64,000 nt of DNA, taken from positions 1 through 64,000 of the IMG/VR virus record IMGVR_UViG_3300048592_001371. The stretch is one strand, 5' to 3'. A model generated the notes under the pieces. It searched no databases, had not been told where the DNA came from, and worked only from the letters and a program-made list of their open reading frames with translations. The translations under genes were made by a program, and so were the position numbers. This stretch comes from a virus. This document shows positions 1 to 64,000 of this stretch, piece by piece. How positions within the stretch are numbered: the first letter of the stretch is position 1; the number at the start of each line of letters is the position of its first letter.

Positions 1-207
1 CTATCCGAAGATTGCGAGAACCGTGCCAAACAGGAATACCCAGAAGACGATCTCGACACGGTTCTCATCGAGGATCGTTTTCCAATCTTTTCTTTCCGGC
101 ATCGCAGTCTCCAATTTGTGTTTAAGGGCCTCGAAAATCGGGAAGGTACATATTGCGACCAACAAGACGAGGCCGAAAACGATCTCGCTCAGAATTCCCG
201 GCTCCAT
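1..207 (-). CDS. small two-helix membrane protein
   Basis: A 68-residue protein of unknown function. Residues about 6-25 and 50-67 are hydrophobic and look like two membrane segments joined by a charged loop (KHKLETAMPERKDWKT). The ATG at 207 is preferred over a TTG one codon upstream because it overlaps the stop of the gene before it (TGATG), which suggests translational coupling. It is the last gene of the leftward operon inside the window. Small membrane proteins like this occur in phage early and lysis regions; no specific role can be assigned. Confidence 0.6.
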   Translation of the reverse strand: MEPGILSEIVFGLVLLVAICTFPIFEALKHKLETAMPERKDWKTILDENRVEIVFWVFLFGTVLAIFG

Positions 208-386
208 CAAGAACCGCGCTTTCCTTGATAGGAAAGCATGAAGCTAAGAAGGCCACTCGCATAGGCAACAGTGCGCACGTATTTCTTGACGCTTACGCGC
301 ACACTGCGCATGCCGGCCGTGAGCCGAAGTGCTTTGCAAAACTGGAACACCAGCTTCGCGTTACGCATCGACAAAACTTTGTTCAT
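207..386 (-). CDS. hypothetical small basic protein
   Basis: A 59-residue, lysine- and arginine-rich protein of unknown function, starting MNKVLSMRNAKLVF. The start at 386 is chosen because AAGGAG lies a few bases upstream; a start ten codons earlier lacks a comparable site. Its stop overlaps the next gene of the leftward operon. A hydrophobic stretch near the C-terminus (AYASGLLSFMLSY) could touch a membrane. No family recognised. Confidence 0.5.
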   Translation of the reverse strand: MNKVLSMRNAKLVFQFCKALRLTAGMRSVRVSVKKYVRTVAYASGLLSFMLSYQGKRGS

Positions 387-396
387 GTCCTTCTCC

Positions 397-702
397 TTAG
401 CTTTCGCGCGACGCAAGTTTTACGCGCACGGTCGGTTTGGTCACGAAGCATTTCCGATATTGCAGGGCCGATAAGTAATGTCGGGCCTTCTTGACGGAAA
501 ATGACTTCGCCGTGTATTCCGTAACATCGGCGATGTACAGAACGCCCATCACGTGATCCTTGCCAGAGCGAACAAGCCGCTCGCGGAGATAGTCGTACCG
601 CTTGTTCATCTCCGCGATCTGCGCATCGAGAGTGCCAAGTTCGTCGACCATCATCTGGATGCGCGTCTGCTTCTTGACAGGCAGTTTGAAGTGACGGGTC
701 AT
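397..702 (-). CDS. coiled-coil phage hypothetical protein
   Basis: A 101-residue protein. The first half (residues about 15-45) has heptad-like spacing around MVDELGTLDAQIAEMNKRY and should form a helix or coiled coil. The second half looks like short strands ending in KPTVRVKL. The start MTRHF is chosen because AGGAG lies just upstream and its ATG overlaps the stop of the preceding gene (ATGA). The architecture resembles small phage proteins of unknown function that combine an N-terminal coiled coil with a compact C-terminal domain. Function unknown. Confidence 0.6.
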   Translation of the reverse strand: MTRHFKLPVKKQTRIQMMVDELGTLDAQIAEMNKRYDYLRERLVRSGKDHVMGVLYIADVTEYTAKSFSVKKARHYLSALQYRKCFVTKPTVRVKLASRES

Positions 703-947
703 TTGCGTCTCCTCGTTAAGCCGAAGCGCCTTTGGATCTCGATGTACAGCGCTTCTGCCAAGTTTGACAATTCGAGGGCCTTCAAATCCTCGTCGTCGTA
801 CTGGCTGCGCTCCGCTTTTGTCATGGGCGGCTTCTTCGGAAGCCACAAACGGGCGTACGCCAGCGGTATGTTGATCGGCTTGGAAACGCCCTCGTCGCCG
901 TTCTCGTGCTCTTCGACGATCACGATCGAAAGTTTGCGCTTTGCCAT
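699..947 (-). CDS. hypothetical protein
   Basis: An 82-residue protein starting MAKRKLSIVIVEEHENGDEG. The start at 947 is fixed by an excellent GAGGAGGT Shine-Dalgarno seven bases upstream; the open frame extends further but without a signal. The N-terminus looks like a beta strand, the rest is charged (KKPPMTKAERSQYDDEDLKAL). It overlaps the following gene by ATGA, so the two are probably translated together. No family recognised. Confidence 0.55.
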   Translation of the reverse strand: MAKRKLSIVIVEEHENGDEGVSKPINIPLAYARLWLPKKPPMTKAERSQYDDEDLKALELSNLAEALYIEIQRRFGLTRRRK

Positions 948-948
948 G

Positions 949-1242
949 TTACCTCCTCGGTTTCTCGACGGGGAACTTTTGCTCGAACTCCTTGTAGGTC
1001 CAGGCCCGACGCTTATCAGCACCGACCCCAGACATCAGGCTCGTACCGCGTCCTAGGCTAACCGTCTTGATGCCACGTTTCTTCTTGCGGCCCTCGAACG
1101 GTTTGTACTGGTATTCGGACCAGCCTTGACCGTCGCATTGTTGGCAGATCACCGCTGTTCCCCTTGCTTCGGCGAAGCCCGAGTACACGCCCGAGCCATT
1201 GCAAGCCGGGCACTGCTCGATGATTTTCTTCATTTTTGCCAT
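949..1242 (-). CDS. zinc-finger protein, DnaJ cysteine-rich type
   Basis: A 97-residue protein with two CxxCxGxG-type knuckles, C11-C14 in CPACNGSG and C33-C36 in CQQCDGQG. This is the spacing of the DnaJ cysteine-rich zinc domain, here without a J domain. The C-terminal half is basic (KPFEGRKKKRGIKT), so binding to nucleic acid or protein is plausible. GGAGG precedes the ATG. Small proteins with one DnaJ-type zinc finger are common in large phages and have no established role. The zinc site is read from sequence; the function is not known. Confidence 0.6.
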   Translation of the reverse strand: MAKMKKIIEQCPACNGSGVYSGFAEARGTAVICQQCDGQGWSEYQYKPFEGRKKKRGIKTVSLGRGTSLMSGVGADKRRAWTYKEFEQKFPVEKPRR

Positions 1243-1248
1243 GTTTGC

Positions 1249-1533
1249 CTACCTCCGAGTATGCGGAACGTTCGGGTCGTCGAACTTGCTCATTTCATCC
1301 ACGAGGTAGCCGTACCTCAGTGTGCCGAGCACCTTCACGATCTGGGTGTGCACTACCAGATGGTGCACGATCTTGCGTTGCGGGTCGTAGCAGCACAGGC
1401 CTACATCGCCTCGATCCTTGTGGATGTTGCCATCCCACTCCAGGAACAGCTCGATAGTGTTCGGTACATCACTCCAGGCGACTTCGAGCCATGTGCCCGG
1501 TTGGACCAACTTTGCAATCTCTTTCTTGTTCAT
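1249..1533 (-). CDS. hypothetical protein
   Basis: A 94-residue protein of unknown function (MNKKEIAKLVQPGTWLEVAW). GGAGG lies upstream of the ATG. The pattern of alternating hydrophobic residues (TWLEVAW, TIELFLEW, VGLCCYD, IVHHLVVH) suggests an all-beta SH3- or OB-like small barrel, which is an inference from pattern only. It sits in the leftward operon between two zinc-finger-like genes. Confidence 0.55.
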   Translation of the reverse strand: MNKKEIAKLVQPGTWLEVAWSDVPNTIELFLEWDGNIHKDRGDVGLCCYDPQRKIVHHLVVHTQIVKVLGTLRYGYLVDEMSKFDDPNVPHTRR

Positions 1534-1545
1534 GTTTGCCTCCGT

Positions 1546-1821
1546 TTAGTACATGACGTGGCGGAAACTCCAGCCACAGAATTTGCAGTGTCCCGCCTCG
1601 CCGCCGCTTTCGGGCCCACCCCAGCTTTCGTCTTGCCAATACTTGGCTGGGTGCTGGCAAGTTTTGAGACGTCGCAGCGGCGTGTAACGGCGACCTGTTT
1701 CTGGGCCGAAGCTGCCAAGTTTGGACAAGTGTCGGGACTCGGCACGTTGATGGTTATGCGAGTAACCGAATCGACTTGTCATCTTGGTGCCTGGCACGCG
1801 GTAGTTGTTCTGCGTTTTCAT
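1546..1821 (-). CDS. hypothetical protein with possible zinc site
   Basis: A 91-residue basic protein. Cys55 with His57 (TCQHPAKYW) and Cys79-Cys82 (CKFCGW) could bind one zinc ion. The start overlaps the stop of the upstream gene (ATGA) and has AGGAGG before it. Composition is rich in Arg, His and Gly. A role in nucleic-acid binding is possible but not shown; no family recognised. Confidence 0.5.
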   Translation of the reverse strand: MKTQNNYRVPGTKMTSRFGYSHNHQRAESRHLSKLGSFGPETGRRYTPLRRLKTCQHPAKYWQDESWGGPESGGEAGHCKFCGWSFRHVMY

Positions 1822-2492
1822 GACGCCTCCTGGAACCCGTCGCCATGACCTACGTCTACGAGCTGCGTGTCTCGGGGGCCCGGTTTCAGTTTTGCTAGTT
1901 CGGCCCGGTAGTATTCACGGGCGCACCCCCTTGACTTGAGAAGCCGTTGCAACAATCGACGACGATCACCAGACCGCGCGTTACTAACGCAGGCATGGTT
2001 TTCAAAGTCGCCCGGTTTGAAATCATGTTTGCACCGAGTGCATCGATGGAGGGTTCTGTTGGCCAGCGCCTCACGCTCCATCTCAGCCAGTTCGCTGACC
2101 AACTTGTAGCGATTCCGATCGGTGTCGCGGCCGAGTAACTCCGCGGCATACACACGCAGTACTGCTCGCGACCGGGCTTGCAGAAAACTACGGCCGTCGC
2201 GCTTGAGCACCAACGCAAGCTTCTCGCGGAGCGAATTCGCGCAGCCAACCGGCCCCAGCTGGATGTCAAAGATCGCGCGGGTAGCCTCTTCGCAGGCTTT
2301 GGTGCCGCCCTTGAAATTCAGATACCACTCGAAGATCGCGCGGGCGTCCTCGGCAATCTTCTTCGCAACGGCACCGACATCGCGATACGGATCGAGATCG
2401 GTGCGGATTACCGTAGACCGCCCCACCGCGATGAAATCAGCGATCATGTCTTCACCAATCAGCATATACGGATTAAACTTTGCGCTTCGCAT
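1818..2492 (-). CDS. hypothetical protein with CxxC-HxC zinc motif
   Basis: A 224-residue, mostly helical protein of unknown function. A zinc-finger-like motif lies at C151, C154, H166 and C168 (CTRCKHDFKPGDFENHAC). The C-terminus is basic (RRRLLQRLLKSRGCAREYYR), consistent with nucleic-acid binding. AAGGAG precedes the ATG at 2492. It is the second gene of the leftward operon, and its stop overlaps the next start. It may be a regulator or DNA-associated factor, which is a guess from composition. Confidence 0.55.
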   Translation of the reverse strand: MRSAKFNPYMLIGEDMIADFIAVGRSTVIRTDLDPYRDVGAVAKKIAEDARAIFEWYLNFKGGTKACEEATRAIFDIQLGPVGCANSLREKLALVLKRDGRSFLQARSRAVLRVYAAELLGRDTDRNRYKLVSELAEMEREALANRTLHRCTRCKHDFKPGDFENHACVSNARSGDRRRLLQRLLKSRGCAREYYRAELAKLKPGPRDTQLVDVGHGDGFQEAS

Positions 2493-2508
2493 CTTGGTCT
2501 CCTTCGAG

Positions 2509-2901
2509 TTAGGCGTTGCGGCCCAGCGCCTTGCTGACGATAGCGGCCGGGAACTTGAAAGTTTTGCCTGACTGTTTGTTCAGGCCCAGGATCGGGTATT
2601 TGCTGTTGCCGGCGTGCAAGCCGCTCAGCTGATAGGAAACGCCGCTGACGATAAACTTGCGGCCCAAATCGGTCGGCCGCAGTCCGTACAACTTGGCGAG
2701 TTTCTTGAAATCGGTCGTGCGCTGCGTTTGCGTCTCGCCTTTGCCGTTGACCAGAGCAAGCTCGAATTTGAGAACCATGCTGGTTTCGCCCAGTCGACCT
2801 CCGCGCGGGAGAATTGTCAGGCCGTGTTTCTTGGCCAGATCACTGCACAGCATGGAAATCTCGGAAGACAATTTGCGGGCAAGCTCTTTGCTGATCTGCA
2901 T
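2509..2901 (-). CDS. hypothetical protein, first gene of leftward operon
   Basis: A 130-residue protein (MQISKELARKLSSEISMLCS) with a helical N-terminus and a strand-rich, basic C-terminal half (GRKFIVSGVSYQLSGL). AAGGAG lies upstream of the ATG. It resembles phage proteins of unknown function in which a helix precedes a small beta domain reading like FxxxGxxYxIxGlxxxxxKYPI. It is the promoter-proximal gene of the leftward operon and faces the repeat-rich divergent region. Function unknown. Confidence 0.55.
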   Translation of the reverse strand: MQISKELARKLSSEISMLCSDLAKKHGLTILPRGGRLGETSMVLKFELALVNGKGETQTQRTTDFKKLAKLYGLRPTDLGRKFIVSGVSYQLSGLHAGNSKYPILGLNKQSGKTFKFPAAIVSKALGRNA

Positions 2902-2994
2902 TTTAAGCTCCTTCGGTTTGGTTAAGGAAGTACAAAATCAAGGTCCGTCCATTCTTGCAAAGTTTACTCCATTATTACCGTTTTACTACGTTTT

Positions 2995-3022
2995 CATTTT
3001 ACCACATTTTACCACATTTTAC
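2995..3022. repeat. tandem repeat, 10-bp period
   Basis: CATTTTAC occurs three times at exact 10-bp spacing (starts at 2995, 3005 and 3015) with CA between copies. A degenerate copy, CGTTTTAC, lies at 2979. One helical turn per unit places every copy on the same face of the DNA, as expected of a multi-site operator or iteron. It lies upstream of the leftward operon. Confidence 0.7.
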
Positions 3023-3027
3023 AAGTC

Positions 3028-3053
3028 CCTATATTAGCATTTTCTAATATAGG
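3028..3053. repeat. perfect inverted repeat, 10-bp arms
   Basis: CCTATATTAG and CTAATATAGG form perfect 10-bp arms around the 6-base spacer CATTTT. The arms are AT-rich and no T-tract follows, so a dimeric repressor operator is more likely than a terminator. Confidence 0.7.
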
Positions 3054-3069
3054 TCTCCTAGGGGAATAC

Positions 3070-3086
3070 GGGAATGTAGCATTCCC
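3070..3086. repeat. perfect inverted repeat, 7-bp arms
   Basis: GGGAATG and CATTCCC flank the 3-base spacer TAG. It lies between the AT-rich inverted repeat and the head-gene start. The short spacer and lack of a T-tract favour a protein-binding site over a transcription terminator. Confidence 0.55.
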
Positions 3087-3140
3087 TGTGGCACGTAATT
3101 TGATAACAGCGCGAATGTGTTCCTAGTTTGCGCCCAGGTG

Positions 3141-3159
3141 GGTCTCTTCCTATGAGACC
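3141..3159. repeat. inverted repeat upstream of head operon
   Basis: GGTCTC and GAGACC flank a 7-base spacer, about 35 bases before the scaffold-like gene. It could be an operator or a 5'-leader hairpin. No T-tract follows. Confidence 0.5.
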
Positions 3160-3191
3160 TTATCTTAGATCTGACGAGGAGTTCGACAACG

Positions 3192-4775
3192 ATGCCAAGC
3201 AAGAAGATCCTTGAGCGAGCCTCCGTCCTGAACACCGCAAGTGCCAAACGTGGCGCGATTGCTGTGGTGGCCTCAGCCGTTGCGGGAGTTGATCGCAAAC
3301 AGACGCTTGCCAGTTTCAAGTGCAAGCACTGCGAAACGACCTTCGCTTCCAACATGCCTGAGCCTTTCTGCGTCAATTGCGGTTCCATGTCCGTTTCGGC
3401 GAGCAATTCTCCGGTGGAAAAACTGCCAGACGATCAACACCTGTCTGCCGTGGTTTGCAAAACCGAAGGTTGTGGCACTTTCAACATCGTAACAGATGAG
3501 ACCGCCCATATTCTGGGTGATCGAATTCGTTGCGTTGCTTGCGGTACTCCGCAGAGCTTCGAGTTGGCGGCTGACGCGGATTATCAGGCTGAGGTGGAAG
3601 AGAAGCAACCCGAACCGATTACGGAGGCCGACAAAGAGGCCATCATTGATCGGGTAGAGGGTGACAAGGAAACTGCTGCAGACGGCGATGATTGGGAAGA
3701 AGAGGTTGAGGACAAGCAACCTGAGCCGATCACCGAAGCCGAGCCTGACGCAATCCTCGAAATCGAGAACAAGGTCGAAGCCCAGGAAGGCGCGGACGAT
3801 GAAATCGTTGAGCCTATTTCTGACGACGAGCTACTCGAAGACGAGAGTGCCCAAGGCGCAGACAGTGACCAGTTCGATGACCAAGACATCAGTATAGAAG
3901 CTGAAGGTGAACAGAAGGACCAGCAGCAAGATGTGCAAGAACAGGATGCAAACAAGACCTGTATGAGCATGCTTGCGATGGTTCTGGCTCAGGCTCCCAA
4001 GGCCGAGCTCCAACTGGCTCACATCGGCGACACCATCCTAGCCATGCTGAACAACGTCCATGTAGCATCCCTGGCGCAAGCCGATGCGAAGGACAATTCC
4101 AAGATTTTCACAACCGAAGCCTTCCTCAACGCTATTCTGCATACCGCGAAGGATCAGGGAGTTCGCAAAGCCCTGGCCCATTACGGATTCAAGAGCGTCG
4201 AGATCAAGGTTCCTCTCAACAAAGTTGTTTCCGCGCTGACCAAGAAACGTAGTGCCGAGAAAGCTGCCGAGTTTGACGCGAAGGCCAAAACCTTTACGGA
4301 CGAGTTCAAGCAGTGCCTCTCTATCGCAGCGGCCGGTCTCAACAAAGGTTTCTTCCGTGAGCACGACAATGTCCTGAAGGCAGCGTTTTACGAGATGCTG
4401 ACAACGGCCGGCGTCAAGCGATCGGAGAAAATAATCGACCAAGTCTTCTCAAAGTACGGGGACTCGTATCACAAGACCCTGTTCACTTTGGCGACCGAGT
4501 TGATGCAAAAGCCCGTGGATGTTCGCAACGCCCTATCTGATACAATCGGCGAAGTCCAGTATCAGGAGGTGGACGAACAAGATGCGGGTGGTGACGATGG
4601 TGAAGACCAAGACCAATCCCTCGAACAGCAGATGGAAAGCGCGGCTGTGGCCAGTACCAAGACCACTCGCCGGGTTGTCAATCTGTCGGAACACTCGAAG
4701 GGTAAGGTTCAAGAAATCGCCATTCGGGCTACCGCAAACGGTTCCAAGCCTCTGTTCAAATCCTCTTTTAACTAA
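3192..4775 (+). CDS. acidic scaffold-like head protein with zinc ribbons
   Basis: A 527-residue protein, first gene of the rightward head operon and two genes before the major capsid protein. The N-terminus holds two zinc-ribbon-like pairs: C44-C47 with C60-C63, and C89/C94 with C114-C117. Residues about 130-255 are very acidic and contain a repeated KQPEPITEA segment. The C-terminal half is helical and ends basic (KPLFKSSFN). Position, the acidic stretch and the helical character fit an internal scaffold or prohead core protein, but no family motif proves it. No Ser-His-Asp protease signature was recognised. RBS is GAGGAG. An alternative is an internal head protein packaged with the DNA. Confidence 0.5.
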   Translation: MPSKKILERASVLNTASAKRGAIAVVASAVAGVDRKQTLASFKCKHCETTFASNMPEPFCVNCGSMSVSASNSPVEKLPDDQHLSAVVCKTEGCGTFNIVTDETAHILGDRIRCVACGTPQSFELAADADYQAEVEEKQPEPITEADKEAIIDRVEGDKETAADGDDWEEEVEDKQPEPITEAEPDAILEIENKVEAQEGADDEIVEPISDDELLEDESAQGADSDQFDDQDISIEAEGEQKDQQQDVQEQDANKTCMSMLAMVLAQAPKAELQLAHIGDTILAMLNNVHVASLAQADAKDNSKIFTTEAFLNAILHTAKDQGVRKALAHYGFKSVEIKVPLNKVVSALTKKRSAEKAAEFDAKAKTFTDEFKQCLSIAAAGLNKGFFREHDNVLKAAFYEMLTTAGVKRSEKIIDQVFSKYGDSYHKTLFTLATELMQKPVDVRNALSDTIGEVQYQEVDEQDAGGDDGEDQDQSLEQQMESAAVASTKTTRRVVNLSEHSKGKVQEIAIRATANGSKPLFKSSFN

Positions 4776-4786
4776 GGAGATCACCT

Positions 4787-5488
4787 ATGCTGTATTTTCC
4801 TAACACGCGAATCGAATCGTCGGTCGAGCGTGCGGTGGCCAGCGGTGTGACGATCCAAGCCGAGGGTATCGCGCTTGTAGCGGACTACACTGGTGGCGTC
4901 TTTGGCGTCAAGCCATCAACTGGCGGTGCTGGCGACAAGTTCGTCGGTGTTGCTTTCAACCGTCCCATCGACCTGTTCTCGGTCGCTCGTATCGACAGCG
5001 GCGTCGTCCCGGTTGGGCTGACCCTGCTCGTCGGTCAACCCATCATGGCAGGTACCCTGCGCGTCGTCAACGCCTCGACCAACGCGGCTCTGACTGTCGT
5101 CCCAGGCGCCCCGGCGGCCGGCGAAGTGCAGATCGATCCGGGCAACCCGGCTCAGCTGAACTTCAACGCTGCCCAGGCCGGCATTACGGCTCGTGCTACC
5201 TACCGCTTCGCCCCGACGGTTGCTCAGTCGGTTGCGATGCAAGGCATGCAGGATCCGGGTGGCCCCGCCGGTCATTACCTCGGCCAAATCGGTGTCGTTC
5301 GTGCCGGTGACGTGTTCACCGACCAGTTCGATACCACCGCTGACTGGAACTCTGGCACAATCGACCTGAAGCTCGGGGCGAACGGCCTGTTCACGAACGG
5401 TGGCGCGGGTGTTTCGGTTCCTGGCTATGTCCTGGCAGTTCCCTCCGAGGGCTCCGCGACGCTGGGCATTCACATCAACGCTGATTAA
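4787..5488 (+). CDS. head decoration-like protein
   Basis: A 233-residue, glycine/alanine/valine-rich, beta-strand-dominated protein with almost no cysteine or lysine. It lies directly upstream of the major capsid gene with a strong AAGGAG site, and its codon use looks as polished as the capsid gene's, pointing to high expression. Head decoration or cement proteins often occupy this place. The sequence (GVFGVKPSTGGAGDKFVGVAF) resembles decoration-like proteins that report on a surface-exposed beta fold. Assignment rests on position and composition. Confidence 0.5.
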   Translation: MLYFPNTRIESSVERAVASGVTIQAEGIALVADYTGGVFGVKPSTGGAGDKFVGVAFNRPIDLFSVARIDSGVVPVGLTLLVGQPIMAGTLRVVNASTNAALTVVPGAPAAGEVQIDPGNPAQLNFNAAQAGITARATYRFAPTVAQSVAMQGMQDPGGPAGHYLGQIGVVRAGDVFTDQFDTTADWNSGTIDLKLGANGLFTNGGAGVSVPGYVLAVPSEGSATLGIHINAD

Positions 5489-5510
5489 TTGACTGCCAAG
5501 GAGAACCCTC

Positions 5511-6602
5511 ATGAAGAAAAACCCCTACGCGAAGAAGATCTCGTTCCGTAGCCCAGTCGTGGGTACCGAACTGAAGCGCCCGGGTAGCACCGAGCACTTC
5601 GTCGGTGCGAACGGCGATCTCAACGCCAACAGCAAAGCCGATCTGTTCAAGCAGATGGCCTCCTTCCTGGAGGAAGCGTCAAAGTACGGCGCCGTCTCCG
5701 AGGAGACCGCGGCCGAGCGCAAGCGTCTGGCCGACGAGCACAAGGAAATGCTCCTGGCCGCGTTCAACAGCGAAGAAGCCCATCGTGAGTTGGGTGAAGT
5801 CCTGTCGAACGAGCTCTACCTGGCAGCCAATCGTGACGGTTTCTGCCGTCGCCTCCTGGCCCGTCAGGATCTGAGCCAAGGCCAACGTCCGCAGGTGTGG
5901 ATGCGCCGCAAGAACGTGACCGCTACGGTGGCCGCGTCTGCTACGCAGTTCCATACTCAGCTGGTGCGCGACAACTACCTGACCCCGCCGGAGTTTTACA
6001 TCGGCGCGCGTCCGTTCGTTGAAGAGCGTGACATCCAGCAGTCGATCGGCGACCTTCTCCAGGAGAAATACCTGGAGGCCCTGGAAGGCATCATGGTGGC
6101 AGAAGACCGCATCTGGCGCAACCTGGCTACCCAGGCCGCTACTGTGGACAACTTCCTGACCACCTTCGTCGGCACGATGAACGCTGGTGGCCTGATGTCG
6201 TTCCGTAACCAAGTTGCTCGTTGGAACATCCCGGTTTCGGCCTGGATGATCGCCAATGACATTTGGTCCGACATCGTGGGCGATGTCTCGTTCCAGCAAG
6301 TGATCGACCCCGTGTCGAAGAACGAACTGCTGCTGACCGGCCAACTCGGCGTGATCTACGGTATGACCATCCTGTCGGATGCCTACCGCCACCCCGAGCA
6401 CAAGGTGCTGGACCAGGGCGAAATGTTCGTTGTTGGCGATCCGGTCAACCACGGTCAATACACCGACCGCGGTGGCGTGACCAGCCAGCCGATCGACATG
6501 AGCATCGAGAAGACCCCAGGTCGTGGTTGGGCGATGAACGAGCTCTTCTCCATGGCTATTGCGAACACGCGCTCGGTTGGGCGTGGCCGCCGTATTGCCT
6601 AA
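5511..6602 (+). CDS. major capsid protein
   Basis: A 363-residue protein that should form the icosahedral shell. The N-terminal 100 residues are charged and helical, followed by a beta/alpha region with features typical of HK97-fold capsids: an extended arm (PQVWMRRKNVTATVAASATQ), a long spine-like helix (LLQEKYLEALEGIMVAEDRIW), and a C-terminal domain with YGMTILSDAYRHPEHKVL. Start is fixed by GGAGAA upstream. Codon use is strongly biased to C-ending codons, as expected of the most abundant virion protein. A hairpin follows the stop. No obvious protease cleavage site was identified. Confidence 0.8.
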   Translation: MKKNPYAKKISFRSPVVGTELKRPGSTEHFVGANGDLNANSKADLFKQMASFLEEASKYGAVSEETAAERKRLADEHKEMLLAAFNSEEAHRELGEVLSNELYLAANRDGFCRRLLARQDLSQGQRPQVWMRRKNVTATVAASATQFHTQLVRDNYLTPPEFYIGARPFVEERDIQQSIGDLLQEKYLEALEGIMVAEDRIWRNLATQAATVDNFLTTFVGTMNAGGLMSFRNQVARWNIPVSAWMIANDIWSDIVGDVSFQQVIDPVSKNELLLTGQLGVIYGMTILSDAYRHPEHKVLDQGEMFVVGDPVNHGQYTDRGGVTSQPIDMSIEKTPGRGWAMNELFSMAIANTRSVGRGRRIA

Positions 6603-6613
6603 GAAGCAAGTTC

Positions 6614-6640
6614 CGGGGTGGTGTGAATAGCGCCACCCCG
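6614..6640 (+). terminator. hairpin after capsid gene
   Basis: CGGGGTGG and CCACCCCG form a perfect 8-bp GC-rich stem with an 11-base loop just after the capsid stop. There is no T-tract, so it may be a partial terminator or a stabiliser of the capsid mRNA. The same stem sequence recurs in the terminator at 45773. Confidence 0.5.
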
Positions 6641-6671
6641 ATTCATCAAACACCGGATCAGGAGAATTCCT

Positions 6672-7175
6672 ATGGCTACAGCAAAGAAGTACCGCCGTGC
6701 AAAGGATCTGATTATCGCCGGCGCGTTTGCCTTCTCGAAGGGCAAATTCAACCTGGCCGCGAAACATCTTACGGAAGCTGCGCAGGAGGGTGATTTCCAG
6801 CAGACTCTGGAGGACATGGACGCGGAACAGCAACAAGCCGCCGAAGATCAGAACCAAGATCAGCAGGACCAGAAGCAGGACCCGCAAGAGTCCACCGCCG
6901 CTAAGGCGTTTGCCAAGTTTCACGAGATCCTTGCTGCTGAAGAGCAGCAACTCCTGGAAGACGAAGGCGACGACGAACTGAACCTGGATTTCCAGCAAGA
7001 GCTGGATCAAGATCCGGTTGCAACCGCGGAAACCGAAGGCGTTGAAGTCGAAACGCCGAAGGCGGCCGAGCCGGTTGTTGTGGACGACGAGGGGTCGGGA
7101 GACGTCTCCATGTCTGCTCTGGCGCGTGCTCAGCGTGCGAAGCGCAATCATCTGCGCCTCAAAGGCAAGAAGTAA
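6672..7175 (+). CDS. acidic head-region hypothetical protein
   Basis: A 167-residue protein with a basic N-terminus (MATAKKYRRAKDL), a very Gln/Asp-rich middle (residues about 50-75) and a basic C-terminus (RAQRAKRNHLRLKGKK). AGGAG precedes the ATG, and a strong terminator follows. The charge pattern and the place after the major capsid gene suggest a head-associated or assembly protein. No family recognised. Its final segment (MSALARAQRAKRNHL) could be a capsid-binding helix like those of scaffolds, which is inference. Confidence 0.45.
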   Translation: MATAKKYRRAKDLIIAGAFAFSKGKFNLAAKHLTEAAQEGDFQQTLEDMDAEQQQAAEDQNQDQQDQKQDPQESTAAKAFAKFHEILAAEEQQLLEDEGDDELNLDFQQELDQDPVATAETEGVEVETPKAAEPVVVDDEGSGDVSMSALARAQRAKRNHLRLKGKK

Positions 7176-7189
7176 CCGTTGCTAAGAGA

Positions 7190-7227
7190 GGGCCTGGAGT
7201 CGCCATGATTCCAGGCCCTTCCTTTTT
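7190..7227 (+). terminator. Rho-independent terminator
   Basis: GGGCCTGGA and TCCAGGCCC form a perfect 9-bp stem with an 11-base loop, followed by TTCCTTTTT. It closes the capsid transcription unit. The next gene starts 11 bases later, so read-through or a downstream promoter must serve the tail genes. Confidence 0.85.
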
Positions 7228-7238
7228 CGGAGCAAGAA

Positions 7239-7943
7239 ATGGCTAATGAGCGCAAACTGTCCAAGTTGATGCCGATGCACGATTTGACTCTCAAGGGCGT
7301 CCTTCAGAGTCTTTCGGTTCTGTATGAGATGAAAGAACCGGACCTGTTGTTTATCTCGACGACAGACAAGTATCGCATAGCCCAACGCTTCTCCGAGCAG
7401 AAAAATCCCGGAGGCGCTCTCAAGTATCCCAAGTTGTTTCTTCACATTGTGAACATGATGATTGATCGAGAACGGATCAATGTCAAGTCACTAGCACGTC
7501 ACGGCGTCTACGGACCAATAAACGACAACCAAAACGCTGTCCGCAAGATGACGCTGGTTCCAACCATATACGAGTTGGAAGCGATCTACGTAGTGGACGA
7601 CTTCCTCAAGGCCATGACGTTTGCGTCTCAATGGCTTGCGAACAGCATCAACAACCGATTGAATTTCACCCTGACGTATTATGGATTACCCGTGGATATC
7701 AGGGTGGAGATGGTGGACAGCGTGTCGACTCCTGACAGAGACGAAGGTGTTGACTTAGCCAATCACTACGAGTACGTACTTGGACTCAAGGTGTTTAGCT
7801 ACGTCCAATCCGATCATGCAGACGACAACGCAATAGTGTCGATCCTGAAACAGCGCGTGACTACGATCACGATAGACCCTTTGTCAGGAAAAGATCCTCA
7901 GATATGGGATTCACACCGCGCTGAGAACGTCGAAGAGTATTAA
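7239..7943 (+). CDS. neck / tail-terminator-like protein
   Basis: A 234-residue protein between the capsid and sheath genes, where myophages usually encode neck and tail-completion proteins. The pattern in the middle (LKYPKLFLHIVNMMIDRERI, then LVPTIYELEAIYVVDDF and LNFTLTYYGLPVDIRVEM) resembles tail-terminator proteins that cap the tube and sheath. This match is by eye and moderate. GGAG lies before the ATG, only just downstream of the terminator. Alternatives are a head-completion or joining protein. Confidence 0.45.
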   Translation: MANERKLSKLMPMHDLTLKGVLQSLSVLYEMKEPDLLFISTTDKYRIAQRFSEQKNPGGALKYPKLFLHIVNMMIDRERINVKSLARHGVYGPINDNQNAVRKMTLVPTIYELEAIYVVDDFLKAMTFASQWLANSINNRLNFTLTYYGLPVDIRVEMVDSVSTPDRDEGVDLANHYEYVLGLKVFSYVQSDHADDNAIVSILKQRVTTITIDPLSGKDPQIWDSHRAENVEEY

Positions 7944-7960
7944 TACAAGAAGGAGCAAGA

Positions 7961-8383
7961 ATGGCCGGACAAAATACAGTTGAAACACCGGGCGGCTTCG
8001 TAGTCAACTGTCCGTGGAAGACGCTGGACAAGGCAGTCTATGTTGATCTGAAAGCCACTCTAGCTTCCGAACGTGTGGCGCGCAACGTACTTTCCGTTCG
8101 CAACGCCGCCAAGTCTCGCAATAATTTACTACTAGAGCAAACGGTTAAGCTCGGCGTTCCCATTAATGGGATACCACAGTCGTATGAGCTGAAAGGGGTT
8201 GCCGGGAATGTCATGACGATCTTTGCGTCAAACTATCCCGTCAGCCTGGAACTCACTACGGAAACCGGCACGTTGCTCTTGGGCCAGAACACCTTGTTTG
8301 TAATCACGGCCAGTATAGTTGGACTCAAGATCACAAATGATCAGGGTCTCGGAGATGCCGAATGCAACATCATTCATGTGTAA
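7961..8383 (+). CDS. hypothetical structural protein
   Basis: A 140-residue protein of unknown function between the neck-like gene and the tail sheath. Alternating hydrophobic residues (NVMTIFASNYPVSLELTT, TLFVITASIVGLKIT) suggest a beta-sandwich. AAGGAG precedes the start. Position suggests a neck, collar or tail-completion part; no motif confirms this. Confidence 0.5.
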   Translation: MAGQNTVETPGGFVVNCPWKTLDKAVYVDLKATLASERVARNVLSVRNAAKSRNNLLLEQTVKLGVPINGIPQSYELKGVAGNVMTIFASNYPVSLELTTETGTLLLGQNTLFVITASIVGLKITNDQGLGDAECNIIHV

Positions 8384-8395
8384 GGAGATCGTAGC

Positions 8396-8710
8396 ATGTC
8401 TTTGGTGATCATCAATCACTCCACAGCTACCGTGCACGTCCCGATTATTCGCAATGGTAAGCCGGACGAAGTGCATGTGCAGCCCCGTGGGAAAGTGAAT
8501 CTGTATGTGGGAGACAAACCGGCCCAGAAAGCCTACGCCCTTGAAGGCATCCGGATCGTCGAACGAGGGAAGGCTTTCCAGAGCATCGCTCAGGAGGCAG
8601 AGACGGCCCGCGTGATCGAGGCGGCACCGGCGCAACCTGATCCGGCGCCTCCGAAATCGACCAATGCCAATGTTGACGTGAAACTTGGCGTCAAGTTCAC
8701 GAAGAAATAA
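8396..8710 (+). CDS. hypothetical small structural protein
   Basis: A 104-residue protein just upstream of the tail sheath. An N-terminal beta domain (residues 1-50) is followed by a proline/alanine-rich linker (AAPAQPDPAPPKSTN) and a lysine-rich tail. The domain-plus-linker form suggests a small virion attachment piece. AAGGAG lies before the ATG. Family not recognised. Confidence 0.5.
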   Translation: MSLVIINHSTATVHVPIIRNGKPDEVHVQPRGKVNLYVGDKPAQKAYALEGIRIVERGKAFQSIAQEAETARVIEAAPAQPDPAPPKSTNANVDVKLGVKFTKK

Positions 8711-8722
8711 GGAGAAATCGAC

Positions 8723-10693
8723 ATGCCACTTGGATACCAACGCTCTGACGTCTACGTTGAGGAACGCGACCTCTCCGAAATCCCGCCTACTATCGCCACG
8801 TCAATTGGCGCTATCGTCTTTGCTTCCAAGAAGGGACCGAAGGGTCGCTTCAAGGTCACGGACGTTGACAAGTTCCTCGCCAAATACGGCCCACCGGATG
8901 CAGCTGTTTCGTTCGGCCACTACTGCTCGCTCGCCTTCCTGGAACAGTCAAACCAACTCTGGTGCGTGCGCGCCGTGGGCCCAGGCTATTCCTACGGTGG
9001 TGTGGCGCTGCAGATGCGTCAAACGCCTCCCGTCGATACAGTCCCGACTCTGCGTCCGGCGACGGCGGACGACCCGATCGAATACGGCGTGGACTTTGCC
9101 ACGCTGGGTGGTGCAGGAAGCATCTTCGACAACCTGTTCTATCTCCATGCGATTGGCCCCGGCAGTTACAGCGCCAATCTGTATGCCCGGATCGTTTCCG
9201 ACAACCTGGTTCCGCCCTCGAACGTGCAAGCGGTGGACTTCTCGACCGTCGGTCCTCTGATCGTTGGCATGTCGACTGCGGGTAGCATCAACCCAGGTAC
9301 ATATGAGTACCGAGTGACGGCGCAGAATGCGGTCGGTGAGACAATCGCCTCGGCGCTGGCTTCTGTCACAATCACCATCGTCGGTACTTCTGTGTATCTG
9401 TCGTGGGACCCGGTTGCTGGAGCTACGGCCTACAACATTTACGGGCGCGACACTACTCCAGCGACTTGGGGTTACATCGACACCGTGGGTGGTGGCACGT
9501 ACTACTTCATCGACCGCGGCACAATCGTTCCCGACATCCTGCGTCAACCGCCCGTTACGCAGACGATGACAGACGAATTCAAGATCGAGATCTACGATCA
9601 TGAAATCTCCACGGCCAATCCGCAAGAGACTTTCGAGTGCTCGATGCTGGAGAAGGTGGACGGCATGGGTCGCCAGTTGGAACTGACGCAATCCATCAAC
9701 CCGTTCTCCGAGTATGTTCGTGTGATTTCCAACGTGGCCAGCTTCTTACCGTCGACATTGCCCACGATCTACACAACTCCGAAGGTTGGGTTTGCTGCGG
9801 GCAACTCCGGAGCGGCTGTGTCCAGTTCCGACATCAACACGGGCTGGGATCAGTTCGCAGACAACGAGGAAGTGGATATCCGTCTGCTGATCAACGGTGG
9901 CTACGCTTCGCCTTCCGTTCAGATGAAGATGGATGGCCTGTGTCATTCGCGGAAGGACTGCGTTGCTATTCTTGACGTTCCTTCTACTTCCCAGAAGTCG
10001 CAACAGGCGATCGACTACAGAAACATCTCGTTGAACCTGAATTCGAACCGCTCGGCGCTCTACACACCGGACGTACTCATCGAAGATCAATACAGCGGGA
10101 AAGTGCTGTACGTTCCTCCGTCGGGACACGTTGCGGCCGTCTATGCCTACACCGATGCAACGACGTACCCCTGGTTTGCACCAGCAGGTCTGAACCGTGG
10201 TCTGCTGCGCGTGCTGGGCATACGTTACCGCTACAACAAGGGCGAACGGGATGCGATGTGGGCCGCGCAAGTGAGCTACATCCGCAACTTCCCGGGACTT
10301 GGACGAGCCGTGTGGGAACAGCGCACATTGCAGGCCAAGACCAGCGGATATTCGTTCATGAACGTTCGTCGTTTGATGGACTTCATCCACATCTCGCTGT
10401 CCCGCGCCGTGCTGTATCAAGTCTTCGAACCGAACGATGACTTCACTCGCTTCCAGATCAAGGAAATCTGCGACCTGTTCTTGCGTGCCGTGAAGAAGGC
10501 CCGTGGTATCAACCGCTGGCTCACCGTTTGCGACGGTCGCAACAATGACGCGATCAGCGCCGGTAACGGTCAACTGAACGTGGACATCTTTGTGGAACCG
10601 ACTCTGCCGGCTGAGAAGATTCGCTTGCGTTCCATCCTGACACGTCAGGGTGCGAATTTCGAGGAATTGATCGGTGCTGGGGCGCTGTTCTAA
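8723..10693 (+). CDS. tail sheath protein
   Basis: A 656-residue contractile-sheath subunit. The N-terminus (PLGYQRSDVYVEERDLSEIP) and especially the C-terminus (FIHISLSRAVLYQVFEPNDD, CDLFLRAVKKARGINRW, LTRQGANFEE) carry the conserved sheath core found in T4 gp18-type proteins. Between about residues 171 and 272 it has an inserted fibronectin-III-like module (GTYEYRVTAQNAVGE, YNIYGRD) that would decorate the tail surface. A related module ends the baseplate J-like protein at 19686-21419. AAGGAG precedes the ATG and AAGGAGAT follows the stop for the next gene. Expression is likely high. Confidence 0.95.
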   Translation: MPLGYQRSDVYVEERDLSEIPPTIATSIGAIVFASKKGPKGRFKVTDVDKFLAKYGPPDAAVSFGHYCSLAFLEQSNQLWCVRAVGPGYSYGGVALQMRQTPPVDTVPTLRPATADDPIEYGVDFATLGGAGSIFDNLFYLHAIGPGSYSANLYARIVSDNLVPPSNVQAVDFSTVGPLIVGMSTAGSINPGTYEYRVTAQNAVGETIASALASVTITIVGTSVYLSWDPVAGATAYNIYGRDTTPATWGYIDTVGGGTYYFIDRGTIVPDILRQPPVTQTMTDEFKIEIYDHEISTANPQETFECSMLEKVDGMGRQLELTQSINPFSEYVRVISNVASFLPSTLPTIYTTPKVGFAAGNSGAAVSSSDINTGWDQFADNEEVDIRLLINGGYASPSVQMKMDGLCHSRKDCVAILDVPSTSQKSQQAIDYRNISLNLNSNRSALYTPDVLIEDQYSGKVLYVPPSGHVAAVYAYTDATTYPWFAPAGLNRGLLRVLGIRYRYNKGERDAMWAAQVSYIRNFPGLGRAVWEQRTLQAKTSGYSFMNVRRLMDFIHISLSRAVLYQVFEPNDDFTRFQIKEICDLFLRAVKKARGINRWLTVCDGRNNDAISAGNGQLNVDIFVEPTLPAEKIRLRSILTRQGANFEELIGAGALF

Positions 10694-10702
10694 GGAGATA
10701 TC

Positions 10703-10942
10703 ATGGTTAAAGTACTCGGAGACGCGGCTCCTAATCGACAGGAAGTGATGAACAGTTTGTTTCGTGTTCGTAGCCTGATCGTTAGTGGACAGGTACATCT
10801 GCGCAATCTGGCGAAAGAGGTCGACGCTTTGCAGAAATCAATGCGCGCCATGAAACCGAACTTTGAGGAAATCGACATCCGGATCGGTGAATTGGAGACA
10901 GACCTCGAAACGACTATCGGCAAACTCGGAGAACTCGTATGA
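10703..10942 (+). CDS. small coiled-coil protein
   Basis: A 79-residue, almost wholly helical protein with heptad spacing (LRNLAKEVDALQKSMRAMK). It lies between the tail sheath and the papain-like protease, has AAGGAG upstream and overlaps the protease start by ATGA. Coupled translation suggests the two act together; it could be an inhibitor or adaptor of the protease, which is inference. No family recognised. Confidence 0.5.
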   Translation: MVKVLGDAAPNRQEVMNSLFRVRSLIVSGQVHLRNLAKEVDALQKSMRAMKPNFEEIDIRIGELETDLETTIGKLGELV

Positions 10943-11691
10943 AACGGGTGTTCAACTGGAAGCCTGATTTGCCTGACAAGCGCGACTTCAAGTACGCAAC
11001 CACGACCAAGAAGTTTCCGCAAATCGTCAATCTGAGGGCCTATTGTCCAAAGGTTGAGGACCAAGGTTCCTTGGGTAGTTGTACGGCCAATGCGATTGTG
11101 GGAGCTGTTGAATACCTTGACCGTCGTTTCGACAACACCTATGTCGATCTGAGTCGTTTGTTCGTGTATTACAACGAACGAGCGATGATGGGTACGGTGA
11201 ACGAGGACTCGGGTGCCTATATCCGAGACGGCATCAAGACACTCACCAAGCAAGGCATCTGTCTTGAAGCTACCTGGCCGTACAAAGTTGCCGGGTACAA
11301 GCGCAAGCCTTCGACCAAGGCCTACACCGAAGCGGCGTCTCGAAAGGCTGTGTCGTACTATCGTGTCGAGCAGCAGGAAAAGCTCCTGCTGGGTGCGCTT
11401 GCCGATGGATACCCCGTCGTCTTCGGATTCACAGTCTACGAGAATTTCGATTCTCCGACAGTTGCCAAGACGGGCAAACTGACGATGCCGAAACCGGGCA
11501 TGGAGATGTTGGGCGGACACGCTGTCCTGGCGGTAGGTTACAACTTGAAGAACAGAACGTTCTATGTTCGCAATTCCTGGGGCTCGTCATGGGGCACACA
11601 GGGTTATTTCACCATGCCGTTCGAATACCTGTTGGACTCTGATCTGTCTGAGGACTTCTGGGTGGTCAAGCGCGTGACCAATGTCAAATAA
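10939..11691 (+). CDS. papain-like (C1) cysteine protease
   Basis: A 250-residue peptidase of the papain family. All key elements are visible: Gln42 of the oxyanion hole and nucleophile Cys48 in DQGSLGSC, His194 in GGHAVLAVGY, and Asn212 in RNSWGSSWG. The length is that of a mature C1 enzyme with no propeptide and no signal peptide, so it would fold active in the host cytoplasm or in the virion. It lies inside the tail operon, between sheath and tube, coupled to the small coiled-coil gene. Possible jobs are maturation of virion proteins or attack on host proteins at infection. The catalytic assignment is strong; the target is unknown. Confidence 0.85.
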   Translation: MKRVFNWKPDLPDKRDFKYATTTKKFPQIVNLRAYCPKVEDQGSLGSCTANAIVGAVEYLDRRFDNTYVDLSRLFVYYNERAMMGTVNEDSGAYIRDGIKTLTKQGICLEATWPYKVAGYKRKPSTKAYTEAASRKAVSYYRVEQQEKLLLGALADGYPVVFGFTVYENFDSPTVAKTGKLTMPKPGMEMLGGHAVLAVGYNLKNRTFYVRNSWGSSWGTQGYFTMPFEYLLDSDLSEDFWVVKRVTNVK

Positions 11692-11707
11692 GGAATAGGA
11701 GTTCAGA

Positions 11708-12217
11708 ATGACGACACGTACCTCCTTCGACGATGTGAACAGTCTGGTCGATCCGCTGTTGCTGTACAACTTTGACCTGATCTTCCCGACAATCCCAGGT
11801 GGTGGGAACAGTCGAGGAATGACGGTCAAATGTATGTCGGCGACGTTGCCGGGCATGCAGATCGACCAAGTCACAGTGCCGCTCCACGGGGTCGAAGTGA
11901 ACTATGGTGGCCGCCAGATCTACACCAAGACGTTCACTGCTACATTCCTCGAAACACGCGACGTTACCACCCGGAAAGCGATGCGCGAGTGGCTGCGTTT
12001 CTGCCGCAACAACGATACCAACAAGGGCAACTACAAGGCGCAGTATGCCGTCGATGCTTCGATGATCCTGTATGACGACATCCCGAACGTCATTCAGACA
12101 ACGAAGATTCTGGGTTGCTTCCCGATTTCCATCGACGACCTGCAATTGGACGGCGGGCAATCAGCTTACGCACAGTACAATGTGACGTTCAGCTTCGACA
12201 GAACACAGGATGAGTGA
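11708..12217 (+). CDS. tail tube protein
   Basis: A 169-residue protein matching the T4 gp19-type tube fold: an N-terminal FDLIFP strand, the central TRKAMREWLRFCRNN helix and the C-terminal LQLDGGQSAYAQYNVTFSFD strand. It should polymerise into the inner tube inside the sheath. It follows the sheath gene in the usual order, separated only by the protease pair. GGAG precedes the ATG. The next gene starts on the last base of its stop codon. Confidence 0.85.
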   Translation: MTTRTSFDDVNSLVDPLLLYNFDLIFPTIPGGGNSRGMTVKCMSATLPGMQIDQVTVPLHGVEVNYGGRQIYTKTFTATFLETRDVTTRKAMREWLRFCRNNDTNKGNYKAQYAVDASMILYDDIPNVIQTTKILGCFPISIDDLQLDGGQSAYAQYNVTFSFDRTQDE

Positions 12218-12870
12218 TGGCAATTGCTGATTTCATCGACTTCATTGAGAATTCGTTTGAAACCAGCAGTGCCTCTCTGACTCCACGCCAGCAAGCTGAT
12301 ATTCCTCAAGCCTTGATTCCTTCCTCAAGTGGAGGGAACAGGCCTTTGCCTAGGACTGGTTCAGTAGCCGCCGAGCCTAGTGCCACAGGTTGGCTGGGTC
12401 GGGCGCTAAACAGGCCCGACCCTTTGTTCCAATTCGATTGGGACGTGATTGTGAAAGGCCCTAATGGCATAGCAATCCCTTCCGAATACATTGAGGAAAT
12501 ACAGTGCCCGAATTTTCGTACTGAATCAGAAGGTGTCTTTCGCGCCAGTTCGAAGACGTACATAGCTAAACACTATGACATCAGCGCGGTAACACTTCGA
12601 TTGTACGAAGACCAGCGCCTGACGTCGTTGAAGGCACTGCGTTCCTGGTTCAATGCAATTCACAAACCAGGTGGTGATTACGAAATACCTGCTAGGTACA
12701 AGGGCGAGATCCGGATCATGCCGAAGAACGTAGAGCAAGCGACTATCGCTACTCTGATTCTGCGTGGCGTGTTTCCCACAACGCATCCCACGATCCCCTT
12801 TACCTCGCAGAATGAACGGACAACCTATGATGTGGAATTCAGCGTCGACTGCCTCGACATTGAATTCTGA
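12217..12870 (+). CDS. second tail-tube-fold protein
   Basis: A 217-residue protein whose C-terminal 150 residues follow the tube-protein pattern (FDWDVIVKG, LKALRSWFNAIHKPGGDY, GVFPTTHPTIPF, TTYDVEFSVDCLDIEF). The first 65 residues are low-complexity and proline/serine-rich. It may be a tube variant, a tube initiator or a tube terminator, as in T4 gp54/gp48 and related injection systems. The ATG at 12217 shares its A with the stop of the tube gene and is preferred over an overlapping GTG. Confidence 0.65.
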   Translation: MAIADFIDFIENSFETSSASLTPRQQADIPQALIPSSSGGNRPLPRTGSVAAEPSATGWLGRALNRPDPLFQFDWDVIVKGPNGIAIPSEYIEEIQCPNFRTESEGVFRASSKTYIAKHYDISAVTLRLYEDQRLTSLKALRSWFNAIHKPGGDYEIPARYKGEIRIMPKNVEQATIATLILRGVFPTTHPTIPFTSQNERTTYDVEFSVDCLDIEF

Positions 12871-12913
12871 TCTGTTGGTAGAGTTGTGAGTCCACTAACA
12901 CCGAAAGGTATAT

Positions 12914-13864
12914 ATGCAAAAACTTCCCGATGTCAGTCCCGCTGACAAAGTAGGTTCATTCTCTGCTTCTGTCCCGAAGCAAATTCGGCGCGTTTCCATC
13001 GAACCTCAAGATGGGAGCTTCAAGAAGCAACTCTCTCCCGTAAAAGAGCCCGTCGTTTCCGGTTCGGCACAGCGTATGGAAGGACCGAAGGACGCCAAGA
13101 TGGAGTCCATCGGTCTGCCTAGTGGGTTTCGCTACTACTCCTTCAAGGTTCTGTACGTTCGCAAATTGGTTGTAGCCGATCTGCTGAAGATATACGACGC
13201 ACGGGTGAGAAAGAACTTTCGTCACTTCGTGGAAGCGATCTCTAACACCTTGCACAACGTCTCCGCTTTCGATCTGACGTTTGAGGACTTCTGGTACGTG
13301 CTGTACTGGCACCGTCTGAACAGTTACCGAAAGTCACCGTTCGTGCTCGAATGGCAATGTACCGAAACAAAGCACTTGGACGCCATCATTGCAGGGGAGA
13401 AGAAACCGGAATCGGTCTTCCAGTCTGAGATCCTGAACAAATCGAAACTCACAGTCAACGATCTCAAAGTCGACCAAGTGCTGCCACTTGAGGAAGAATT
13501 CTTCTCCGAGTATGGGATCAGACTCACTCCTATCTACATGCACTCGTACATCGAGGCAATGGAAGAGGACGAAAAGGAGGAGGAAAGCGTTAAGGCGGAT
13601 AACCCTGCTCGGGACGCTAGTATCTCCCACCTGAACAGATATGCCTCCCAGATCTCGCCAATACACGGGGAGACAATTGCAGACCGACGACGATTCTTGG
13701 AGGACTATCCAGATCCGGAAGTGCTGCAAAGCATGGAACAATACATCGACGCCCTGGAGTACGGCGTTGTCGAAACCTTCAAAGTGAAATGCAAGGAGTG
13801 TGGGGCGGAGGTGGAGGTAGCAAATTCCATCGACGCCCTCACGTTTCTTCCCCAGTTATACTGA
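12914..13864 (+). CDS. tail assembly chaperone-like protein (0 frame)
   Basis: A 316-residue protein immediately before the tape measure gene. The N-terminal 65 residues are basic and disordered-looking, the middle is helical with aromatic clusters (FDLTFEDFWYVLYWHRL), and the end has a CxxC pair (CKECGAEVEVA) with a hydrophobic DALTFLPQLY tail. This resembles T4 gp26-type hub-assembly proteins (T4_baseplate family), judged by eye. Position matches the tail assembly chaperones of other phages. Just before the stop, the +1 frame stays open for 68 more residues and ends 3 bases before the tape measure. AAAGG precedes the ATG. Confidence 0.6.
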   Translation: MQKLPDVSPADKVGSFSASVPKQIRRVSIEPQDGSFKKQLSPVKEPVVSGSAQRMEGPKDAKMESIGLPSGFRYYSFKVLYVRKLVVADLLKIYDARVRKNFRHFVEAISNTLHNVSAFDLTFEDFWYVLYWHRLNSYRKSPFVLEWQCTETKHLDAIIAGEKKPESVFQSEILNKSKLTVNDLKVDQVLPLEEEFFSEYGIRLTPIYMHSYIEAMEEDEKEEESVKADNPARDASISHLNRYASQISPIHGETIADRRRFLEDYPDPEVLQSMEQYIDALEYGVVETFKVKCKECGAEVEVANSIDALTFLPQLY

Positions 13865-14057
13865 GCAAGCGATCTTCGACCGAGACTACTCTGTCCTAGC
13901 TCGGTTGAATGCTTCGCTTGATTTCGATTCAGTATCCTGGAGGCGTTTTCATTACATTGCGGACTGTGTAGCACGCGATGTGAAGAAGGAGAAGGAAGAG
14001 CAGCAGAAGATAGAAGCGCAGATCAAACGGTCGTCATCGAGGTCTAAACGGAGATAA
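13851..14057 (+). CDS. candidate +1 frameshift extension of tail chaperone
   Basis: The reading frame one base ahead of the upstream gene is open from 13821 to the TAA at 14055-14057 and encodes a helical, highly charged segment (RRFHYIADCVARDVKKEKEE). It has no ATG or GTG start with a ribosome site near its beginning. The upstream frame ends CCC CAG TTA TAC TGA; CCC followed by C at 13850-13853 would allow a proline tRNA to re-pair one base ahead. A frameshifted tail chaperone before the tape measure is well established in dsDNA phages, though usually -1. The slip position shown is inferred. Confidence 0.45.
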   Translation, partial: PSYTEQAIFDRDYSVLARLNASLDFDSVSWRRFHYIADCVARDVKKEKEEQQKIEAQIKRSSSRSKRR

Positions 14058-14059
14058 AC

Positions 14060-16366
14060 GTGGCATTCAAGCCTATCAAGATGTTCAAGGAAACTGTCAA
14101 GGAGACCAAAAACACTGCGGTCTCTCTGAAGGACCGCGCGGCGTTCCAGAAGGAATTGCGCGCTACCTTCGGGCAGGAACGCCTTGCCTTGACCAAGGCG
14201 GCTGATCTTATCAATCAGCACATGCAAATCTACGCTAAGACGAACAAGGAAGTACCGGATGCCCTTCGTAGTCTCATGAGGGAGGTTGTTACCGGTCAGA
14301 AGACGATCGCGCAGTTGGAAACAGGGAAGATCGAAGGCTACGACAAGCAAATCAAGGCCGTCGAGGGATTGCAGAAGGTTATCACCACTCTCAATGAAGT
14401 TGCTTCAGATACCAAGCATCAGAAGAATTCTGTTATCCGCTTCAACGAGGGTGGAAAACTGCAAACCCGTTCTCTCACGCAAGATCTGCGTCGTGATGTT
14501 GAGCTGAAACGTGTGGAGCAGGACCGGCATCAGGAACTCATTGACACTCTGAGCAAGCAGCGCGAAGAGTCTCAGGCCTGGCAGGAGAAGAAGGACAAGA
14601 TCAAGGATTTGGGAACGAACCTGCTGCTCACGACGGTGTTCGGACCCGCCGCTCCTATCATCATGACCTTACGTGATGTGAAGGACGCGGCGAAGGAATC
14701 CCTTGGCATACAAGGAAGCCTCTTCGAAGCTACCAAAAACAAGCTGAACAAGCTGATCGGAAAGCAGACAGAAGCCAATGAGAAGCTGACAACGGTCACC
14801 GAGCAGAACGAGAACGAGAAGAAAGACAACAAGAAGCAAAAAGGCTTGTTCGAGAAGCTTCTGAAGAAGGTTGGACTGATGGGTGGTGCCGGCGGTGGTC
14901 TGTTCGGTGGTCTGCTAGATATGATCCCCGGTGGGAAGTATCTGGGTAAAGGCCTGGGCAAACTAGGCTCTCTTGCGAAAGGTCTAGGTGGATCCCTGTT
15001 AAGCAAGGGTGGTTCTCTGATCGGGAAGGCTGTTCCGGCCGTTCTTAGTGGAGCTGCCGGCTTGGGCAAGGCGGCCTTGCCCTGGCTCAGCAAGGCCGCT
15101 GGCTTTGCCGGTCCTGCGGCAGCAGTTGCCGGTGCCGGATACACAGGCTGGCAAGCCGGTGGCCTATTGAACAAGTATGCCATCAATCCACTAGCCGCTA
15201 AAATCACTGGCGACAAAGATGCAACGCTGGGAACCGCTGTGTTCGACGCGGTTGAATCGCTGAAGAAGGGCTTCGACAAGGTAACAGACAAAGTATCCGC
15301 CTTCTTCGACAAGTCCTTCGTCGATATGGCCAAGGACGCATGGAAGGATATCGGGGACAAGGCCGAGGAAACGTGGAAGGCGGCCGGTCGTGGACTGTCT
15401 TATGCGTGGAACGTCACCAAGCAGACCGGGCAGAAGGGTCTGGAAGCGGCCAAACAGGTTGGGCAAGCGGCAGTTGGCGCTGGTCAAGAAGTAAAGCGTC
15501 GGGCCTACGGAGCAGCACTGGGTGCTACGGGCATACACGCTGGAGTTGCTGCGGGCCGCTGGTCAGATGAAGAACTGCAATCCATTGCAAAAGGACAAGG
15601 ACAGCAAGTCAGCTTCAGAGGCGGTACTGGTCTGACGCAGGAGACCAAGGACAAAATCACAGCCGCTTCGCAGAAGTATGGAATCGACCCTCAGCACATG
15701 ATGGCTATTGCTCAGATGGAGAGCGGGGGCAACGCTACAGCAGTGTCTCATACTGGAGCGGCAGGTCTGTACCAATTCACGGGTGGCACAGCGAAGCAAT
15801 ATGGGCTGAAGAATCGTTTCGACCCAGAACAGAACATAGACGCGGCCGCAAGACTCTACGCGGACAATGCGAAGTCCCTAAAGGCGCGTGGCATCGAACC
15901 TACTCTGGAGAACGTCTATCTGGCGCACCAGCAAGGCGCCGGCGGAGCTGCTCAGATCATCGCCGCTAGCGAAGGACGAGGCACCGTTTCTGCCGACGTG
16001 GCGCGCAACATGGGCCTGAATGTAGGCGCCGGGCAAGACGCAGCGGGTTTCCGTAACACGAATGCGCGACACATTCAGGCTGCGATGGCTAAAGCAGAGA
16101 AGGTTACGGTTGCCGCGGATGCATATAGTGGTGTTCCAAAGGCGGGTACGGCTCAAGCCACAATGACCGCAGCGGCTGCTCCAACCGCCGAGTCCTACGA
16201 ACGAATAGCAATGGCTTCCAAGCAGCCTATTGTCCAAATGGAGTCGCAAAACCCGGCCTCCACTTCTACTTCTACCGCTGCTTCCTCACGTACGAATATG
16301 GATGACATTCCGTTCTATGTTGAGGACGTTGGTTTGCTGGTCATGAACGGTGGGTACATTGGATAA
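14060..16366 (+). CDS. tape measure protein with lytic transglycosylase domain
   Basis: A 768-residue protein. Residues 1-270 are long charged helices, about 275-370 are hydrophobic and glycine-rich (typical of tape-measure cores that cross membranes), and about 530-640 form an SLT-type transglycosylase domain with catalytic Glu554 in AQMESGGN, then TGAAGLYQFTGGTAKQYG and ENVYLAHQQGAGGA. It should set tail length and open peptidoglycan during DNA entry. Start is GTG with GGAG upstream, three bases after the end of the frameshift extension. It is short for a tape measure, which fits a modest tail or a separate hub-lysozyme role. Confidence 0.75.
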   Translation: MAFKPIKMFKETVKETKNTAVSLKDRAAFQKELRATFGQERLALTKAADLINQHMQIYAKTNKEVPDALRSLMREVVTGQKTIAQLETGKIEGYDKQIKAVEGLQKVITTLNEVASDTKHQKNSVIRFNEGGKLQTRSLTQDLRRDVELKRVEQDRHQELIDTLSKQREESQAWQEKKDKIKDLGTNLLLTTVFGPAAPIIMTLRDVKDAAKESLGIQGSLFEATKNKLNKLIGKQTEANEKLTTVTEQNENEKKDNKKQKGLFEKLLKKVGLMGGAGGGLFGGLLDMIPGGKYLGKGLGKLGSLAKGLGGSLLSKGGSLIGKAVPAVLSGAAGLGKAALPWLSKAAGFAGPAAAVAGAGYTGWQAGGLLNKYAINPLAAKITGDKDATLGTAVFDAVESLKKGFDKVTDKVSAFFDKSFVDMAKDAWKDIGDKAEETWKAAGRGLSYAWNVTKQTGQKGLEAAKQVGQAAVGAGQEVKRRAYGAALGATGIHAGVAAGRWSDEELQSIAKGQGQQVSFRGGTGLTQETKDKITAASQKYGIDPQHMMAIAQMESGGNATAVSHTGAAGLYQFTGGTAKQYGLKNRFDPEQNIDAAARLYADNAKSLKARGIEPTLENVYLAHQQGAGGAAQIIAASEGRGTVSADVARNMGLNVGAGQDAAGFRNTNARHIQAAMAKAEKVTVAADAYSGVPKAGTAQATMTAAAAPTAESYERIAMASKQPIVQMESQNPASTSTSTAASSRTNMDDIPFYVEDVGLLVMNGGYIG

Positions 16367-16368
16367 TC

Positions 16369-17169
16369 ATGGCAAAACTAGACTTTGCTGACTACGACAC
16401 AGCTAAGGGTCAAAAGAATCCGAACTACATGGTTCAGATCACGTTCGAGGCCAACGCACAAGATTCGCAATCGGCCGGGGAACGTCTAGGCGGTCTGAAC
16501 ACCCCAGGAGGGAACGTAATCTCTGCGTATTTGCCAGAGAATTTCCAGTTCGCCTTCTCCAGCGCCTACGATCAACCGTTCTCGCAAGGCTTCATCCAGA
16601 ACAGCCCGCTACAAGGATTGGCTAAGATGATGGGTGGGAGCCTGACCACGCAAGCTATGACGGCCCAAGTGTGGCAAGGAACTCCTTCTCCAGAATTCTC
16701 ACTGTCCTTGGTATTCATGGCCGAGAACGATCCAATAGAGGAAGTTGTCAGGCCGATATCCCGCTTGAGCAAGATGGCTTTGCCAGGAGTGATAAACGGC
16801 TTGGGTGGGATGTTGACGCCTCCTGGCCCTCGCATAAGCTTAACCGACGTGGCGAAGGCTGCGTCTAATGCGGCCGGGTCGCCCGGTTCGGCCAACAATC
16901 AGGACCTGGCATCTAACACGGATTTCGTGCAGACGGCCAAGCAAAAGTTGGCCGGTCTTAGCAAGACATTAAAAACTCCGACAAATAACATCTCGCTGCG
17001 TGTAGGCCGTTTCCTGTATTTTCCCTCCGTGGTCATATCCTCCGTCAGTCAGACATACGACACGATGTTTGATACACGAGGGAAGCCGCTGAAAGCGACA
17101 GTCGATGTAACCTTTACTACGTTCTTTGTTCCCACAAAGGATGACGTGGACGAAATCTTCCAATTGTGA
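16369..17169 (+). CDS. baseplate / tube-junction protein
   Basis: A 266-residue protein between the tape measure and baseplate genes. The C-terminal strands (RVGRFLYFPSVVISSVSQTY, then DTRGKPLKATVDVTFTTFF) follow the pattern of tube-fold proteins that sit at the tube-baseplate junction, such as T4 gp48/gp54. A flexible Ala/Ser/Asn segment lies at about residues 165-195. The assignment rests on position and on that C-terminal pattern. Confidence 0.5.
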   Translation: MAKLDFADYDTAKGQKNPNYMVQITFEANAQDSQSAGERLGGLNTPGGNVISAYLPENFQFAFSSAYDQPFSQGFIQNSPLQGLAKMMGGSLTTQAMTAQVWQGTPSPEFSLSLVFMAENDPIEEVVRPISRLSKMALPGVINGLGGMLTPPGPRISLTDVAKAASNAAGSPGSANNQDLASNTDFVQTAKQKLAGLSKTLKTPTNNISLRVGRFLYFPSVVISSVSQTYDTMFDTRGKPLKATVDVTFTTFFVPTKDDVDEIFQL

Positions 17170-17176
17170 GGCGGAC

Positions 17177-17551
17177 ATGACCATTGGATACCAGCGAGAT
17201 ACCTATTGCCCAAAAGTCGTATTGAAGGAATCGGGCCGCAGCCGCCAAGAAGTATCGCTCGACGTGCTATCGGCCTCGTACAACAACATCCACGAGGACG
17301 TCACTTCCTTTCAATACTTCGTAGTGACGGAGAGCGAAGCGGGTCTACCAGACGCTATCTCCAAGAAGTTCTACGACACGGAAGAACTCTGGTGGATGGT
17401 TTGCGTGTATAACGCTATCATCGATCCTTACACGGAGCTGGTTGCTGGCATGCGGATCAAGATTCCTGATTTGCAACAGGTAACACTATCGCTCTACAAC
17501 CAGAACAAGGAACGGGAATCCTCCAATCTGGGACGACGCAGGGAAATCTAA
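17177..17551 (+). CDS. baseplate wedge protein, gp53-like
   Basis: A 124-residue protein with the gp53-like pattern FYDTEELWWMVCVYNAIIDP followed by TELVAGMRIKIPD. In T4, gp53 joins neighbouring wedges of the baseplate. The ATG at 17177 has GAGGCGG upstream; the frame is open further back but overlaps the previous gene. The following gene begins directly after the stop. Confidence 0.7.
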   Translation: MTIGYQRDTYCPKVVLKESGRSRQEVSLDVLSASYNNIHEDVTSFQYFVVTESEAGLPDAISKKFYDTEELWWMVCVYNAIIDPYTELVAGMRIKIPDLQQVTLSLYNQNKERESSNLGRRREI

Positions 17552-18703
17552 ATGCTACGGATACGTGACAACGTATGGATAAACCTGACAATAGATGGGA
17601 AAGAGTATCCGCTGGAGCAAGGTGGCTTCAGCAACGCTCTCATTACCTCGTCCCAGGACGCCTTCGTACCCGGTCTTGAGATCAACCTGTACGACTCTCG
17701 TCAATTCTTCGTCCGTAGTGTAACTCTTGCGGACGGTACGCCGATTGTTCTGCAACTTGGCCCCGACCAGAATAGTTTCAAGACATTCGCCTTTAGGGTG
17801 TTCAAGTTCAAACAGGTGAACAGCCAAGGCACGCCGATGTATCAGATCAAAGCGTATCTGGATCGTCCGATGTGGTTTCATGGTTCCCGCGTTTTACCCA
17901 TCCGGGGATTGTCGTCAGATGTCATCTCACAACTTGCTTCCGAGAGCAATCTCACAGTAGAGTTGTTGGACAAGACAGCGGACCAGATGATTTGGTATCC
18001 GAAGAACGAACGACGTTGTGTATTTGCCAATCGCGTTTGCTCTATGGGGTACCTGAATGCAAGCAGCTTCATGCGTCTCGCGGTTACCGCCGAGGGCAAA
18101 ATACGCTATGTGAACATTGACAAGTACGATCCGAAGAGTCAATACCAGATGTATGTCAATGGCGATCCCGCAACTGGATCGATGCAATACGTCGACAGTC
18201 GCAATCTGAACAAGTCCGGATTCAACAACATCATCGGAGGCTACAAACACTGGATCGTCGAACAAAACGTTCTTGTCCCGAAGGCGTTCGACATCACCAA
18301 AACGGTTCAAGCGAAGTACATGACGGAGAAGTTGAACCAAGCGAAACAGGTTAAGCAAATGCTTGACCGTAGCCGACTGGATTTCAAACCTATCAATTGC
18401 GGAAACGTTCATGAGAACTATTGGAAGGCGGAGTACCAGAACGCTCGGATTGCCAAGACGTATTCGCAGGGAGTGATGTTCATGGTGCAGGAAATCACGC
18501 CTACTGAGTTGCTCGATCCTTTCATGTACAAGCGCATCGCTGCTCCAGGACATACAACGCTACAGGAAGATCGTGCCATGATTGGCATGTACATTACTAC
18601 GGCTAAGTCCATATTTGTCGATCAAGGAAACTACTACGAGAAGCTCCAGGGTTTCACGACAGGTATGAACGACGATCCGGACAACGAAGACTCGCAGGAG
18701 TAA
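17552..18703 (+). CDS. baseplate hub protein, gp27/gpD-like
   Basis: A 383-residue protein in the gene position of the hub ring that links tube and spike, directly upstream of the gp5-like spike. The N-terminal beta domain (VWINLTIDGKEYPLEQGGF, GLEINLYDSRQFF) and the phage late-control-D-like progression (GLSSDVISQLASESNLTVE, YLNASSFMRLAVTAEGKIRY) fit this family. AGGGA lies before the ATG, and the gene starts on the base after the previous stop. Confidence 0.7.
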   Translation: MLRIRDNVWINLTIDGKEYPLEQGGFSNALITSSQDAFVPGLEINLYDSRQFFVRSVTLADGTPIVLQLGPDQNSFKTFAFRVFKFKQVNSQGTPMYQIKAYLDRPMWFHGSRVLPIRGLSSDVISQLASESNLTVELLDKTADQMIWYPKNERRCVFANRVCSMGYLNASSFMRLAVTAEGKIRYVNIDKYDPKSQYQMYVNGDPATGSMQYVDSRNLNKSGFNNIIGGYKHWIVEQNVLVPKAFDITKTVQAKYMTEKLNQAKQVKQMLDRSRLDFKPINCGNVHENYWKAEYQNARIAKTYSQGVMFMVQEITPTELLDPFMYKRIAAPGHTTLQEDRAMIGMYITTAKSIFVDQGNYYEKLQGFTTGMNDDPDNEDSQE

Positions 18704-18705
18704 AA

Positions 18706-19287
18706 ATGACAACCGGAATGAGTGAACCGACGCGACAAATAGAAAAACAGTCTGACTACAAGGGAGTAGTGTTCATTGCCGAGGTTGTCGAGAACAACGA
18801 TCCAGAAAAGCGCCAGCGTGTTCGTATCAAAATTCCTGAGATACACGGTGAGGCCAACCCACCAGACTGGTATCCGTGGGCCGTTCCTTGTGGTCTAAGG
18901 ATGCGCGGTATGGCGAACAATGTCGGTTCGCAAGCTATTCCGATTATTGGTGCCGAGGTCTATGTCGTGCTGCAGAATGGAGACCCTCACTTCCCACTAT
19001 ACATCGGGGGAGTGGTCAGCCAAAGGACGCAACTGCCGCAGCTTGAAGTGAATTACCCCTTCCGCTACGGGATGCAAGATGACAAAGGGAACTATCTGTG
19101 GGTGGATACGCAAGTCGGGGACATAGAACTCTACCACTTCTCCGGACTCAAGATCCGAATCGAGCCAACGGGCCAGATAACCATTGATAGTCCGTCCAAT
19201 CTAATCGCTAATTTTAATGGACACGTGAACATTAACGTGGTCGAGGATGCAACCATTGACGCTCGCAACATCTATTTGAATCCGTGA
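18706..19287 (+). CDS. baseplate spike protein, gp5/gpV-like
   Basis: A 193-residue protein with an N-terminal OB fold (YKGVVFIAEVVENNDPEKRQ, RVRIKIPEIHG, PIIGAEVYVVLQNGD, PLYIGGV) and a C-terminal beta-helix-like end (GQITIDSPSNLIANFNGHVN, NVVEDATIDARNIYLNP). It should be the trimeric central spike on the hub. Unlike T4 gp5, it has no lysozyme domain, in keeping with the muralytic domain being in the tape measure. No PAAR gene was seen next to it. Confidence 0.85.
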   Translation: MTTGMSEPTRQIEKQSDYKGVVFIAEVVENNDPEKRQRVRIKIPEIHGEANPPDWYPWAVPCGLRMRGMANNVGSQAIPIIGAEVYVVLQNGDPHFPLYIGGVVSQRTQLPQLEVNYPFRYGMQDDKGNYLWVDTQVGDIELYHFSGLKIRIEPTGQITIDSPSNLIANFNGHVNINVVEDATIDARNIYLNP

Positions 19288-19293
19288 CGATAT

Positions 19294-19689
19294 ATGGCCT
19301 CTATCAGTCCTAACGCAATCTGGCTGGACATCAACCTAAACTACGGGGTGGATATCTACCCAGAACTCGTCTCGGACTTGCGTGCCATCAACAACAGTCT
19401 GCAGGCTATCTTCACTACGATGGTAGGTACTCGTCCTTTCCTGAGAGAGTACGGGAGCTATCTGCCACACTTCCTGTTCCAACCCATCGACAGAATCACG
19501 GAAGACCAGATCAAGGTTAGCCTGATCGAATCGGTCAAGCGTTGGGAACCGCGCATCAAGCCGCTCTTCGACCAGACTCTAGTAGAGGCGCTTCCTGAAG
19601 AAGCCGCCTACAACATTCGATTCTCATACATTGTCCCATCCCTGCAAAGACAAGCGTCTTTCCAGTTCGTAGCTAGGAGATTGTCGTGA
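19294..19689 (+). CDS. baseplate wedge protein, gp25-like
   Basis: A 131-residue gpW/gp25-family protein with the classic pattern DLRAINNSLQAIFTTMVGTR followed by PFLREYGSYL, and SLIESVKRWEPRI. This subunit contacts sheath and wedge and starts sheath assembly. It overlaps the following J-like gene by GTGA. No strong ribosome site is visible before the ATG. Confidence 0.88.
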   Translation: MASISPNAIWLDINLNYGVDIYPELVSDLRAINNSLQAIFTTMVGTRPFLREYGSYLPHFLFQPIDRITEDQIKVSLIESVKRWEPRIKPLFDQTLVEALPEEAAYNIRFSYIVPSLQRQASFQFVARRLS

Positions 19690-21419
19690 CCACAGTAACC
19701 CTCAGCCGCGTTCACCCAGACTACGCCCAAGTCAAGGCCCAGCTGCAGCTGGCACTACAGAACAAGGACACGTGGCAGGATTTGCTCGATACCGCCACCG
19801 GCGATGCCATCATTAGCTTCATTGCTGGTGTAGGGGACTACGACCAGTTCAGCATCGAGCAAGGTTTCAAGGAAGGCTTCTTCGACACCGCGCGCAAGGA
19901 CAGCAGTATCTATGCCGGATCCCGTCACTTGGGTGTACGACTGTCGCGCAAGCTTCCCGCCTCGCTTACTGTCACACTTACCCGTCCTACACCCTGGACA
20001 GCTACTTACGCAATTCCGGCGCTGGAAGCTTTCAACATCCAAGGCGCACAGTTGTTCAACCGAGACCCTATAGTCTTCGGCGTAGGCGTCGGGTCGGTCC
20101 CGGTCCAACTTCACGAAGGTTACGTCATCAGCTCAGCTCGTCTGAGCGATGGCAGTGATTTCCAAATGTTCCTGTCGCCGGAAACGTCGTTCAACGTCTC
20201 CGACGAGGACGTAATCGTGTCTGTCGGCTCCTTGACAGTAGAGGTTCTGAAACAGGGTTTGTGGCACGCTAAGAACCTCGAAGGTGTTCAAGACACTACT
20301 TGGCCAGACGGAAGGCTGCTCCTGACATTCGGCAACGACATCTACGGCACAAAGCCCGCGACAAACGACACAGTAACGATTCAGTATGCGATCACTCAGG
20401 GTGTGAATGGGAACAACGCGGCCCTGGCAGGAAAGACGATTACGTATTCGGCTGATCCCGATGTTCAAGGGCCGGCTACTACAGGGTTGGCCAACGGCTC
20501 CGACGAGAAGCCTACCATCTTCTACAAGAAGTTTAGCCCACTTCTGTTTGCTGCAGACGGTGGTGCTACCAAGGAAGAGGAGTGGCGCGCCGTGGCTGTT
20601 CAATACCCCGGTGTGTATGATGCAGAAGTGATCGGCCAGCACAAGCTGTCACCTTCCGATTTGCGCTACATGAACCTCACCCGCGTATCCCTACTTACGG
20701 ATACTCCCATGAGTGCTTTGCAATGGGACGAGTTTTCCGAGTGGTACAAACAGCGCATCATGTTCCCGGTTCGTTTCTACCGTGAAGACCCGGTTCCGGC
20801 AATAGTGAATATCGAGGCAGACATCTACTGTACGAACCAAGCCGATCTGACGGAAGTTCAACTACTGGCCATAGACGCAGTACAAGAGCTGTTCGTGCCG
20901 CGTCCCGGTATCCTCGGTGCCAATCTGTACATCTCGGATATCATCACCGCTATCAAGAACAGCCACTCGACAATCGACTATGTGAACTTGCGTCTGCCGA
21001 CGACGAACATTTACACCCATTTCGACCCAGCTCCGCAGATGGATATTTCGATTCCCATCACCGGAGTTGGTTTGGCACCGGGACATTATTCATACTCGTT
21101 AGTGTATATCACTCCGATCGGAGAAACACTTGCCAGTAATTTCAAGTCAACGGACGTAACGGTTGGAATGGTCTCAGGTACCATCCAATTGGACTGGGAA
21201 CTGATTCCCGGCGTCCTAGGCTACAAAATCTACGGACGCACGTATCCTGGATCAATTGGTCTGCTTGCAACTCTTGGGCCGACAGTAGATACGTGGCAAG
21301 ACGATGGCACCGCCGTGACCGGCACAGCTCCTCCAACGGTAGAATCGATCGGAGTCCATTACGTAGAACTAGGGACGTTGGCACTGAACATGGATTACGC
21401 AGATAGGTTGCTGACATGA
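19686..21419 (+). CDS. baseplate wedge protein, gp6/J-like, with FN3-like end
   Basis: A 577-residue baseplate J family protein that forms the wedge ring. Typical features are the repeated SRHLGVRLSRKLPASLTVTL region and the DLRYMNLTRVSLLTDT and NIEADIYCTNQADLTEVQLL segments. Residues about 460-555 carry an extra fibronectin-III-like module (GHYSYSLVYITPIGETLASN, YKIYGRTYPGS) related to the insertion in the tail sheath. Start is GTG within the overlap with the gp25-like gene. Confidence 0.85.
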   Translation: MTTVTLSRVHPDYAQVKAQLQLALQNKDTWQDLLDTATGDAIISFIAGVGDYDQFSIEQGFKEGFFDTARKDSSIYAGSRHLGVRLSRKLPASLTVTLTRPTPWTATYAIPALEAFNIQGAQLFNRDPIVFGVGVGSVPVQLHEGYVISSARLSDGSDFQMFLSPETSFNVSDEDVIVSVGSLTVEVLKQGLWHAKNLEGVQDTTWPDGRLLLTFGNDIYGTKPATNDTVTIQYAITQGVNGNNAALAGKTITYSADPDVQGPATTGLANGSDEKPTIFYKKFSPLLFAADGGATKEEEWRAVAVQYPGVYDAEVIGQHKLSPSDLRYMNLTRVSLLTDTPMSALQWDEFSEWYKQRIMFPVRFYREDPVPAIVNIEADIYCTNQADLTEVQLLAIDAVQELFVPRPGILGANLYISDIITAIKNSHSTIDYVNLRLPTTNIYTHFDPAPQMDISIPITGVGLAPGHYSYSLVYITPIGETLASNFKSTDVTVGMVSGTIQLDWELIPGVLGYKIYGRTYPGSIGLLATLGPTVDTWQDDGTAVTGTAPPTVESIGVHYVELGTLALNMDYADRLLT

Positions 21420-22090
21420 CAAAACGCCAGATACTGATGCCGCCGGCGCAAGGACAGAATCAACTGTACCTTGATCTGGCGGATGCAACCGACGAAGCGT
21501 TTGACGTTCTAGGGATCGATCTCAACATCGAAGCTCTTCGTACTTTGCGACAGCCGTTCACTATCAGCGACATGGTAGTATCTGAGGCAGAAGAGCAGGG
21601 AAAATTGGTCTCGCTGTCACAAGTTACAACGCAGGATCTGGAAACATTGATTCTGTCGGCGAACATGTTGGGCTTTCGTTTCCGGCAATCGGACATCTTC
21701 ACCCAGGAAGACTTCCTGCGGCTCGTTACCTATCTAGGCGAATACTATCACGCGGATAAGGGAACTCAGAGCTGGGAAGACTTCTTGGGTTTTGCGCTTA
21801 ATGCGGAATTCAGAGTGCTAAACACGTGGACAGAAGACTACGTCCATTTCTACACCGAAGGGGATCCCGCGATAGGAACGCCGATTCACGATGGCGGCAC
21901 GTGGTATCCAACAACTCACGTCGTTCTTGAATACGACATTACTCGATTCGCGGGACAATCAGCGTCGGTGGTAGAGTTCTTCTACTACTTTGCGAACATC
22001 AATCTGGTCCTTTGGGCGATTCGCCTCACGCAGACGGCTAAGATGAGCCTGAACGTAGCATTACACGGAAAAATGACTGTCGTCTATTAA
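21416..22090 (+). CDS. baseplate / tail protein I-like
   Basis: A 224-residue protein that follows the J-like gene, the usual place of tail protein I or its equivalent joining baseplate to fibres. It contains helical (DLETLILSANMLGFRF) and aromatic-rich segments (SVVEFFYYFANINLVLWAIR). ATGA overlap with the J-like gene. No specific family motif was recognised; position is the main evidence. Confidence 0.5.
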   Translation: MTKRQILMPPAQGQNQLYLDLADATDEAFDVLGIDLNIEALRTLRQPFTISDMVVSEAEEQGKLVSLSQVTTQDLETLILSANMLGFRFRQSDIFTQEDFLRLVTYLGEYYHADKGTQSWEDFLGFALNAEFRVLNTWTEDYVHFYTEGDPAIGTPIHDGGTWYPTTHVVLEYDITRFAGQSASVVEFFYYFANINLVLWAIRLTQTAKMSLNVALHGKMTVVY

Positions 22091-22105
22091 TGTTTAGGAG
22101 CTAGC

Positions 22106-23641
22106 ATGTCCTCGATTACCTTCACGAATACCGTAACGCACATTCCGGCGGACTGGGCCAATGACGCAGACGCTCTCATCTATGACATCTTCGGTGGCGC
22201 GCAGACCGTAGTGGCGGCTCGATCGGCCCTGGGTATTGGAAGCATGGCGTTGCAGAACGCCACTGCTGTGTCCATCGCCGGTGGCGCTATCGACAACGTC
22301 AACATCGGTCAAACAACTCCTGCCAATGCGAAATTCAGCAACGCCGAGGTCATCAACGTCGGCGGAGGGGCTCAGGCTGTCCCGAACAAGGGTTATGTCG
22401 ACGCGGGCCTGTCGGGAATCTCCTCTTCACTCGGAACAATGGCGGCGCAGAACTCGAACAGCGTCGTGGTGACTGGTGGTACGATCAATGGAGCCACTAT
22501 CGGCGCAACGGTGCCAACGACCGGTGCCTTCACCAGTCTGGTTGCAACGGCTGTCCCAGCAAATCCAACCGACGTCGTGAACAAGAGCTTCCTGGATGCA
22601 CAATGGGCCACGCTGCCTGTCTTCGGCAACATAGTGACGCAGAACTCGGGAAGTATCTCTCTGACCGGTGGTACGATCAATAGCGTGGTGATTGGTGGTG
22701 TGACGCCGGCTGCGGGTTCCTTTACCGCCGTGGTTGGGCAGACGTACAATGGCCAGCACGGTACTATCGAGCTGGATGCAACAACCGCTCTGAATTCAGG
22801 TGTGTATCTGGAATCGGCCGTTGCCAAACCGGACATTACCGCTCAGCTCGGCTCCGGTGGCTACTTCGACATACTCGACAGTCTGCAACAACCCGTGGCA
22901 CGCTTCGTAGAAGCTACCCGAGCTTTGGTCGTAGGCCCGACTGTGGACAACGGAGTCGACATTCTGCAAGTGGGTGGTTCCATTACCGGCACGATCATCA
23001 AGCTGTCCGGCGCCATCACTCTTGCCAATCAGGGTGCCACGAAACAATACGTGGATACGCAGATCGCTACCGTCCCGGGATTGATTGCTGCGGACATTGC
23101 TTCCTTTGCGGCCACGCTGGGTACAATGGCGGTACAGGACGCAAACAACGTCGCGATCACAGGTGGTGCGATGGACGGTGTGGTCATCGGAGCCAGCGTT
23201 CCTCAGCAAGCTACGTTCACAACGGTGAACGCTATCCAACTGACAGACGCGACCAGTTCATTGGTTACTCTGAACGGCTCCGGCTCGGTGATCGTCGGTT
23301 GTGGATTGATGCTGAAAGCAACTACGGGTATCAAGCCGAACGTGGTTGTCGAGCCAGGCGTAGCAGGAGCCTTTGTTGTCAAGGGTGGCTTGACTCCGGC
23401 CATGCAGGTTCAAGACACGGGTCGTACCTTGCTGAACCAGACGGGAGACGATGGCTCGTCCATTCTGCAGATGACAGGCAATCTGAACATTATCGGCGAG
23501 ATCGTGTTCAACGGCCCGACAGCTTCCGGTGCGCAGACAGCGAACCTGGGTACTACGGGCCCAATGACGACGTTGACCCCGACCTGGATACGTTGCAAGA
23601 TCGGCGGTGTTTCCGGAGTGATCCCGTTCTGGCCGCTGTAA
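22106..23641 (+). CDS. tail fibre, shared-N-terminus family, copy 1
   Basis: A 511-residue fibre. Residues 1-110 are the attachment domain shared by five fibres here (TNTVTHIPADWANDADALIY, then ALGIGSMALQNA and GGAIDNVNIGQTTPANAKF). The shaft has several repeats of the type GTMAxQNxxxVxITGGTI-xGATIG, each ending in a xKQYVDxQI-like segment, as in other phage fibres. The C-terminus (GATASGAQTANLGTTGPMT-like) resembles fibre tips with a beta-sandwich end. TAGGAG precedes the ATG. It should sit on the baseplate and bind a cell-surface receptor. Confidence 0.8.
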   Translation: MSSITFTNTVTHIPADWANDADALIYDIFGGAQTVVAARSALGIGSMALQNATAVSIAGGAIDNVNIGQTTPANAKFSNAEVINVGGGAQAVPNKGYVDAGLSGISSSLGTMAAQNSNSVVVTGGTINGATIGATVPTTGAFTSLVATAVPANPTDVVNKSFLDAQWATLPVFGNIVTQNSGSISLTGGTINSVVIGGVTPAAGSFTAVVGQTYNGQHGTIELDATTALNSGVYLESAVAKPDITAQLGSGGYFDILDSLQQPVARFVEATRALVVGPTVDNGVDILQVGGSITGTIIKLSGAITLANQGATKQYVDTQIATVPGLIAADIASFAATLGTMAVQDANNVAITGGAMDGVVIGASVPQQATFTTVNAIQLTDATSSLVTLNGSGSVIVGCGLMLKATTGIKPNVVVEPGVAGAFVVKGGLTPAMQVQDTGRTLLNQTGDDGSSILQMTGNLNIIGEIVFNGPTASGAQTANLGTTGPMTTLTPTWIRCKIGGVSGVIPFWPL

Positions 23642-23658
23642 TACAATAAGGAGTTAGA

Positions 23659-25665
23659 ATGTCCTCTCTTCACTTCACGGACACCGTAACCCATGTGCCA
23701 GCCCATTGGGCGAATGACGTAGATTCCCTCGTCTACGACATATTCGACGGAGCCCAGACGAAACTCCAGGCTCGAATGGCTATGGGGTTTGGTACTCTCG
23801 TCTATCAGAACGCAAACCAAGTTCAGATAGCCGGTGGTACTATCGACAACACCGTGATCGGTTTTGCACACCCAGCCGCCGCCAAGTTCACGGACGCCAT
23901 CATCGAGCACGCTCCGTATCAGCAGTATCACGTCACGAACAAGAAGTACGTCGATGGCAAATTCGACATGCTCGTCGACATGATAAACGTGGCTAGCGGC
24001 AATCGCTACGTTGCAATGGTTGTAGACGGCACACCTGTTCCAGCAATCTCTGGATTCGACGCCTTCTCGTTTGTCGCAGGTGCGAACATTGTTCTGACTC
24101 CTCAGGTCGGAACACGCACTATGACGATTGCTGCGTCCATTCCTCCACCCTCGAATGACTACTCCATCCTCGACGTAGACGGGACACCTGTCCCGGCCCT
24201 GTCTGTGGGCGATACATTCTCGCTCGTAGCCGGCACAAATATCACGCTTACACCGAACGTAGGTGGCCGCTCCGTGACCATCGACGCAAGCGGTGGGGGT
24301 GGTGGGGGCAATGTCGTTACCAATTCTCAACTCGTCAATGCTTCCGGTGCCTGGGCGGCCGAATGGGCTGATTCCGAAGAGGTTGCTGCGTCCAGTCTTT
24401 GGACAGGTAATACCAGTCTCATCTTCGGTCGTGATAATGGAGGCAATCCCGATGTGTCTCCTTTGCGTGACACGGACGGCATCATCGAACTGCAATGGGG
24501 CGCGTACGACGCGACGCATACAGTACGTTCTCCGCTAGGTACGATCCTGGGCAGTTCGAGTTGCTATATTGGTGATGGCACTGGTTCTGTACTCAGCCAA
24601 GAGTACAACATGATTCTGGCGTCGAGTGATAGCGGAATCAGCCGAAACTGCACCTACTGCTCCATCGTCAATGGAGATACGGTCTCCTTGCTGAATGCAG
24701 ACGGGGCCATGAAAGGACACGTCTTCATAGCGTCGGCAGAAACATCGGAGATTGCCAACCTGAACCGGGGTTTCTTTGGATCGATACGCGACGTTATTGT
24801 AGGAACAACGACTACCAATTGCGAATCGATCTTTGTTGGATGTGCCTTCGGTGTCAGCATAGGCGATACAGGTGGCGACTGCACAAATATCGCCTTAGTC
24901 GTTGGAAACAGCAACACGATTACAGACGCTTCCAATGTAGGGATACTTTTCGGTAACTACAACACGATCACTACTTCAGCCGGCGTAGGTATTTTGGCCG
25001 GGGAATCCAATACCGTCGCGGATAACAACAGGAGCGCAATCGTGGCGGGTTGGGACAATACGTTCGAGATCCAACGTTCGGTATTGGTGAATGCACAGTA
25101 TTCGGACTTTGACATCGATCCAACAAACCCGGACATCATCAGAACAACGGTGTTGATGGGGATACACAACCGGCAACGTGTGTCCAATTCGGTTCAGATT
25201 GGTAGCGACTTCGCCGAAGGTATTAACGCAGACCATCCGTTCAAAACAGCGCAAGCGATTACTTTTGTAGCAGGAGCAATCACAGATTCCAGTTCGGCTG
25301 TTTTGAATTCACGAGGACCCGACTACGATGGAGTACAGGAGGGGGTGTATTGCTTCCCCGAAGAGAACGGCACTGCCGGATTTGAGGTGTTAGTGACAGC
25401 GTCCGATGTAGAGAACGGCTATTTTGAGGTTTGGAAAATTGTAGGTATCCTGTACAAGGATGGGTCAAATCAATTCGTATCCGCTACTATTGATGGACAA
25501 GGTGCTAATCCAAGGGGTGATTGGAGCATTACCGTCCTAGATCCAAATCTGGCTCTCTTCTTTGGAATCCATGTTGAAGTAGCGTCTTCCTCATACGGTA
25601 GAACCATATGGACGGCACACTTCAAAGTAATCGAAAACACCTGCAACATTCCTATAGGTTGGTAA
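23659..25665 (+). CDS. tail fibre, shared-N-terminus family, copy 2
   Basis: A 668-residue fibre starting with the shared attachment domain (TDTVTHVPAHWANDVDSLVY). Residues about 130-200 hold two DGTPVPA-x6-F-x2-VAG repeats. From about 360 to 480 there is a trimeric beta-roll of short repeats (NSNTITDASNVGILFGNYNT, ILAGESNTVADNNRS), like the head repeats of trimeric adhesins. The C-terminal 120 residues are a distinct beta domain and probably the receptor-binding end. AAGGAG lies before the ATG. Confidence 0.8.
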   Translation: MSSLHFTDTVTHVPAHWANDVDSLVYDIFDGAQTKLQARMAMGFGTLVYQNANQVQIAGGTIDNTVIGFAHPAAAKFTDAIIEHAPYQQYHVTNKKYVDGKFDMLVDMINVASGNRYVAMVVDGTPVPAISGFDAFSFVAGANIVLTPQVGTRTMTIAASIPPPSNDYSILDVDGTPVPALSVGDTFSLVAGTNITLTPNVGGRSVTIDASGGGGGGNVVTNSQLVNASGAWAAEWADSEEVAASSLWTGNTSLIFGRDNGGNPDVSPLRDTDGIIELQWGAYDATHTVRSPLGTILGSSSCYIGDGTGSVLSQEYNMILASSDSGISRNCTYCSIVNGDTVSLLNADGAMKGHVFIASAETSEIANLNRGFFGSIRDVIVGTTTTNCESIFVGCAFGVSIGDTGGDCTNIALVVGNSNTITDASNVGILFGNYNTITTSAGVGILAGESNTVADNNRSAIVAGWDNTFEIQRSVLVNAQYSDFDIDPTNPDIIRTTVLMGIHNRQRVSNSVQIGSDFAEGINADHPFKTAQAITFVAGAITDSSSAVLNSRGPDYDGVQEGVYCFPEENGTAGFEVLVTASDVENGYFEVWKIVGILYKDGSNQFVSATIDGQGANPRGDWSITVLDPNLALFFGIHVEVASSSYGRTIWTAHFKVIENTCNIPIGW

Positions 25666-25674
25666 GGATAACAC

Positions 25675-26382
25675 ATGTCTTCGATCAATTTCATTGACAC
25701 AGTAACACATCTTCCTGCCGAATGGGCCAACGACGTAGATGCCTTGATCTACGATGTGTTTCAAGGTGCCCAGACGCTAGGGGAAGTAAAAGACATAATG
25801 GGCTTTGGAACGTGTGCCTACCAGGACGCGAACAATGTTCAGATCGTGGGCGGTGATATCAACGCTACGGTCATTGGTTTGACAACCCCTGCGAACGCGA
25901 AATTCGAGAACGCTTGGCTCGTTTTCGATCCTACGAATGCGAGGCACGCTGCGTCCAAGAACTATGTTGATAACTCGGTGCTGAACGCTATTCAGAACTT
26001 CTTGACCGGCGTGCAGGCCGAAGTGCCTCTTGCAGGTTTCGGCACGATAGCAACTCCGTTGCGTCTGAATGTCAACCCCGTTGCGTTGCCGGGTGTAGGC
26101 GCACGTGTTCTGGTACAGAACCCCGATGACTCGGTGGATTCAATCCCACTAGGAGCAATTGGAGGATCGAACGTTCTGTACTACCTCTACTCAGGAATAG
26201 CCAATACCGTACATCTGGTCTCGCACATGCTGGGCCAGAAATACGTCAGCGTGACCGTACTCAACGACCTCACCGATGAAGTGATGATTCCACTCTCGAT
26301 TCAATATCTCGATCAGGACTCTCTCTACATCACATTTACGAACCCGACGTCTTGCAAAGCGATCATTATGGGAGCTCCGTGA
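25675..26382 (+). CDS. short tail fibre, shared-N-terminus family, copy 3
   Basis: A 235-residue fibre: shared attachment domain, a short linker and a tip domain of about 70 residues (YYLYSGIANTVHLVSHMLGQ, then MIPLSIQYLDQDSLYITFTN). The tip resembles the ends of the fibres at 26453 and 28337. Its first 26 coding bases after the start region are identical to those of copy 4 (25681-25706 versus 26459-26484), pointing to recent duplication. AAGGAT precedes the ATG. Confidence 0.75.
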   Translation: MSSINFIDTVTHLPAEWANDVDALIYDVFQGAQTLGEVKDIMGFGTCAYQDANNVQIVGGDINATVIGLTTPANAKFENAWLVFDPTNARHAASKNYVDNSVLNAIQNFLTGVQAEVPLAGFGTIATPLRLNVNPVALPGVGARVLVQNPDDSVDSIPLGAIGGSNVLYYLYSGIANTVHLVSHMLGQKYVSVTVLNDLTDEVMIPLSIQYLDQDSLYITFTNPTSCKAIIMGAP

Positions 26383-26452
26383 CGGGAGTATTCACGCATT
26401 CTCGTTAATTTTATAGACGAAGAAGCTACTAAGGATCGGACAAGGAAAGCGG

Positions 26453-28288
26453 ATGGCCTCGATCAATTTCATTGACACAGTAACGCATCTGCCGTCTCAT
26501 TGGGCTAACGCTGTAGACGCTCTCGTCTATGACGTTTTCTCAGGAGCCGCGACACAGACCCAGGCGCGTGCTGCGCTGGGAATAGGAACTCTTGCTCTGC
26601 AAAATGCCTCAGCCGCGAACATTACCGGCGGGGTAATCAACAACGTCAACATTGGTCAAGTTACGCCCTGCACAGGCAACTTCTCCATTCTGCAAGTCCA
26701 AAACGATCCGATCAACATCCTCGATGTAGCCAACAAGAAGTACGTCGATAACACCTTCCTGGCTGTTCAGCCGATCATCACCCAGGCCCTGTTGCATTTC
26801 GGGGACAACAACATCCACGTAACCTCTGCGCAGAAGACGATGCTCAACGGCCTCATAGTAGGCTCGGTTGAGATCAACATGCTGCAGGGTGTTAGTGGAA
26901 ATGTCCAATCCCAGATAGATTCGCTGGTTGCTCTACAGCCGCTGTACGTAGAGGTAGCCGGCGATGTGATGTCGGGTGATTTGCACATCCAGAAAACCAG
27001 CCCGGTATTCTGTCTGAAGAATACGATCGCTGGAACGGTTCAGTGTTTGACGCTTCGAGTCGATGGCGGAACAGAATACTTCTACGTCGGGTACAACGGT
27101 GGCCCACCTAACGCTACCGATCCGGTGACATTGATCGGAGCCTACGCAACGCGGGTTGTAATCGGCGGATACACGGAAGATGACGGAGTAACGGATTTCC
27201 AGATTCACCGAGATACGCTGCTGGATGGTAATCTGACATTCACGGCAGCAAAGACAATTGACTTGGTATCCTCTTCGAGAATCGTCAATTCGCCCAATCC
27301 TGTGAACCCGTTCGACGTGGCAACAAAGGACTACGTCGATACCGTTTCGTATTTAGGACCAGCCGCAGCACCTGTACAGGACGCAATGGATCTGGTCAAC
27401 GTGCCCCAAGCGCAGACAGCGGATAAGCAGATGCGCTTGGCTGAGAACCAAGGAAGCATCTACCGTTACGACGCACAAGCAATCGATCCTCCGGTGGGTA
27501 CTGACGTTATTCAGCCAGCGTTTGGAATAGGACGTTGGTTCAAGATGTCGACGTCGATTCCCTCGCATAATGGACTGACAGGGTTGCAAGGTGGCGTCTC
27601 TGGAGAAATGTTCCACTTCGACAACGCGGAACACACCTATCTGTCGACGCTGGTTTCGCAAGCTGTTCCCGTAGGTTACTTCTCCGGCATTACGTCAAAC
27701 ATTCAAACGCAGCTTGACGGAAAACTGGACACAGGGGATTTCGGAGCTGCTAGCGCGGGTGATTACTTGTTCTTCAACGGCACGAACTGGATTGCCAATT
27801 CCGTCATCCAGAACGTTGGCGGTGGCACGATCATTATCGATCCAGTCGAGTTCATCGTCAAGCAAGGGTCGAACAAGATATATCTGGACAGCACGAGCCA
27901 ATTGCGTTTGGACTGCGACGGTGCAATTCCCTTCCGGTTGAATGCCGCGGGCAGCGAAAGATTGCGTATCAGCTCGACGGGCGCCTGGGGCCTAGGTGGT
28001 GCCAACTTTGGCAACCTCGGCCAAGTAATGACTTCGAATGGAGTAGGCTCTCCGCCGACGTGGCAGAACGCGGGTACAGCAACGCTGGCGTATGAACATG
28101 TCCAGGCAGTTGCAGCTACCTCGTGGGTATTGAGCCACGGTTACGGAACAGAAAAACACGTCATTTCGATCTACGACAGCACGGGTAACGCCATGATCCC
28201 GCAAAACGTGCAGATCACAGACGCAAACACTTTAAACATTACGTTCTCCTCTGCGCAAGCCGGAAGAGCATTCGTAGTATTCTTCTAA
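26453..28288 (+). CDS. tail fibre, shared-N-terminus family, copy 4
   Basis: A 611-residue fibre with the shared attachment domain (IDTVTHLPSHWANAVDALVY), repeated shaft segments (VNMLQGVSGNVQSQIDSL-like, NIQTQLDGKLDTGDFGAAS), and a tip domain related to copy 3 (WVLSHGYGTEKHVISIYDST). AAGGAAA lies upstream. The 70 bases before it contain TTAATTTTATAG, an AT-rich stretch that might be a promoter. Confidence 0.78.
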   Translation: MASINFIDTVTHLPSHWANAVDALVYDVFSGAATQTQARAALGIGTLALQNASAANITGGVINNVNIGQVTPCTGNFSILQVQNDPINILDVANKKYVDNTFLAVQPIITQALLHFGDNNIHVTSAQKTMLNGLIVGSVEINMLQGVSGNVQSQIDSLVALQPLYVEVAGDVMSGDLHIQKTSPVFCLKNTIAGTVQCLTLRVDGGTEYFYVGYNGGPPNATDPVTLIGAYATRVVIGGYTEDDGVTDFQIHRDTLLDGNLTFTAAKTIDLVSSSRIVNSPNPVNPFDVATKDYVDTVSYLGPAAAPVQDAMDLVNVPQAQTADKQMRLAENQGSIYRYDAQAIDPPVGTDVIQPAFGIGRWFKMSTSIPSHNGLTGLQGGVSGEMFHFDNAEHTYLSTLVSQAVPVGYFSGITSNIQTQLDGKLDTGDFGAASAGDYLFFNGTNWIANSVIQNVGGGTIIIDPVEFIVKQGSNKIYLDSTSQLRLDCDGAIPFRLNAAGSERLRISSTGAWGLGGANFGNLGQVMTSNGVGSPPTWQNAGTATLAYEHVQAVAATSWVLSHGYGTEKHVISIYDSTGNAMIPQNVQITDANTLNITFSSAQAGRAFVVFF

Positions 28289-28336
28289 GTCGCCTCTTTG
28301 GCAGCATACCGACTCTAATCCTTCTGGAGAAAACAC

Positions 28337-30367
28337 ATGCGTATCATAGGTAATATCGTACTGCCAACAGATGGCTCGGCAGAGATTCAGAATCTGATCA
28401 TCGAACGTCGGGTATCGAACCCGTCGTTCAATGCGGCAGAAGAAGGCCGTGCCATATACAACACCACAAGCAAGGTGGTGTCCTTCAACAACGGAACATC
28501 GTATGTCGATCTGGCGGCGGCCGGTGCGGTTCAGACCGAGATCGATGCAATCGAAACATCGCTGGGTACTGGCGTCAACGCCAGCGGCGTGTTTGTTTCC
28601 GGTTCGTTTGTTGGTGCCGCCTTCGGCGTTGCCCCGACAGACTTTACCGATGCGATCAACAAGGTTGCGGCCTACGCCGGTTTGCACGACACCCTGTCCG
28701 AGCTGGACGACGTCAATCTTACCGGCCTCGCCGACAAGAACCTGCTGTACTACGACAACGGTACAAGCGAGTGGAAGAACGGTGCCGCCGGTGCGACAAC
28801 GGGCGTGCAGGCCTATGACGCAGATCTGACCACAATGGCTGGTTTCGCACCGGCCGTGGACAGCTCGGAAATCACAGGCCCGATTACCCGCAACGGCTTG
28901 AACGACATCATGGTCGGCACAGGTGGAGCGGAAGGTTCGCGCTGGACACTGAAACGTGGTGCCGCGGCTCGCACTTCTCTGGGTATGGGCGACATTGCCA
29001 TTCACGATGACGCCGAGTATGTGCGTGTGGATGGTACAAACGCCCTGACGGCCAACCTGAATGCGGGTGGATTCCAAATCTCCAGTTTGGCTGCGCCGAC
29101 CGTTTCCACACATGCTGCGACCAAGGGCTATGTTGATAGCCTGATCTCCGGTCTGAAGTGGAAAGCGTCGGTTCGCGTTGCAACAACCGGTGACATCTCG
29201 CTCAGCGGCACGCAGACAATCGACGGCGTTGCAGTCATCGCTGGAGATCGTGTTTTGGTTCGCGCGCAGACTTCGGGTGGTGGCGCAGCCGATAACGGTA
29301 TCTACGTGGTTGCAGCTGGTGCTTGGTCGCGCGCCACCGACGCCGACGATGCTGCAGAAGTTGTGAATGCCTCGGTCTTCGTGGAAGAAGGCACGACCTA
29401 CGGTGACACCGGTTGGACATGTACTACGAACGCCCCGGTAGTGATCGGCACGACCAACCTCGACTTCGCTCAGTTCACCGGTGCGGCTTCTTTCACCGCC
29501 GGCATTGGCTTGTCGCAAGTTGGCAACGTCGTGAACGTGAACGTGGGTGCTGGTATCGTTGAACTGCCGTCGGACGAGATCGGTATCGATCTGTACGATG
29601 CCTCGACCGGTGCTATCATCCTGACCGCGGACGGTTCCACTCGCGGTACTGGCGCAGCAACCAAACTGCACCTGTTGCTGGATCTGGGTGGTAACGGCCG
29701 TCTGGTGCAATCGGCCAACGGCTTGAAGGTCACGACCAATACCATTACGGAGAATGAGCTGACCGCTTCGGTGGCCGGCGCAGGTCTGAGTGGTGGTAAC
29801 GGTACGGCCCTATCGGTCAATGCCGGAGCCGGACTGGGAATTTCCGGAGACGACGTCATTATTGCTACCGGCGGTGTTACGGGTGCAATGCTTGATTCGG
29901 CTATCGCGGGCGCTGGCCTGGTGTTCAACGCGAACGTCCTGGACGTGAACGTGGGTGCTGGCCTGGCAATCTCTGCCGATCAGGTGATCATCAGCACAGG
30001 TGGCGTTACCAATGCGATGCTGGCCAACTCGGCGGTGTCCTTGGGTGCCGATTCCGGTTCGGGCACTGTTTCGCTCGGTGGCACACTGACGGTGACGGGT
30101 GGCGCGGGTATTGCGTCCAGCGTATCCGGCAGCACTGTGACACTGTCCCTGGAGCAGGCTGGTCTGTACTATCTGTACTCCGGTGCCTCCTCGGTGTCGC
30201 ATACAGTGACACACAACCTGGGTCAGAAGTATTGCAACGTGACAGTGGTTGATGGCAGCGACAACGTCGTTATCCCGCTGGGTATTAGCTATGTCGACAA
30301 CAACTCGTTGACGGTTACCTTCAGCGTAGCTACAGCGTGTAAGGTGGTTGTGACTGGCGTGGCCTAA
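28337..30367 (+). CDS. tail fibre without shared N-terminus
   Basis: A 676-residue fibre starting MRIIGNIVLPTDGSAEIQN. Residues about 275-390 carry a module common in phage fibres (SLSGTQTIDGVAVIAGDRV, ADNGIYVVAAGAWSRATDAD) that is also in the giant fibre at 30455. Repeats of VNVGAGLxIxxDxVxIxTGGVT form the shaft from about 400. The tip (YLYSGASSVSHTVTHNLGQK, VIPLGISYVDNNSLTVTF) matches copies 3 and 4 above. GGAG lies before the ATG, and a GC-rich hairpin follows the stop. Confidence 0.8.
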   Translation: MRIIGNIVLPTDGSAEIQNLIIERRVSNPSFNAAEEGRAIYNTTSKVVSFNNGTSYVDLAAAGAVQTEIDAIETSLGTGVNASGVFVSGSFVGAAFGVAPTDFTDAINKVAAYAGLHDTLSELDDVNLTGLADKNLLYYDNGTSEWKNGAAGATTGVQAYDADLTTMAGFAPAVDSSEITGPITRNGLNDIMVGTGGAEGSRWTLKRGAAARTSLGMGDIAIHDDAEYVRVDGTNALTANLNAGGFQISSLAAPTVSTHAATKGYVDSLISGLKWKASVRVATTGDISLSGTQTIDGVAVIAGDRVLVRAQTSGGGAADNGIYVVAAGAWSRATDADDAAEVVNASVFVEEGTTYGDTGWTCTTNAPVVIGTTNLDFAQFTGAASFTAGIGLSQVGNVVNVNVGAGIVELPSDEIGIDLYDASTGAIILTADGSTRGTGAATKLHLLLDLGGNGRLVQSANGLKVTTNTITENELTASVAGAGLSGGNGTALSVNAGAGLGISGDDVIIATGGVTGAMLDSAIAGAGLVFNANVLDVNVGAGLAISADQVIISTGGVTNAMLANSAVSLGADSGSGTVSLGGTLTVTGGAGIASSVSGSTVTLSLEQAGLYYLYSGASSVSHTVTHNLGQKYCNVTVVDGSDNVVIPLGISYVDNNSLTVTFSVATACKVVVTGVA

Positions 30368-30379
30368 TAGGGAGTAAGA

Positions 30380-30403
30380 GGTGGGCTGGGAAACCAGCCC
30401 ACC
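30380..30403 (+). terminator. GNRA hairpin after fibre gene
   Basis: GGTGGGCTGG and CCAGCCCACC form a perfect 10-bp GC-rich stem with a GAAA tetraloop. The following bases (CTTCCCATC) are only weakly T-rich, so it may be a terminator or an mRNA-stabilising hairpin. Confidence 0.65.
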
Positions 30404-30454
30404 CTTCCCATCAACGAATTCCGAATTTCATGCAGTGAACGGAGATAGAACGTC

Positions 30455-33400
30455 ATGGAAATTGATAGCCCTAAGGTACGAGAGGGTACTGGCGTAACGA
30501 ACCTGACAGCTCCTTCTGGTGCTAATCTGCCGACGATAGACATCTCGATCGGCGAGCTGTTCTACAAAACAGGAGCTGGCGCGGGCTTCTACGGAGCCGA
30601 CGGTAGTGTCTTCTCCCGATTCATCTACGAGAGCGAGCTTTCGGCTCACGCGGGCGATGCGGCATTGCATCTGACCGTGGGCCAGAATTCGTTCCTCGAC
30701 GCCATCACGGTTAGCTCCGCAGAAGTGAACTATTTGTCCGGTGTGACGAGCAACGTACAAACGCAGCTGACCGGGAAGCTGAATCTATCCGGTGGTACGA
30801 TGACGGGAGCACTCACTCTGAGTGCCGACCCGACTCTTGCGTTGCACGCTGCGACAAAACAGTACGTCGATTCCTTGGTTGGGGGCGGTGGAACCGTTAC
30901 TTCGGTGGCGGCGACGGCTCCCATCGCCGGGTTGACCGTCTCTGGCAGCCCTATTACTGGAGCGGGCACGCTAGTCTTTGCTCTAGCAAACGACCTTGCA
31001 GCTCTCGAAGGATTGTCAGGTAATGGAATAGCGGTACGCTCCGCGTCCGATACCTGGGTGCAACGCAGCCTCATAGGGACAAACGACCAAATCTCCGTGC
31101 AAGACGGGAACGGCGTTGGTGGTAACCCCACCCTCAGCATAGCGGACAATCCCATTCTGCCAGGCACGGGAGCCGTGACGGTGCCGATCGGGACGGCCGC
31201 TCAGCAGCCGGGTTCTCCTGTCAATGGCATGATTCGGTACAACTCAACGGACGACAAGTTCGAAGTCCGTGAGGCTGGCGCGTGGGCTCCTGTCACCGGT
31301 GGTGGCATACTGGAGCAATACACGGCTACGGCTACAGCAAGCCAGACCGTGGTGAACCTGCCTTGGTCGTACTCGACGGGTGCGAATCAGATCCTGGTGT
31401 GGATCGAAGGTGTCAAACAAGTCACCTCTGTGGATTTCACCGAGACAAGCAGCACCTCGATCACATTCGGCACCGGCCTGGCACTAGGCGACCGGATCGA
31501 GGTCATCAAACACGTCAAATCCAACGTCGTTACTTTGCCGGATGTCGGTACTCCAGGTACTTATACACAAGTCACAACGGATTCCAAAGGCCGTGTGACC
31601 AGCGGTGCGAACCCAACAACGCTCGCGGGTTATGGCATCACGGATGCGGCACCTATCAGCCACGTCAGCGACGAAACAATCCACTTAACCTCTGGTCAGA
31701 ATACGTGGATTGACGCGATCACCGCCACCTCGGCAGAAGTGAACTATCTGTCGGGTGTGACGAGCAGTATCCAGACGCAGTTGAACAACAAGCAGGCCAT
31801 CCTGGGTTACACCGCGGAAGACGCAGCCAACAAGAACGCAGTCAACGGATATGCCGGTCTCGATGGTAGTGGCAAGATCAGTTCGTCGCAATTGCCGTCG
31901 ATTGCCATAACGGATACGTTCGTGGTTGCTTCGCAGGTTGCCATGTTGGCGCTGACTGCGCAGACGGGTGACGTAGCGGTTCGCACAGACGAGAACAAGT
32001 CCTACATTCTTCAAGGTACTGATCCTACCAACCTTGCTCACTGGCAGGAATTGCTGACACCGACGGATTCGGTAGCGTCCGTGAATGGCATGACGGGTGT
32101 CGTTACGATCAGCACGATCACCGGCAATGCTGGTTCTGCAACGATTCTGCAAACGGGACGCACTATCGGAATGACAGGCGACGTGACGTGGACCAGCGCC
32201 TCCTTCGATGGTTCTGGTAACGTCACGGGTTCTTCTACTCTGGCAAACTCCGGCGTCTCTCCCGGAACATACACCTCCGTGACGGTCGATGCCAAGGGTC
32301 GTGTGACTTCCGGTTCCAATCCAGGTGGTGGCACGTTTGCGGACGGAACGGCCGGTTCACCCAGTATTACCTTCACTGCCGATACAGACACAGGTTTCTA
32401 CCGCCAAGCTGCGAACACGATTGGAGTAGCGGCGGGCGGAATCGAGATAGGGCGTCTGTACAACAATGGTGGATACGGACAATTCCTGGTCAACGACACC
32501 AACCCGAACCCGTCTCGTCCGATATATAGCGCGGTTGGCTTTGGCACTACCGGCTTCCACATCGGTAGCGCGACTTATGCGGGTATCTCGATCCAAGGAA
32601 CAATGCGCCTGACAGTAGATAACACCGGGGCTGGCGTTAATGGCACCTTGAGCTGCAATGCTTTCACGGGTGGCGAAATCTCGATGAAGCCTGGCATAAG
32701 CAATCCAGCGTATGGTGTAACGATCGAGGCCGGAGAGAATTCTGCTTCGGGGAACACGTCGGGAACGGTGTCGATCAAAGGTGGCTCTGGCGCGACGTGG
32801 AACGCTCACGGTGGTTCTGTCCTACTCAGAGGTGGCGTGGCAGGCGCTACGAACCGCAACTCAGGTGATGTGAACATTGAGACTCCGGTTCCTACAGGCT
32901 CCGGCAATGCTGGTAACATCTACATTCGTACGAATAACGTCCTGCGCTTCCGTATCAATGAATCAGGAGCCTTGGGTGTAGGTGTTGGCGCAAGCTACGG
33001 CAGTACGGGGCAGGTTCTTACGTCCCAGGGTACTAACTCGATTCCCATCTGGAGCACCATTTCGTCCACGCCGGCTGGTTCCAATACGGAGATTCAGTAC
33101 AACAACGCGGGAGCGTTTGGTGCCAGCTCCTACCACGCCTGGAATAACACTACTCGTGTGCTGACAGTTGCGGGCCCTGATTCGACAACGGCTACCATAG
33201 AAAACTTGACTGGCGACCAAAGACACCTTCTGATTAAAGCTGGAACGGCTGGGGCTAGCATGAATGGTGGCAACCTATCATTGCAGGCTACTGCTGGTTT
33301 GGCCGGTTCCAATGGTGGTAACGTCTTAATTACGGCCGGCGATGCTACTCTGGCTGTCGCGAACGTAGGCAAGATAGTGCTGCAGGCCGGATTGGCACCC

Positions 33401-34735
33401 TCCGGTAGCTCCACCGGGTACATCCAACTGGCCACATCAGCAGCTAACGCTTCCGTAAGTAGGTTGGTCATCAATCAAAACGGCTCGTGGTCCCTCGGTA
33501 ACCCAGGTGCCGGCACTGGTACAGCGGGGCAGTATTTTCAATCCGCTGGCTCCGGATCCCCGCCAACGTGGCAGTCATTCCCGACGACTGTGGCTGGATA
33601 TGGTATCACCGACGTCTATACCAAGACCGAGGTGGACAGTCTCATCACGGGACTTGATTTCAAAGCTTCTGTCCGTGTAGCTACTACGGCTCCGATTACG
33701 CTGTCGGGCACGCAGACAATCGACGGTGTTTCCGTGATTGCCGGTGACAGGGTACTCGTCAAGGATCAGGGAACGGCTTCCGAGAACGGCATTTACGTCT
33801 GCGCGGCCGGGTCCTGGTCACGGTCTACAGACGCGGACGTCAGTGCCGAAGTCACTACGGGAATGTATGTCTTCGTCAGCGAAGGTACATCGAACGCAGA
33901 TTCGGGCTGGGTGTTGTCGACCAATGACGCAATCACGTTAGGAACAACGGGTTTGACCTTCGTCCAGTTCAACGGCTTGGGGCAGATCACTGCGGGGGCC
34001 GGTCTTACCAAGACTGGCAACCAGTTGGACATCGTTACGGCCTCCTCTTCCCGTATCGTGGTAAACGCCAATGACATCGATCTGGCGACTACGGGTGTTG
34101 GCGCGGGAACGTACAATTCGTTGACCGTTGACGTGTATGGACGCGTAACGGCTGGTTCCAATCCGACGACACTTGCTGGGTACGGAATCACCGACGCACA
34201 GGGACTTGACACTACTCTGACTGCGCTGGCTGCGTTCAACACCAACGGTCTGATGGTGCAAACGGCTGCGGACACGTTCAACGCCAGAACACTGACAGGT
34301 ACGGCCAATCGCATCACCATTACGAACGGTGATGGTGTATCGGGCAACCCCGTGTTCGACATTGGTACAGACGTCGTGACGTTGACAGGCACGCAAACGC
34401 TGACCAACAAGACGATGACCAACGCTGACAATACGGCCCAAACGCTGACGGACGCGGCAACCATCAGTTGGGATATGAACAGCGGTGGTATTGCTACTGT
34501 GACGCTGGGTGGAAACCGGACGATGGCGGCGCCGACCAATCTCAAGAAAGGCACGTACATCTTGAAGGTGATTCAGGACGGTACGGGTAGCAGAACATTG
34601 GCCTGGAACGCGGTCTTCAAGTGGGCCAGCGGCACGGCACCTACTCTGTCGACAGCGGCCGGCACGGTGGACATACTGACATTCGTGTGCGACGGTACGA
34701 ACATGTACGGAAGCATTGTCAAGGCATTCTCTTAA
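30455..34735 (+). CDS. giant tail fibre
   Basis: A 1426-residue fibre, the longest gene in the window. It repeats ITVSSAEVNYLSGVTSNVQT-type and LALHAATKQYVDSL segments and NPTTLAGYGITDA segments, all common in long fibre shafts. Residues about 1065-1180 hold the TLSGTQTIDGVSVIAGDRV module shared with the preceding fibre. The C-terminus (VTLTGTQTLTNKTMTNADNT, then GGIATVTLGGNRTMAAPTNL) is a widespread phage fibre tip. GGAG precedes the ATG. Likely the main long fibre. Confidence 0.85.
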   Translation: MEIDSPKVREGTGVTNLTAPSGANLPTIDISIGELFYKTGAGAGFYGADGSVFSRFIYESELSAHAGDAALHLTVGQNSFLDAITVSSAEVNYLSGVTSNVQTQLTGKLNLSGGTMTGALTLSADPTLALHAATKQYVDSLVGGGGTVTSVAATAPIAGLTVSGSPITGAGTLVFALANDLAALEGLSGNGIAVRSASDTWVQRSLIGTNDQISVQDGNGVGGNPTLSIADNPILPGTGAVTVPIGTAAQQPGSPVNGMIRYNSTDDKFEVREAGAWAPVTGGGILEQYTATATASQTVVNLPWSYSTGANQILVWIEGVKQVTSVDFTETSSTSITFGTGLALGDRIEVIKHVKSNVVTLPDVGTPGTYTQVTTDSKGRVTSGANPTTLAGYGITDAAPISHVSDETIHLTSGQNTWIDAITATSAEVNYLSGVTSSIQTQLNNKQAILGYTAEDAANKNAVNGYAGLDGSGKISSSQLPSIAITDTFVVASQVAMLALTAQTGDVAVRTDENKSYILQGTDPTNLAHWQELLTPTDSVASVNGMTGVVTISTITGNAGSATILQTGRTIGMTGDVTWTSASFDGSGNVTGSSTLANSGVSPGTYTSVTVDAKGRVTSGSNPGGGTFADGTAGSPSITFTADTDTGFYRQAANTIGVAAGGIEIGRLYNNGGYGQFLVNDTNPNPSRPIYSAVGFGTTGFHIGSATYAGISIQGTMRLTVDNTGAGVNGTLSCNAFTGGEISMKPGISNPAYGVTIEAGENSASGNTSGTVSIKGGSGATWNAHGGSVLLRGGVAGATNRNSGDVNIETPVPTGSGNAGNIYIRTNNVLRFRINESGALGVGVGASYGSTGQVLTSQGTNSIPIWSTISSTPAGSNTEIQYNNAGAFGASSYHAWNNTTRVLTVAGPDSTTATIENLTGDQRHLLIKAGTAGASMNGGNLSLQATAGLAGSNGGNVLITAGDATLAVANVGKIVLQAGLAPSGSSTGYIQLATSAANASVSRLVINQNGSWSLGNPGAGTGTAGQYFQSAGSGSPPTWQSFPTTVAGYGITDVYTKTEVDSLITGLDFKASVRVATTAPITLSGTQTIDGVSVIAGDRVLVKDQGTASENGIYVCAAGSWSRSTDADVSAEVTTGMYVFVSEGTSNADSGWVLSTNDAITLGTTGLTFVQFNGLGQITAGAGLTKTGNQLDIVTASSSRIVVNANDIDLATTGVGAGTYNSLTVDVYGRVTAGSNPTTLAGYGITDAQGLDTTLTALAAFNTNGLMVQTAADTFNARTLTGTANRITITNGDGVSGNPVFDIGTDVVTLTGTQTLTNKTMTNADNTAQTLTDAATISWDMNSGGIATVTLGGNRTMAAPTNLKKGTYILKVIQDGTGSRTLAWNAVFKWASGTAPTLSTAAGTVDILTFVCDGTNMYGSIVKAFS

Positions 34736-34752
34736 TAGCAACTGGAGGTATC

Positions 34753-35229
34753 ATGCAGAAAAGATACTGGAGAACATTGGGTGGGCTGGACGCGTATCTT
34801 GGCCAGTCGTTCAAGAACGACGATGGTACGAGTTACCCCGCGAATTGGTTGTCGCTGTCTAGCCCAGAAGAGAAACTGGCTATAGGTCTGCAGGAAATAG
34901 TTGAGGAAGTTGTGGAAGAGCCTCCGACACCCGCAACAGCCTTGGAGCTGATCGAAAACGCCAAGAATGCCAAGTTGGCAGGAGTCGTTTCGTGGAATGG
35001 TTATTTCTTTCCTGCGAATCCGATGTTCCAAGCACAGATAACAGGACTTGTACTCTCCTTCCGGGAAGGTATCCTGCCTGCGGATAGTCAGGTTGAAGTG
35101 CGAACAGCGGATAACGTGACCTTGATGCTGACCAAGGCCCAACTCCTAGAACTGTCTGGCGTTCTGTTGCAATACGTTCGGCAGGCTTACAAAGACGCTT
35201 GGGATGCGATCGACGCTTTAGCAGTCTAA
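34753..35229 (+). CDS. tail fibre assembly-like protein, DUF4376-like
   Basis: A 158-residue protein. The C-terminal half follows the DUF4376-type pattern found beside fibre genes: AGVVSWNGYFFPANPMFQAQ, an aromatic Trp/Tyr pair, and a final helix (LLQYVRQAYKDAWDAIDAL). The ATG at 34753 has CTGGAGG upstream; the frame is open earlier but runs through the giant fibre. Proteins of this type probably act as fibre chaperones or tip adaptors. Confidence 0.6.
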   Translation: MQKRYWRTLGGLDAYLGQSFKNDDGTSYPANWLSLSSPEEKLAIGLQEIVEEVVEEPPTPATALELIENAKNAKLAGVVSWNGYFFPANPMFQAQITGLVLSFREGILPADSQVEVRTADNVTLMLTKAQLLELSGVLLQYVRQAYKDAWDAIDALAV

Positions 35230-35238
35230 GGTGATACG

Positions 35239-36021
35239 ATGCTTCTGAATCCCATAGCATTTTGGTCGCCTGAAGTAGCGCCGACAAGTTTCGTATTCAA
35301 CGCGACAATCGCGTCCAACATCTACAATTACAACATAAAGTCTGCGGCCATAGCAGCCGGATGGAATCAGATATTACCCTTAACCGCTAACATCGCTATC
35401 AACAGCGGTATCTTTGTCGGTTCCACCTCCCCGGGAACACCAGCCTTCGATACTGGAATAACCTTCCCTGTAGGCAGTACGCTCGCGCTCATAAATCTGG
35501 GACGCATACAAGGGAAGGGTGGACAAGGAGGTTACGGGGCCGTTAGCTACAACGCCGCGAATGGATCTGCGGGTGGTACGGCGCTACGTGCTCAATACGC
35601 CATTTCCATTACCAACGGTAGTGGTTTAATATACGGAGGTGGCGGTGGCGGTGGCGGTGGTAGCAAAGTCTACTTCATGTCAGGCGACAAAACCCCCACC
35701 TGTTCAGCTGATGGATTCGGCGGTGGTGGTGGCGGTGGCGGTCAAGGATTCGATGGTGGGGCTTACGGCACAGGCTGGCATCCATACAATAACGGAAATT
35801 CCGGTACGTACTCGGCAGCCGGTGGTGTGAACACAATCAACTGTAGCCCGGCTGGCGTTGGTGGTAGCGCGGGCTCCTCTGGAGCAAACGGTGGACATCA
35901 GGCGGGTTACTGCGGAATTCATTATTCGGCGGGAACCGGGGGACCAGCCGGGTATGCGGTAATAGGTAACTCGTACATCACTTGGTTATCGGTAGGTACT
36001 CGACTCGGTCCAATTATCTGA
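35239..36021 (+). CDS. polyglycine gp38-like receptor-binding adhesin
   Basis: A 260-residue adhesin. An N-terminal domain of about 120 residues is followed by glycine-rich motifs (runs of nine and eight glycines at about 133-141 and 158-165, then GGSAGSSGANGG) that would form a polyglycine-II sandwich as in T4-like gp38 adhesins. The end GPAGYAVIGNSYITWLSVGT is typical of glycine-rich tip proteins. The variable loops between glycine runs would contact the receptor. The first residues (MLLNPIAFWSPEV) match those of the propeller adhesin at 37661. AAGGTG lies before the ATG. Confidence 0.75.
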   Translation: MLLNPIAFWSPEVAPTSFVFNATIASNIYNYNIKSAAIAAGWNQILPLTANIAINSGIFVGSTSPGTPAFDTGITFPVGSTLALINLGRIQGKGGQGGYGAVSYNAANGSAGGTALRAQYAISITNGSGLIYGGGGGGGGGSKVYFMSGDKTPTCSADGFGGGGGGGGQGFDGGAYGTGWHPYNNGNSGTYSAAGGVNTINCSPAGVGGSAGSSGANGGHQAGYCGIHYSAGTGGPAGYAVIGNSYITWLSVGTRLGPII

Positions 36022-36031
36022 TAGGGAAATC

Positions 36032-36367
36032 ATGAATATCAAATGGCGAATCCTTGAATTGAATAAGGCTACTGGAAGTATCGTTGTCAATTTCTTCGAC
36101 GACACATTACTACCCGTAGGAGTTTCTTACAACTTTGATCTTCCAATCACAAACGGAGCCTTGCCCTCTGAAGAAGCTATCAAGGCTATGGTAAACGCTC
36201 AGATACCAATGCATATCTTCGATCGTATTGTTCAGCTACAATCGACAATAGACTCGACTTCGGTCGAAGAAATGATGTCCAAGACATACATAGCTGAGCC
36301 GCCCATCGGAGATATTCCGCCAATTGAAGTAATAGTGCAGCCAGCAATCGGGGTTGAGAATGTCTAG
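36032..36367 (+). CDS. hypothetical adhesin-associated protein
   Basis: A 111-residue protein of unknown function between the polyglycine adhesin and a hypothetical gene. The N-terminal half looks beta-rich (ITKWRILELN-like, GSIVVNFFDDTLLPVGVSYN), the rest helical then proline-rich. Proteins of this kind lie next to fibre tips and may be chaperones. It overlaps the next gene by 8 bases. AGGGA precedes the ATG. Confidence 0.5.
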   Translation: MNIKWRILELNKATGSIVVNFFDDTLLPVGVSYNFDLPITNGALPSEEAIKAMVNAQIPMHIFDRIVQLQSTIDSTSVEEMMSKTYIAEPPIGDIPPIEVIVQPAIGVENV

Positions 36368-36866
36368 TGTTAAATTCTCGAATCGCGTCGTTGGAGATTT
36401 CATCTTATACGAAGCAATTGGGGAAATCGGGGATACGCACGCGTTACGTTTCCCAGTAGAGATTCTTCCTGGGGAAGAACCCTACATTCCTGTGATTTTG
36501 TCCGGGAAATGGACATTCGGTCCCTTCCCCGATGACGTCACTATTGAGATGCTTCCTGGACATACTGGACATCTCAATCCCAAACCGGCCGGTTCTCGCG
36601 TCATCACTTGTGTCGAACCTGGCAAGTACATCTGTTGTCATCCAGTAGCCCGGGGTAACAAATTCGGACACCGACGCATAGTGCTTGCTCAAAACGAGGA
36701 AACAACAATTCGACAGGGTGCTACGCTCGTGGTTGCAACAGGAGACTTCAACCTCAATGCGGGTGTAACGAAAAACTCCCCTTTGATTGCAAATGTCCAA
36801 TCAGGCGACGCTGTGCTGAAAGCTATCTCGGCCCAGGTAATAGCAGTAGAGCTCTGGAAGCTGTGA
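36360..36866 (+). CDS. hypothetical adhesin-region protein
   Basis: A 168-residue protein of unknown function, predicted strand-rich (VVGDFILYEAIGEIGDTHAL, GATLVVATGDFNL). Position suggests a tail or fibre component or a modifier of one. The ATG at 36360 is preferred to a TTG two codons upstream. Its stop overlaps the GTG start of the sulfotransferase, so the pair is probably translated together. Confidence 0.45.
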   Translation: MSSVKFSNRVVGDFILYEAIGEIGDTHALRFPVEILPGEEPYIPVILSGKWTFGPFPDDVTIEMLPGHTGHLNPKPAGSRVITCVEPGKYICCHPVARGNKFGHRRIVLAQNEETTIRQGATLVVATGDFNLNAGVTKNSPLIANVQSGDAVLKAISAQVIAVELWKL

Positions 36867-37639
36867 AGAAGCTTCATGTAATAGCCGGCTTGCCGCGCTC
36901 GGGGTCAACTCTGTTATCGGCGGTTCTGAAACAGAACCCCAAGTTTTACGCGGACATTACTTCGCCTCTGCTGAATTACGCAAGGGCGATTATAGACGAG
37001 ACGAGCAGGATTCCAGGAGCGGAAGCAACGGTTTCGGAAGAGGCTAGAGAACGCATCATTCGTGGGATTTTTGAGAGCTTTTACCTCGACTCCCCGAACG
37101 TAGTGTTCAATACGAACAGGACATGGTGTTCTGAGCTGCCTCTGTTAAAGGAAGTCTTTCCAGAAGCAAAGGTGATAGCTTGCGTTCGAGGATTAGGCTG
37201 GATAGCGGATTCGTTAGAGTTGCTATACCGAAAACATCCTACCTCTGTGCCCGGTATGTTCTTCAACGGGGACAGTAGGGCGAATGTGGAGCAACGAATC
37301 TCTACTTTGCTCAAGGACAACAGATTAATCGGAAGCGCTTTATCCTCGTTACGGGAAGGTCTTGCAAGTGAGCATTCGAAGGACGTACTGTTAGTCGAGT
37401 ATGACATGCTGACATCGAATCCAGGTGTCGAACTGCGACGCATATACGACTTCCTAGGTGAGCCAAATTTCGTTCATGATCTTGGATCTGTTTCGTATAA
37501 GAACGTAGCGTTCGATGAATCAGTTCGGATACCGGGCTTACATACAATCCGAAGACAGGTAACACACGTTCCGAGAAAGACCATTTTGCCGTATTCGCTG
37601 TTTGAGTCGCTAGAAGCGCAGAACTTCTGGCGTGTGTGA
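36863..37639 (+). CDS. PAPS-dependent sulfotransferase, adhesin region
   Basis: A 258-residue sulfotransferase. The 5'-phosphosulfate loop is GLPRSGSTLL (residues 9-18), and the 3'-phosphate region is CVRGLGWIADSLE (107-119). VFNTNRTW at 81-88 matches the conserved segment of bacterial sulfotransferases. It would transfer sulfate from PAPS to a hydroxyl or amine; the acceptor is unknown. Start is GTG in an overlap with the previous stop. It lies between two tail adhesin genes, so an adhesin or a surface sugar are possible substrates. The APS kinase at 61905 could help supply PAPS. Confidence 0.8.
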   Translation: MKKLHVIAGLPRSGSTLLSAVLKQNPKFYADITSPLLNYARAIIDETSRIPGAEATVSEEARERIIRGIFESFYLDSPNVVFNTNRTWCSELPLLKEVFPEAKVIACVRGLGWIADSLELLYRKHPTSVPGMFFNGDSRANVEQRISTLLKDNRLIGSALSSLREGLASEHSKDVLLVEYDMLTSNPGVELRRIYDFLGEPNFVHDLGSVSYKNVAFDESVRIPGLHTIRRQVTHVPRKTILPYSLFESLEAQNFWRV

Positions 37640-37660
37640 TAACTCTTCTAAGGACAGAGA

Positions 37661-38662
37661 ATGTTACTAGCACCCATGTCCTTTTGGACACCAGAAGTAG
37701 GAGGTGGAGGTGGGCCGTCTGGATCATCCTTGGTAGTAACGCACAATAACTCCCCGTATCTGATTAGGTACAATACGAGTGACTGGAGCCAGCTGGCAAA
37801 TCCAGGGACGTTACCTACAGGAAACGCAAACCACGCGGCATTTTCTCCAAACGGATCATTGCTGGCGATAGCGCATAACACGGCGCCGTACATAACCATC
37901 TACGAGACGGCGACGTGGACAAAGCTGCCGAATCCCTCGACGCTCCCGACCGGAGATGCGAACCGTGTGCGTTTTTCTCCGGATGGCAGCAAACTTGTTG
38001 TCACTTCGTATAACGCCTATTCTGGTGCGTCTAAGCTCCTTGTTTATGACACCAGTACGTGGGCCGCAATTTCTCCCGCATCACTCCCAGGGGGTATCCG
38101 GTGCTGGGGCGTTGATTTTTCACCCGACGGAACGCGATGCGCTGTCGGAGGTGTCTCGGCACCTAGGTTAGTGATATACGATACGGCCACATGGACGCCG
38201 ATTACCGGGCCTTCTTCGTTACCTACAGGTACGGGAACCTTTTATTGCTCCTTCTCACCGGACGGAACAAAATTAGCGGTTACGGATACGCTTACTCCCT
38301 GGATCTATATCTACAATACGAATGATTGGAGCAAACTAGCAAATCCCGCGGTATTACCGGGTTCTAACGGTCGAGGATGTTCTTGGTCGCCAGATGGGTC
38401 AAAATTGGCAGTAACCTCTACCTCGTCTCCTAGCTTGTCTGTCTATGAGACAACGGGGTGGACAAAGCTTACAATTCCGGGAGCCGCTCCAGCCGCGGGT
38501 AACCGATGCAAGTTTTCCCCCGATGGTACAAAGCTCGCTGTTTGCGATGGAACGACGTCTCCGTACATATTGCTGTATGAAACTGCCGGTTGGACACGTT
38601 TAGCTAACCCAGCTGTTTTACCCGCCGGTGCCGGCCAATCCCCGGCCTGGTCTCCGAATTAA
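37661..38662 (+). CDS. seven-bladed beta-propeller tail adhesin
   Basis: A 333-residue protein made of a short N-terminus (MLLAPMSFWTPEV plus a glycine run) and seven WD40/YVTN-like repeats of about 43 residues. Each reads roughly SKLAVTxxxxPYIxIYETxxW, TKLANPAxLPTG, then FSPDG. Seven repeats fill a closed propeller, and the last ends AWSPN so that strand exchange with the first repeat is possible. The N-terminus matches that of the gp38-like adhesin, suggesting the same docking site on a fibre. It is probably a receptor-binding tip; enzyme activity is not indicated. Confidence 0.75.
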   Translation: MLLAPMSFWTPEVGGGGGPSGSSLVVTHNNSPYLIRYNTSDWSQLANPGTLPTGNANHAAFSPNGSLLAIAHNTAPYITIYETATWTKLPNPSTLPTGDANRVRFSPDGSKLVVTSYNAYSGASKLLVYDTSTWAAISPASLPGGIRCWGVDFSPDGTRCAVGGVSAPRLVIYDTATWTPITGPSSLPTGTGTFYCSFSPDGTKLAVTDTLTPWIYIYNTNDWSKLANPAVLPGSNGRGCSWSPDGSKLAVTSTSSPSLSVYETTGWTKLTIPGAAPAAGNRCKFSPDGTKLAVCDGTTSPYILLYETAGWTRLANPAVLPAGAGQSPAWSPN

Positions 38663-38681
38663 CTTTGTCTGAGGAAATATC

Positions 38682-40553
38682 ATGGTCACAAGAGTAGGCT
38701 CGACAGTTCTAAAACCGAACCTTGTCCTTCCGGGCAATGAATCACTGACGATCCCCAAGGGTACGACGGCGCAAGCTCCTTCACCTGTGAATGGTATGCT
38801 CCGTTACGATGAGACGACCAACAAGTTCCGGGTAGTCGAGAACGGCGTCTGGGTTGATGGAGTTGGCGGTGGTGGTTCGAGTATCTTCAGTGATCTAGCG
38901 GCCGCGACTGCCGCTAACACCATCAATAACGGAGATCATCAACAGATCTGGAACTGGTCGCTTACCACGCTCAACAAGGTGGCGTTAAGCCTTGCGGAAA
39001 ACGTGGCGTCGACAGGCGTGAACTCCAAGATTCTTGAGATAGCGACGCTTGCTGGATCTACTGCCTCCCCTATACTCGTAAGCATTGGCGGACAAGCCGT
39101 ATTCCAAGTAATGAATACAGGAAGTGTTTCGCTAATCGCCACCGACGATGCCGGTAACGCCCTATCGTTAGCGGCGGGTAGTGGAGGGGCCTCTAGCCAG
39201 GGTGGGGTCGTGTCCATCGCAGCAGGTTACGCTGGCACAGGCAGTGCGCCGAATCGAGTTGGTGGGTCAGTGAACATAGAGGGTGGCAGTGGTCAGAACT
39301 CTGACAATATCGGCGATGGTGGCTATGTTGAGATTCGGGGTGGTGGCGCCGATCCGACGCAAGGTAACGGAGGATACGTCTGGATGTACGGAGGCAATTC
39401 CGATACATTAGGAGGCGGTGGTTACGTCCTAATAGAAGGGGGTTCTTCCGCCGTCGAAGGAAATGGAGGAAACCTAACGCTGAATGGTGGAAACGGGGCC
39501 GGCACAGGTACTCCGGGTTCCTTGATGTTGAATGGTGGAACGAGTGATCTGCTCGGAGGTGCCATCACCATTCAAGGCGGGGCTGCGGGTGGTACAGACC
39601 AAAGCGGTGGTAACGTCGTTATCGTTTCAGGCGATTGCACAGGAAACAATGGTTTCTCCGAAGTAGACCTGCGCAGTGGTCTGCTCGATTCCGGTACGAT
39701 GACAGCTAGTCTCATCGCGGTACAGACGCCAAGCAACGACGGCATGGGAAATAAGTCTGGTGGATCTATTGTGATCCAGGGTGGTGATGGAGACGATGGT
39801 GCTACTCCAGAAGACGCGCAAGGTGGTGGAATAAACATCTTTGCTGGATACGGTGGTCTGACAGGCGGCAATGGTGGAACCATTTCTATCTACGCTGGTG
39901 GTGCTCAGGGTGGTAATGATGACGGTGGCGATGCTGTTATCGGGGCCGGTGCCGCAGATGGTACGGGACAACACGGCAGTGTTATGCTTGTTGCAAACAA
40001 CACCAACGTCCAGCTCACAGGAACAGGGTCACTCGCGCATTGGCACCCATCGAATACTCTGCAAACAACCGACACCGATGGTTTCCTCTACATCCGTGGT
40101 ATGCCCGGTGTTCCAACAGGGACGCCGAATGCGTATGGTACTAGTCACCCCTTGGCGTGGGACAGCAGTGGCTCAGCTCTGTACGTCTACGACACGGCTT
40201 GGCACAAGTTAGCAACTGTAGATGCCATCAACATCTATACCAAGACACAGATCAGCGAAGCTGTGAGCTTGGGTCATAACACGGCTTGGGACGCAAGTGA
40301 CAACCAACATCTGATGGTGAACGTGAACGGAAGCGCTTTCACTGTTGCCAATCCGACAAATCAGCAGAACCAAGCGTACTACTCGATGTATATCGAATTC
40401 ACCACGACACACTCGGTCTCCTTCGGCAATGCATTCAAAGGACTGGCCGGATACACTCCCTCAGCTACGGCGGGCAAGAAGGACCACCTCACATTCAGAA
40501 GCGACGGTACGAACCTGATGTGCACAGGTATCGCTACGGACATTGGAGCCTAA
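38682..40553 (+). CDS. glycine-rich tail fibre
   Basis: A 623-residue fibre. The N-terminus (LVLPGNESLTIPKGTTAQAP, VNGMLRYDETTNKFRV) is common in phage fibres. Residues about 165-440 consist of GG-x-V-x-I-x-GG repeats (GGYVEIRGGG, GGNLTLNGGNG, GGAITIQGGA) that should form a long beta-helix or collagen-free glycine shaft. The C-terminal 120 residues (NIYTKTQISEAVSLGHNTAW, IEFTTTHSVSF, LTFRSDGTNLMCTGI) are a tip domain. GAGGAAAT precedes the ATG. Confidence 0.75.
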   Translation: MVTRVGSTVLKPNLVLPGNESLTIPKGTTAQAPSPVNGMLRYDETTNKFRVVENGVWVDGVGGGGSSIFSDLAAATAANTINNGDHQQIWNWSLTTLNKVALSLAENVASTGVNSKILEIATLAGSTASPILVSIGGQAVFQVMNTGSVSLIATDDAGNALSLAAGSGGASSQGGVVSIAAGYAGTGSAPNRVGGSVNIEGGSGQNSDNIGDGGYVEIRGGGADPTQGNGGYVWMYGGNSDTLGGGGYVLIEGGSSAVEGNGGNLTLNGGNGAGTGTPGSLMLNGGTSDLLGGAITIQGGAAGGTDQSGGNVVIVSGDCTGNNGFSEVDLRSGLLDSGTMTASLIAVQTPSNDGMGNKSGGSIVIQGGDGDDGATPEDAQGGGINIFAGYGGLTGGNGGTISIYAGGAQGGNDDGGDAVIGAGAADGTGQHGSVMLVANNTNVQLTGTGSLAHWHPSNTLQTTDTDGFLYIRGMPGVPTGTPNAYGTSHPLAWDSSGSALYVYDTAWHKLATVDAINIYTKTQISEAVSLGHNTAWDASDNQHLMVNVNGSAFTVANPTNQQNQAYYSMYIEFTTTHSVSFGNAFKGLAGYTPSATAGKKDHLTFRSDGTNLMCTGIATDIGA

Positions 40554-40554
40554 G

Positions 40555-40785
40555 ATGAGAGTACGTAGCCGTAGCGAAATCGTTGGTCTGAGAAGGCAGC
40601 GTGGCTTCCTAGGAGGTATGGGCCCCGCAGCGAGCGGAGGAATTTCAGCCCTTCCTGAAATCGGACATTCCCTCCGTTTCAATTCGGCAGACTCGGCCTA
40701 TGCAACAATGGTTCCCGCAGTAGGGTATTTCGGCGCAATTCTAACACCCAAGGAAGTCCAGCAATTCCGGGACATGTACGAATGA
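40555..40785 (+). CDS. small hypothetical fibre-associated protein
   Basis: A 76-residue protein starting MRVRSRSEIVGLRRQRGFLG, with a basic N-terminus and a C-terminal helix (TPKEVQQFRDMYE). The ATG at 40555 overlaps the end of the upstream fibre by one base beyond its stop. Small proteins with this kind of ending follow fibre genes in several phages. Unknown function. Confidence 0.45.
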   Translation: MRVRSRSEIVGLRRQRGFLGGMGPAASGGISALPEIGHSLRFNSADSAYATMVPAVGYFGAILTPKEVQQFRDMYE

Positions 40786-40793
40786 CGATAGTC

Positions 40794-40807
40794 ACAATAA
40801 TTTAAGA
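40794..40807 (+). promoter_or_regulatory. candidate phage promoter element, copy 1
   Basis: ACAATAATTTAAGA lies in the short gap before the fibre gene at 40831. The identical 14 bases occur at 62553-62566, in the only sizeable gap after the enzyme block. Two exact copies, both intergenic and both upstream of a gene, suggest a phage promoter or activator site. Function not shown. Confidence 0.4.
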
Positions 40808-40830
40808 GTGACGGATATAGGAAGGAAAAG

Positions 40831-42978
40831 ATGTCCTCCATACATTTCACAGATACCGTAACTCATCTTCCCGCCGAATGGGCGAATGACGTAGACGCTC
40901 TTGTCTATGACATTTTCTCCGCCGCGCAAACGCGCGCCGAAGCGCTGGTAGCCCTAGGATTGCGAGGGATGGCGTTGCAAAGCCCGGAATCGGTGAACAT
41001 CACCGGCGGGAACATTAACGGAGTTCAACTCGGCACCTTGAATGCGGTGCCGTTTGCCGTTATTGACATCCTGACATTGCAACAGGATCCTGTAGCCGAC
41101 GAGCAAGCGGTTCGTTTGGGCTACATGAAGTCCTTTGTCGATTCCGAAGTCGACGACAAGATATCCGTGTTCTCCAGCTCGCTTGGAGACATGGCATGGC
41201 AGAATGCGAACAACATCGCTGTCATCGGTGGCGTTCTTGACAACGTCACGATCGGCGGTTCTTCTCCGGCCAACGGCAAATTCATCAACCTGAAGATGAC
41301 GTCTTCTCCTTCGCAGGGTGACGATGTAATCACTCTGGGTTGGCTGCAAGCGGCCTATGGCCCGTTGTTCTCAAGCATCAAGTCGATGGCCTTTCAGGAA
41401 GACACGGCTGTTGACATAAACGGTGGCACGATCGACGGTGTGGACATTGGAAACGATGTTCCCGGATCGGGTATCTTCAGCGTTCTGCAAACAGCTACTG
41501 CGCCTACGTCAAACAACGACGTTACGAACAAGCTGTACGTCGATAACACGGTTGCAACTCTGATTTCCGGCCTTGGTACGATGGCGTACCAGAACCACGG
41601 AGCTGTGAACATTCTCGGTGGTACGATCCAGAACACCGTCATCGGTAGCTCCTTCCCAAATACTGGTCGATTCACTCAGGTGCAAATCGACAACAACCAA
41701 GCCTCGTTGTTCCTCCGAGCGGGAACAGCGGTGCCGGCCTCGGCCGAAGCGCGCATCTCCTTCCAGGAAGCTCTTGTCGAGCGTGGTCTGATTACGCTGG
41801 TTGGAGCGTCCAATACGGCCTACGATGCTTCGCTGCAAGGCTCGCTGTATATCCAAGCTGCGGCGACTCTTACGTTGCAAGGCTACTCAGCGGTTGCTAC
41901 GCTGACCGACTTAAACGGTCTGCATGTGAAGCATGGAACTCCGATTGCCAATCCGCTGACGATTACAACCTACACTCCCTCGATCACTGCCGGTGCCATT
42001 ACGGGAGCGGTCAAACGTGGCTCGGTAAGACTGTACGGCTCAGCAGTAGACTTTGGCACGATTCAGCAGAGCGCAACTTCGATGCATGTGGATGCGGGAT
42101 CCATTGTTCTGAACGGTATCGGGACAGGCACGATTCTCTTGAACGGTGCCGCGCCGGTCCTGGGTTCCGAACGGGCTCAGGCCCTCGACGGATTGTACGC
42201 AAACGTCCTGCGTTCACAGACCGCTTCTTTCGGTAATGTCGGTGCCACGGATACGGGATTATTGCTCAACGGCGTTACGATCAAACGTGCGAACATGTCG
42301 GGTGCCGAGCCCAACTCTACGTTGCGGATCGCGAACGCCAAGCAAGCGGGATCTACATTCTTGCAAGACACGCTGGCGGTTGATTTCTGCGCCGGCACTG
42401 ACACGGCTGTCGGTACAAAGATGGCCCAGATTCGAGTGCCTACGGAGGGTAGCGATCCTTCGTTCAATATCCGGGTGTATGATTCGGCCACTCTCGACCT
42501 GGAGCACATCGCGGCCTTCTACAAAGTTGGCATGGTTCTGGACAAGGACGGAATCGCCAAAGGCTGGCATTCGTTCTACGAATCTGCACTGGGCGTTACC
42601 GGAGCTGTGAACCTGGACATGGGCCTACATACGGTGTTCTATCAGAACATTGTGGGCGCTGTGACCTATACATTCTCGAACGTCCCTGCCCTGCCCGGCG
42701 TGATGCAACGCTTCGAGCTTTATGTCTATCAGGGTACAGGCGGAGCCGCGATCACTCTGCCTGCCGGTGTGTATTGGGCCACGCAGGTACCAAACTTTGC
42801 AGGAGCCCCGATAGGGCAAACGGACGTTATCGATCTGGTGACGTTCAATAGTGGAACAACGTGGGTAGCAAGCTGGAGACGGGGCCGTCCTGTGCCGTAT
42901 GGCGGAACCGTTGGTCACGTTCTTACTCGGGTTGCAGGTAGCGCTGATCCGTATGCCTGGCAAGCAGGTGGCGGTTAA
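40831..42978 (+). CDS. tail fibre, shared-N-terminus family, copy 5
   Basis: A 715-residue fibre. It begins with the shared attachment domain (TDTVTHLPAEWANDVDALVY), has repeats of GTMAYQNHGAVNILGGTIQN type through residues about 60-300, and ends in a distinct domain (TYTFSNVPALPGVMQRFELY) followed by GGTVGHVLTRV and DPYAWQAGGG. That last segment recurs at the end of the protein at 44623. It is separated from the other four copies by about 12.5 kb of unrelated fibres. AGGAAGG lies upstream. Confidence 0.78.
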   Translation: MSSIHFTDTVTHLPAEWANDVDALVYDIFSAAQTRAEALVALGLRGMALQSPESVNITGGNINGVQLGTLNAVPFAVIDILTLQQDPVADEQAVRLGYMKSFVDSEVDDKISVFSSSLGDMAWQNANNIAVIGGVLDNVTIGGSSPANGKFINLKMTSSPSQGDDVITLGWLQAAYGPLFSSIKSMAFQEDTAVDINGGTIDGVDIGNDVPGSGIFSVLQTATAPTSNNDVTNKLYVDNTVATLISGLGTMAYQNHGAVNILGGTIQNTVIGSSFPNTGRFTQVQIDNNQASLFLRAGTAVPASAEARISFQEALVERGLITLVGASNTAYDASLQGSLYIQAAATLTLQGYSAVATLTDLNGLHVKHGTPIANPLTITTYTPSITAGAITGAVKRGSVRLYGSAVDFGTIQQSATSMHVDAGSIVLNGIGTGTILLNGAAPVLGSERAQALDGLYANVLRSQTASFGNVGATDTGLLLNGVTIKRANMSGAEPNSTLRIANAKQAGSTFLQDTLAVDFCAGTDTAVGTKMAQIRVPTEGSDPSFNIRVYDSATLDLEHIAAFYKVGMVLDKDGIAKGWHSFYESALGVTGAVNLDMGLHTVFYQNIVGAVTYTFSNVPALPGVMQRFELYVYQGTGGAAITLPAGVYWATQVPNFAGAPIGQTDVIDLVTFNSGTTWVASWRRGRPVPYGGTVGHVLTRVAGSADPYAWQAGGG

Positions 42979-42990
42979 GAGCAACTCGTG

Positions 42991-43000
42991 TGACCGGTCA
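42991..43000. repeat. 10-bp palindrome in intergenic gap
   Basis: TGACCGGTCA is a perfect palindrome in the 81-base gap between the copy-5 fibre and the next gene. It is followed by the AT-rich TGTAAATTAACA. It could be an operator half of a control site for the genes from 43060; nothing more can be said. Confidence 0.3.
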
Positions 43001-43059
43001 TGTAAATTAACATTGGCCGGGTACGGCACATTCAACCAAACCGTAATAGGAGAAGTAAC

Positions 43060-43413
43060 ATGGCAAAAATCGACGTCGCGCAGTCCCTGAAAACCATCGA
43101 TGGCAAATCCGACCTGACCCAGGTGGTCAAACAAGGTGATGCTCCGGTTCCTGTCACGCTGCGCGAAGTTTGCGTCCAGTGTCTTCTGACACCGACCGAC
43201 AAGGACGCCAATATCGGGGGCGACGAGAAGCACAAACGCTACACGCTGGCGCGCAAGATCGCTACGGCCGAAACAGGTGAAGATGGCACAAGCCTCGTTT
43301 CGCTGAAGTCGGACGAAATCCAGCTGCTGAAAGCCCAGATTCCCAACCTCTATACCTCGCTCGTTACCGGCCAGGCCTACAACCTGCTGGAAGGCGAGGC
43401 GGAAGCTGAGTAA
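43060..43413 (+). CDS. hypothetical protein, tail region
   Basis: A 117-residue protein. The pattern VTLREVCVQCLLTPTDKD, then EKHKRYTLARKIA and DEIQLLKAQIPNLYTSLVTG, occurs in small proteins of unknown function found near tail or fibre genes of many phages. It is helical and probably dimeric. AGGAG precedes the ATG. A regulatory or assembly role is possible. Confidence 0.55.
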   Translation: MAKIDVAQSLKTIDGKSDLTQVVKQGDAPVPVTLREVCVQCLLTPTDKDANIGGDEKHKRYTLARKIATAETGEDGTSLVSLKSDEIQLLKAQIPNLYTSLVTGQAYNLLEGEAEAE

Positions 43414-43415
43414 GA

Positions 43416-44300
43416 ATGCAAAACTACCAGATAACACAGGCCGGAATCACTGCCGCGTTCTACGCTGGCTCAGGTGGTCCCAAGATCGAGATCAACGAAT
43501 TTCGTCTTGGGACAGCCTACGGTTATACGCCGAGTCTAGCGGATACTTCCCTTCACGGGAGCGTCCTCTATTCCGGCGTGCCTCTGGGTTATGCTGTCAT
43601 TAATCAGGACACGTGTCAGTACTCGCTTCACGTCGACGAAACGGTAGGGAATTTTGACTTTGGCGAAATAGGATTGTACATCAACGGCGGAGTTCTCTTC
43701 GCCTTGCAATCCTTGCAGTTGCCGCAGCGCAAGATCGCTCAACCGGATTCCGACTGGAACGAGATTCTGCTGAAAGCTCAACTTCAGCTGACCAATCTGC
43801 CGGCCTTGATTCAGTGGACAGTTGAGAACCTGACGACAGGTGTTATTCTGGAGTTGTCGCAGTTCGAGCTGGTCGATCCACCGGATACGAGCGATGTGAA
43901 CGCATGCATCGTACACCAGGGGGATGAAGAAGGAAATCATGCGTTCATAACCAAGCGTGACGGTGACATCTGGGATGTTTCCACTCACCGTCACGCGGTG
44001 GTTGCGCAGGGTACTGTAGGTTCTGCAACGGGAGTGAGCGTGTCTTCTCCGGACATCTTCGGGGTGGACAGTTTGTTCCCATTAGGCAAATACCTGTTAC
44101 GATTCAGAACTGGCGTCCACAGGGGACAGTTTCGCAGGTTGGCGTATTCTCTGGGCTCAACCGTAGGTTGGGCTACCGCCTTCCCGACTCCAGCGAACGT
44201 AGGAGACAAGTTTGACATTCTTCAGTCGGACGTCAGTCTGCTGCAAGGTAGCGATGATCTATCGTTCCTGCATGCCCTGATGCTGAGGAAGACCAACTAG
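43416..44300 (+). CDS. tail-collar-type fibre protein
   Basis: A 294-residue protein whose first 150 residues follow the phage tail-collar fibre (DUF3751) pattern: ITQAGITAAFYAGSGGPKIE, INEFRLGTAYGYTP, FDFGEIGLYINGGVLFALQS and a TVENLTTGVI end. The C-terminal half is a separate domain with RDGDIWDVSTHRH and an aromatic, strand-rich end. It should attach near the baseplate or form a short fibre. Confidence 0.6.
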   Translation: MQNYQITQAGITAAFYAGSGGPKIEINEFRLGTAYGYTPSLADTSLHGSVLYSGVPLGYAVINQDTCQYSLHVDETVGNFDFGEIGLYINGGVLFALQSLQLPQRKIAQPDSDWNEILLKAQLQLTNLPALIQWTVENLTTGVILELSQFELVDPPDTSDVNACIVHQGDEEGNHAFITKRDGDIWDVSTHRHAVVAQGTVGSATGVSVSSPDIFGVDSLFPLGKYLLRFRTGVHRGQFRRLAYSLGSTVGWATAFPTPANVGDKFDILQSDVSLLQGSDDLSFLHALMLRKTN

Positions 44301-44308
44301 GTGGCTAT

Positions 44309-44626
44309 ATGTCCATTCAATATACGGGTCCCGGTGTAGCACTTGGGGTAGCACCAGTCACGGTCTACGCGTGCCCGATGACAATCAAGGCAGGAAACAT
44401 TGCTGGCGGTTTGATTGCCAACAATGATTCCGTGTTCCACAGAACGATCCTCGTCTCCGGTATGATTACGGGACGCAATCTTTCAGTCTTTACGGAAGTA
44501 GAAGTGCCTTACGGTTCCTCGCTTCCTTTGCCGGTCATGACGTTAAACCCAGGAGAAGAATTGCGTATGTGGGCTAACATTAGCGGCGTGGTCAACGTCA
44601 CACTATCAGTTGGGGAGCAGAAATGA
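44309..44626 (+). CDS. hypothetical beta-rich tail protein
   Basis: A 105-residue protein of unknown function with alternating hydrophobics (TVYACPMTIKAGNIAGGLIA, VVNVTLSVGEQK) that suggest a small beta-sandwich like those on fibre tips or carbohydrate-binding appendages. It overlaps the next gene by ATGA. AGGTGG precedes the start. Confidence 0.5.
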   Translation: MSIQYTGPGVALGVAPVTVYACPMTIKAGNIAGGLIANNDSVFHRTILVSGMITGRNLSVFTEVEVPYGSSLPLPVMTLNPGEELRMWANISGVVNVTLSVGEQK

Positions 44627-45060
44627 ACCACTTTGGATTTCCGTATATTCCAAGAGCGGCCCCGTTCGCCTTCAAGGAAGTGCCTCTGGGTTATGTCATC
44701 GGCCCCGATGATGTTGGCCTGACGCTGGGTTTGAATTTCACAGGAAGCATTTCCCTGCCCAAGATCAACGCCTTGCCATTCCCCAGAGCGTACTGTTTGA
44801 TGCTCGCGGCATTGGCCGGAAGCGTAACAATCCTCGTTCCCAGCGGTGACAACATTCGGGATGGGGTAGCAGATGTTGGGACGATGGTTCTGCCGCACGG
44901 AGCCTCGGCCCTTTATATACCGTGGGATATTTCCGCTTCTGGACGTTGGTGGTTGATACGTCAAGGGCGGACAGTGCCTCATGGTGGCGCAATCGGGCAA
45001 GTTCTTACTCGTGTTACGGGTACGGGCGATCCCTATGCGTGGCAAGCAGGCGGTGGTTAA
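44623..45060 (+). CDS. small tail protein with shared C-terminal segment
   Basis: A 145-residue protein with an N-terminal domain of unknown fold and a C-terminal segment, GGAIGQVLTRV plus DPYAWQAGGG, nearly the same as the end of the fibre at 40831. The DNA of both ends is also similar. The shared tail suggests a common docking or trimerisation site. Starts within the stop of the upstream gene. Confidence 0.5.
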   Translation: MNHFGFPYIPRAAPFAFKEVPLGYVIGPDDVGLTLGLNFTGSISLPKINALPFPRAYCLMLAALAGSVTILVPSGDNIRDGVADVGTMVLPHGASALYIPWDISASGRWWLIRQGRTVPHGGAIGQVLTRVTGTGDPYAWQAGGG

Positions 45061-45107
45061 TAGACCCGCCAATTTCGTGAACTAGTCACTTACTCTAGGA
45101 GAGAAAC

Positions 45108-45758
45108 ATGGGAATTCGTGCCATCATCAACAAGAAAACCGGGCGTCTGGTTTCGACCATAGCCGGGGACAGAACGTATGAAGCTTCTGCGGTTCTGGAA
45201 AGCAACCCGGATTTGCGCGTTCGCTACTTGAACGTCAAGCTCCCGACAGGTTACCGCCACGTCGACGCCTCGCGTTACAAGATCAATGCTCGAGGCGTGG
45301 TGTTCAAGTCGGCAGTGACTGCTGACGAAATCGTCGGCCTCCGTGTGGATGCGGCCAAGATTCGCGCTACAGCTCTGATCCGCACATTGGTCGAACTGAA
45401 ACGTCGGCCTCTGACCAAGAACTACACGCTGCAGGGTCAAACCTACCGCGAGAAAGCGTTGCAAGCCAAGGCCCTGAAAGACGCGCTTGTTGCCAATCCG
45501 GGAATGTCAGACACACAAGTCGAGGCCGTGGCACCTATGGTTCTCGACTACGCACGTCTGAAGGGCATTTCCAATTCGGCGGCCGCTGACGACATCTGTC
45601 TGAAGTGGGACGCGGTTCTGGCTACCGCGCGTACGACGGAGAACCAGCGCCAGACCTTCAACGAGCGCATCAAAACGGCGACTACAGAAGAAGAAGCTCT
45701 GGCTATCGAGCAAGAACTGCGCGACCTGATCACTGCCGCAACGCAGCCGGCCGCGTAA
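45108..45758 (+). CDS. tail-module protein, helical-domain family, copy 1
   Basis: A 216-residue protein at the end of the tail module. The N-terminal part is strand-rich (AIINKKTGRLVSTI, LPTGYRHVDASRYKI), and the C-terminal part is a helical domain (KALQAKALKDALVANPGMSD, then a helix ending TTEEEALAIEQELRDLI). The same architecture recurs in three proteins inside the enzyme block (52976, 57557, 59166). A terminator follows the stop. In tail modules such proteins may be fibre chaperones or small structural parts; the role is not known. Confidence 0.5.
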   Translation: MGIRAIINKKTGRLVSTIAGDRTYEASAVLESNPDLRVRYLNVKLPTGYRHVDASRYKINARGVVFKSAVTADEIVGLRVDAAKIRATALIRTLVELKRRPLTKNYTLQGQTYREKALQAKALKDALVANPGMSDTQVEAVAPMVLDYARLKGISNSAAADDICLKWDAVLATARTTENQRQTFNERIKTATTEEEALAIEQELRDLITAATQPAA

Positions 45759-45772
45759 TTCGTAGTACAACA

Positions 45773-45803
45773 AACGGGGTGGCTTTCCACCCCGTTACCT
45801 TTA
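45773..45803 (+). terminator. Rho-independent terminator closing tail module
   Basis: AACGGGGTGG and CCACCCCGTT form a perfect 10-bp stem with a CTTT loop, followed by ACCTTTATT. It separates the tail module from the enzyme block. The next gene starts 12 bases later, so the block may depend on read-through or an unseen promoter. The stem sequence matches that of the hairpin at 6614. Confidence 0.75.
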
Positions 45804-45814
45804 TTGGTACAGAA

Positions 45815-46543
45815 ATGTTGAGACTGTCCGAAATCTACAAACCTGTGTTCTCGGCAGATGATGTGAGACTGGTATCGGAAACATTCTGCCACTCACTCGC
45901 TCCCGGATACGCAGACATTATCGGCCGACTATCCAAAGGCCTGCAAGTCCGCTCTGCCTCTGATGCAGACCTTGACATGCTCAAGTATCTACGCGGACTT
46001 AACGTCCTCTCGTATGAGGACACTGCTCTCTCCAGCGAGAACCCACTCATGTACTGGCGCCTATTGGGTTACAGTACAGAGTACGTCCAGAAGCAAATCA
46101 AACACAATACAATTCGGGTACTAGGAGGGGACAACCCAGACATCGATGCCTTCTCAGAACAACTGGCCGCTCTGGGATGGACAATATGCGATGACAGTCG
46201 AGTACGGGTGATTCTGCTGAACAGCCAGGCTCAGATAGATGAAGCACTGTCGTTCTACGGTCTGCGTATGGCGACTATCCCAATAGTGCTAGATCGATTT
46301 CGCGCCTCAATTGGGCCGTTGTACTACCCCGGTTTGCTCGAATGGCCGAATCTGAGCAAACAAGCGGAAGCCTCTCCGGTCTACTTGAAAGAAGGGGCCG
46401 GACTGATTCCAGCGTACAAGTCGATTCAGCTAAGACTGGTTGCCTTGTACGTTGCAAGAATTCTGATGTGCCTTGAGGACATTGCGAGCTGTTTCCTAGA
46501 GCTCGATCTGACGACCATGCGAGTGAAGGAGCGACATGTCTGA
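45815..46543 (+). CDS. E1/ThiF-like (cyclodehydratase-partner-like) protein
   Basis: A 242-residue protein opening the enzyme block. The N-terminal 75 residues look like a winged-helix or peptide-recognition segment (DADLDMLKYLRGLNVLSYED). It continues with a Rossmann-like stretch (NTIRVLGGDNPDIDAFSEQL, RVRVILLNSQAQIDEALSF) and IGPLYYPGLLEWPNL. The IGPxxxPG element is a hallmark of the E1-like partner of azole-forming cyclodehydratases. The usual zinc cysteines after it and a YcaO gene are absent here. Similarity is judged by eye and modest. The start at 45815 is close behind the terminator with only GGTACAGA upstream. Confidence 0.35.
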   Translation: MLRLSEIYKPVFSADDVRLVSETFCHSLAPGYADIIGRLSKGLQVRSASDADLDMLKYLRGLNVLSYEDTALSSENPLMYWRLLGYSTEYVQKQIKHNTIRVLGGDNPDIDAFSEQLAALGWTICDDSRVRVILLNSQAQIDEALSFYGLRMATIPIVLDRFRASIGPLYYPGLLEWPNLSKQAEASPVYLKEGAGLIPAYKSIQLRLVALYVARILMCLEDIASCFLELDLTTMRVKERHV

Positions 46544-47450
46544 GATCACGAATTTCGACTTGTTCGTAGGGTACAATCAAAGGCCATGGACATTCTCTAC
46601 GAATCCTTCCGACAAGTTCATGGTCTGGTCGAAGCGCCTGAAGCGCAAAATCTTCCCCTTCCGAGACGAGCTAGCACAAGCGGCGCAAGAATTATCAGTA
46701 CGCGGACTAGGTCCCTTCTACGTTCTGTATTCTGGTGGCTACGACAGCGAAGCAATCCTAGCAGCCTTTCTGGAGAACGGTCTGCCTGTTGTCCCGATCA
46801 TGGTGCGATATACCGATGAGAGCAACTCGGAAGACTTTGAACACGGGCTAAACTACTTAGCCCACTACGAGATGTCTCCGATCATCTACGAGATAGATCT
46901 GGCGAAGTGGATACACTCACAGGAGTGTCGTGACCTAGCAGAGAAGGTGCAAGCCGGTGATCTAGCAACGACAGCCATCTACAAGGCTGTGCTAGATATG
47001 CCGCAACTGCGCGAAGGCTTCTTTATCATGGGTTTGCACGAACCAGCCATCTACGCCCAGGACACCGAAGAGAAGCGTGAATGGGTACTGCTGGAAGAGG
47101 AGAAGTGGTACGCACATCACAAATTCCTACTGGCCCACAATCTACGTGGGATAGGTGCCTTCATACACTACAGCCCGGAGCTTTACACGTCCTTCGTGGT
47201 CAATCCAGCGTACATGCGTGTGTATGCGAACATGTTCAATCCTGAGCTGTGGCAAGCCGAGTGGGTGAAGCATCAGTTGTTCTCAAAGTATCTGCGCTTG
47301 GAGCGTAGAGAAAAACGGACAGGGTTCGAAGCGATTCAAGGTGAGGTCAATCGTATCAACCACGAATGGATACGAGAGCACGAAGGATTGTGGGATAGGC
47401 ACTACGTGACGCCTGTCCTAGATTGGGTACGTGGAGTAGGCCACCTATGA
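46536..47450 (+). CDS. PP-loop ATP-dependent enzyme
   Basis: A 304-residue protein with the PP-loop SGGYDS (residues 66-71) in FYVLYSGGYDSEAILAAFLE, the ATP-pyrophosphatase signature shared by asparagine synthetase, GMP synthetase and QueC-type enzymes. It would adenylate a carboxylate, thiol or similar group and release pyrophosphate. It is more distant from the three asparagine-synthetase-like proteins downstream and lacks their GDGxD element. It overlaps both neighbours. The acceptor is unknown; amide formation is a reasonable guess from context. Confidence 0.65.
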   Translation: MSEITNFDLFVGYNQRPWTFSTNPSDKFMVWSKRLKRKIFPFRDELAQAAQELSVRGLGPFYVLYSGGYDSEAILAAFLENGLPVVPIMVRYTDESNSEDFEHGLNYLAHYEMSPIIYEIDLAKWIHSQECRDLAEKVQAGDLATTAIYKAVLDMPQLREGFFIMGLHEPAIYAQDTEEKREWVLLEEEKWYAHHKFLLAHNLRGIGAFIHYSPELYTSFVVNPAYMRVYANMFNPELWQAEWVKHQLFSKYLRLERREKRTGFEAIQGEVNRINHEWIREHEGLWDRHYVTPVLDWVRGVGHL

Positions 47451-47905
47451 ATATAGTCAAGATCACAAACGACAAAGACGTGATGCGTCTCATGCTGGAG
47501 GAAAAGCGACCTCTGCAACAGGTCTTTGGCGTAGAGAACGTCATGCGCGGCTACACTGACGAGCAAAGCGGCTACTTCGGCGTCTACAAAGAGCTCTGTT
47601 TGTCTAGTGCCTATCAGTGCTCGGCTTGGTCTGATGTCCTGTTCGTACATGACATCGTTGGAGCAATTCAGGATGTCTGGTTGCACATACGAAACGGACG
47701 CAACTTTGTAGCATACGTCCGAAAGGGTAACATGCCGAGCCTGGGGGAGCTAGAAGGTCTGTTTGGCCTTCCCGTCTTCGCCAACAGCACACGGAATTTG
47801 GACTACGCAATGCTCCATTCTCTGTTCAACTACGTTCTTCCTCAAGAGAACGGTTACGTTATAGCGAGCCAAAAATGGGACATTCCATTGATGATAAGCC
47901 TGTAA
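47447..47905 (+). CDS. hypothetical protein of enzyme block
   Basis: A 152-residue protein of unknown function (MNIVKITNDKDVMRLMLEEK). It contains two cysteines in LCLSSAYQCSAW and an aromatic, hydrophobic core. The ATG overlaps the previous stop, and the end overlaps the sulfotransferase by 31 bases, so it belongs to the same coupled operon. No motif recognised. Confidence 0.5.
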   Translation: MNIVKITNDKDVMRLMLEEKRPLQQVFGVENVMRGYTDEQSGYFGVYKELCLSSAYQCSAWSDVLFVHDIVGAIQDVWLHIRNGRNFVAYVRKGNMPSLGELEGLFGLPVFANSTRNLDYAMLHSLFNYVLPQENGYVIASQKWDIPLMISL

Positions 47906-48762
47906 TCATTTGCTCCTTCCCGAGGAGCGGCAGTACGTTGCTTCAACGATTGCTGAACACACATGACGATCTATGCATCTGGGGAGAGAACCTCGGTCTT
48001 CTGACAGCTATGCTAGACCAGATTGCAGCCTTGCGCTGGACGGGAACAGATCCCAAGACAGCGGCCCAAGTCAAACAATCTTCCGAATTTTCTCCGGTCA
48101 GCACTCCCTACACGGCTTTCGATCTGCAAGAAGCGTTCAAGAAACTCCTCGTCGGCTTTTACGCTAGAGGGTTGAAAGAGAATATACGCTGGGGCTACAA
48201 AGACCACAATCACTACTACCCATTCGATCTAATTGAGATCAACAAGATATTCCCCGGGGCTCAGTTCATCGTATTGAGAAGGAACGGTCCAGACTGTTGC
48301 ACGAAAGCTATATTGGCGCCTTGGGTGCGCGAGAAGATAGAAGGCACTCCGAGCCTGTTAGGAGTAGACGTGCGTGCCAGTATGGACAGCTTGGTCTCTT
48401 CCGTCATTCTCACCTATCTGCAATTCAACACCTTCGCTTCGAACGTCTACAAAAACAGAACAGACGTGAGGGTGATTGAGTACGAGGATCTGGTGCGAAG
48501 TCCTGAGCATGTGATCGAGCACTTGTCGCAATTCTTGAATCTACGGCAGGACGGCTGGAATATTGAAGCCTTCGAGACACAGCTATCAACGAAGCTGGGG
48601 AAAACGCCCAGTCAGGGAAGCTATGGCTTCATGACAGAAGAGTTGGTACGGGAGTACGTGGACAAGTGGTGGAGGAAACTGGTAGTAGAGGGCAACGTCG
48701 AACGGCGAGAGCGTGATCTTCGTTGGAACGTTGTGACGGGTAGACACTGGCGCTGGTACTGA
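47875..48762 (+). CDS. PAPS-dependent sulfotransferase, enzyme block
   Basis: A 295-residue sulfotransferase. The 5'-phosphosulfate loop is SFPRSGSTLL (residues 14-23), GYKDHN lies at 107-112, and the 3'-phosphate motif is LRRNGPDCCTKAI (134-146). It would move a sulfo group from PAPS to an unknown acceptor in the pathway. The start is the only ATG before the loop and lies inside the previous gene. It is not closely similar to the sulfotransferase at 36863 beyond the motifs. An APS kinase ends the same operon. Confidence 0.85.
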   Translation: MGHSIDDKPVIICSFPRSGSTLLQRLLNTHDDLCIWGENLGLLTAMLDQIAALRWTGTDPKTAAQVKQSSEFSPVSTPYTAFDLQEAFKKLLVGFYARGLKENIRWGYKDHNHYYPFDLIEINKIFPGAQFIVLRRNGPDCCTKAILAPWVREKIEGTPSLLGVDVRASMDSLVSSVILTYLQFNTFASNVYKNRTDVRVIEYEDLVRSPEHVIEHLSQFLNLRQDGWNIEAFETQLSTKLGKTPSQGSYGFMTEELVREYVDKWWRKLVVEGNVERRERDLRWNVVTGRHWRWY

Positions 48763-48769
48763 GGAAATC

Positions 48770-49189
48770 ATGACTTCTGTTCGTGTATCGCAAGAGAAAC
48801 TGAAAACAGGCTCGCTGGACGTGGCGGAACTGGTTCTGGAAACCCAGCTCGATCTAGCGCGTAGAAACATTACCGCTGCGTACTTCCCAATACGAGAGGA
48901 ACTGGACGAGACATTAGTTCTGCGCGCCATGAACGGAGAACTGGCGGCTGTTCTCGTTTGGCGAAAGTATGTCGACTCTATCTGGATCATCATAGCAGCC
49001 GTGAAGGATGGCTTCCGAGGGCAAGGACTGCATCAACTGCTGCATCAAGAACTGGACAAGGTAGCGCGCCAACTTGGCATCGGCGTCATTGAGACGTATG
49101 TCGGGACAGAGAACAAATCAGTGCTGCGGTCCTACGAAAAGATGGGTATTACGCCACAGATGTACTACATCAAGAAAAAGGTGCCGTAA
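48770..49189 (+). CDS. GNAT acetyltransferase, copy 1
   Basis: A 139-residue GNAT-fold acyltransferase. The acetyl-CoA motif A is R83-G-Q-G-L-H in FRGQGLHQLLHQ, and YEKMG lies at 122-126 where the catalytic tyrosine is usually found. It would acetylate an amine using acetyl-CoA. It directly precedes and is coupled to a radical SAM gene (TAATG). Two further copies lie at 50652 and 52542. Confidence 0.75.
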   Translation: MTSVRVSQEKLKTGSLDVAELVLETQLDLARRNITAAYFPIREELDETLVLRAMNGELAAVLVWRKYVDSIWIIIAAVKDGFRGQGLHQLLHQELDKVARQLGIGVIETYVGTENKSVLRSYEKMGITPQMYYIKKKVP

Positions 49190-50655
49190 TGCTGTTGGAG
49201 AACGTCGATCTGTTGCTCATTTCGGATTGCTACGAAACTCCGTATGTAAGGTATAGCGGCCCCTACGTCCTCGCTTCCTACCTTCGCAGGCATGGTCTGA
49301 GAGTGCAGGTAGTAGACTACTTTTCCCGCTTCACAGATACCGAGATAGAAACCATAGTAGACGTGTGCGTTGGCTCCAATACCAAGGCGGTAGGAGTATC
49401 GGATACATTCTCCGGCAAGCCCTTGCATGAGCTCGCAGATGGATCGACCTATGGTTGGCCCTTCTTCGAGAGGCATGACAGGATACGTCGCTTCATCGGC
49501 AATGTCAAGCGCAAGAATCCGAAAACGCGACTGTTGATGGGTGGGCAAAAGACCACTCAAGGACTAAGCGCCGGGTACATAGACACATACTTCCATGGGT
49601 TCGCCGAACAGTCACTTCTCGCTTATCTACAAAGCGAAGGACATGAAGTTCCACGTGTCGTCAAAGAAGCCACCATCCCGAATTGGAAAGACATCCCAAC
49701 CATTCATCACGAGTCCGACAACATCCTCGAAGGAGAAACGCTGCCGTTAGAAGTGTCTCGTGGCTGTATCTTCAACTGCAAATTCTGCTCATACCCCCGT
49801 CGAAATGCCAAGGACTTGAACTACATAAAGTCGGAGGAAGCTATCTACCAGCAGCTTCTGCACAACTATGAGCAATATGGCACTACCTGTTACACGCTAC
49901 TGGACGATACGCACAACGATTCGAAAGCCAAACTCGAAACCATTCGGAACGTTCTAGATCGTCTGCCGTTCAGCATCGAATTTGCTACCTATCTGCGGCT
50001 CGATCTGATAGCCAAAGATATGTCCACCGCGGAGTTGCTCATACGAAATGGACTACGTGGAGCCTTCTTCGGAATAGAGACACTACACAAGGAAGCGGGA
50101 CGACTCGTTGGAAAAGGCCTAGAGCCTGACGAAACGAGAAAGGCGCTGCGAAAATTACGGGAGTTGTGGGGAAACGAAGTAGGAACGCAAGGTGCTTTCA
50201 TCCTAGGCTTGCCGAAACAGCCAGAAGCTGATGTGATACTGATGTGCGAAGAGGTCTGCGACCCTTCCTTCCCGTTACATGGCCCAATATTCTTTCCGTT
50301 GATCATGTATCCAGGCAGGACAAATCCCTCACCGTTCGAGAAAAATCCGTCCCTATACGGGATACGCTTGGAGGAAGGGGATCGGCACGGGTATTGGCAT
50401 AATAGTGAAACCGGCATGGACTTCGAACGCGCGATAGAGATTCAAAACGAATACACGACGCGCATCTACCGCAATCACAGACGCCAATGTGGAGGTTTCT
50501 TGCCCATCATGGCAGTTAATCTAGGTATCAAAGCGCGGGACTTAATCGGCATGCCCGCGAGGGTCGCTCATAAGAAGTACAATATGCAGTCGAGGGAGTC
50601 TCCCTATTTGGCAAAGTACAAAGCAAAGGTTCTGGGAACAACGGAGGGGCAATGA
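49189..50655 (+). CDS. B12-type radical SAM enzyme, copy 1
   Basis: A 488-residue enzyme. The N-terminal 150 residues look like a cobalamin-binding Rossmann domain (YSGPYVLASYLRRHGLRVQV, LLMGGQ), without the classic DxHxxG. The radical SAM cluster ligands are C193, C197 and C200 in SRGCIFNCKFCSYPRR. It would make a 5'-deoxyadenosyl radical for methylation, C-C bond formation or another alkylation. It starts MLLENVDLLL, as do copies 2 and 3, on a TAATG overlap with the GNAT gene. Substrate unknown. Confidence 0.85.
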   Translation: MLLENVDLLLISDCYETPYVRYSGPYVLASYLRRHGLRVQVVDYFSRFTDTEIETIVDVCVGSNTKAVGVSDTFSGKPLHELADGSTYGWPFFERHDRIRRFIGNVKRKNPKTRLLMGGQKTTQGLSAGYIDTYFHGFAEQSLLAYLQSEGHEVPRVVKEATIPNWKDIPTIHHESDNILEGETLPLEVSRGCIFNCKFCSYPRRNAKDLNYIKSEEAIYQQLLHNYEQYGTTCYTLLDDTHNDSKAKLETIRNVLDRLPFSIEFATYLRLDLIAKDMSTAELLIRNGLRGAFFGIETLHKEAGRLVGKGLEPDETRKALRKLRELWGNEVGTQGAFILGLPKQPEADVILMCEEVCDPSFPLHGPIFFPLIMYPGRTNPSPFEKNPSLYGIRLEEGDRHGYWHNSETGMDFERAIEIQNEYTTRIYRNHRRQCGGFLPIMAVNLGIKARDLIGMPARVAHKKYNMQSRESPYLAKYKAKVLGTTEGQ

Positions 50656-51074
50656 AGGTAACATTCAGGACGGAGAAGGTATTTGAGTTGAACAACGAGG
50701 TCATAAAATTCATACTGTTGTCCTATGTCGAACTCCTGGATAGAAGTTTGTCCGGTATGGGAATTCCCTTCGCGAATACCGACGACGTTCTCATGGCTAC
50801 GAACGAAAAAGGGGACTTGACCGGCTGTATTGTGCTGAGGAAAACGAACGACGCCATCCCTACCTACTGGGTGATCCTAACGGCTGTGAAGCAAGAGTTC
50901 CGTGGTAAGGGACTGCATAAGCAAATGCACAGTCGCCTAGATGCGATTGCTCGGGCCAACGGCATCCAGTACATCTCATCCTACGTCTCTCCGAACAACA
51001 AGGAAAGCTTGAGGGCGTATGAGAAATTCGGCGCAGAACAGTCTATGATAAAGATCAACCGGAAGGTCTCGTAA
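50652..51074 (+). CDS. GNAT acetyltransferase, copy 2
   Basis: A 140-residue GNAT protein, paralogous to copy 1. RGKGLH at 84-89 is the acetyl-CoA loop and YEKFG at 123-127 the C-terminal motif. It lies between two radical SAM genes and overlaps both (ATGA before, TAATG after). Duplicated GNAT-radical SAM pairs suggest one chemical step repeated on different positions or substrates. Confidence 0.75.
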   Translation: MKVTFRTEKVFELNNEVIKFILLSYVELLDRSLSGMGIPFANTDDVLMATNEKGDLTGCIVLRKTNDAIPTYWVILTAVKQEFRGKGLHKQMHSRLDAIARANGIQYISSYVSPNNKESLRAYEKFGAEQSMIKINRKVS

Positions 51075-52540
51075 TGCTGTTAGAGAACGTCGACTTGCTA
51101 ATCGTTAGCGATTTCGCCAATCCCATCTACAAGTCACGCTACAGCGGTCCATACGTTCTCGCCTCCTACCTTCGCAGATTGGGTCTGCGCGTTCAGATAG
51201 TTGATTACATCTCCGAATTCTCGGACGAACAACTGCGGGATATCGTAGACGTTTGTGTCGGGAAGAATACCAAGGCCGTTGGCATTTCTGACACCTTCAG
51301 TTACTTCCAGACACACATGAACGCCAATCGAGTGAATGAGTTCACGATAGCGGGTTGGCCTTTCCTACGAGAGGAGCGGATCAAGGCCTTTGTCGCTAGA
51401 ATCAAGGGTATCAACCCCGATACGCAGATCATCATGGGTGGTGCTAAGTCGACGCGCTTCGATCAACCCGTTCCCTACGTAGACGTTCTATTCAGAGGAT
51501 TTTCCGAAGCGTCCCTAGCAAAGTATCTGATGTCCCGTCACCTGGGTTTGAACAGTTCGTCCTTCGTCGAGGAGCTTCCGATAGATGATTGGATAGACAC
51601 GGTCACTCATATGAGTCCGGAAGACAACCCCTTGGTCAACGAAACCGTTCCTTTGGAAATCTCCCGCGGATGCATATTCAACTGTAAATACTGTTCATAC
51701 CCACGTAAGGGAGCGAAGGACTTCGATTACATCAAGACGGAGGAATCGCTCTACCAAACGCTCTTTACGAACTACTCGGAGTTCGGCATTCGTCGCTACA
51801 TGCTGACGGATGATACGCACAACGATTCGATGTTCAAGCTTGAGCGCTTGCATCGCGTCACTCAACGGCTTCCCTTCAAGATCGAGTATAGCTCGTACAT
51901 CCGAGTCGACTTGCTTCACCGCTATCCTGAGATGATAGACCTGTTGAAAGAGATAGGTCTGAAAGGAGCGATGATGGGGATAGAAACCTTGAATTGGGAA
52001 ACGGGCAAGATAATCGGCAAAGGATTGCAGCCTAAGAAAACGATTGAAACGCTCCAGCTCTTACGTGAGAAGTGGGGCGACACGATCGGTACCCAAGGTA
52101 TGTTCATTCTTGGTTTGCCGCGCCAATCATACAAGGATGCTATCGCGATGTGTGAACGCATAAGCGCAGAAGACTTCCCATTGCATGAGGCACTATTCTT
52201 CCCTCTGTATTTCTTGACCCAGGCTCGCGTCAAGTCGGCTTTCGATATGGACTACGAAAGTTTCGGGTACAAGGTAGAGGGAAAAACGTGGGTCAACGAT
52301 CAAGGGATGACGTCCGAACAGGCAACAAAGCTGGCTAGGTATTACACGAACAAGAACAGAAAGAGCGGGCGTGAGAAGTTCGGTGGCAATCTGCCATTAC
52401 AGCTAGCCAATAGCGGATATGTCGTCGACGACTTGATAGGGAAACCGTTGGGCTCGTTTTTCGAGTCTGAGGAAGCAAAGGGACGCACTACTGAATATGT
52501 GCGTCGATACAAACGAAAACTTTTTGACGTAGAGGAATGA
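51074..52540 (+). CDS. B12-type radical SAM enzyme, copy 2
   Basis: A 488-residue paralogue of copy 1 with the same N-terminal start (MLLENVDLLIVSD) and layout. Cluster ligands are C200, C204 and C207 in SRGCIFNCKYCSYPRK. The N-terminal domain has YSGPYVLASYLRRLGLRVQI. Conserved DDTHNDS, GIETLNWETGKIIGKGLQ and IGTQGMFILGLP segments are shared by all three copies. Coupled to the GNAT gene before it. Confidence 0.85.
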   Translation: MLLENVDLLIVSDFANPIYKSRYSGPYVLASYLRRLGLRVQIVDYISEFSDEQLRDIVDVCVGKNTKAVGISDTFSYFQTHMNANRVNEFTIAGWPFLREERIKAFVARIKGINPDTQIIMGGAKSTRFDQPVPYVDVLFRGFSEASLAKYLMSRHLGLNSSSFVEELPIDDWIDTVTHMSPEDNPLVNETVPLEISRGCIFNCKYCSYPRKGAKDFDYIKTEESLYQTLFTNYSEFGIRRYMLTDDTHNDSMFKLERLHRVTQRLPFKIEYSSYIRVDLLHRYPEMIDLLKEIGLKGAMMGIETLNWETGKIIGKGLQPKKTIETLQLLREKWGDTIGTQGMFILGLPRQSYKDAIAMCERISAEDFPLHEALFFPLYFLTQARVKSAFDMDYESFGYKVEGKTWVNDQGMTSEQATKLARYYTNKNRKSGREKFGGNLPLQLANSGYVVDDLIGKPLGSFFESEEAKGRTTEYVRRYKRKLFDVEE

Positions 52541-52541
52541 C

Positions 52542-52976
52542 ATGGAACTAAAAATCCATAGTATTTCCATCATGCGCGTGTCAAACGATGTGCTGTCATT
52601 CATCCTTCGTACAATGGCCGATTTGGTAGAGGACGGACACTCGGGAAGAGGAATCGCTGTTACCAATGCGGACCACGTAGTCGTAGCAAGGCGTTCTGAC
52701 AATGGCGAACTCGTAGGAGTGCTTGTCTACGTAATAAATAGGCCGAAGGATTTGCTGTGGGTAAATCACGCCGCCGTCAAAGAGCAATATCGCGGACAGG
52801 GGATACATCGAAAGATGCATGCGATGCTCAAAGACATCGCCCGAAAGGAGAATGTCTACGAAGTTGGTTCCTACGTCTCTATTGAAAACAGGGCGAGTGT
52901 AGGGGCGCACAGCAAACGACCCGGCGTCAAGTTCCCAATGATGCGAGTATCCGTGCCCGTTACAGAGGACAAGTAA
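52542..52976 (+). CDS. GNAT acetyltransferase, copy 3 (divergent C-terminus)
   Basis: A 144-residue GNAT protein. The acetyl-CoA loop RGQGIH is intact at 84-89, but the YEKxG motif of copies 1 and 2 is replaced by AHSKRPGVK, so the usual catalytic tyrosine is missing. It may use another base, bind without catalysis, or be degenerating. AGAGGA precedes the ATG. It is coupled to the helical-domain protein that follows. Confidence 0.65.
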   Translation: MELKIHSISIMRVSNDVLSFILRTMADLVEDGHSGRGIAVTNADHVVVARRSDNGELVGVLVYVINRPKDLLWVNHAAVKEQYRGQGIHRKMHAMLKDIARKENVYEVGSYVSIENRASVGAHSKRPGVKFPMMRVSVPVTEDK

Positions 52977-53602
52977 TGAAACAATTCCGACGATTTTGGT
53001 TCTGCGTTGATCTACGCGACAATACTGTGCTGTATCTGGAGCACGACTTCGGTCACAATCAGCCTCCTGGAATAGACCCGGAGGCAAACGTCTTCCCTCT
53101 TGCGGGTATGTTCCCGACCGATTTTACACCGGCGACGTGTGCGAAATTCGAGTACGTCGATGGGGCACAAGTAGCATTGAAGAAGGAGAAGCTAACCCAG
53201 CGCCAAAGTCTGTTGCGCCAAAAATACGTAGCTTTGGCAAAGATCATGAAAGTGGTCTACTGGGGCAGAACGAAGGTCAACAAAGGTTGGCTGCAGCAGG
53301 ACGCCGTCTACAAAATGAAGTTGGACGCGGCTGTTGCCTATCTCAACAAAGAAGAGAATCCTCCGGGCCTAGCAATGCTGCAACATGAAGCCGATTTGCG
53401 GAAAACGACCGTCTATGCGATGGCGAAAGCAATAACCATCGCGGCGCAGGATAACGAGCGCATCCTGATCGACACGGAGAACTTTCGTCAGGAGTGGACT
53501 CAAAAAATCCGAGCTTGCTCAAGTCTGCTAGAGCTGCAGCAAGTGATGGATACTCTCCGCAGCGAAAGCTACATTCCGGTCACTATGGGGTTCCTGCAAT
53601 GA
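52976..53602 (+). CDS. helical-domain family protein, copy 2
   Basis: A 208-residue protein of unknown function in the family of the tail-module protein at 45108. It starts with strands (FWFCVDLRDNTVLYLEHDF) and has a C-terminal helical domain (YKMKLDAAVAYLNKEENPPG, TVYAMAKAITIAAQDNERIL, CSSLLELQQVMDTLRSE). It overlaps the asparagine-synthetase-like gene by ATGA. The same order is found twice more downstream. It may be a carrier, substrate or partner of that enzyme, or a tail protein modified by it; this is inference. Confidence 0.5.
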   Translation: MKQFRRFWFCVDLRDNTVLYLEHDFGHNQPPGIDPEANVFPLAGMFPTDFTPATCAKFEYVDGAQVALKKEKLTQRQSLLRQKYVALAKIMKVVYWGRTKVNKGWLQQDAVYKMKLDAAVAYLNKEENPPGLAMLQHEADLRKTTVYAMAKAITIAAQDNERILIDTENFRQEWTQKIRACSSLLELQQVMDTLRSESYIPVTMGFLQ

Positions 53603-54621
53603 AATTCCTCGTCTTCCAACCAATGCCGAATACGGCGCACAAAGGACTGGCCCAGACACAGGTGGTGATAGGGAACTGCAATTCTCCGATCTCTCGTCTG
53701 AACCGATTCAAGACAGGGGACGTGCTCGATTACAAGTGCGTCTACCCAATCTTGGATTTGCGGACGGATATCAAAATGGCGGATCCGTTCGCCGAGTTCG
53801 ACGCGGCAATGTTGGCCGCGGCCGGTCGTATTCGAGACTTCTCCGAGAAGAACAATGTTCCTGTTCACGTGATGTGGAGCGGCGGTCTAGACAGCACCTG
53901 TGCCTTGGTAGCCCTTGTTCGGGCTGGCGTCCGACCGGTTGTGTTCTTGCATGGATATTCGATCCACGAGAACCCAACAATGTTCTACCAATTCGTCAAG
54001 GACTACGAAGTAGCACACGTCCGAGACACGGACAGGCTGTTCTCCGGGGCCGTTGTTATGGGTGAAGCCGGGGATCAACTCTTTGGTTCGGACATGATGA
54101 TCAAAATGCACAGGCGAGACCTGTTCGCTCCGAATTGGAAGGACTCGATCATCAACAATCTGAAAGAACGCGGACGCAGTCTTCTGGATACATTCTTGCC
54201 TATAGTGGATGAATGTCCACGACAGATCGAGTGTGCGGCCGATTTCTTTTGGTGGTGGAACTTCTCGCAGAAGTCTCAAGCGGTAGCTCTGCGCTACTTG
54301 ATAAACGCGAAGGATCCGGCGGACGCGGCCACGCGCTGGAGCCCTATCTTCATGGACAAGCAAATCCAGGAATGGTCGTTGAACGCACCGAGAGAGGCAA
54401 AGATCGATCCAAGCGTTGGCGTACCTAGCTACAAGCTGGCCATTCGTCGGTTCATTTCCAAGTACGCCAGCCCAGATTATGTACTGCCTTCGAAGATAGG
54501 TAGTTTGTATCGGACAATGATCATCTCGCAGCACAAACACCCCGCACTCGATGAGAACTATAACAAGGTGTCTGCGCTCGATGTCGACAAGCAACTACAC
54601 GTGAATTGGAGCTTCGCCTAA
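53599..54621 (+). CDS. asparagine-synthetase-like amide ligase, copy 1
   Basis: A 340-residue protein with the synthetase half only of class-B asparagine synthetases. The PP-loop is SGGLDST (residues 94-100), GEAGDQLFG lies at 155-163, and a C-terminal SYKLAIRRFISKY segment leads to PSKIGS with the likely catalytic lysine. There is no N-terminal Cys glutaminase domain, so the amine must come from ammonia or another compound, as in beta-lactam synthetase-type and lasso-peptide cyclases. It is preceded by a helical-domain protein and followed by a radical SAM gene (TAATG overlap). Confidence 0.75.
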   Translation: MKFLVFQPMPNTAHKGLAQTQVVIGNCNSPISRLNRFKTGDVLDYKCVYPILDLRTDIKMADPFAEFDAAMLAAAGRIRDFSEKNNVPVHVMWSGGLDSTCALVALVRAGVRPVVFLHGYSIHENPTMFYQFVKDYEVAHVRDTDRLFSGAVVMGEAGDQLFGSDMMIKMHRRDLFAPNWKDSIINNLKERGRSLLDTFLPIVDECPRQIECAADFFWWWNFSQKSQAVALRYLINAKDPADAATRWSPIFMDKQIQEWSLNAPREAKIDPSVGVPSYKLAIRRFISKYASPDYVLPSKIGSLYRTMIISQHKHPALDENYNKVSALDVDKQLHVNWSFA

Positions 54622-56078
54622 TGCTGTTGGAGAACGTTGATCTACTGATCCTTAATGAGTTCTCTGATCCGTACTTCAAAGTGAGGTACTCGGGACCTTA
54701 CGTGCTTGCTTCGTACCTGCGTAATCGAGGATACCGTGTTCAAATACTCGACTATGTTTCGCATTTCACGGATGCTCAGTTGGTAAAGGCGCTACGAGTA
54801 TGCGTCGGCCCGAAAACGTTGGCTGTTGGCCTAGCCGGAACCTTCACGGTTTCCTTGAAGGCGACGTATTCGGCCAAGGATACGCCGGAGGCACGTACTG
54901 GATGGCCACTATGTCAGCCACGGCGCATCGACTTGTTCCTCGACACTGTACGGTCTATCAACCCAGAGACAAAGATCATCATGGGTGGGCATAGACACGG
55001 GTATGACTACCCGAGAGACGTGGACACCCTGTTCTTGGGGTTTTCCGAGGTATCTCTGTTCAATTACCTCGAGACTCTAAGAATAAACAACAGCTGGGTT
55101 CCCAAAGTCGTCCAGGAAGAAAAGCAAGAGGGTTGGAACAGAGACGTTTTTCTGTACTCGGAGGAGGACAACATCCTTCCCGGCGAGACGCTGCCTCTTG
55201 AGATTTCTCGCGGTTGTATTTTCAACTGCAAGTATTGCACGTATCCAAGACGCGGGGCGAAGGATTTCACCTACGTCAAAGACGAGGATGTGATACGTAC
55301 TCAACTGTCACACAACTATGACAAGTTCGGGGTTCTGAATTACACGCTGACGGATGACACACACAACGACACTGAAGAAAAACTGAAACGTCTCATTCGT
55401 GTTCAGAAGGAGTTGGGCATTCAAATACGCTATTCGGCGTATGCTCGTCTGGACCTCATTCATACCTTCCCACACACCGCGGACCTTCTATTCCAGGCCG
55501 GTATGCGTGGTCCCATGTTTGGCATCGAGACGCTGAATTGGGAAGCCGGGAAGATGATTGGCAAGGGCTTGCACCCAGACAAAGTCCGTGCGACATTGCA
55601 CCGACTACGCGCAGAATGGGGAGACGAAGTAGGCACGGAGGGGATGTTCATTCTCGGCTTGCCTAAGCAAAGTCGGTTAGACATGGTACGAATGGCCAAG
55701 GAACTGATGGATCCTTCGTTCCCTTTGCATTACGTGATTTTCTACGCCCTGATCATACAACCGTTGAAGGAAGACTCGGCCTTCAATCGAGAACCCGAGA
55801 AGTTTGGGTACGATACTTCAGTCAAAGCGGCGGGGAACTGGGTACGTGATGATGGTTTTACTGCTGACGAAGCGCGGCAGATGCAAATACTCTATACCAA
55901 TCAGATGATCGAGACGCAGCGAAACAAGTTTGGTGGTGTTCTACCGTTCTTGGTATCGAACGGTGGACGCTCTCTGCAAAGCATGATTGGAAAGCCATTG
56001 GAGTTGTCGCAGCGTGATTACATTGACGCGACACGCTACATGGAACGTTATCTAGCCAAGGTGTTTTCGGAGGACTAA
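54621..56078 (+). CDS. B12-type radical SAM enzyme, copy 3
   Basis: A 485-residue paralogue of copies 1 and 2 with the same start (MLLENVDLLILNE). Cluster ligands are C199, C203 and C206 in SRGCIFNCKYCTYPRR. The N-terminal domain includes YSGPYVLASYLRNRGYRVQI and KIIMGGHRHG. The ATG at 54621, on the TAATG overlap with the ligase gene, is chosen because it matches the starts of the other two copies; a start five codons upstream is also open. Confidence 0.85.
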   Translation: MLLENVDLLILNEFSDPYFKVRYSGPYVLASYLRNRGYRVQILDYVSHFTDAQLVKALRVCVGPKTLAVGLAGTFTVSLKATYSAKDTPEARTGWPLCQPRRIDLFLDTVRSINPETKIIMGGHRHGYDYPRDVDTLFLGFSEVSLFNYLETLRINNSWVPKVVQEEKQEGWNRDVFLYSEEDNILPGETLPLEISRGCIFNCKYCTYPRRGAKDFTYVKDEDVIRTQLSHNYDKFGVLNYTLTDDTHNDTEEKLKRLIRVQKELGIQIRYSAYARLDLIHTFPHTADLLFQAGMRGPMFGIETLNWEAGKMIGKGLHPDKVRATLHRLRAEWGDEVGTEGMFILGLPKQSRLDMVRMAKELMDPSFPLHYVIFYALIIQPLKEDSAFNREPEKFGYDTSVKAAGNWVRDDGFTADEARQMQILYTNQMIETQRNKFGGVLPFLVSNGGRSLQSMIGKPLELSQRDYIDATRYMERYLAKVFSED

Positions 56079-56942
56079 ATGTATTGGAACAGGTTGTTTG
56101 ACGACGTGGTTGACTTCACCCAGCATCGGTATTACTCACAGTTCGAGAATCTGAAATCCACGAACCCGCAGAATTTTCGCTGCGACCCACTAGCCCCGAG
56201 TCCTGTTCTTTTCTTGGGTTCCTGTGACATGGGTGGTCCTGTCAATAACGCAGACGAAGTGTGGCCGCGACGCGTGTATAGAAAACTATGTGAGTCGCAG
56301 GGGCGGTTCCCGTACATGGCTTTGTCCAAGATCAGCTCTGGACTAGAAGCCACGTTGCGTCGACTGTACATCTACTGCGAACTCGTAGGTCCGCCGAAAG
56401 TGCTCTATATGGTCATGCCTCGGCCAGTAAGCATTGAAATTCCTGTGAAGCGGTCGATGACAGATCCTCTCGTTGGAGTAACGGACATAGAGCGATACTT
56501 GACGTTCCTCGGCAAACTCCCAACAATCACAACCGAAGAGGTGTTCCTCTTCAAGAAGATTTCTGAGGTACTGATCGGTTTGTCTGAGAATGAGTCGTAC
56601 CAACTGTACCAGTTTGAAAAAGGGACCGCCTTCTTGCAGACGCTCTGTCGTTTGCACAATATCGAGTTACGCTGGACGCCCAATCTTAGTGCCACTGCCA
56701 TAGAGTACTACGCCAAATACTTTTCTCTGTTCCTGAGGGAGAATGATTTCATGCGGCAGACGTGTCTGGGTGTTGGCAAGGCTCTGGATTTCTCAGGCGA
56801 CGGATCTGTGGGCGACGAGACACAGGGCGTTATCGCTAATCTGATGCTGGATGGCAAACCCGGTGAATTTTCTCTAGACGCAACAAAGAAGCAGCTGGTC
56901 GAGAACTTGGAATTCAAACGCACAACCCTGGAGGAAAAATGA
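56079..56942 (+). CDS. SGNH-hydrolase-like protein
   Basis: A 287-residue protein. SPVLFLGSCDMGGPVNNADE followed by VWPRRVYRKL and VLYMVMPRPVSIEIP follows the layout of phage SGNH/GDSL-like proteins, where a GxS block, a WP segment and a late P-x-R segment recur. The catalytic histidine block near the C-terminus is not clear (DGSVGDETQGVIANLM has no His). It may be an esterase, an acyltransferase or an inactive binding protein. CGGAGGA precedes the ATG, and the stop overlaps the next gene. Confidence 0.35.
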   Translation: MYWNRLFDDVVDFTQHRYYSQFENLKSTNPQNFRCDPLAPSPVLFLGSCDMGGPVNNADEVWPRRVYRKLCESQGRFPYMALSKISSGLEATLRRLYIYCELVGPPKVLYMVMPRPVSIEIPVKRSMTDPLVGVTDIERYLTFLGKLPTITTEEVFLFKKISEVLIGLSENESYQLYQFEKGTAFLQTLCRLHNIELRWTPNLSATAIEYYAKYFSLFLRENDFMRQTCLGVGKALDFSGDGSVGDETQGVIANLMLDGKPGEFSLDATKKQLVENLEFKRTTLEEK

Positions 56943-57547
56943 TACCACTACACGTAGCAAATCTCAATACACGGGACTATGTCCATGGCACGTCTATCAT
57001 GACAGGGCTGACGCGCTTCCTACTAGAAAATCACGATACCGTAACGGAATTCACCTTCCGTCTGTACAAGAAGCTCCTGACTTTGCCGCTACTGAGCATT
57101 ACCGAGAAACAGGTCGACAATCCAAAGGACTACGTCGCTACGGGTTCCTTCATGGGAAACGGCTCGCAATGGTTCTTCCAAATTCAGCCTTCAGTCCTTC
57201 CCGTGGAGCACGTTCTGCACATTGACGAGTCCGCTCTAGTAAATAGGATAGAACTGAGAGGAGACAGGTACGTCATAGACGTTGAAGAAAAAGACGACGT
57301 CTTTGTCACCTGGAATGCCATATCAAAGACGCACAACCTGAGAGTGTTCAGCGAGCTCGGCGTGACAAAGCCGGGTGGCCAGACATGGCTAACAGGACAA
57401 ACATTCAAAGACTTGTCCTTCTTGAGAACTCGGCCTGCGACATTGGGAAATTCGGTCGCGTTTCAGAGACTGTCCGAGCGCTGTATCAAACATGACATGT
57501 ACTACGACGAGGCAATAGTCGGAGACAAGACTATAGTCTATGCCTAA
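56939..57547 (+). CDS. hypothetical protein of enzyme block
   Basis: A 202-residue protein of unknown function starting MIPLHVANLNTRDYVHGTSI. Two Trp-containing beta stretches (GSQWFFQIQPSVLPVEHVL, KPGGQTWLTGQTFKDLSF) suggest a mainly beta, possibly double-psi or cupin-like fold, though no metal motif is visible. It is coupled to the SGNH-like gene by ATGA. No family recognised. Confidence 0.5.
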   Translation: MIPLHVANLNTRDYVHGTSIMTGLTRFLLENHDTVTEFTFRLYKKLLTLPLLSITEKQVDNPKDYVATGSFMGNGSQWFFQIQPSVLPVEHVLHIDESALVNRIELRGDRYVIDVEEKDDVFVTWNAISKTHNLRVFSELGVTKPGGQTWLTGQTFKDLSFLRTRPATLGNSVAFQRLSERCIKHDMYYDEAIVGDKTIVYA

Positions 57548-57556
57548 GGGGACATA

Positions 57557-58165
57557 ATGCTGCAACTTGCTATCGATGTGACGGATGGTACGGTCATATA
57601 TGCCTTACCGGATGCGTACCGAATCTGCATGCCCAAATTGCGGACATGGATAGAAAACATCATACTCGATGTTCGGCTTCCCAAGGATTTCCCGATACGC
57701 GCATTAGGTTCACAGAATTTTGTCCGTATAGGGCTGGAAATTCAACGACGGGTGGATAGCGTCCCGGAAGCAGCTATGCTTCTGAATCTGAAATACCACT
57801 CCGTGGACAAAGTGAACATGCTGGTTAATGGACATCGCTTTGCAACGATGAACAAGTTGCTGTTGCAACCACGAGTGTACGAGCTAAAAATAGCGGAGGC
57901 TGAAGCCGTATTGAAGTCGGGCTCCAGTTTGGAGCCCGTAGAAAACGCGCCTATGCTGATAGAGGAAGCAAAAGCGCGGGGCCTATCTGTACGAGATGTT
58001 GCCAAGACTGTTCTACTGGCCAGAGACGATCAGGACGACATGCTGAAAAGGACGGAAGGTATGCGAATATCCGCCACTATTCGCATCTCCGAGGCAAAAA
58101 CACCGCAAGAGGTTTTCGAGATAATGTCGGGCTTCGAGGAAAGTTTCCACAACCGAGGCCTATGA
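57557..58165 (+). CDS. helical-domain family protein, copy 3
   Basis: A 202-residue protein clearly homologous to copy 4 at 59166: both have LAxDxxDxTxIYAxPxxYR, an LPxxFPIRxLxSQxFV stretch, ALLNxKYxxxD, and NGxRFAxxNKLLxQxRxYExK. The C-terminal helical domain runs to TPQEVFEIM. It overlaps the following asparagine-synthetase-like gene by ATGA. GGGGA precedes the ATG. Unknown role; the fixed pairing with the ligase is the main clue. Confidence 0.55.
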   Translation: MLQLAIDVTDGTVIYALPDAYRICMPKLRTWIENIILDVRLPKDFPIRALGSQNFVRIGLEIQRRVDSVPEAAMLLNLKYHSVDKVNMLVNGHRFATMNKLLLQPRVYELKIAEAEAVLKSGSSLEPVENAPMLIEEAKARGLSVRDVAKTVLLARDDQDDMLKRTEGMRISATIRISEAKTPQEVFEIMSGFEESFHNRGL

Positions 58166-59169
58166 TGAGACCGTTGATCTACATAGGTACTCCTAGATAT
58201 CGAAACAGGGTTTTGCGTACTCTGTACCAAGTTCTGCATATCGACGTACCGATGTCTCGTTGTGCTTATCAGGAGTGCAACGTCGTCCCAGTCAGTCATG
58301 CTTTCCCTTTGATGTCCGAACATCGAATAGCGCCGTGTGCCCAGCCGCTTTATGAATTAGAACGCTTGGTCCTAGACAGGGCGACACAGCTTGTGTCGGA
58401 ATCGTCTCAGACGGGAAGGCCCATTTGCGTTAAATACTCCGGTGGTCTGGATAGTATGTTGGCACTCCTGGCCTTCGAACGAATTTCCGCAGAATACAAA
58501 GTCTTCCTGACGCCCAACTCCATCAAAGAAAATCCCACCGTCTTCAAAAAGTTCATTGCCCATCGTGAGTATTTTCACGCGAACGACCCTTCTGTCTTTG
58601 ACGGGCTCGTGATAACAGGAGACGGAGGGGATGCTCTATTTCTAGACGCTATCGTTAAAGGGCCGCAGATGAGGCATGGCGATGCGGTATTGGACTGGGA
58701 CTGGAAAGACGGTTTCGTGAAGGGTATGTGGGGCACGCCAGAAGAGAACAAGTTTGTCTTGGGACTACTAGAGCCGGCGATGCACGATTGTCCCTGGCCA
58801 GTGAAGACGGTTCGGGACTTCTTCGCTTGGACTGGCCTAGCGATCTTCTACCAACCGGAAGTATTGCGTTGGCTTCCTACACTACAGGATCCAAAGAAGA
58901 ACTGGCCTTGGGTCCGGCCGTTCTTTGCAACGAAGGAATTCGTGGAGTGGTCTCTTGGGCAAGAGCCGAAAATCAAGTATCCAAGTACGTCTGACTACAA
59001 ACCAACATTCCGAAAACTGTGTGAGAAATTTTCGGGACTGGATCTATCGGACATGAGGAAAGACTTCTCGCTAGGTAAGACGAGGGGTGCTGCTCCTATG
59101 GTGGTAGGCGTGATGGAAGACTTGACACACGTCACCACCGAAGGAATCGAAAAACTGGTAAAGGAATGA
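58162..59169 (+). CDS. asparagine-synthetase-like amide ligase, copy 2
   Basis: A 335-residue synthetase-only asparagine synthetase homologue. It has SGGLDS at 93-98, GDGGDALF at 153-160 and a C-terminal YKPTFRKLCEKFSGLDLSD-MRKDF segment that holds the catalytic lysine position. The N-terminus carries PMSRCAYQECNVVPV in place of the glutaminase domain, nearly the same as copy 3. It lies between two helical-domain genes and overlaps both. A second ATG follows directly and could also serve as start. Confidence 0.78.
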   Translation: MMRPLIYIGTPRYRNRVLRTLYQVLHIDVPMSRCAYQECNVVPVSHAFPLMSEHRIAPCAQPLYELERLVLDRATQLVSESSQTGRPICVKYSGGLDSMLALLAFERISAEYKVFLTPNSIKENPTVFKKFIAHREYFHANDPSVFDGLVITGDGGDALFLDAIVKGPQMRHGDAVLDWDWKDGFVKGMWGTPEENKFVLGLLEPAMHDCPWPVKTVRDFFAWTGLAIFYQPEVLRWLPTLQDPKKNWPWVRPFFATKEFVEWSLGQEPKIKYPSTSDYKPTFRKLCEKFSGLDLSDMRKDFSLGKTRGAAPMVVGVMEDLTHVTTEGIEKLVKE

Positions 59170-59801
59170 ATATGGGCGCTCCGAATCTCTATCAACTCGC
59201 GGTTGATACACACGACAATACCATCATCTATGCGATGCCGGAAAGTTATCGGTTGTCCCTGCCAGATTTGAGAACCTGGGTGGAGAACAAACTGTTCTAC
59301 GGAAGCTTGCCTGAAGGCTTTCCAATACGCAATCTGGATAGTCAAAAGTTTGTGCTATCTGAGGGAAAGGTCCTAGCACGGAAGGACGAGGTTCGGGAAG
59401 GTGTCGCTTTGCTGAACGTGAAGTATTGGGCGATCGATCAGGTTCTAATGATCATCAACGGACAACGCTTCGCGGTAACAAACAAGCTGTTGATGCAGGA
59501 TAGGATATACGAGGCAAAGGTCGAGGAAGCGCGTCTGATTCTGGCAAGACAAGACGAGGAGCTCAGGAAGTCACACTTTGAGACATCTTGTCCTATGCTG
59601 TATGCTGAGTCCGAGGACAAAGGACTGAGTCTAAACGTCGTAGCAAAAACAGTGATGGTAGCATACGAAGAACAAATGTCTCGCTTGAAGAAAACGGAGA
59701 TCATGCGAATGGCGATAACGAACAAAATCGCCAATGCCGAGACAGAGGAACAAGTTCGGGCTCTGTTGAAGGACGTCAAACTCTATTTCTACACGAGATG
59801 A
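59166..59801 (+). CDS. helical-domain family protein, copy 4
   Basis: A 211-residue paralogue of copy 3, with LYQLAVDTHDNTIIYAMPES, LPEGFPIRNLDSQKFVL and GVALLNVKYWAIDQVLMIIN. The C-terminal helices (YEAKVEEARLILARQDEELR, LNVVAKTVMVAYEEQMSRLK, AETEEQVRALLKDVKL) match the phage tail-associated type. Its start overlaps the stop of ligase copy 2, and its stop overlaps the start of copy 3; an ATG two codons later is an alternative start. Confidence 0.55.
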   Translation: MNMGAPNLYQLAVDTHDNTIIYAMPESYRLSLPDLRTWVENKLFYGSLPEGFPIRNLDSQKFVLSEGKVLARKDEVREGVALLNVKYWAIDQVLMIINGQRFAVTNKLLMQDRIYEAKVEEARLILARQDEELRKSHFETSCPMLYAESEDKGLSLNVVAKTVMVAYEEQMSRLKKTEIMRMAITNKIANAETEEQVRALLKDVKLYFYTR

Positions 59802-60805
59802 AACTCCTCAGCTACCACAACAATCCGATGTTCAAGAACAGGACGTTGAATACATTCTTCAACGTGCTCAACGTCGAGGCACCTATGTCTAGGTGTTCTT
59901 ACCAAGGATGCAATGTCCTACCTGTTCATCACTTGTTGCCTCCAATGTCGGAGTATGCAATACGTGTCGTTTCGCAGCCGGGTGCCGAGCTGGAGACGAT
60001 AGTCGAAGCAAGGGTGCGCGAGCTGGTCAACGAAGCACGCCAATTTGATCTGCCAATTCACCTCAAGTACTCTGGTGGTTTGGACAGCCTGCTCGTGCTG
60101 CTCATGTTACATAGGTGTGACGCGGATTTCGTTGTCTATCTGACTCCCGATTCCATCAAAGAGAACCAAGACGTATTCAAGAGATATGTCTCGAACCGAG
60201 ATTTCAAACACGTCAATTGTCCTAGTCTGTTCGACGGACTGATAATTTCAGGAGACGGGGCCGATGCTCTGTTCATAGACATGCTGGCAACAAGCGTAGT
60301 TTCCAAACACGGAGAGACGTCCTTGGATTGGAAATGGGAAGAAGGCTTTGTGAAAGGCATGTACGGAACGGAACAAGAGAACAACGAAGTGCTCGAATTG
60401 CTCTTTCCCGCTCTCGACGAATGTCCTTGGGAGGTAGAGACAGTTCGGGACTTCTTCGCTTGGACTGGCCTAGCGATCTTCTACCAGCACGAGACGTATC
60501 GTTGGCTTCCGACCATGCCTAATCCGGCAGAGAATTTCGCGCGCTTCCGACCGTTCTTTCCAACGAAGGATTTCGTCGAATGGTCTTTGGGACAGGAAAC
60601 GAAGGCCAAGTTTCCGAGCTTCACCGATTACAAACCGGCATTTAGGAAGCTGTGCGAAAAGCTAACGGGTCTTGACTTTTCCTACATGCGGAAAGACTTT
60701 TCGCTGTGGAAGACCGTAGCAGGTAATCGTCTGCATCCCGGTGTCAAAGATGATCTCTCGATTGCAACTATCGAAGAAATAGAACAGGCCGCTATCTATC
60801 CATGA
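59798..60805 (+). CDS. asparagine-synthetase-like amide ligase, copy 3
   Basis: A 335-residue paralogue of copy 2 with SGGLDS at 92-97, GDGADALF at 152-159, TVRDFFAWTGLAIFYQHETY and the C-terminal YKPAFRKLCEKLTG then MRKDFSLWK. The DNA of copies 2 and 3 is also similar around the TVRDFFAWTGLAIFYQ region, so the duplication is fairly recent. It overlaps the PLP decarboxylase by ATGA, which could supply the amine it uses. Confidence 0.78.
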   Translation: MKLLSYHNNPMFKNRTLNTFFNVLNVEAPMSRCSYQGCNVLPVHHLLPPMSEYAIRVVSQPGAELETIVEARVRELVNEARQFDLPIHLKYSGGLDSLLVLLMLHRCDADFVVYLTPDSIKENQDVFKRYVSNRDFKHVNCPSLFDGLIISGDGADALFIDMLATSVVSKHGETSLDWKWEEGFVKGMYGTEQENNEVLELLFPALDECPWEVETVRDFFAWTGLAIFYQHETYRWLPTMPNPAENFARFRPFFPTKDFVEWSLGQETKAKFPSFTDYKPAFRKLCEKLTGLDFSYMRKDFSLWKTVAGNRLHPGVKDDLSIATIEEIEQAAIYP

Positions 60806-61908
60806 CCGCAAATCTTCTCGATATGTACAAGCCCTTCGTCGAGGACTATCAAGGACCGTGTCTTGTCATCGACCGGGCCTCGATTTTCGAGCGCATAAAA
60901 CGCTTCCTTCGCGCGGTGCCGAACGTCCTCCCGTATTATGCAATGAAGGCGAACCCGCATCCCGGTGTTCTACAGACGGTTTCGGACGCGGGTATAAACT
61001 TTGACGTTGCCTCGGCAGACGAGATTCTCTTGCTGGAGCGTACTGGTCTGAACGTGCGTCATGTGCTGTTCAGCAATCCTGTCAAGAAACCAAGCGACAT
61101 CGCTTACGCAGCTTGGAATGGCATTCAGAACTATGCAATAGATAGCCAAGAGGAAATGTTCAAGATACTGTCTATCGTGCCGCACGCCAAGATGTACGTT
61201 CGTTTGTCTTTGCCACCCAGCACCGCGGATTCCCCACTCAATGACAAATTCGGTATTGACTTGTATGAGCTAGAAGGCCTGCTCCGGATAGCTAAAACGG
61301 TCAAGGCGGACATCTGTGGAGTAACATTCCACGTTGGCTCTCAATGTCGCTATCTCGACAGTTGGGGAGACGCTATAGGAATTGCTCTCAAAGCCGGCGA
61401 GATGCTTCTGCGCGAAGGCTTTCGGTTCGAGTTGCTCAACCTGGGTGGCGGCTTTCCCGTTTCCTACACGCGTCCAATACCTGAGATCGAAGACATTGGT
61501 CTGGTGCTGGATAGGCTGTTGCAAGATCTGCCGAAAGAAACACGAGTGGTTGCCGAGCCGGGACGACACCTGGTTGCGGAATCAGGCATGCTGATCTGCC
61601 AAGTAATAGCAACCTCTACGAGGAAGGGTACTCGTTGGGCCTACTTGGATGTCGGTACATACAACGGATTGGTAGAAACGATCCAAGGCGTTGAGTGTAA
61701 TTTCTGCTATACGCAAGAAGGCGACACGGATCTTTGGAATGTAGCGGGTCCAACGTGTGATTCAAACGACATCATGTCTAAGAGGGTCCGTCTACCCCGG
61801 AATCTGGCAACTGGAGATTTTCTCTATGTGCCGAATGCCGGGGCCTATTCGGTAGCCAGTGCAAGTACATTCTGCGGAGCACACATTCCGGAGGTTATCC
61901 TATTGTGA
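60802..61908 (+). CDS. PLP decarboxylase, ornithine/diaminopimelate type
   Basis: A 368-residue alanine-racemase-fold decarboxylase. PLP-binding Lys49 lies in YYAMKANPHP, with HVGSQC at 177-182, GGGFP at 215-219, EPGRHLVAES at 252-261, GPTCDSND at 316-323 and AGAYS at 346-350. The GPTCDS form fits ornithine or lysine decarboxylases better than diaminopimelate decarboxylase. The expected product is a di- or polyamine such as putrescine, but a peptide-linked or modified substrate cannot be excluded. It overlaps both the ligase before and the APS kinase after it. Confidence 0.85.
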   Translation: MTANLLDMYKPFVEDYQGPCLVIDRASIFERIKRFLRAVPNVLPYYAMKANPHPGVLQTVSDAGINFDVASADEILLLERTGLNVRHVLFSNPVKKPSDIAYAAWNGIQNYAIDSQEEMFKILSIVPHAKMYVRLSLPPSTADSPLNDKFGIDLYELEGLLRIAKTVKADICGVTFHVGSQCRYLDSWGDAIGIALKAGEMLLREGFRFELLNLGGGFPVSYTRPIPEIEDIGLVLDRLLQDLPKETRVVAEPGRHLVAESGMLICQVIATSTRKGTRWAYLDVGTYNGLVETIQGVECNFCYTQEGDTDLWNVAGPTCDSNDIMSKRVRLPRNLATGDFLYVPNAGAYSVASASTFCGAHIPEVILL

Positions 61909-62429
61909 ATCATGGACGCGTACTGTGGCTGACAGGTTTGAGTGGGTCGGGCAAGACCACTCTGGCTTGGGCACTTGACGAATTCCTACAACGCAAAGGA
62001 ATTGCTACTTCTGTCATCGACGGAGACGAGATACGCAAAACCCTGTGTAAGGATCTGGGGTATACGGCGGAGGACAGAACAGAGAACCAGCGGCGCATCG
62101 CAGGACTGGCGAGAAAACAAGCCGATCTCGACCTCACAGTAATCGTGGCCACCATCAGCCCGAGATTCAAACATCGGGTACTGGCCGAAGAGATAATCCA
62201 CCCGATCGACTTCTACGAAATCTACCTAGCCACTCCCCTCGAAGAATGCGAGAGGCGCGATCCGAAAGGGATGTACGCCAAAGCCAGAAGAGGGGAGATC
62301 AGTGCCTTCACCGGAGTTACCGATCCGTATGAGGAACCCGAACACCCCGATGTGAAAATCCCTCCGTCTTTCTCCCTCCGAGAAGCACTTCAAGCAATCG
62401 AACGGTCTGTCCGTTTCACGATTCTCTAG
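61905..62429 (+). CDS. cysC: adenylylsulfate (APS) kinase
   Basis: A 174-residue APS kinase. The Walker A motif is GLSGSGKTT (residues 11-19), followed by DGDEIRKTLCKDLGYTAED and RTENQRR, and the C-terminal GMYAKARRGEISAFTGVTDP loop with YEEPEHPDV. It phosphorylates APS to PAPS, the sulfate donor of the sulfotransferases at 36863 and 47875. APS itself would have to come from the host ATP sulfurylase, as no such gene is in the window. Start is GTG within the overlap with the decarboxylase, with GGAGG upstream. It ends the enzyme block. Confidence 0.92.
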   Translation: MNHGRVLWLTGLSGSGKTTLAWALDEFLQRKGIATSVIDGDEIRKTLCKDLGYTAEDRTENQRRIAGLARKQADLDLTVIVATISPRFKHRVLAEEIIHPIDFYEIYLATPLEECERRDPKGMYAKARRGEISAFTGVTDPYEEPEHPDVKIPPSFSLREALQAIERSVRFTIL

Positions 62430-62500
62430 TCTCTCACTAATTTCCCTTTGCGTTGCATTGAGTCTCCATTCACCACCCCTCCTCCTCTTGGTGTGGTTTT

Positions 62501-62537
62501 AAGGCCGGCCGGACTTTGTCTTACCGGCCTTCTTTCT
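62501..62537 (+). terminator. Rho-independent terminator closing enzyme block
   Basis: AAGGCCGG and CCGGCCTT form a perfect 8-bp stem around a 15-base loop, followed by CTTTCT. It lies 70 bases after the APS kinase stop. The remaining 62430-62605 gap holds a pyrimidine-rich stretch and the promoter-like motif at 62553. Confidence 0.7.
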
Positions 62538-62552
62538 GCTGTCCGTTCCGGA

Positions 62553-62566
62553 ACAATAATTTAAGA
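62553..62566 (+). promoter_or_regulatory. candidate phage promoter element, copy 2
   Basis: ACAATAATTTAAGA, identical to 40794-40807, lies after the terminator and 40 bases before the spanin genes. This is where a new promoter would be needed. Confidence 0.42.
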
Positions 62567-62605
62567 CTGTAGAGCAAAATCCCATTTTTGGTAGAAAGGA
62601 CCGAT

Positions 62606-63001
62606 ATGCTCAAGGGTATACTCGAGACACTAACGCCGCCCCAAGTGAAGATAGCTATCTTCGGGTTGCTGTCTTTGGCAATGATTGGCCTGTTGCTTGG
62701 CGTGTACTTCTACGGACGACACGACGGAGCAGCGGCCAACGAAGTGAAGTGGCAGAAATGGCAAGCGGAATACTTCGAAGAACTGAAGGAGAAGATCGAA
62801 GGTGTGCAAAAGTACGCTTCCGAACAAACGGCCGAAGTCAAGAAGGGAACCGCGTCCACGAACGCACGAGTGAATACCGTGCTTGAAGAAATTCGCAAGA
62901 AGGGACCGACGGTAATCTACGACGCGGAGAAAAAGGCCTGCGAATTCAAACCCGGGTTTCAGTTGAACTGGTCAACCATCAATAAGGAGGCCAACAAATG
63001 A
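62606..63001 (+). CDS. inner-membrane spanin (Rz-like)
   Basis: A 131-residue protein with one N-terminal membrane helix (residues about 14-36, AIFGLLSLAMIGLLLGVYFY) and a periplasmic coiled coil (EYFEELKEKIEGVQKYASEQ, VNTVLEEIRKKG). CEFKPGFQLNWSTINKEANK resembles the ends of phage i-spanins. The ATG at 62606 has AAAGGA upstream and is preferred over an upstream TTG. It overlaps the lipoprotein gene by ATGA. Together they should fuse the two membranes at lysis. Confidence 0.7.
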   Translation: MLKGILETLTPPQVKIAIFGLLSLAMIGLLLGVYFYGRHDGAAANEVKWQKWQAEYFEELKEKIEGVQKYASEQTAEVKKGTASTNARVNTVLEEIRKKGPTVIYDAEKKACEFKPGFQLNWSTINKEANK

Positions 63002-63261
63002 GACTCCTCGGAATAGTCCTTGTGCTGTCTTTGACGGCCTGTGGTGGTAATCCTCTGAAAGATTTGGGTAGTGGCGCTATCGAGATAGACAGCTACCTAC
63101 TGGAAGAGTGTCCAGCCCTCGAAGAAACTGTTGTCATCAAGGACGAGACCCAGCTGTGGGAAGTGAAGGTACGAGAAACCAAACAGTATGCGGAGTGCAG
63201 AAAGAAGCAGAAAGGTTTGGCGAACGTAGTGAAGAAGGCTTTCAACCTCGAAAAGAAGTAA
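62998..63261 (+). CDS. outer-membrane lipoprotein spanin (Rz1-like)
   Basis: An 87-residue lipoprotein. The signal peptide MRLLGIVLVLSLTAC ends in a lipobox with Cys15 as the lipidated residue. The mature part is charged and helical (VREXKQYAECRKKQ type). Pairing with the overlapping i-spanin-like gene makes it the o-spanin candidate. Its presence argues for a Gram-negative host. AAGGAGG lies upstream of the ATG. Confidence 0.65.
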   Translation: MRLLGIVLVLSLTACGGNPLKDLGSGAIEIDSYLLEECPALEETVVIKDETQLWEVKVRETKQYAECRKKQKGLANVVKKAFNLEKK

Positions 63262-63271
63262 CGGAGGCTAA

Positions 63272-63637
63272 GTGGAAACGCCACATATCGACATCACCAA
63301 GAACGCAACGTGGTTGCGTTCTTTCTCATTAACGGACAACCTCGGAAGACCTTTCGGTAACTCCAATTGGGACTTGTCCTTCGCACTTCTCGATTCGCGC
63401 GATCCGAACGTGGTCTTGCTTGCTGTTGACAAGGCCTCCGGTCGTTGCTGGTGGGACGGACAAAACACCGTGATGGTCTCGCTACCGGATGAAGTGACGA
63501 ATGCGCTTCAGGTCCCTCAGGCGAGATTCTACCTCAAAGTGATTTCCAACGATCCTGTGATCGACCCTACCGGGTACGGAAGAATCGTCTGTAATGGCGT
63601 CCTTAACATCAACCCAGCGGCTCCAGCGCCGCATTAA
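63272..63637 (+). CDS. hypothetical virion-type protein
   Basis: A 121-residue protein with a beta-sandwich-like pattern: IDITKNATWLRSFSLTD, LSFALLDSRDPNVVLLAVD, VMVSLPDEVTNAL, ARFYLKVISND. This resembles small Ig-like or baseplate-adaptor domains of phage tails. Start is GTG with ACGGAGG upstream. It lies between the spanins and a glycine-rich gene that runs off the window. Confidence 0.5.
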   Translation: METPHIDITKNATWLRSFSLTDNLGRPFGNSNWDLSFALLDSRDPNVVLLAVDKASGRCWWDGQNTVMVSLPDEVTNALQVPQARFYLKVISNDPVIDPTGYGRIVCNGVLNINPAAPAPH

Positions 63638-63649
63638 CGGAGAGAAAGA

Positions 63650-64000
63650 ATGGGAACAGTCTACGCACCCGATCCTTTGATTAACGTGTCGCTGGGCTTT
63701 GGCGGCGGAGGAAGCGGAAGTGGTAGTGGCAGCTGTGGCTGCTCTTCCTCTTCGATCTACGCTCTGTGCCCGGCCAACGCGGGGAACGGTCTCGCCAATA
63801 ACCCTCCAGGAGTCAATCCTATGCAAGCTGCTGCAATCGTCTATGTGCCGGCGTTCAAAGCCGTGGCCATGGGAACCAATGGTGTTACGTTGGCGGACAA
63901 TACAAATCCGGCACACCGTGATGTTGTCCTCGGCCTGTCAGACAACAACTATACGCCGGGCGCGATGGTGAACATCTTCCACGGTGGTCCCATCACCAAT
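63650..64000 (+). CDS. glycine/serine-rich virion-type protein (partial)
   Basis: The first 117 residues of a gene that runs past the right edge. It starts MGTVYAPDPLINVSLGFGGG, has a Gly/Ser linker and a Cys-rich SCGCSSSSI stretch, and continues as a beta-rich domain (AVAMGTNGVTLADNTN, VVLGLSDNNYTPGAMV). AGAGAAAGA precedes the ATG. The linker and domain suggest a tail fibre or head fibre; the rest is outside the window. Confidence 0.5.
   Translation, partial: MGTVYAPDPLINVSLGFGGGGSGSGSGSCGCSSSSIYALCPANAGNGLANNPPGVNPMQAAAIVYVPAFKAVAMGTNGVTLADNTNPAHRDVVLGLSDNNYTPGAMVNIFHGGPITN

Follow-up and report, generated by a model that had tools for sequence, protein, structure and literature searches.

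A recurrent, modular candidate tailoring cassette next to the tail genes of a large uncultivated phage

The window analysed here, 64,000 nucleotides (positions 1 to 64,000) of the IMG/VR virus record IMGVR_UViG_3300048592_001371, carries a block of genes that is best read as an example of a modular tailoring cassette recurring among large uncultivated phages. Because distant uncultivated viruses carry rearranged versions of the same core, the block appears to encode a genuine viral pathway that is for the most part undescribed. The cassette may be fast-changing and RiPP-like, and its target for chemical decoration is probably a peptide, a small molecule or a protein associated with the tail. 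A preliminary description had taken the region for a phage-borne biosynthetic or modification block, which agrees with the joint occurrence of the core families in other uncultivated phages; the outcome it named as fatal, that the genes never co-occur elsewhere, was contradicted by co-occurrence that extends to the corresponding slot in a relative. That the 20 genes all belong to a single pathway is what we infer.

As had been proposed, the block reads in one direction between tail and spanin genes, with 20 plus-strand ORFs spaced -31 to +9 bp apart. Its genes are intact and packed as a single unit, and it was built partly via duplication within itself. The features are as follows.

45815-62429, + strand: gene block, 20 same-strand ORFs
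45108..45758, + strand: H0, tail-end protein (phmmer 3.5e-8 against Hc, 2.9e-5 against Hb)
45773..45796, + strand: terminator-like 10-bp hairpin with T-poor tail, between H0 and the E1-like gene (z -4.27)
45815..46543, + strand: E1-like protein with a probable N-terminal RRE (leader-peptide-binding) domain (Foldseek PDB)
46536..47450, + strand: PPa, PP-loop enzyme (QueC-like, N-type), SGGYDS (Pfam QueC 0.012; PADLOC QueC 9.5e-5)
47447..47905, + strand: protein with no relatives found (no library or locus match)
47875..48762, + strand: PAPS-dependent sulfotransferase, PRSGST loop (Sulfotransfer_3 3.4e-21)
48770..49189, + strand: GNAT a (PF00583 4.6e-7)
49189..50655, + strand: radical SAM a, probably B12-dependent (PF04055 8.8e-13)
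50652..51074, + strand: GNAT b (PF00583 7.2e-11)
51074..52540, + strand: radical SAM b, probably B12-dependent (PF04055 6.1e-16)
52542..52976, + strand: GNAT c (PF00583 3.7e-9)
52976..53602, + strand: Ha, paired with PPb (phrog_21671 2.7e-7)
53599..54621, + strand: PPb, AsnB-like synthetase by motif, lacking a glutaminase domain, SGGLDS, GEAGDQLF
54621..56078, + strand: radical SAM c, probably B12-dependent (PF04055 1.7e-13)
56079..56942, + strand: protein with no match in any library
56939..57547, + strand: protein with no relatives found (no library or locus match)
57557..58165, + strand: Hb, paired with PPc (phrog_21671 1.8e-4; AlphaFold pLDDT 82)
58162..59169, + strand: PPc, AsnB-like synthetase by motif, SGGLDS, GDGGDALF
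59166..59801, + strand: Hc, paired with PPd (44% identical to Hb)
59798..60805, + strand: PPd, AsnB-like synthetase by motif, SGGLDS, GDGADALF
60802..61908, + strand: PLP-dependent amino-acid decarboxylase, ornithine/lysine decarboxylase-like (PF02784 1.5e-49; PDB ODC 2e-52)
61905..62429, + strand: APS kinase, which makes PAPS (PF01583 7.8e-55; PDB CysC 6e-47)
62500..62532, + strand: terminator-like hairpin followed by CTTTCT (z -3.6)

The left neighbor of the block is a tail gene and the right neighbor an Rz-like spanin (E 9e-4 against the annotated PhiXhv-12 spanin). Terminators had been placed at both ends. The flanking hairpins are there, both folding significantly better than shuffled sequence (z -4.3 upstream, -3.6 downstream), but since the upstream tail is T-poor their function as terminators is likely and not more. 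H0 is a tail gene and a fourth copy of the H family, with Ha, Hb, and Hc as its paralogues; it is probably the left end of the cassette, and given this homologue the block may start at 45108 instead of 45815. In most pairs of block paralogues divergence rises from codon position 2 to 1 to 3, which indicates purifying selection. By their baseplates, the relatives of this phage are PhiXhv-12, Ep032, Motura, and BcepSaruman. A TGT/DpdA identity considered for the gene at 77176 was not confirmed by PF01702.

All four PP-loop enzymes previously proposed are clear from the SGGxDS motif (genes at 46536, 53599, 58162, and 59798). Three of them, PPb, PPc, and PPd, combine it with GxxxDxLF in the family alignment, and by these motifs they are AsnB-like and not QueC-like. 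No member of the AsnB-like family scored above cut-off for PF00733 (best E 0.0073 among 15 members) or had a detectable N-terminal glutaminase domain, and profile comparison with E. coli AsnB was weak and centred on the PP-loop. An H gene stands directly upstream of the ligase in all three pairs of the block and in 12 of 13 other loci; if the neighbor were random among about 20 genes, the latter count would have a probability of about 3e-15. The H proteins had been described as non-catalytic and helical. They are helical, but they form a beta-plus-helical family, with a beta domain too, and they are paralogues of a tail gene, each paired with an AsnB-like ligase. The H model had no fold match in the PDB and matched Motura and BcepSauron proteins whose lengths fit genes beside tail collar genes. 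A scan for relatives with H only gave no match; H relatives were nonetheless seen beside PP-loop genes.

PPa relatives occur on 315 IMG/VR contigs. Some of these loci adjoin transporter genes (TctC, DctP), and PPa is thus not strictly a phage tail gene. A QueC identity was rejected for the block PP-loop enzymes; PPa scored 15.5-15.9 bits for PF06508 against a cut-off of 22. These enzymes bear on a possible role of the block in hypermodifying phage DNA, such as the further elaboration of a 7-deazaguanine base, for which one can cite the QueC-like character of PPa, QueD and QueE in the same genome, and the PLP and GNAT enzymes of known thymidine hypermodification pathways. However, QueD and QueE lie 13-18 kb from the block, PPb-PPd appear AsnB-like, the genes around the block are late virion and lysis genes, and we know of no base-modification role for RRE-like or tail-paralogue proteins. 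We regard DNA hypermodification as very improbable. An anti-phage defence reading was also rejected, with only generic matches (QueC 9.5e-5, PDC-M51A 5e-10) among the ten block proteins scanned.

Three B12-type radical SAM enzymes had been predicted. Their radical SAM identity is firm, with PF04055 above cut-off and a CxxxCxxC cluster motif in each, while B12 dependence is likely but only moderately supported, as the B12-binding domain PF02310 fell under the Pfam cut-off (E 0.0075-0.029) and no DxHxxG was seen in the alignment. The closest NCBIfam model for radical SAM b was the PhpK P-methyltransferase (72 bits), and the runner-up for the block enzymes was a lipid-biosynthesis B12-radical SAM. 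The three block enzymes form one clade (support 100/100). An alignment-based scan recovered their family on 88 IMG/VR contigs, where single-protein patterns, being too specific, gave no match; it numbers ~80 sequences, largely virus-borne, with one distant member from a bacterial MAG.

The E1-like assignment fared differently at the two levels of comparison. Sequence-profile libraries gave no match for this protein, while the top Foldseek PDB matches of its low-confidence model were LynD (7.8e-4), McbB, ThcOx, the TbiB1 RRE, the PbtF RRE, and MccB, that is, RiPP E1 and RRE folds. The model has a pLDDT of 50 overall and about 58-82 over the N-terminal 60 aa; we hold the predicted E1-like identity with moderate confidence. 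Homologues were found at two other loci (L135, L137), and an E1 scan of IMG/VR returned only loci already known. Pfam confirmed the three GNATs, sulfotransferase, PLP decarboxylase, and APS kinase. The decarboxylase keeps its catalytic Lys and Cys motifs, and the APS kinase is intact (PF01583, P-loop, full length) and forms a biochemically coherent pair with the sulfotransferase. The SGNH-like label proposed for the protein at 56079 found no library support.

Block families recur jointly in other uncultivated phages, partly in conserved order, and PPa-radical SAM-H-ligase is retained in five loci (L186, L187, L191-L193). One relative, G036, is syntenic with this phage for head and tail genes (baseplate 45% identical) and holds H-2OG-E1-GNAT-GNAT-...-PPa-...-radical SAM-...-GNAT at the same position, with its H placed after the collar gene identically to H0. 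Its tailoring enzymes differ from those of the block, and it also encodes a nitroreductase and five members of the Asp/Asn-hydroxylase family, classes known in peptide tailoring. A second genome, G037, has fibres-E1-...-PPa-...-GNAT-spanins. The families are absent from four examined cultured relatives, core enzymes had no match among 50,697 deposited phages, a nucleotide search of cultured phages with the block had none, and tblastn found none there with block radical SAM, PP-loop, and H proteins or with relatives from other loci as queries. Our literature searches turned up no account of such a system.

Another reading takes the genes for independent auxiliary functions accumulated in a variable tail-lysis slot. 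The slot content of the four cultured relatives is unrelated, the block has a GC content close to the lowest in the genome (rank 3 of 214 windows), fitting mosaic acquisition, and at other loci the core families were seen without the proteins at 47447, 56939, and 56079, the sulfotransferase or the decarboxylase. Gene pairs and orders conserved in unrelated phages, tandem paralogue modules, and a core common to G036 and G037 argue the other way, and we find the accumulation of unconnected genes improbable.

We tentatively prefer, at somewhat less than an even chance, a recurrent modular cassette that tailors a phage-made polypeptide through E1/RRE recognition and H-ligase pairs; the block sits after tail fibre/collar genes in this phage and one relative. 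The E1-like/RRE protein would recognise a peptide stretch of the polypeptide, and the H proteins would be adaptors or substrates, one-to-one with the AsnB-like ligases. These ligases would convert a carboxylate to its acyl-AMP and join it through an amide bond, probably to an amine, for instance the one that the decarboxylase makes. Methyl, acetyl, and sulfate groups could then be added to the peptide or to side chains by the B12-radical SAM enzymes, GNATs, and PAPS-fed sulfotransferase. As the target, a tail-associated protein or late-infection peptide would be likeliest, with altered adsorption or virion protection as the effect. We consider it unlikely, though far from negligible, that lytic phages use a modular RiPP-like system of this kind (RRE/E1 plus H-AsnB-like pairs) to hypermodify proteins associated with their own tails, or a peptide carried on the tail, by amide ligation, C-methylation, acetylation, and sulfation into a receptor-binding or protective coat of variable chemistry.

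Several points stand against peptide tailoring. YcaO (PF02624) is absent from seven genomes (G000, G036, G037, and four others; controls positive), and TOMM membership was rejected on this ground. No precursor peptide gene is visible and the block has no intergenic room for one, although a precursor could still be encoded by a small ORF overlapping other genes or form part of a larger phage protein. The low pLDDT of the E1-like model and the PPa loci beside transporters count here, as does the L187 and L193 module, which lies among nucleotide-metabolism genes and not fibres. Neighbors of related PP-loop genes include fatty-acid desaturases (17/120), FabA, FabG-like, AMP-binding, and ATP-grasp genes, which suit lipid or small-molecule chemistry. 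A rival reading is that the product is a free small molecule (an amidated, methylated, acetylated, sulfated amine, lipid or lipopeptide) directed at the host envelope or at competitor phages, superinfection exclusion being one example. The decarboxylase, sulfotransferase, APS kinase, and GNATs would suit such a product, as would the second-best NCBIfam match of the radical SAM enzymes, and the accessible part of one report (PMC7029224) describes host-recognition islands of marine myophages in which fibres stand together with enzymes believed to modify the host surface. Lipid pathways, however, would not usually include an E1/RRE-like protein or dedicated H partners, and desaturase and acyl-carrier genes are absent from the block; a small-molecule product is a live possibility that we would still bet against.

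Should the core function as a unit, it would represent a widespread, undescribed class of biosynthetic machinery in uncultivated phages (88 radical SAM and 315 PPa contigs, none found in the 50,697 deposited phages), and would show that enzymes otherwise typical of natural-product clusters can serve a phage in the chemical tailoring of a peptide, its host or its own virion. The conserved H-ligase pair offers a small, directly testable biochemical unit.

Among known systems, the RiPP E1-like/RRE systems (TOMMs such as microcin B17 and cyanobactins; Ocin-ThiF) appear to share with the block, at the fold level, an E1-like protein with an RRE-like N-terminus, together with radical SAM, GNAT, and ATP-using amide ligase tailoring; the G036 version also shares a nitroreductase. 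Unlike them, the block is phage-borne beside tail genes and has H-ligase pairs. PPb-PPd share SGGxDS and GxxxDxLFG motifs with asparagine synthetase and lasso cyclase-type PP-loop ligases but lack the glutaminase domain and are each preceded by an H gene. The cobalamin-dependent radical SAM methyltransferases PhpK, ladderane B12-radical SAM, BzaD, and HpnJ, the nearest NCBIfam models, have the radical SAM core in common with the block enzymes, whose scores all fall far under these family cut-offs. By predicted fold, the H model matches DUF4376-domain and tail-adjacent phage proteins, whereas H has no Pfam DUF4376 sequence match and three copies lie inside an enzyme operon. Another paper mentions 12 radical SAM genes in the genome of a T4-like phage. 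The accessible part of PMC7029224 describes a pelagimyophage host recognition cluster, a hypervariable tail-fibre island with added radical SAM cassettes, located between VrlC and gp14 of T4-like phages and credited with host recognition or a change of the surface, and in that part E1, H, AsnB-like ligases, and sulfation are not described. Our block instead lies between collar and spanins in a phage related to Motura, BcepSaruman, and PhiXhv-12. Like that cluster, it follows fibre/collar genes, contains radical SAM genes, and varies in content among relatives.

The window makes up bases 1-64000 of a 123,553-base IMG/VR record (G000), which may be incomplete, and its baseplate protein is nearest to those of PhiXhv-12/Ep032 (35.5%), BcepSaruman, and Motura. 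The enzyme gene block was described in a preliminary description as 20 genes reading in one direction between tail and spanin genes. This arrangement was borne out: all 20 ORFs read along the + strand at intervals of -31 to +9 bp, fibre and collar genes lie upstream (the gene at 43416 matches collar-like genes in four cultured relatives), and the gene downstream resembles the annotated Rz-like spanin of PhiXhv-12 (E = 9e-4). GC content in the block is near the genome minimum (rank 3 of 214 windows). The relevant features are:

36863-37639 (+), second sulfotransferase, outside the block and surrounded by tail fibre genes (PF13469, 1.1e-14; phrog_27463, 4e-33)
45108-45758, tail-end gene just beyond the coordinates first given for the block, fourth H homologue
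45815-62429 (+), the block
45815-46543 (+), E1-like protein (E1)
46536-47450 (+), QueC-like PP-loop protein (PPa)
49189, 51074, and 54621 (+), radical SAM enzymes (rSAM)
52976-53602, 57557-58165, and 59166-59801 (+), H proteins Ha, Hb, and Hc
53599-54621, 58162-59169, and 59798-60805 (+), AsnB-like PP-loop ligases PPb, PPc, and PPd

Five fibre-like proteins in the window (22106, 23659, 25675, 26453, and 40831) share an N-terminal motif, approximately DTVTHLPAxWANDVDALIYDVF, also found in the fibres of another uncultivated phage, G036. Elsewhere in G000, QueD-like and QueE-like genes (75744-76217, L007; 80042-80830, L008) suggest a separate 7-deazaguanine pathway, and 77176-78681 carries an SGGFQ motif reminiscent of DpdA/TGT, with no PF01702 match.

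Most of the proposed enzyme identities held. Pfam confirmed a sulfotransferase, three GNATs, three radical SAM enzymes, an APS kinase, and an ornithine/lysine-decarboxylase-like PLP enzyme, SGGxDS is present in all four PP-loop proteins, and catalytic motifs were intact wherever tested. Because APS kinase makes PAPS, the sulfotransferase's donor, these two enzymes form a coherent pair. PPb, PPc, and PPd also carry the asparagine-synthetase-type GxxxDxLF motif and belong to a phage protein family in which most members have it, with weak profile scores against AsnB; PPa is QueC-like at a score under the cut-off. The B12 type claimed for the radical SAM enzymes agrees with their nearest NCBIfam models (B12-rSAM families), but their B12-binding part scored weakly in Pfam.

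The best PDB matches of the E1 model are nearly all RiPP proteins (LynD, 7.8e-4; McbB; ThcOx; the TbiB1 and PbtF RREs; MccB). These folds agree with the E1-like label and are moderate evidence that E1 may be a leader-peptide-binding protein, but the mean pLDDT is low at 50 (58-82 in ten-residue blocks over the better first 60 residues). The H proteins, previously called helical, are modeled (pLDDT 82) with a helical part but also a beta domain. The H model matches phage proteins (including DUF4376-domain ones; Motura, 176 aa; BcepSauron, 214 aa). In length, the Motura and BcepSauron proteins suit genes that directly follow the tail collar genes in Motura and the sister phage BcepSaruman, length being the basis for identifying those genes.

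The block rSAMs form a single clade (100/100 support) within a largely virus-borne family of ~80 sequences, and the GNATs, H proteins, and AsnB-like ligases are likewise paralogous sets. For most paralogue pairs, codon position 2 has diverged least and position 3 most, which shows that the copies are under purifying selection. A ligase directly follows each block H copy (Ha-PPb, Hb-PPc, Hc-PPd).

Never finding these genes together elsewhere would have counted against a joint system; the families do co-occur in other IMG/VR loci. Scans found relatives of rSAM on 88 contigs, of the ligases on 18, and of PPa on 315, some possibly including host sequence, with some PPa loci adjoining transporter genes. 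The best 80 PPa loci retained from these pattern scans, duplicates included, contained rSAM (29), ligase (18), H (11), and E1 (3), frequencies that are not a census. H lies directly upstream of the ligase in 12 of 13 cases (144 non-redundant loci, all scans pooled), and in loci L186, L187, and L191-L193 the genes run PPa, rSAM, H, ligase. Among the annotated neighbours of phage PPa genes, those resembling fatty-acid desaturases occur most often (17 of 120 sampled, L134-L213). Three small phage contigs (L110, L111, L112) place an AsnB-like PP-loop gene and a cupin-like gene among structural genes. Bacterial genomes yielded a single strong rSAM relative (L091), located on a 6-kb, possibly viral contig of a Bdellovibrionaceae MAG.

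The baseplate protein of G036 is 45% identical to that of the window phage, with head-tail synteny between the two. After its collar gene, G036 carries H, a 2OG oxygenase, E1, GNAT-like genes, a desaturase, PPa, and SDRs, then further 2OG oxygenases, rSAM, a nitroreductase, a GNAT, a PhyH oxygenase, an aminotransferase, a second PPa, and a GNAT (some names assigned by eye from sequence). A different phage, G037, has E1, GNAT-like, desaturase, two PPa, and GNAT genes between fibres and spanins. No block families were found in the region examined of four cultured relatives. The slot is thus conserved for core genes and variable in content.

The favoured reading is a RiPP-like or peptide/protein-tailoring system. 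The data establish which families the genes belong to, their tight packing, their duplication, their co-occurrence, and their conserved position, and we infer the substrate, order of steps, product, and benefit. E1 would recognise a peptide stretch, H proteins would act as adaptors or substrates for the AsnB-like ligases, and rSAM, GNAT, and sulfotransferase enzymes would carry out the decoration. Against this reading, no YcaO was found, the block has no room for a precursor gene, and lipid-type genes are numerous near relatives of block genes; a small molecule or lipid is nearly as likely a product.

A T4-like environmental genome carries 12 radical SAM genes (PMC5332604), and a hypervariable island containing fibres, with radical SAM cassettes, is reported from marine myophages (PMC7029224); the window block likewise lies beside fibre and collar genes. 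In the literature, we came across no report of phages with E1, H-ligase pairs, or sulfation. PHROGs holds no family matching the block rSAM, and tblastn found no block rSAM in deposited phages, a collection that may omit records very near this genome. On these grounds, we class the block as a variant of the enzyme islands that phages carry next to fibre genes; there is a real chance that it represents a new kind of system.

Follow-up and report, generated by a model that had tools for sequence, protein, structure and literature searches.

The three radical SAM enzymes encoded between the tail-fibre and lysis genes of this contractile-tailed phage, whose sheath and baseplate genes lie upstream, are old paralogues with the class 1 (B12-type) architecture, and they belong to a phage-borne family that has apparently not been described previously. 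We propose, with a probability of about 0.38, that they are methylcobalamin-dependent C-methylases acting in a late modification pathway related to the virion or to the receptor. The window, that is, the whole stretch of 64,000 nucleotides analysed here, comprises positions 1-64,000 of IMG/VR virus record IMGVR_UViG_3300048592_001371, and its relevant genes are collected in Table 1.

Table 1. Genes of the radical SAM operon and the adjoining tail-fibre genes, in window coordinates.
Feature	Position	Strand	Basis
Tail-fibre genes (40831-42978; 43416-44300), directly upstream of the operon	40831..44300	+	PHROG tail fibre 5.5e-12, 4.2e-10
sm1 (216 aa), first sm gene, adjoins tail-fibre genes	45108..45758	+	BLAST to sm3/sm4, E 8e-6 to 5e-9
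Hypothetical protein (242 aa)	45815..46543	+	No NCBIfam match to E 5; 45884 fragment, no Pfam match to E 1
PP0 (304 aa; SGGYDS), PP-loop ATPase	46536..47450	+	Weak QueC match, E 0.012; cluster c11 in 9 loci
Hypothetical protein (160 aa or shorter)	47423..47905	+	No family over cut-off
Sulfotransferase (295 aa)	47875..48762	+	PF13469 3.4e-21
GNAT A (139 aa)	48770..49189	+	PF00583 30.6 bits (cut-off 20.7); overlaps copy A start by 1 nt
Radical SAM copy A (488 aa), B12-type, GNAT-paired	49189..50655	+	PF04055 8.8e-13; alignment; tree
GNAT B (140 aa)	50652..51074	+	PF00583 42.8 bits; overlaps copy B start by 1 nt
Radical SAM copy B (488 aa), B12-type, modelled copy	51074..52540	+	PF04055 6.1e-16; AF2 pLDDT 91.5, pTM 0.91
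GNAT C (144 aa)	52542..52976	+	PF00583 37.3 bits
sm2 (208 aa), first half of the inserted sm-PP unit	52976..53602	+	BLAST; phrog_21671 (annotated unknown function)
PP1 (340 aa), PP-loop ATPase, asparagine-synthetase-like by motif (SGGLDS, GEAGDQLFG)	53599..54621	+	Motifs, alignment
Radical SAM copy C (485 aa), B12-type	54621..56078	+	PF04055 1.7e-13; alignment
Hypothetical protein (287 aa)	56079..56942	+	GSCDMG motif; no Pfam/NCBIfam match over cut-off
Hypothetical protein (202 aa)	56939..57547	+	No family match
sm3 (202 aa)	57557..58165	+	BLAST among paralogues
PP2 (335 aa), PP-loop, asparagine-synthetase-like by motif (SGGLDS, GDGGDALF)	58162..59169	+	Motifs, BLAST
sm4 (211 aa)	59166..59801	+	BLAST; model pLDDT 81.8
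PP3 (335 aa), PP-loop, asparagine-synthetase-like by motif (SGGLDS, GDGADALF)	59798..60805	+	Motifs, BLAST
PLP-dependent LysA/ornithine-type decarboxylase (368 aa)	60802..61908	+	PF02784 1.5e-49; best NCBIfam lysA, below cut-off
Adenylylsulfate (APS) kinase	61905..62429	+	PF01583 7.8e-55; TIGR00455 above cut-off

The first-pass annotation had grouped the three copies by their MLLENVD start, their CxxxCxxC cluster and their nearly equal length, and this grouping holds. All three begin with MLLENVDLL (in copy C at the ATG at 54621, the mechanical reading frame opening at a TTG at 54606), share RGCIFNCKxC in the alignment, lie well over the cut-off of PF04055 (Radical_SAM) and are 46-49% identical in pairs. 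Aligned with each other, copies A and B reach 430 bits, and none of 200 shuffles exceeded 24.6, so their likeness is not due to chance. In codon comparisons third positions are 33-38% identical, which is near saturation, while second positions are 65-67% identical; the copies are therefore old duplicates, all of which have been kept under purifying selection.

In the AlphaFold model of copy B, an N-terminal Rossmann domain of five strands (residues 8-12, 40-43, 68-72, 118-122 and 138-140) with alternating helices precedes a radical SAM barrel, which is the architecture of class 1 enzymes. A non-Rossmann N-terminal domain or misplaced cluster cysteines, either of which would have spoken against the assignment, were not found: Cys200, Cys204 and Cys207 directly follow the first barrel strand (191-195), and the cysteines of the CxxxCxxC motif are invariant in 64/64 family members. 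The best PDB match by Foldseek was MgmA (E 7e-16), which also headed the VIA list, in a tie (Z 21.9, rmsd 4.2, 354 aligned); it was followed by OxsB, CysS, TsrM, AprD4 and RimO/MiaB, with the OxsB, TsrM and CysS matches spanning residues 5-475. The model and these matches thus bear out the B12-type architecture read from sequence. Fold and family were computed, and cobalamin use and methyl transfer are predicted.

The absence of DxHxxG from the N-terminal domain, remarked on earlier, is no oddity, since class 1 enzymes generally lack this motif and hold cobalamin base-off with no histidine ligand (PMC13331322). In OxsB and TsrM, the residue near the lower face of the cobalt comes from the loop that follows strand 3 (PMC13331322). 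The same loop in the phage family reads S-x-T-F/W, with S72 in 59/64, T74 in 53/64 and F/W75 in 59/64 members, and the 16 invariant columns of the family, including E195, RGCxFxCxxC, N250, G302, K316, W406 and Y479, are kept in all three copies. AprD4, RimO and MiaB share this fold yet work without cobalamin, and AprD4 is not a methylase. The copies could likewise carry out cobalamin-free radical chemistry, whether dehydration or epimerisation as in AprD4 or with an N-terminal domain of the RimO/MiaB kind, a reading that we consider improbable. AprD4 and RimO/MiaB do lie within 1-2 Z units of MgmA in the fold comparison, and none of the window copies reaches the cut-off of the B12-binding profile PF02310 (E 0.007-0.03); however, PF02310 matches 37/64 family members at E<=0.01, an aromatic residue is conserved at the predicted lower-face loop, and there are no cysteines among the conserved N-domain columns of the family alignment, unlike in RimO/MiaB.

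The coupling of the radical SAM genes to GNAT genes stands as first noted, two of them overlapping the starts of copies A and B and the third lying two genes ahead of copy C. All three GNATs score above the PF00583 cut-off and are paralogous to one another (30-37% identity); motif A of GNAT A is an RGxGLHxxxH variant. In the radical SAM tree, which had been proposed as a check, the copies form one clade with support of 99, which indicates a lineage-specific triplication; because the GNAT/radical SAM gene order repeats as well, the duplicated unit was the pair. The sm-PP-loop unit that separates GNAT C from copy C is probably a later insertion. The presence of three such enzymes in one operon, called striking at first, is less so in itself, since several copies per phage are common within the family; what is particular to this lineage is the monophyletic triplication and the pairing with GNATs, which in this form was found only in the window and is not usual for the family, a GNAT gene being present at 13/53 family loci.

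The family comprises at least 88 IMG/VR contigs, found with the alignment of copies A, B and C as query; a viral search with copy B alone gave no match. Four family members used as tblastn queries retrieved no member from about 50,700 GenBank phage records at 1e-5, plasmids gave remote radical SAM matches only, and cellular genomes a single clear match, on a 6-kb MAG contig. It is thus a large and widespread class of viral enzymes without an assigned function, almost confined to uncultured phages.

The operon runs on one strand, with overlapping genes, from the tail fibres to 62429. Between 46536 and 62429 the intergenic gaps range from -31 to +9 nt; the only wider spacings, 47 and 56 nt, flank sm1. 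Since the genes from 46536 to 62429 overlap or nearly touch, they leave no space on the coding strand for a separate precursor gene. This argues against a RiPP-like pathway that matures a small precursor peptide of its own, as does the lack of any RRE, peptidase or transporter family over cut-off among the scanned proteins. Some distant NCBIfam matches of the copies are RiPP C-methylases, other phage loci carry many SPASM/twitch radical SAM proteins, and one locus (L085) has a 95-aa Cys/Asn-rich reading frame near its B12-type gene, but a RiPP-like role seems very improbable to us.

Several other genes of the operon were assigned more loosely. The protein at 45815-46543 had been read by eye as a RiPP cyclodehydratase or RRE-like protein, a candidate dropped when NCBIfam gave no match, and the GSCDMG motif suggests that the 56079-56942 protein may be an SGNH-type hydrolase. 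The sm genes form a paralogous family by BLAST; no relatives were found in viral contigs, the sm4 model has no significant PDB match, and a role resembling that of a tail-fibre chaperone is a guess. For the asparagine synthase C-domain PF00733 (cut-off 21), PP1 scores 13.2 bits and PP2 and PP3 give no match, so that their putative assignment follows from motifs. The product of APS kinase, PAPS, is usable by a sulfotransferase.

PP0, whose homologues lie near the B12-type gene in 8 other dereplicated phage loci, bears on the possibility of DNA or nucleotide hypermodification, in which the radical SAM enzymes would act on bases of the phage's own DNA. PLP decarboxylases, GNATs, radical SAM and PP-loop enzymes are known from thymidine and 7-deazaguanine hypermodification pathways, and this phage has 7-deazaguanine genes elsewhere, with PHROG matches to QueD and QueE at positions 75744 and 80042 of the contig. 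However, PP0 matches QueC (PF06508) at 15.5-15.9 bits, under the cut-off of 22, and with a single cysteine it has no QueC-type zinc site; no QueC above cut-off was found, and the TGT-like gene has no PF01702 match. Both this missing QueC and the location of the operon among late tail and lysis genes, some 13-18 kb from QueD/QueE, weaken a DNA-modifying role, which we rank slightly below even cobalamin-free chemistry.

Across 53 family loci, the neighbours include PP-loop genes in 20, 2OG-type genes in 26 and other radical SAM genes in 25. Clustering of twitch radical SAM genes around the B12-type gene was significant in 5/12 large records and not in the other 7, and universal clustering was accordingly rejected. 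At two loci (L009/L010), two tandem copies stand directly ahead of a tail-fibre-like gene, and pelagimyophage host-recognition clusters combine tail fibres with radical SAM cassettes (PMC7029224). Against a virion-related role, clear adjacency to tail fibres is found in a minority, one tail-fibre type occurring in 7-8/53 loci, and in a T4-like clade (L060-L083) the gene lies, as judged by eye, near primase-like and ribonucleotide reductase-like genes.

It is possible, though we think it unlikely, that the same enzymes make a small molecule or modify a surface glycan or lipid of the infected cell, for superinfection exclusion or as an acetylated metabolite of the phosphinothricin type. The best NCBIfam profiles are those of the PhpK P-methyltransferase and a ladderane-lipid B12-type radical SAM enzyme, the operon has an amino-acid decarboxylase, amide-ligase-like PP-loop proteins, a sulfotransferase and APS kinase, and relatives have fatty-acid-desaturase-like genes nearby (13 loci), along with genes of the SGNH, AMP-ligase and aminotransferase types; pelagimyophage clusters also include LPS glycosyltransferases (PMC7029224). 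Yet every NCBIfam match stays far short of its cut-off: the PhpK/BcpD family (TIGR04479), the best match of all three copies in their radical SAM part (E 1e-17 to 4e-20), gives 67.5, 71.7 and 63.7 bits, far below its cut-off of 600, and Pfam and NCBIfam scans of operon genes found no glycosyltransferase, sugar-nucleotide, carrier or transporter family over cut-off. Iterative methylation or C-C bond formation of the natural-product kind, as first suggested, is singled out by nothing, and the genomic surroundings favour a role late in the phage cycle.

For the preferred reading, C-methylation in a virion- or receptor-related pathway, we envisage the following course. First, methylcobalamin would most likely bind base-off over the conserved S-x-T-F/W loop; SAM would be cleaved at the [4Fe-4S] cluster, a hydrogen would be abstracted from an unactivated carbon (or phosphorus), and the methyl group would then pass from cobalt to the substrate. 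Second, the pathway, whose genes lie between those for tail fibres and lysis, would act late in infection on a phage-made substrate, most plausibly a virion or tail-fibre polypeptide or some small group that such a polypeptide carries. Finally, the GNAT could N-acetylate the same substrate or its precursor, and since each radical SAM gene arose with its own GNAT by unit duplication, each pair is probably devoted to a single site or step; the PP-loop enzymes may form amides, the sulfotransferase and APS kinase may add sulfate, and the PLP decarboxylase could supply further groups. A bolder version, which we doubt more than the small-molecule alternative, would make the operon a virus-owned factory in which the three GNAT/radical SAM pairs and the amide, sulfate and decarboxylase enzymes build non-canonical tail-fibre side chains, so that receptor binding would be diversified chemically rather than by sequence. 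Radical methylation of unactivated carbons is rare, costly and dependent on host B12. That purifying selection has kept all three old copies implies that they bring a real benefit. Should a virion protein be the target, phages would have a new means of diversifying host recognition; should the target be a metabolite or a surface group, phages would affect the host in a new way.

Among characterised enzymes, MgmA, the glutamine C-methylase of methyl-coenzyme M reductase (TIGR04014; PDB 9ccb), resembles the phage copies in joining an N-terminal Rossmann domain to a radical SAM barrel; it methylates a protein glutamine in a B12-dependent reaction (PMC11796369). It is archaeal, however, acts on MCR, has no GNAT and is 18% identical to the copies, which score 27.3, 17.9 and 16.3 bits with its profile (cut-off 360). 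The class 1 enzymes OxsB, TokK, TsrM and CysS have the same domain order, a five-stranded N-domain and no histidine lower-ligand motif, but are 12-15% identical to the copies and have substrates in antibiotic pathways, whereas cobalamin in the phage enzymes is predicted. The methylthiotransferases MiaB/RimO carry N-domain cysteines, of which the phage family conserves none, and their profile TIGR00089 (cut-off 251) gives 12.7, 16.2 and 11.5 bits. In phages, radical SAM genes have been reported in number from variable regions, together with tail fibres in pelagimyophage host-recognition clusters (PMC7029224) and as 11-12 proteins in Campylobacter phages CP220/CPt10 (PMC2853527); the accessible portions of both reports name radical SAM only and describe no B12-type family with GNAT partners. 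Counterparts already deposited are two proteins of uncultured Caudovirales annotated by superfamily, with no function given, A0A6J5LFT0 ('COG1032 Fe-S oxidoreductase'; TM 0.89, 28% identity) and A0A6J5LDK6 ('Radical SAM'; TM 0.77, 21% identity), which match the fold over its full length and are probably members of the same radical SAM family.

The three B12-type radical SAM (rSAM) genes of the window, copies A, B and C, all carry the MLLENVD start and the CxxxCxxC cluster ascribed to them in the first-pass annotation, encode 488, 488 and 485 aa (copy C read from the ATG at 54621 rather than the mechanical TTG at 54606) and share 46-49% pairwise identity. Their GNAT partners, likewise proposed from sequence, are all genuine PF00583 proteins, 30-37% identical to one another. 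Their acetyl-CoA motif takes an unusual form, RGxG(L/I)HxxxH, which turned up in no other ORF of the retrieved loci. All genes from 46536 to 62429 share a strand, each overlapping its neighbour or separated from it by no more than 9 nt, and two kinds of unit recur, three GNAT-rSAM and three sm-PP-loop. The latter pair paralogues termed sm with PP-loop genes (PP1-PP3) bearing asparagine-synthetase-like motifs. The third GNAT does lie two genes ahead of its rSAM, because the sm2-PP1 unit sits between them. The four diverged sm paralogues, sm1 to sm4, start at 45108, 52976, 57557 and 59166. Three of them overlap the next gene, a PP-loop gene, by 4 nt, and sm1 is flanked by gaps of 47 and 56 nt; the sm family had no relatives in viral contigs, and the sm4 model (N-part beta, C-part helical) had no significant PDB fold match.

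Features of the phage operon and of related loci
Feature	Position	Remark
PP-loop gene PP0	46536-47450	
Sulfotransferase	47875-48762	operon end opposite APS kinase
rSAM copy A	49189-50655	
rSAM copy B	51074-52540	
rSAM copy C	54621-56078	
LysA/ornithine-type PLP decarboxylase	60802-61908	inside operon; below every equivalog cut-off
APS kinase	61905-62429	operon end opposite sulfotransferase
QueD and QueE (PHROG matches) and the TGT/DpdA-like protein between them	L004:15744-16214, L004:17176-18678, L005:42-827 (contig 75744-80827)	later pieces of the same contig
Desaturase-like cluster c3	L033:9201-9950	and 12 other loci; HRxxxH/HxxHH/HNNHH boxes
Cys/Asn-rich ORF	L085:5701-5988	95 aa; C-terminal end NCYNCNCNCNC

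APS kinase makes the PAPS that sulfotransferases use, so the two form a coherent pair and, judged from sequence, may give a sulfation step a phage-encoded source of PAPS. The operon's coding strand leaves no room for a separate precursor peptide gene, and a role of copies A-C in a RiPP pathway seems very improbable.

The AlphaFold model of copy B, built from an alignment of 64 family members (mean pLDDT 91.5, pTM 0.91), has an N-terminal Rossmann domain of five strands (8-12, 40-43, 68-72, 118-122, 138-140) alternating with helices, followed by a barrel with Cys200, Cys204 and Cys207 immediately past its first strand. The model thus shows neither of the two features named in the first-pass annotation as grounds for rejection, an N-terminal domain at odds with a Rossmann fold or cluster cysteines outside a radical SAM barrel. 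The B12-dependent protein glutamine C-methylase MgmA was the top match in both Foldseek (E 7e-16) and VIA-align (Z 21.9, rmsd 4.2, 354 aligned), with OxsB, CysS, AprD4, RimO and TsrM effectively tied in VIA-align Z. The same fold serves without cobalamin in AprD4, RimO and MiaB, and copies A-C fall below the cut-off of the B12-binding Pfam, which matches 37 of 64 family members; cobalamin-free catalysis is nevertheless improbable. Class 1 cobalamin-dependent rSAM enzymes bind base-off cobalamin without a histidine ligand, the residue under cobalt coming from the post-strand-3 loop (Asn186 in OxsB, Arg69 in TsrM; PMC13331322), and in MgmA no residue occupies this position (PMC11796369). The corresponding loop of the family reads S-x-T-F/W (S in 59/64, T in 53/64, F/W in 59/64 sequences). 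Cobalamin use is likely.

Relatives are encoded in at least 88 viral contigs by alignment query (80 kept), and all family counts are lower bounds since sampling used short peptide patterns. Two uncultured Caudovirales proteins in BFVD match over full length; four family members had no match among 50,697 GenBank phage records, and only one of 14 genome-contig matches was strong, to a MAG contig of 5,968 bp listed under Bdellovibrionaceae. A tree built on 66 representatives places copies A, B and C in a single clade (support 99), sister to a protein of another viral locus, L008. More than one copy per record is frequent (1-4 matches in records searched whole, some weak), mostly from different clades.

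Within about 7 kb of family members in 53 dereplicated loci we found 2OG-Fe(II)-oxygenase-like (26), twitch/SPASM rSAM (25), PP-loop (20), GNAT (13), membrane desaturase (13) and SGNH hydrolase (8 loci) genes. The link with the family is broader for PP-loop enzymes than for GNATs: 8 other loci contain a PP0 homologue, and in L085 an rSAM is preceded, at a distance of two genes, by a PP1 homologue. Several cluster c3 genes lie immediately upstream of a B12-type rSAM. In 5 of 12 large records twitch rSAMs clustered around the B12-rSAM (P between 0.004 and 2e-7), whereas the remaining records showed no such clustering; a 342-kb jumbo phage record (L024) has 21 twitch-rSAM matches, most in two clusters, one per end, possibly a single cluster if the record is circular. 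The Cys/Asn-rich ORF of L085 lies directly upstream of a structural-looking gene, the PP1 homologue and two rSAM genes, one SPASM-type and one B12-type; its product could be a precursor or a small virion protein that undergoes modification.

The 123,553-bp IMG/VR record that contains the window has tail sheath, baseplate wedge and tail-fibre PHROG matches, and hence belongs to a contractile-tailed phage. In the related L009/L010 two tandem rSAM copies immediately precede a tail-fibre-like gene, with similar tail-fibre genes in 7-8 loci. We infer, with a probability of roughly 0.38, that copies A-C would transfer methyl groups from methylcobalamin to carbon, late, in a phage-encoded modification pathway whose most plausible target is a virion or tail-fibre protein, or a group that such a protein carries. 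The fold, family, paralogy and setting come from computation; cobalamin, methylation, timing and substrate are deduced. The main rival of this reading, a small-molecule or host-surface product, is somewhat less probable. The phage also encodes, between QueD and QueE, a protein with the SDSGGFQ motif of TGT/DpdA that lacks a PF01702 match, and no QueC above cut-off; together these genes probably serve 7-deazaguanine DNA modification. That copies A-C themselves act in DNA modification is doubtful, slightly more so than cobalamin-free catalysis.

The architecture of copies A-C is already known from other enzymes; when tested against PhpK, MgmA and MiaB/RimO, they fell outside all three. Phage genomes rich in rSAM genes were known previously (PMC2853527, PMC7029224). 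As far as our searches went, three things are new: the existence of a B12-type rSAM family carried by phages, its triplication together with GNATs in a single lineage, and the build of the operon from repeated units.

Follow-up and report, generated by a model that had tools for sequence, protein, structure and literature searches.

Why would a contractile-tailed phage carry a two-gene unit in triplicate, with a gene for a small helical protein placed ahead of one for an asparagine-synthetase-like ligase? Two questions follow: what does the ligase join, and do the two proteins belong together? The preliminary description of this locus proposed a fixed enzyme-partner relation. We analyzed a window of 64,000 nucleotides (positions 1 to 64,000 of IMG/VR record IMGVR_UViG_3300048592_001371). 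Where we refer to the record, the whole 123.5 kb was searched, which may be an incomplete genome.

Gene map

We call the helical proteins H1-H4 and the ligases AS2-AS4, so that unit n consists of Hn and ASn. PP1 is the PP-loop gene at 46536. The relevant genes are:

45108..45758, + strand: H1, tail-fibre-module paralogue of H2-H4 (profile HMM E 1.7e-9 to H2-H4; hhalign probability 91.5, E 8.6e-7)
46536..47450, + strand: PP1, distant PP-loop protein (SGGYDS), at best QueC-like (weak similarity), not one of the AS ligases
47875..48762, + strand: sulfotransferase (PF13469, E 3.4e-21)
48770..49189, + strand: GNAT acetyltransferase 1 (Pfam PF00583, E 4.6e-7)
49189..50655, + strand: B12-type radical SAM enzyme 1 (PF04055, E 8.8e-13)
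50652..51074, + strand: GNAT-like protein 2 (36.5% identity to GNAT 1)
51074..52540, + strand: B12-type radical SAM enzyme 2 (PF04055, E 6.1e-16)
52542..52976, + strand: GNAT acetyltransferase 3, immediately 5' of H2 (PF00583, E 3.7e-9)
52976..53602, + strand: H2, helical, first gene of unit 2 (phrog_21671, E 2.7e-7)
53599..54621, + strand: AS2, asparagine-synthetase-like putative amide ligase without glutaminase domain (SGGLDS, GEAGDQLFG, K..SL)
54621..56078, + strand: B12-type radical SAM enzyme 3, immediately 3' of AS2 (PF04055, E 1.7e-13)
57557..58165, + strand: H3, helical, unit 3 (phrog_21671, E 1.8e-4)
58162..59169, + strand: AS3, putative amide ligase, unit 3 (GDGGDALF variant of the acidic motif)
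59166..59801, + strand: H4, helical, unit 4 (phrog_21671, E 2.8e-4; AlphaFold2 model)
59798..60805, + strand: AS4, putative amide ligase, unit 4 (model matches the synthetase domain of beta-lactam synthetase, ASNS and AsnB)
60802..61908, + strand: ornithine/lysine/diaminopimelate decarboxylase-like enzyme, immediately 3' of AS4 (PF02784, E 1.5e-49; ODC structures, E 2e-52)
61905..62429, + strand: APS kinase (PF01583, E 7.8e-55; TIGR00455 above cut-off)

Fibre genes occupy 40831-45060, upstream of H1, and the neighbours of H1 match tail fibre PHROGs. AS2-AS4 are 8-15 kb distant from the last fibre gene, amid the GNAT, radical SAM, sulfotransferase and decarboxylase genes. The GNAT and radical SAM genes are triplicated in the same cassette as the H-AS units. 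NCBIfam B12-radical SAM models match radical SAM enzyme 1 far below cut-off.

The ligases

The ligases are 335-340 aa long and start with about 60-90 aa before SGGLDS. No Pfam or NCBIfam glutaminase domain matches any of the chains, which confirms that the glutaminase half is absent, as first described. SGGLDS is invariant in 17 sequences, a C-terminal K..S is also invariant, and G[E/D]xxD[Q/A]xF is kept in all copies in the window. The AlphaFold2 model of AS4 (pLDDT 70.8, pTM 0.76) best matches beta-lactam synthetase and human asparagine synthetase (Z 12.3 each), followed by AsnB (11.9), TsnB9 (11.6) and carbapenam synthetase (10). Other PP-loop folds stay below 8. We predict that each of AS2-AS4 is an ATP-dependent amide ligase that consists of only the synthetase half of asparagine synthetase.

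Judged by sequence, the family is divergent, little known and so far found only in viruses. Against PF00733 (gathering cut-off 21 bits) AS2 scores 13.2 bits, AS3 and AS4 are absent among the matches listed, and no protein in the record exceeds the cut-off. Two limited genome scans yielded no clear bacterial member: one was empty, the other gave one short local match in Rhizohabitans. Because such scans rely on short patterns, their outcome does not establish that bacteria lack the family. Our literature searches on asparagine synthetase together with tail fibres or pelagiphages returned nothing on this family. Since no Pfam or NCBIfam model recognizes the family, its members are likely overlooked or misnamed in databases.

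The helical proteins

The coordinates and reading frames of the three H/AS pairs are correct: the order is the same in each, and the genes overlap by 4 nt (ATGA). H2-H4 all match phrog_21671, and their reported resemblance to the tail-module protein at 45108 proves to be true homology. Local alignment gives z = 7.7-14 against shuffled sequences, and the homology is far beyond chance. The H profile also matches the T4-GC352 family (phrog_1604, Kyanoviridae cyanophages) over 111 columns (profile-profile probability 87.8, E 3.4e-6), whose members too match phrog_21671. Close relatives of H2, H3, AS2 and AS3 were absent from 50,697 phage records. Scans of viral contigs with the H alignment gave no confirmed relative; hence the distribution of H rests on profiles and structure.

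Both members of the unit were thought to have duplicated together. For the tandem H3-AS3-H4-AS4 this is clear (identity 43.5% for H3/H4, 55.4% for AS3/AS4). Unit 2 is about equally remote from units 3 and 4 (21-26% for H, 27-30% for AS).

The AlphaFold2 model of H4 (pLDDT 81.8, pTM 0.73) has five N-terminal strands and a helical body. Helical PDB matches of H with Z of about 5-7 were set aside as generic bundles. The suggestion that H is a carrier finds no support, as H1-H4 contain neither a GxDSL-type nor a DSL-type phosphopantetheine site. Aligning H1-H4 for a conserved Asp/Glu or C-terminal site yields a single invariant acidic residue (E178 of H4) and no conserved C-terminal residue.

Is the pair fixed?

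The ATGA overlap is no evidence for a special bond between H and AS, because 12 of the 15 junctions in the cassette (48770-62429) overlap by 1 or 4 nt, including five 4-nt overlaps outside the H-AS pairs. Nor is there a fourth pair. The PP-loop gene does lie downstream of H1, but another gene (ending at 46543) stands between them and PP1 is a different, distant PP-loop protein, not of the AS type.

Outside the source virus, H and ligase occur apart. A profile search detected H in none of 13 other ligase-bearing records, and six complete cyanophage genomes carry an H-type protein and no ligase. Thus the pair is known only from the source virus, and a fixed enzyme-partner relation is not borne out. 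Candidate partners elsewhere were rejected. In L005, a 202-aa protein upstream of the ligase resembles an H on visual inspection, with a beta start, a helical end and an ATGA overlap. It is not supported: the hhalign probability is 0.3, a separate comparison scores 0.4 bits, and z is 1.8 at best. The proteins upstream of the ligase in L021 and L026 are likewise unsupported.

Separately, the best BFVD matches of H4 and AS4, A0A6J5TBA6 and A0A6J5TBC6, have near-consecutive accessions. Perhaps they come from one phage that carries both genes.

Do H and AS then have nothing to do with each other? If a repeat-prone cassette had simply been tightly packed and duplicated in tandem, with H2-H4 as extra fibre-module proteins carried along, this would account for the overlaps, for the triplicated GNAT and radical SAM genes and for the separate occurrence of H and ligase elsewhere. 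Yet all three ligases are paired with H2-H4 in the same order, even in the diverged unit 2, which is inserted between the genes for GNAT 3 and radical SAM enzyme 3. If H were a neutral passenger, one would expect it to be missing from one of the units. Both partners are intact at 21-55% identity. We regard chance association as unlikely.

Ligase neighbourhoods in other viruses

The ligase family is present in about 12 other viral lineages. In four of them the ligase gene follows a fibre or adhesin gene, and in a further two such a gene is found within a few genes of it. Among the neighbours of the ligase, a cupin gene just 3' of it recurs in more lineages than any other (five); no cupin was found in the source record. 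The isolate Pseudomonas phage Cygsa01, in which both ligases are annotated as MnmA, and L017 share the order long-tail-fibre distal subunit with S74 chaperone, Gly-rich adhesin, ligase. In L008, L014, L019 and L024 a giant fibre-like gene comes first, then the ligase, a cupin and the head-tail adaptor Ad2. L011, L012 and L018 have fibre genes and a radical SAM gene near the ligase, and in L004 and L006 the ligase sits amid capsid and tail genes. In contrast, no recognized fibre gene lies beside the ligase in L005, L021, L022 and L026, and in some relatives it adjoins genes for DctP- or TctC-like solute-binding proteins.

Because many other phages have the ligase beside tail-fibre genes, it may chemically finish virion parts. 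Fibre loci are common insertion places for accessory genes, and hence adjacency is not proof.

A possible role in virion maturation

We favour, with a probability of about 0.38, an amide ligase of virion maturation with H as a fibre-chaperone-like adaptor. AS would activate a carboxylate by adenylation and join it to an amine from a source other than glutamine on the same polypeptide; the decarboxylase next to AS4 could be a source of this amine. As the family is often encoded in virion modules (fibre, adhesin or neck), it would most likely act on a protein of the virion, such as a tail fibre, or on something that such a protein carries. Each H would most likely serve its own ligase as a chaperone or adaptor, recruiting it to the fibre substrate. 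The structural modules around the relatives argue for a virion role, as do the homology of H to T4-GC352, encoded behind a fibre gene, and the presence of some DUF4376 proteins among the fold matches of H. Against it stand the ligase viruses in which H is not detectable by sequence, the H-type proteins without ligase, the four relatives lacking an adjacent fibre gene and the lack of detectable similarity to the chaperone V22 gp27, with weak DUF4376 fold matches (see below).

The distance of AS2-AS4 from the fibres, among enzyme genes, fits a metabolic pathway as well. During infection, the enzymes of the cassette might produce a small amide or polyamine conjugate and sulfate it, with H as an accessory or regulatory protein. 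The decarboxylase right after AS4, the APS kinase and sulfotransferase, and the three GNAT and three radical SAM genes suit such a pathway, as do relatives in which the ligase precedes a cupin or lies beside solute-binding proteins. However, ligase relatives often sit in virion structural modules, and H proteins, which have a paralogue in the tail-fibre module, are not known as enzymes or regulators. We consider a small-molecule product doubtful.

A more elaborate form of the virion-maturation reading, which we think rather improbable, is a dedicated system. Each H, as chaperone-adaptor or itself the acceptor, would present a fibre carboxylate to its own ligase. The ligase would then attach a decorated amine supplied by the products of the neighbouring decarboxylase, GNAT, B12 radical SAM and sulfotransferase genes. 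The phage would thereby chemically retune its receptor-binding tip, and related phages would do so with a cupin or a radical SAM enzyme as partner.

If virion maturation is the correct reading, host range would be controlled at a new level, through covalent modification of tail fibres by amide ligases that the phage encodes. The order fibre or adhesin, ligase and sometimes cupin recurs in unrelated phages, including the isolate Cygsa01, and so the idea is directly testable.

Comparison with known systems

AS shares with AsnB, beta-lactam synthetase and carbapenam synthetase (PF00733) the synthetase fold (Z 10-12), the SGGLDS PP-loop, an acidic GExGD loop and the C-terminal lysine. Unlike them, it has no N-terminal glutaminase-like domain, falls below the Pfam cut-off and begins with a segment of its own, about 60-90 aa long.

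Experiments have shown that CmoY of Synechococcus phage S-B43, an asparagine-synthetase-like ligase, links glycine to 5-carboxymethylcytosine in DNA (PMC12783734). Both CmoY and AS are phage-borne asparagine-synthetase homologues, and the amine used by CmoY is glycine, not glutamine-derived ammonia (PMC12783734). By analogy, the acceptor to which AS joins an amine could be a carboxylated base of the phage DNA, and phage Motura has an asparagine synthetase gene within its 7-deazaguanine gene cluster. Yet CmoY is encoded beside CmoA/CmoX, neither of which was found in the source record. In this possibly incomplete 123.5-kb record, CmoA (TIGR00740) and C5-methyltransferase (PF00145) give no match at E<=1, with controls working, and a search for the TGT (PF01702) of 7-deazaguanine modification likewise gives no match. 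A profile search with AS finds no match in the S-B43 genome, and relatives often lie in virion modules. We consider DNA hypermodification very unlikely.

H and T4-GC352 share a homologous helical domain; they differ in their N-terminal part, and the cyanophage genomes lack the ligase. In P-HM2, P-SSM4, Syn33 and others the GC352 gene lies directly 3' of the fibre gene GC351, the position where fibre chaperones are usually encoded. H1 is also directly downstream of fibre genes; H2-H4 are not.

Alteromonas phage V22 cannot form an active fibre without gp27, its tail-fibre chaperone, which has a DUF4376 domain (PMC7289586, PMC10579305). DUF4376 gives no sequence match in H at E<=1, hhalign finds no match between H and V22 gp27, and DUF4376 proteins appear only weakly among the fold matches of H (E 0.016 or worse, query TM at most 0.39). 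DUF4376 chaperones (V22 gp27, A5 gp9) and H are alike in size (195-239 aa) and may be alike in combining a beta element with a helical body. While H2-H4 are not beside a fibre gene, these chaperones are encoded next to fibres, as is H1.

Gene arrangement

The most interesting outcome of this analysis is a little-described family of amide ligases without a glutaminase, so far viral and often encoded behind receptor-binding genes. In the window, a 64-kb part of a virus record of 123,553 bases, three asparagine-synthetase-like members (AS2-AS4) are each preceded by a helical protein (H2-H4). The sheath, baseplate and fibre genes of the record indicate a contractile-tailed phage.

Helical protein-ligase units
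52976-53602, H2, helical protein (unit 2)
53599-54621, AS2, ligase (unit 2)
57557-58165, H3, helical protein (unit 3)
58162-59169, AS3, ligase (unit 3)
59166-59801, H4, helical protein (unit 4)
59798-60805, AS4, ligase (unit 4)

Coordinates and reading frames confirm the three pairs and the ATGA overlap within each. Such overlaps are usual throughout the cassette: from 48770 to 62429, neighbouring genes share 1 or 4 nt at 12 of 15 junctions, and the 4-nt form recurs at AS3-H4, AS4-decarboxylase, decarboxylase-APS kinase, radical SAM 1-GNAT 2 and 56079-56939. The distinctive features are the repeated order and the co-duplication. That both members duplicated together, as the preliminary description held, is clear for the tandem units 3 and 4 (H3/H4 43.5% and AS3/AS4 55.4% identical); in sequence identity, unit 2 is remote from both. 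Because GNAT genes and B12-type radical SAM genes each also occur three times in the cassette, duplicating small modules is a general habit there. The GNAT genes and the radical SAM genes (the latter 47-49% identical) form repeated pairs at 48770-56078, and H2-AS2 lies within the third pair. A sulfotransferase (47875-48762) and an APS kinase (61905-62429) bracket the cassette, which suggests PAPS-dependent sulfation of its product.

The ligases

AS2-AS4 fall below the PF00733 cut-off or lack a listed match to this family. The AS4 model (pLDDT 70.8, pTM 0.76, first 50 residues poorly predicted) matches beta-lactam synthetase and human asparagine synthetase (Z 12.3), AsnB (Z 11.9), the hydroxyamidotransferase TsnB9 (Z 11.6) and carbapenam synthetase (Z ~10). 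In the structure search its AsnB-type matches clearly exceed those to other PP-loop enzymes. Together with the motifs, these matches establish AS2-AS4 as AsnB-type synthetase domains without glutaminase, as first proposed. Across 17 aligned viral ligases SGGLDS is invariant, as are positions with E, F, R, K and S, and most members have motifs that appear competent. The GExGD loop takes the form GDGGD/GDGAD in AS3/AS4 and GMCGN in three loci (L012, L018, L022), hence one chemistry need not be common to all members.

Relatives in other viruses

Two viral scans yielded about 25 loci with ligase relatives, in addition to one isolate, Pseudomonas phage Cygsa01 (PP179332.1, L028). Searches of prokaryote genomes, with scans that depend on short patterns, gave no clear family member. 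Cygsa01 has two members (6748-7656 and 7941-8897) directly 3' of a Gly-rich adhesin; their annotation as tRNA 2-thiouridylase MnmA is probably a misnaming. Cygsa01 and L017 share the order long-tail-fibre distal subunit with S74 chaperone, Gly-rich adhesin, ligase. In phages of the L008 and L014 types the ligase comes after a giant fibre-like gene and before, in this order, cupin and head-tail adaptor Ad2. Ligase, radical SAM and fibre genes lie within a few genes of each other in L011 and L012/L018, and in L004/L006 the ligase lies between capsid genes and tail genes. No recognised fibre gene adjoins the ligase in L005, L021, L022 and L026.

The most widely shared neighbour is a conserved Cupin_2 protein (~200 aa), 3' of the ligase in five lineages, directly except for one intervening gene in L017. 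The window's own record yielded no copy.

Cupin_2 proteins
L004 5111-5707
L005 8832-9491
L008 8798-9424
L014 8331-8936
L017 4747-5364

Cys-rich tails (..NCTSACACACNCGG, ..FINCRNCNC) end fibre or small proteins adjoining SPASM-like radical SAM genes and the ligase, in clusters that look like RiPP-style fibre-tip maturation.

Cys-tail proteins/SPASM-like radical SAM clusters
L011 5395-5649 and 6131-7741
L012 2825-4060 and 5024-6415
L018 2774-3994 and 4990-6381

Some phage ligase genes are adjoined by DctP- or TctC-like solute-binding proteins, those of DctP type apparently without signal peptide.

Solute-binding proteins
L012 6670-7644
L018 6658-7605
L022 6733-7710
L026 8946-9854
L045 6828-7553

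At L045 4952-8731 (likewise in L046) three different PP-loop enzymes, among them a relative of the window's distant PP-loop protein (46536), and a TctC-like binding protein are linked by 4-nt overlaps.

The helical proteins

Each of H2-H4 has a match in phrog_21671, a protein family of unknown function. H1 (45108) is their clear homologue, as first noticed, and is preceded by fibre genes matching tail-fibre PHROGs. The AlphaFold2 model of H4, built from four H sequences, is good (pLDDT 81.8, pTM 0.73) and has five N-terminal strands and then a helical body. The structures nearest to it belong to uncharacterised phage proteins of ~200 aa, among them the 248-aa E3SSU9 from Prochlorococcus phage P-HM2. 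Its length, its position and a profile match of 13 bits lead us to assign E3SSU9 to PHM2_099, which is encoded straight after the fibre-like genes PHM2_096-098. PHM2_099 belongs to the family T4-GC352, present in 112 cyanophage records. Members follow the fibre gene T4-GC351 in P-SSM4, Syn33 and P-HM2, and S-ShM2 has a homologue at the same place. Profile-profile comparison finds a helical domain common to H and T4-GC352 (prob 87.8, E 3.4e-6, 111 columns), and GC352 members also match phrog_21671 weakly (E 0.002-0.0075). The tail connection of the H-AS units is stronger than a first reading could know.

The proposal of a fixed enzyme-partner relation was too strong. The H profile found no H in 13 ligase-bearing records (two of at least 134 kb; Cygsa01 complete), and the ligase profile found no ligase in six complete cyanophage genomes with GC352. 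Judged by these profile searches, the pair is a feature of this virus, perhaps also of close kin outside the collections, and not of the ligase family. In L005, L021 and L026 an unrelated or unproven small protein precedes the ligase with the same position and overlap; thus a small, translationally coupled partner may be a recurring plan, though not with H. As for what H does in the pair, a carrier is unlikely because no phosphopantetheine site was found. The idea of H as substrate keeps one candidate acceptor, E178 in a helix, and no other obvious conserved one.

Proposed working and known systems

From fold and motifs, the ligase would adenylate a carboxylate with ATP. An amine, not channelled from a same-chain glutaminase, would then attack. 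Gene neighbourhoods point to a virion protein, most likely one of the fibre, as the acceptor, and the ancestry and pairing of H suggest that it may bring the ligase there. For the decarboxylase, GNATs, radical SAM enzymes, APS kinase and sulfotransferase two roles are equally conceivable: they may prepare the amine or decorate the product, or they may form an independent metabolite pathway, the chief competing explanation.

The attack by an amine has a proven precedent in phage CmoY, which uses glycine on DNA (PMC12783734); its cognate CmoA/CmoX genes were not found in the window's record. Achromobacter phage Motura (MN094788.1, L102) carries an asparagine synthetase gene within a 7-deazaguanine cluster (17431-23200; QueC, TGT, QueE, GTP cyclohydrolase), a further phage use of this enzyme class.

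The position of GC352 and H1 behind fibre genes recalls fibre chaperones, and the structural match list of the H4 model has DUF4376 proteins among its lower entries. Sequence homology of H to gp27 of Alteromonas phage V22 was looked for and could not be demonstrated, so H is chaperone-like by analogy only. V22 gp27 is a DUF4376 protein encoded 3' of its fibre, and the active fibre requires it (PMC7289586, PMC10579305).
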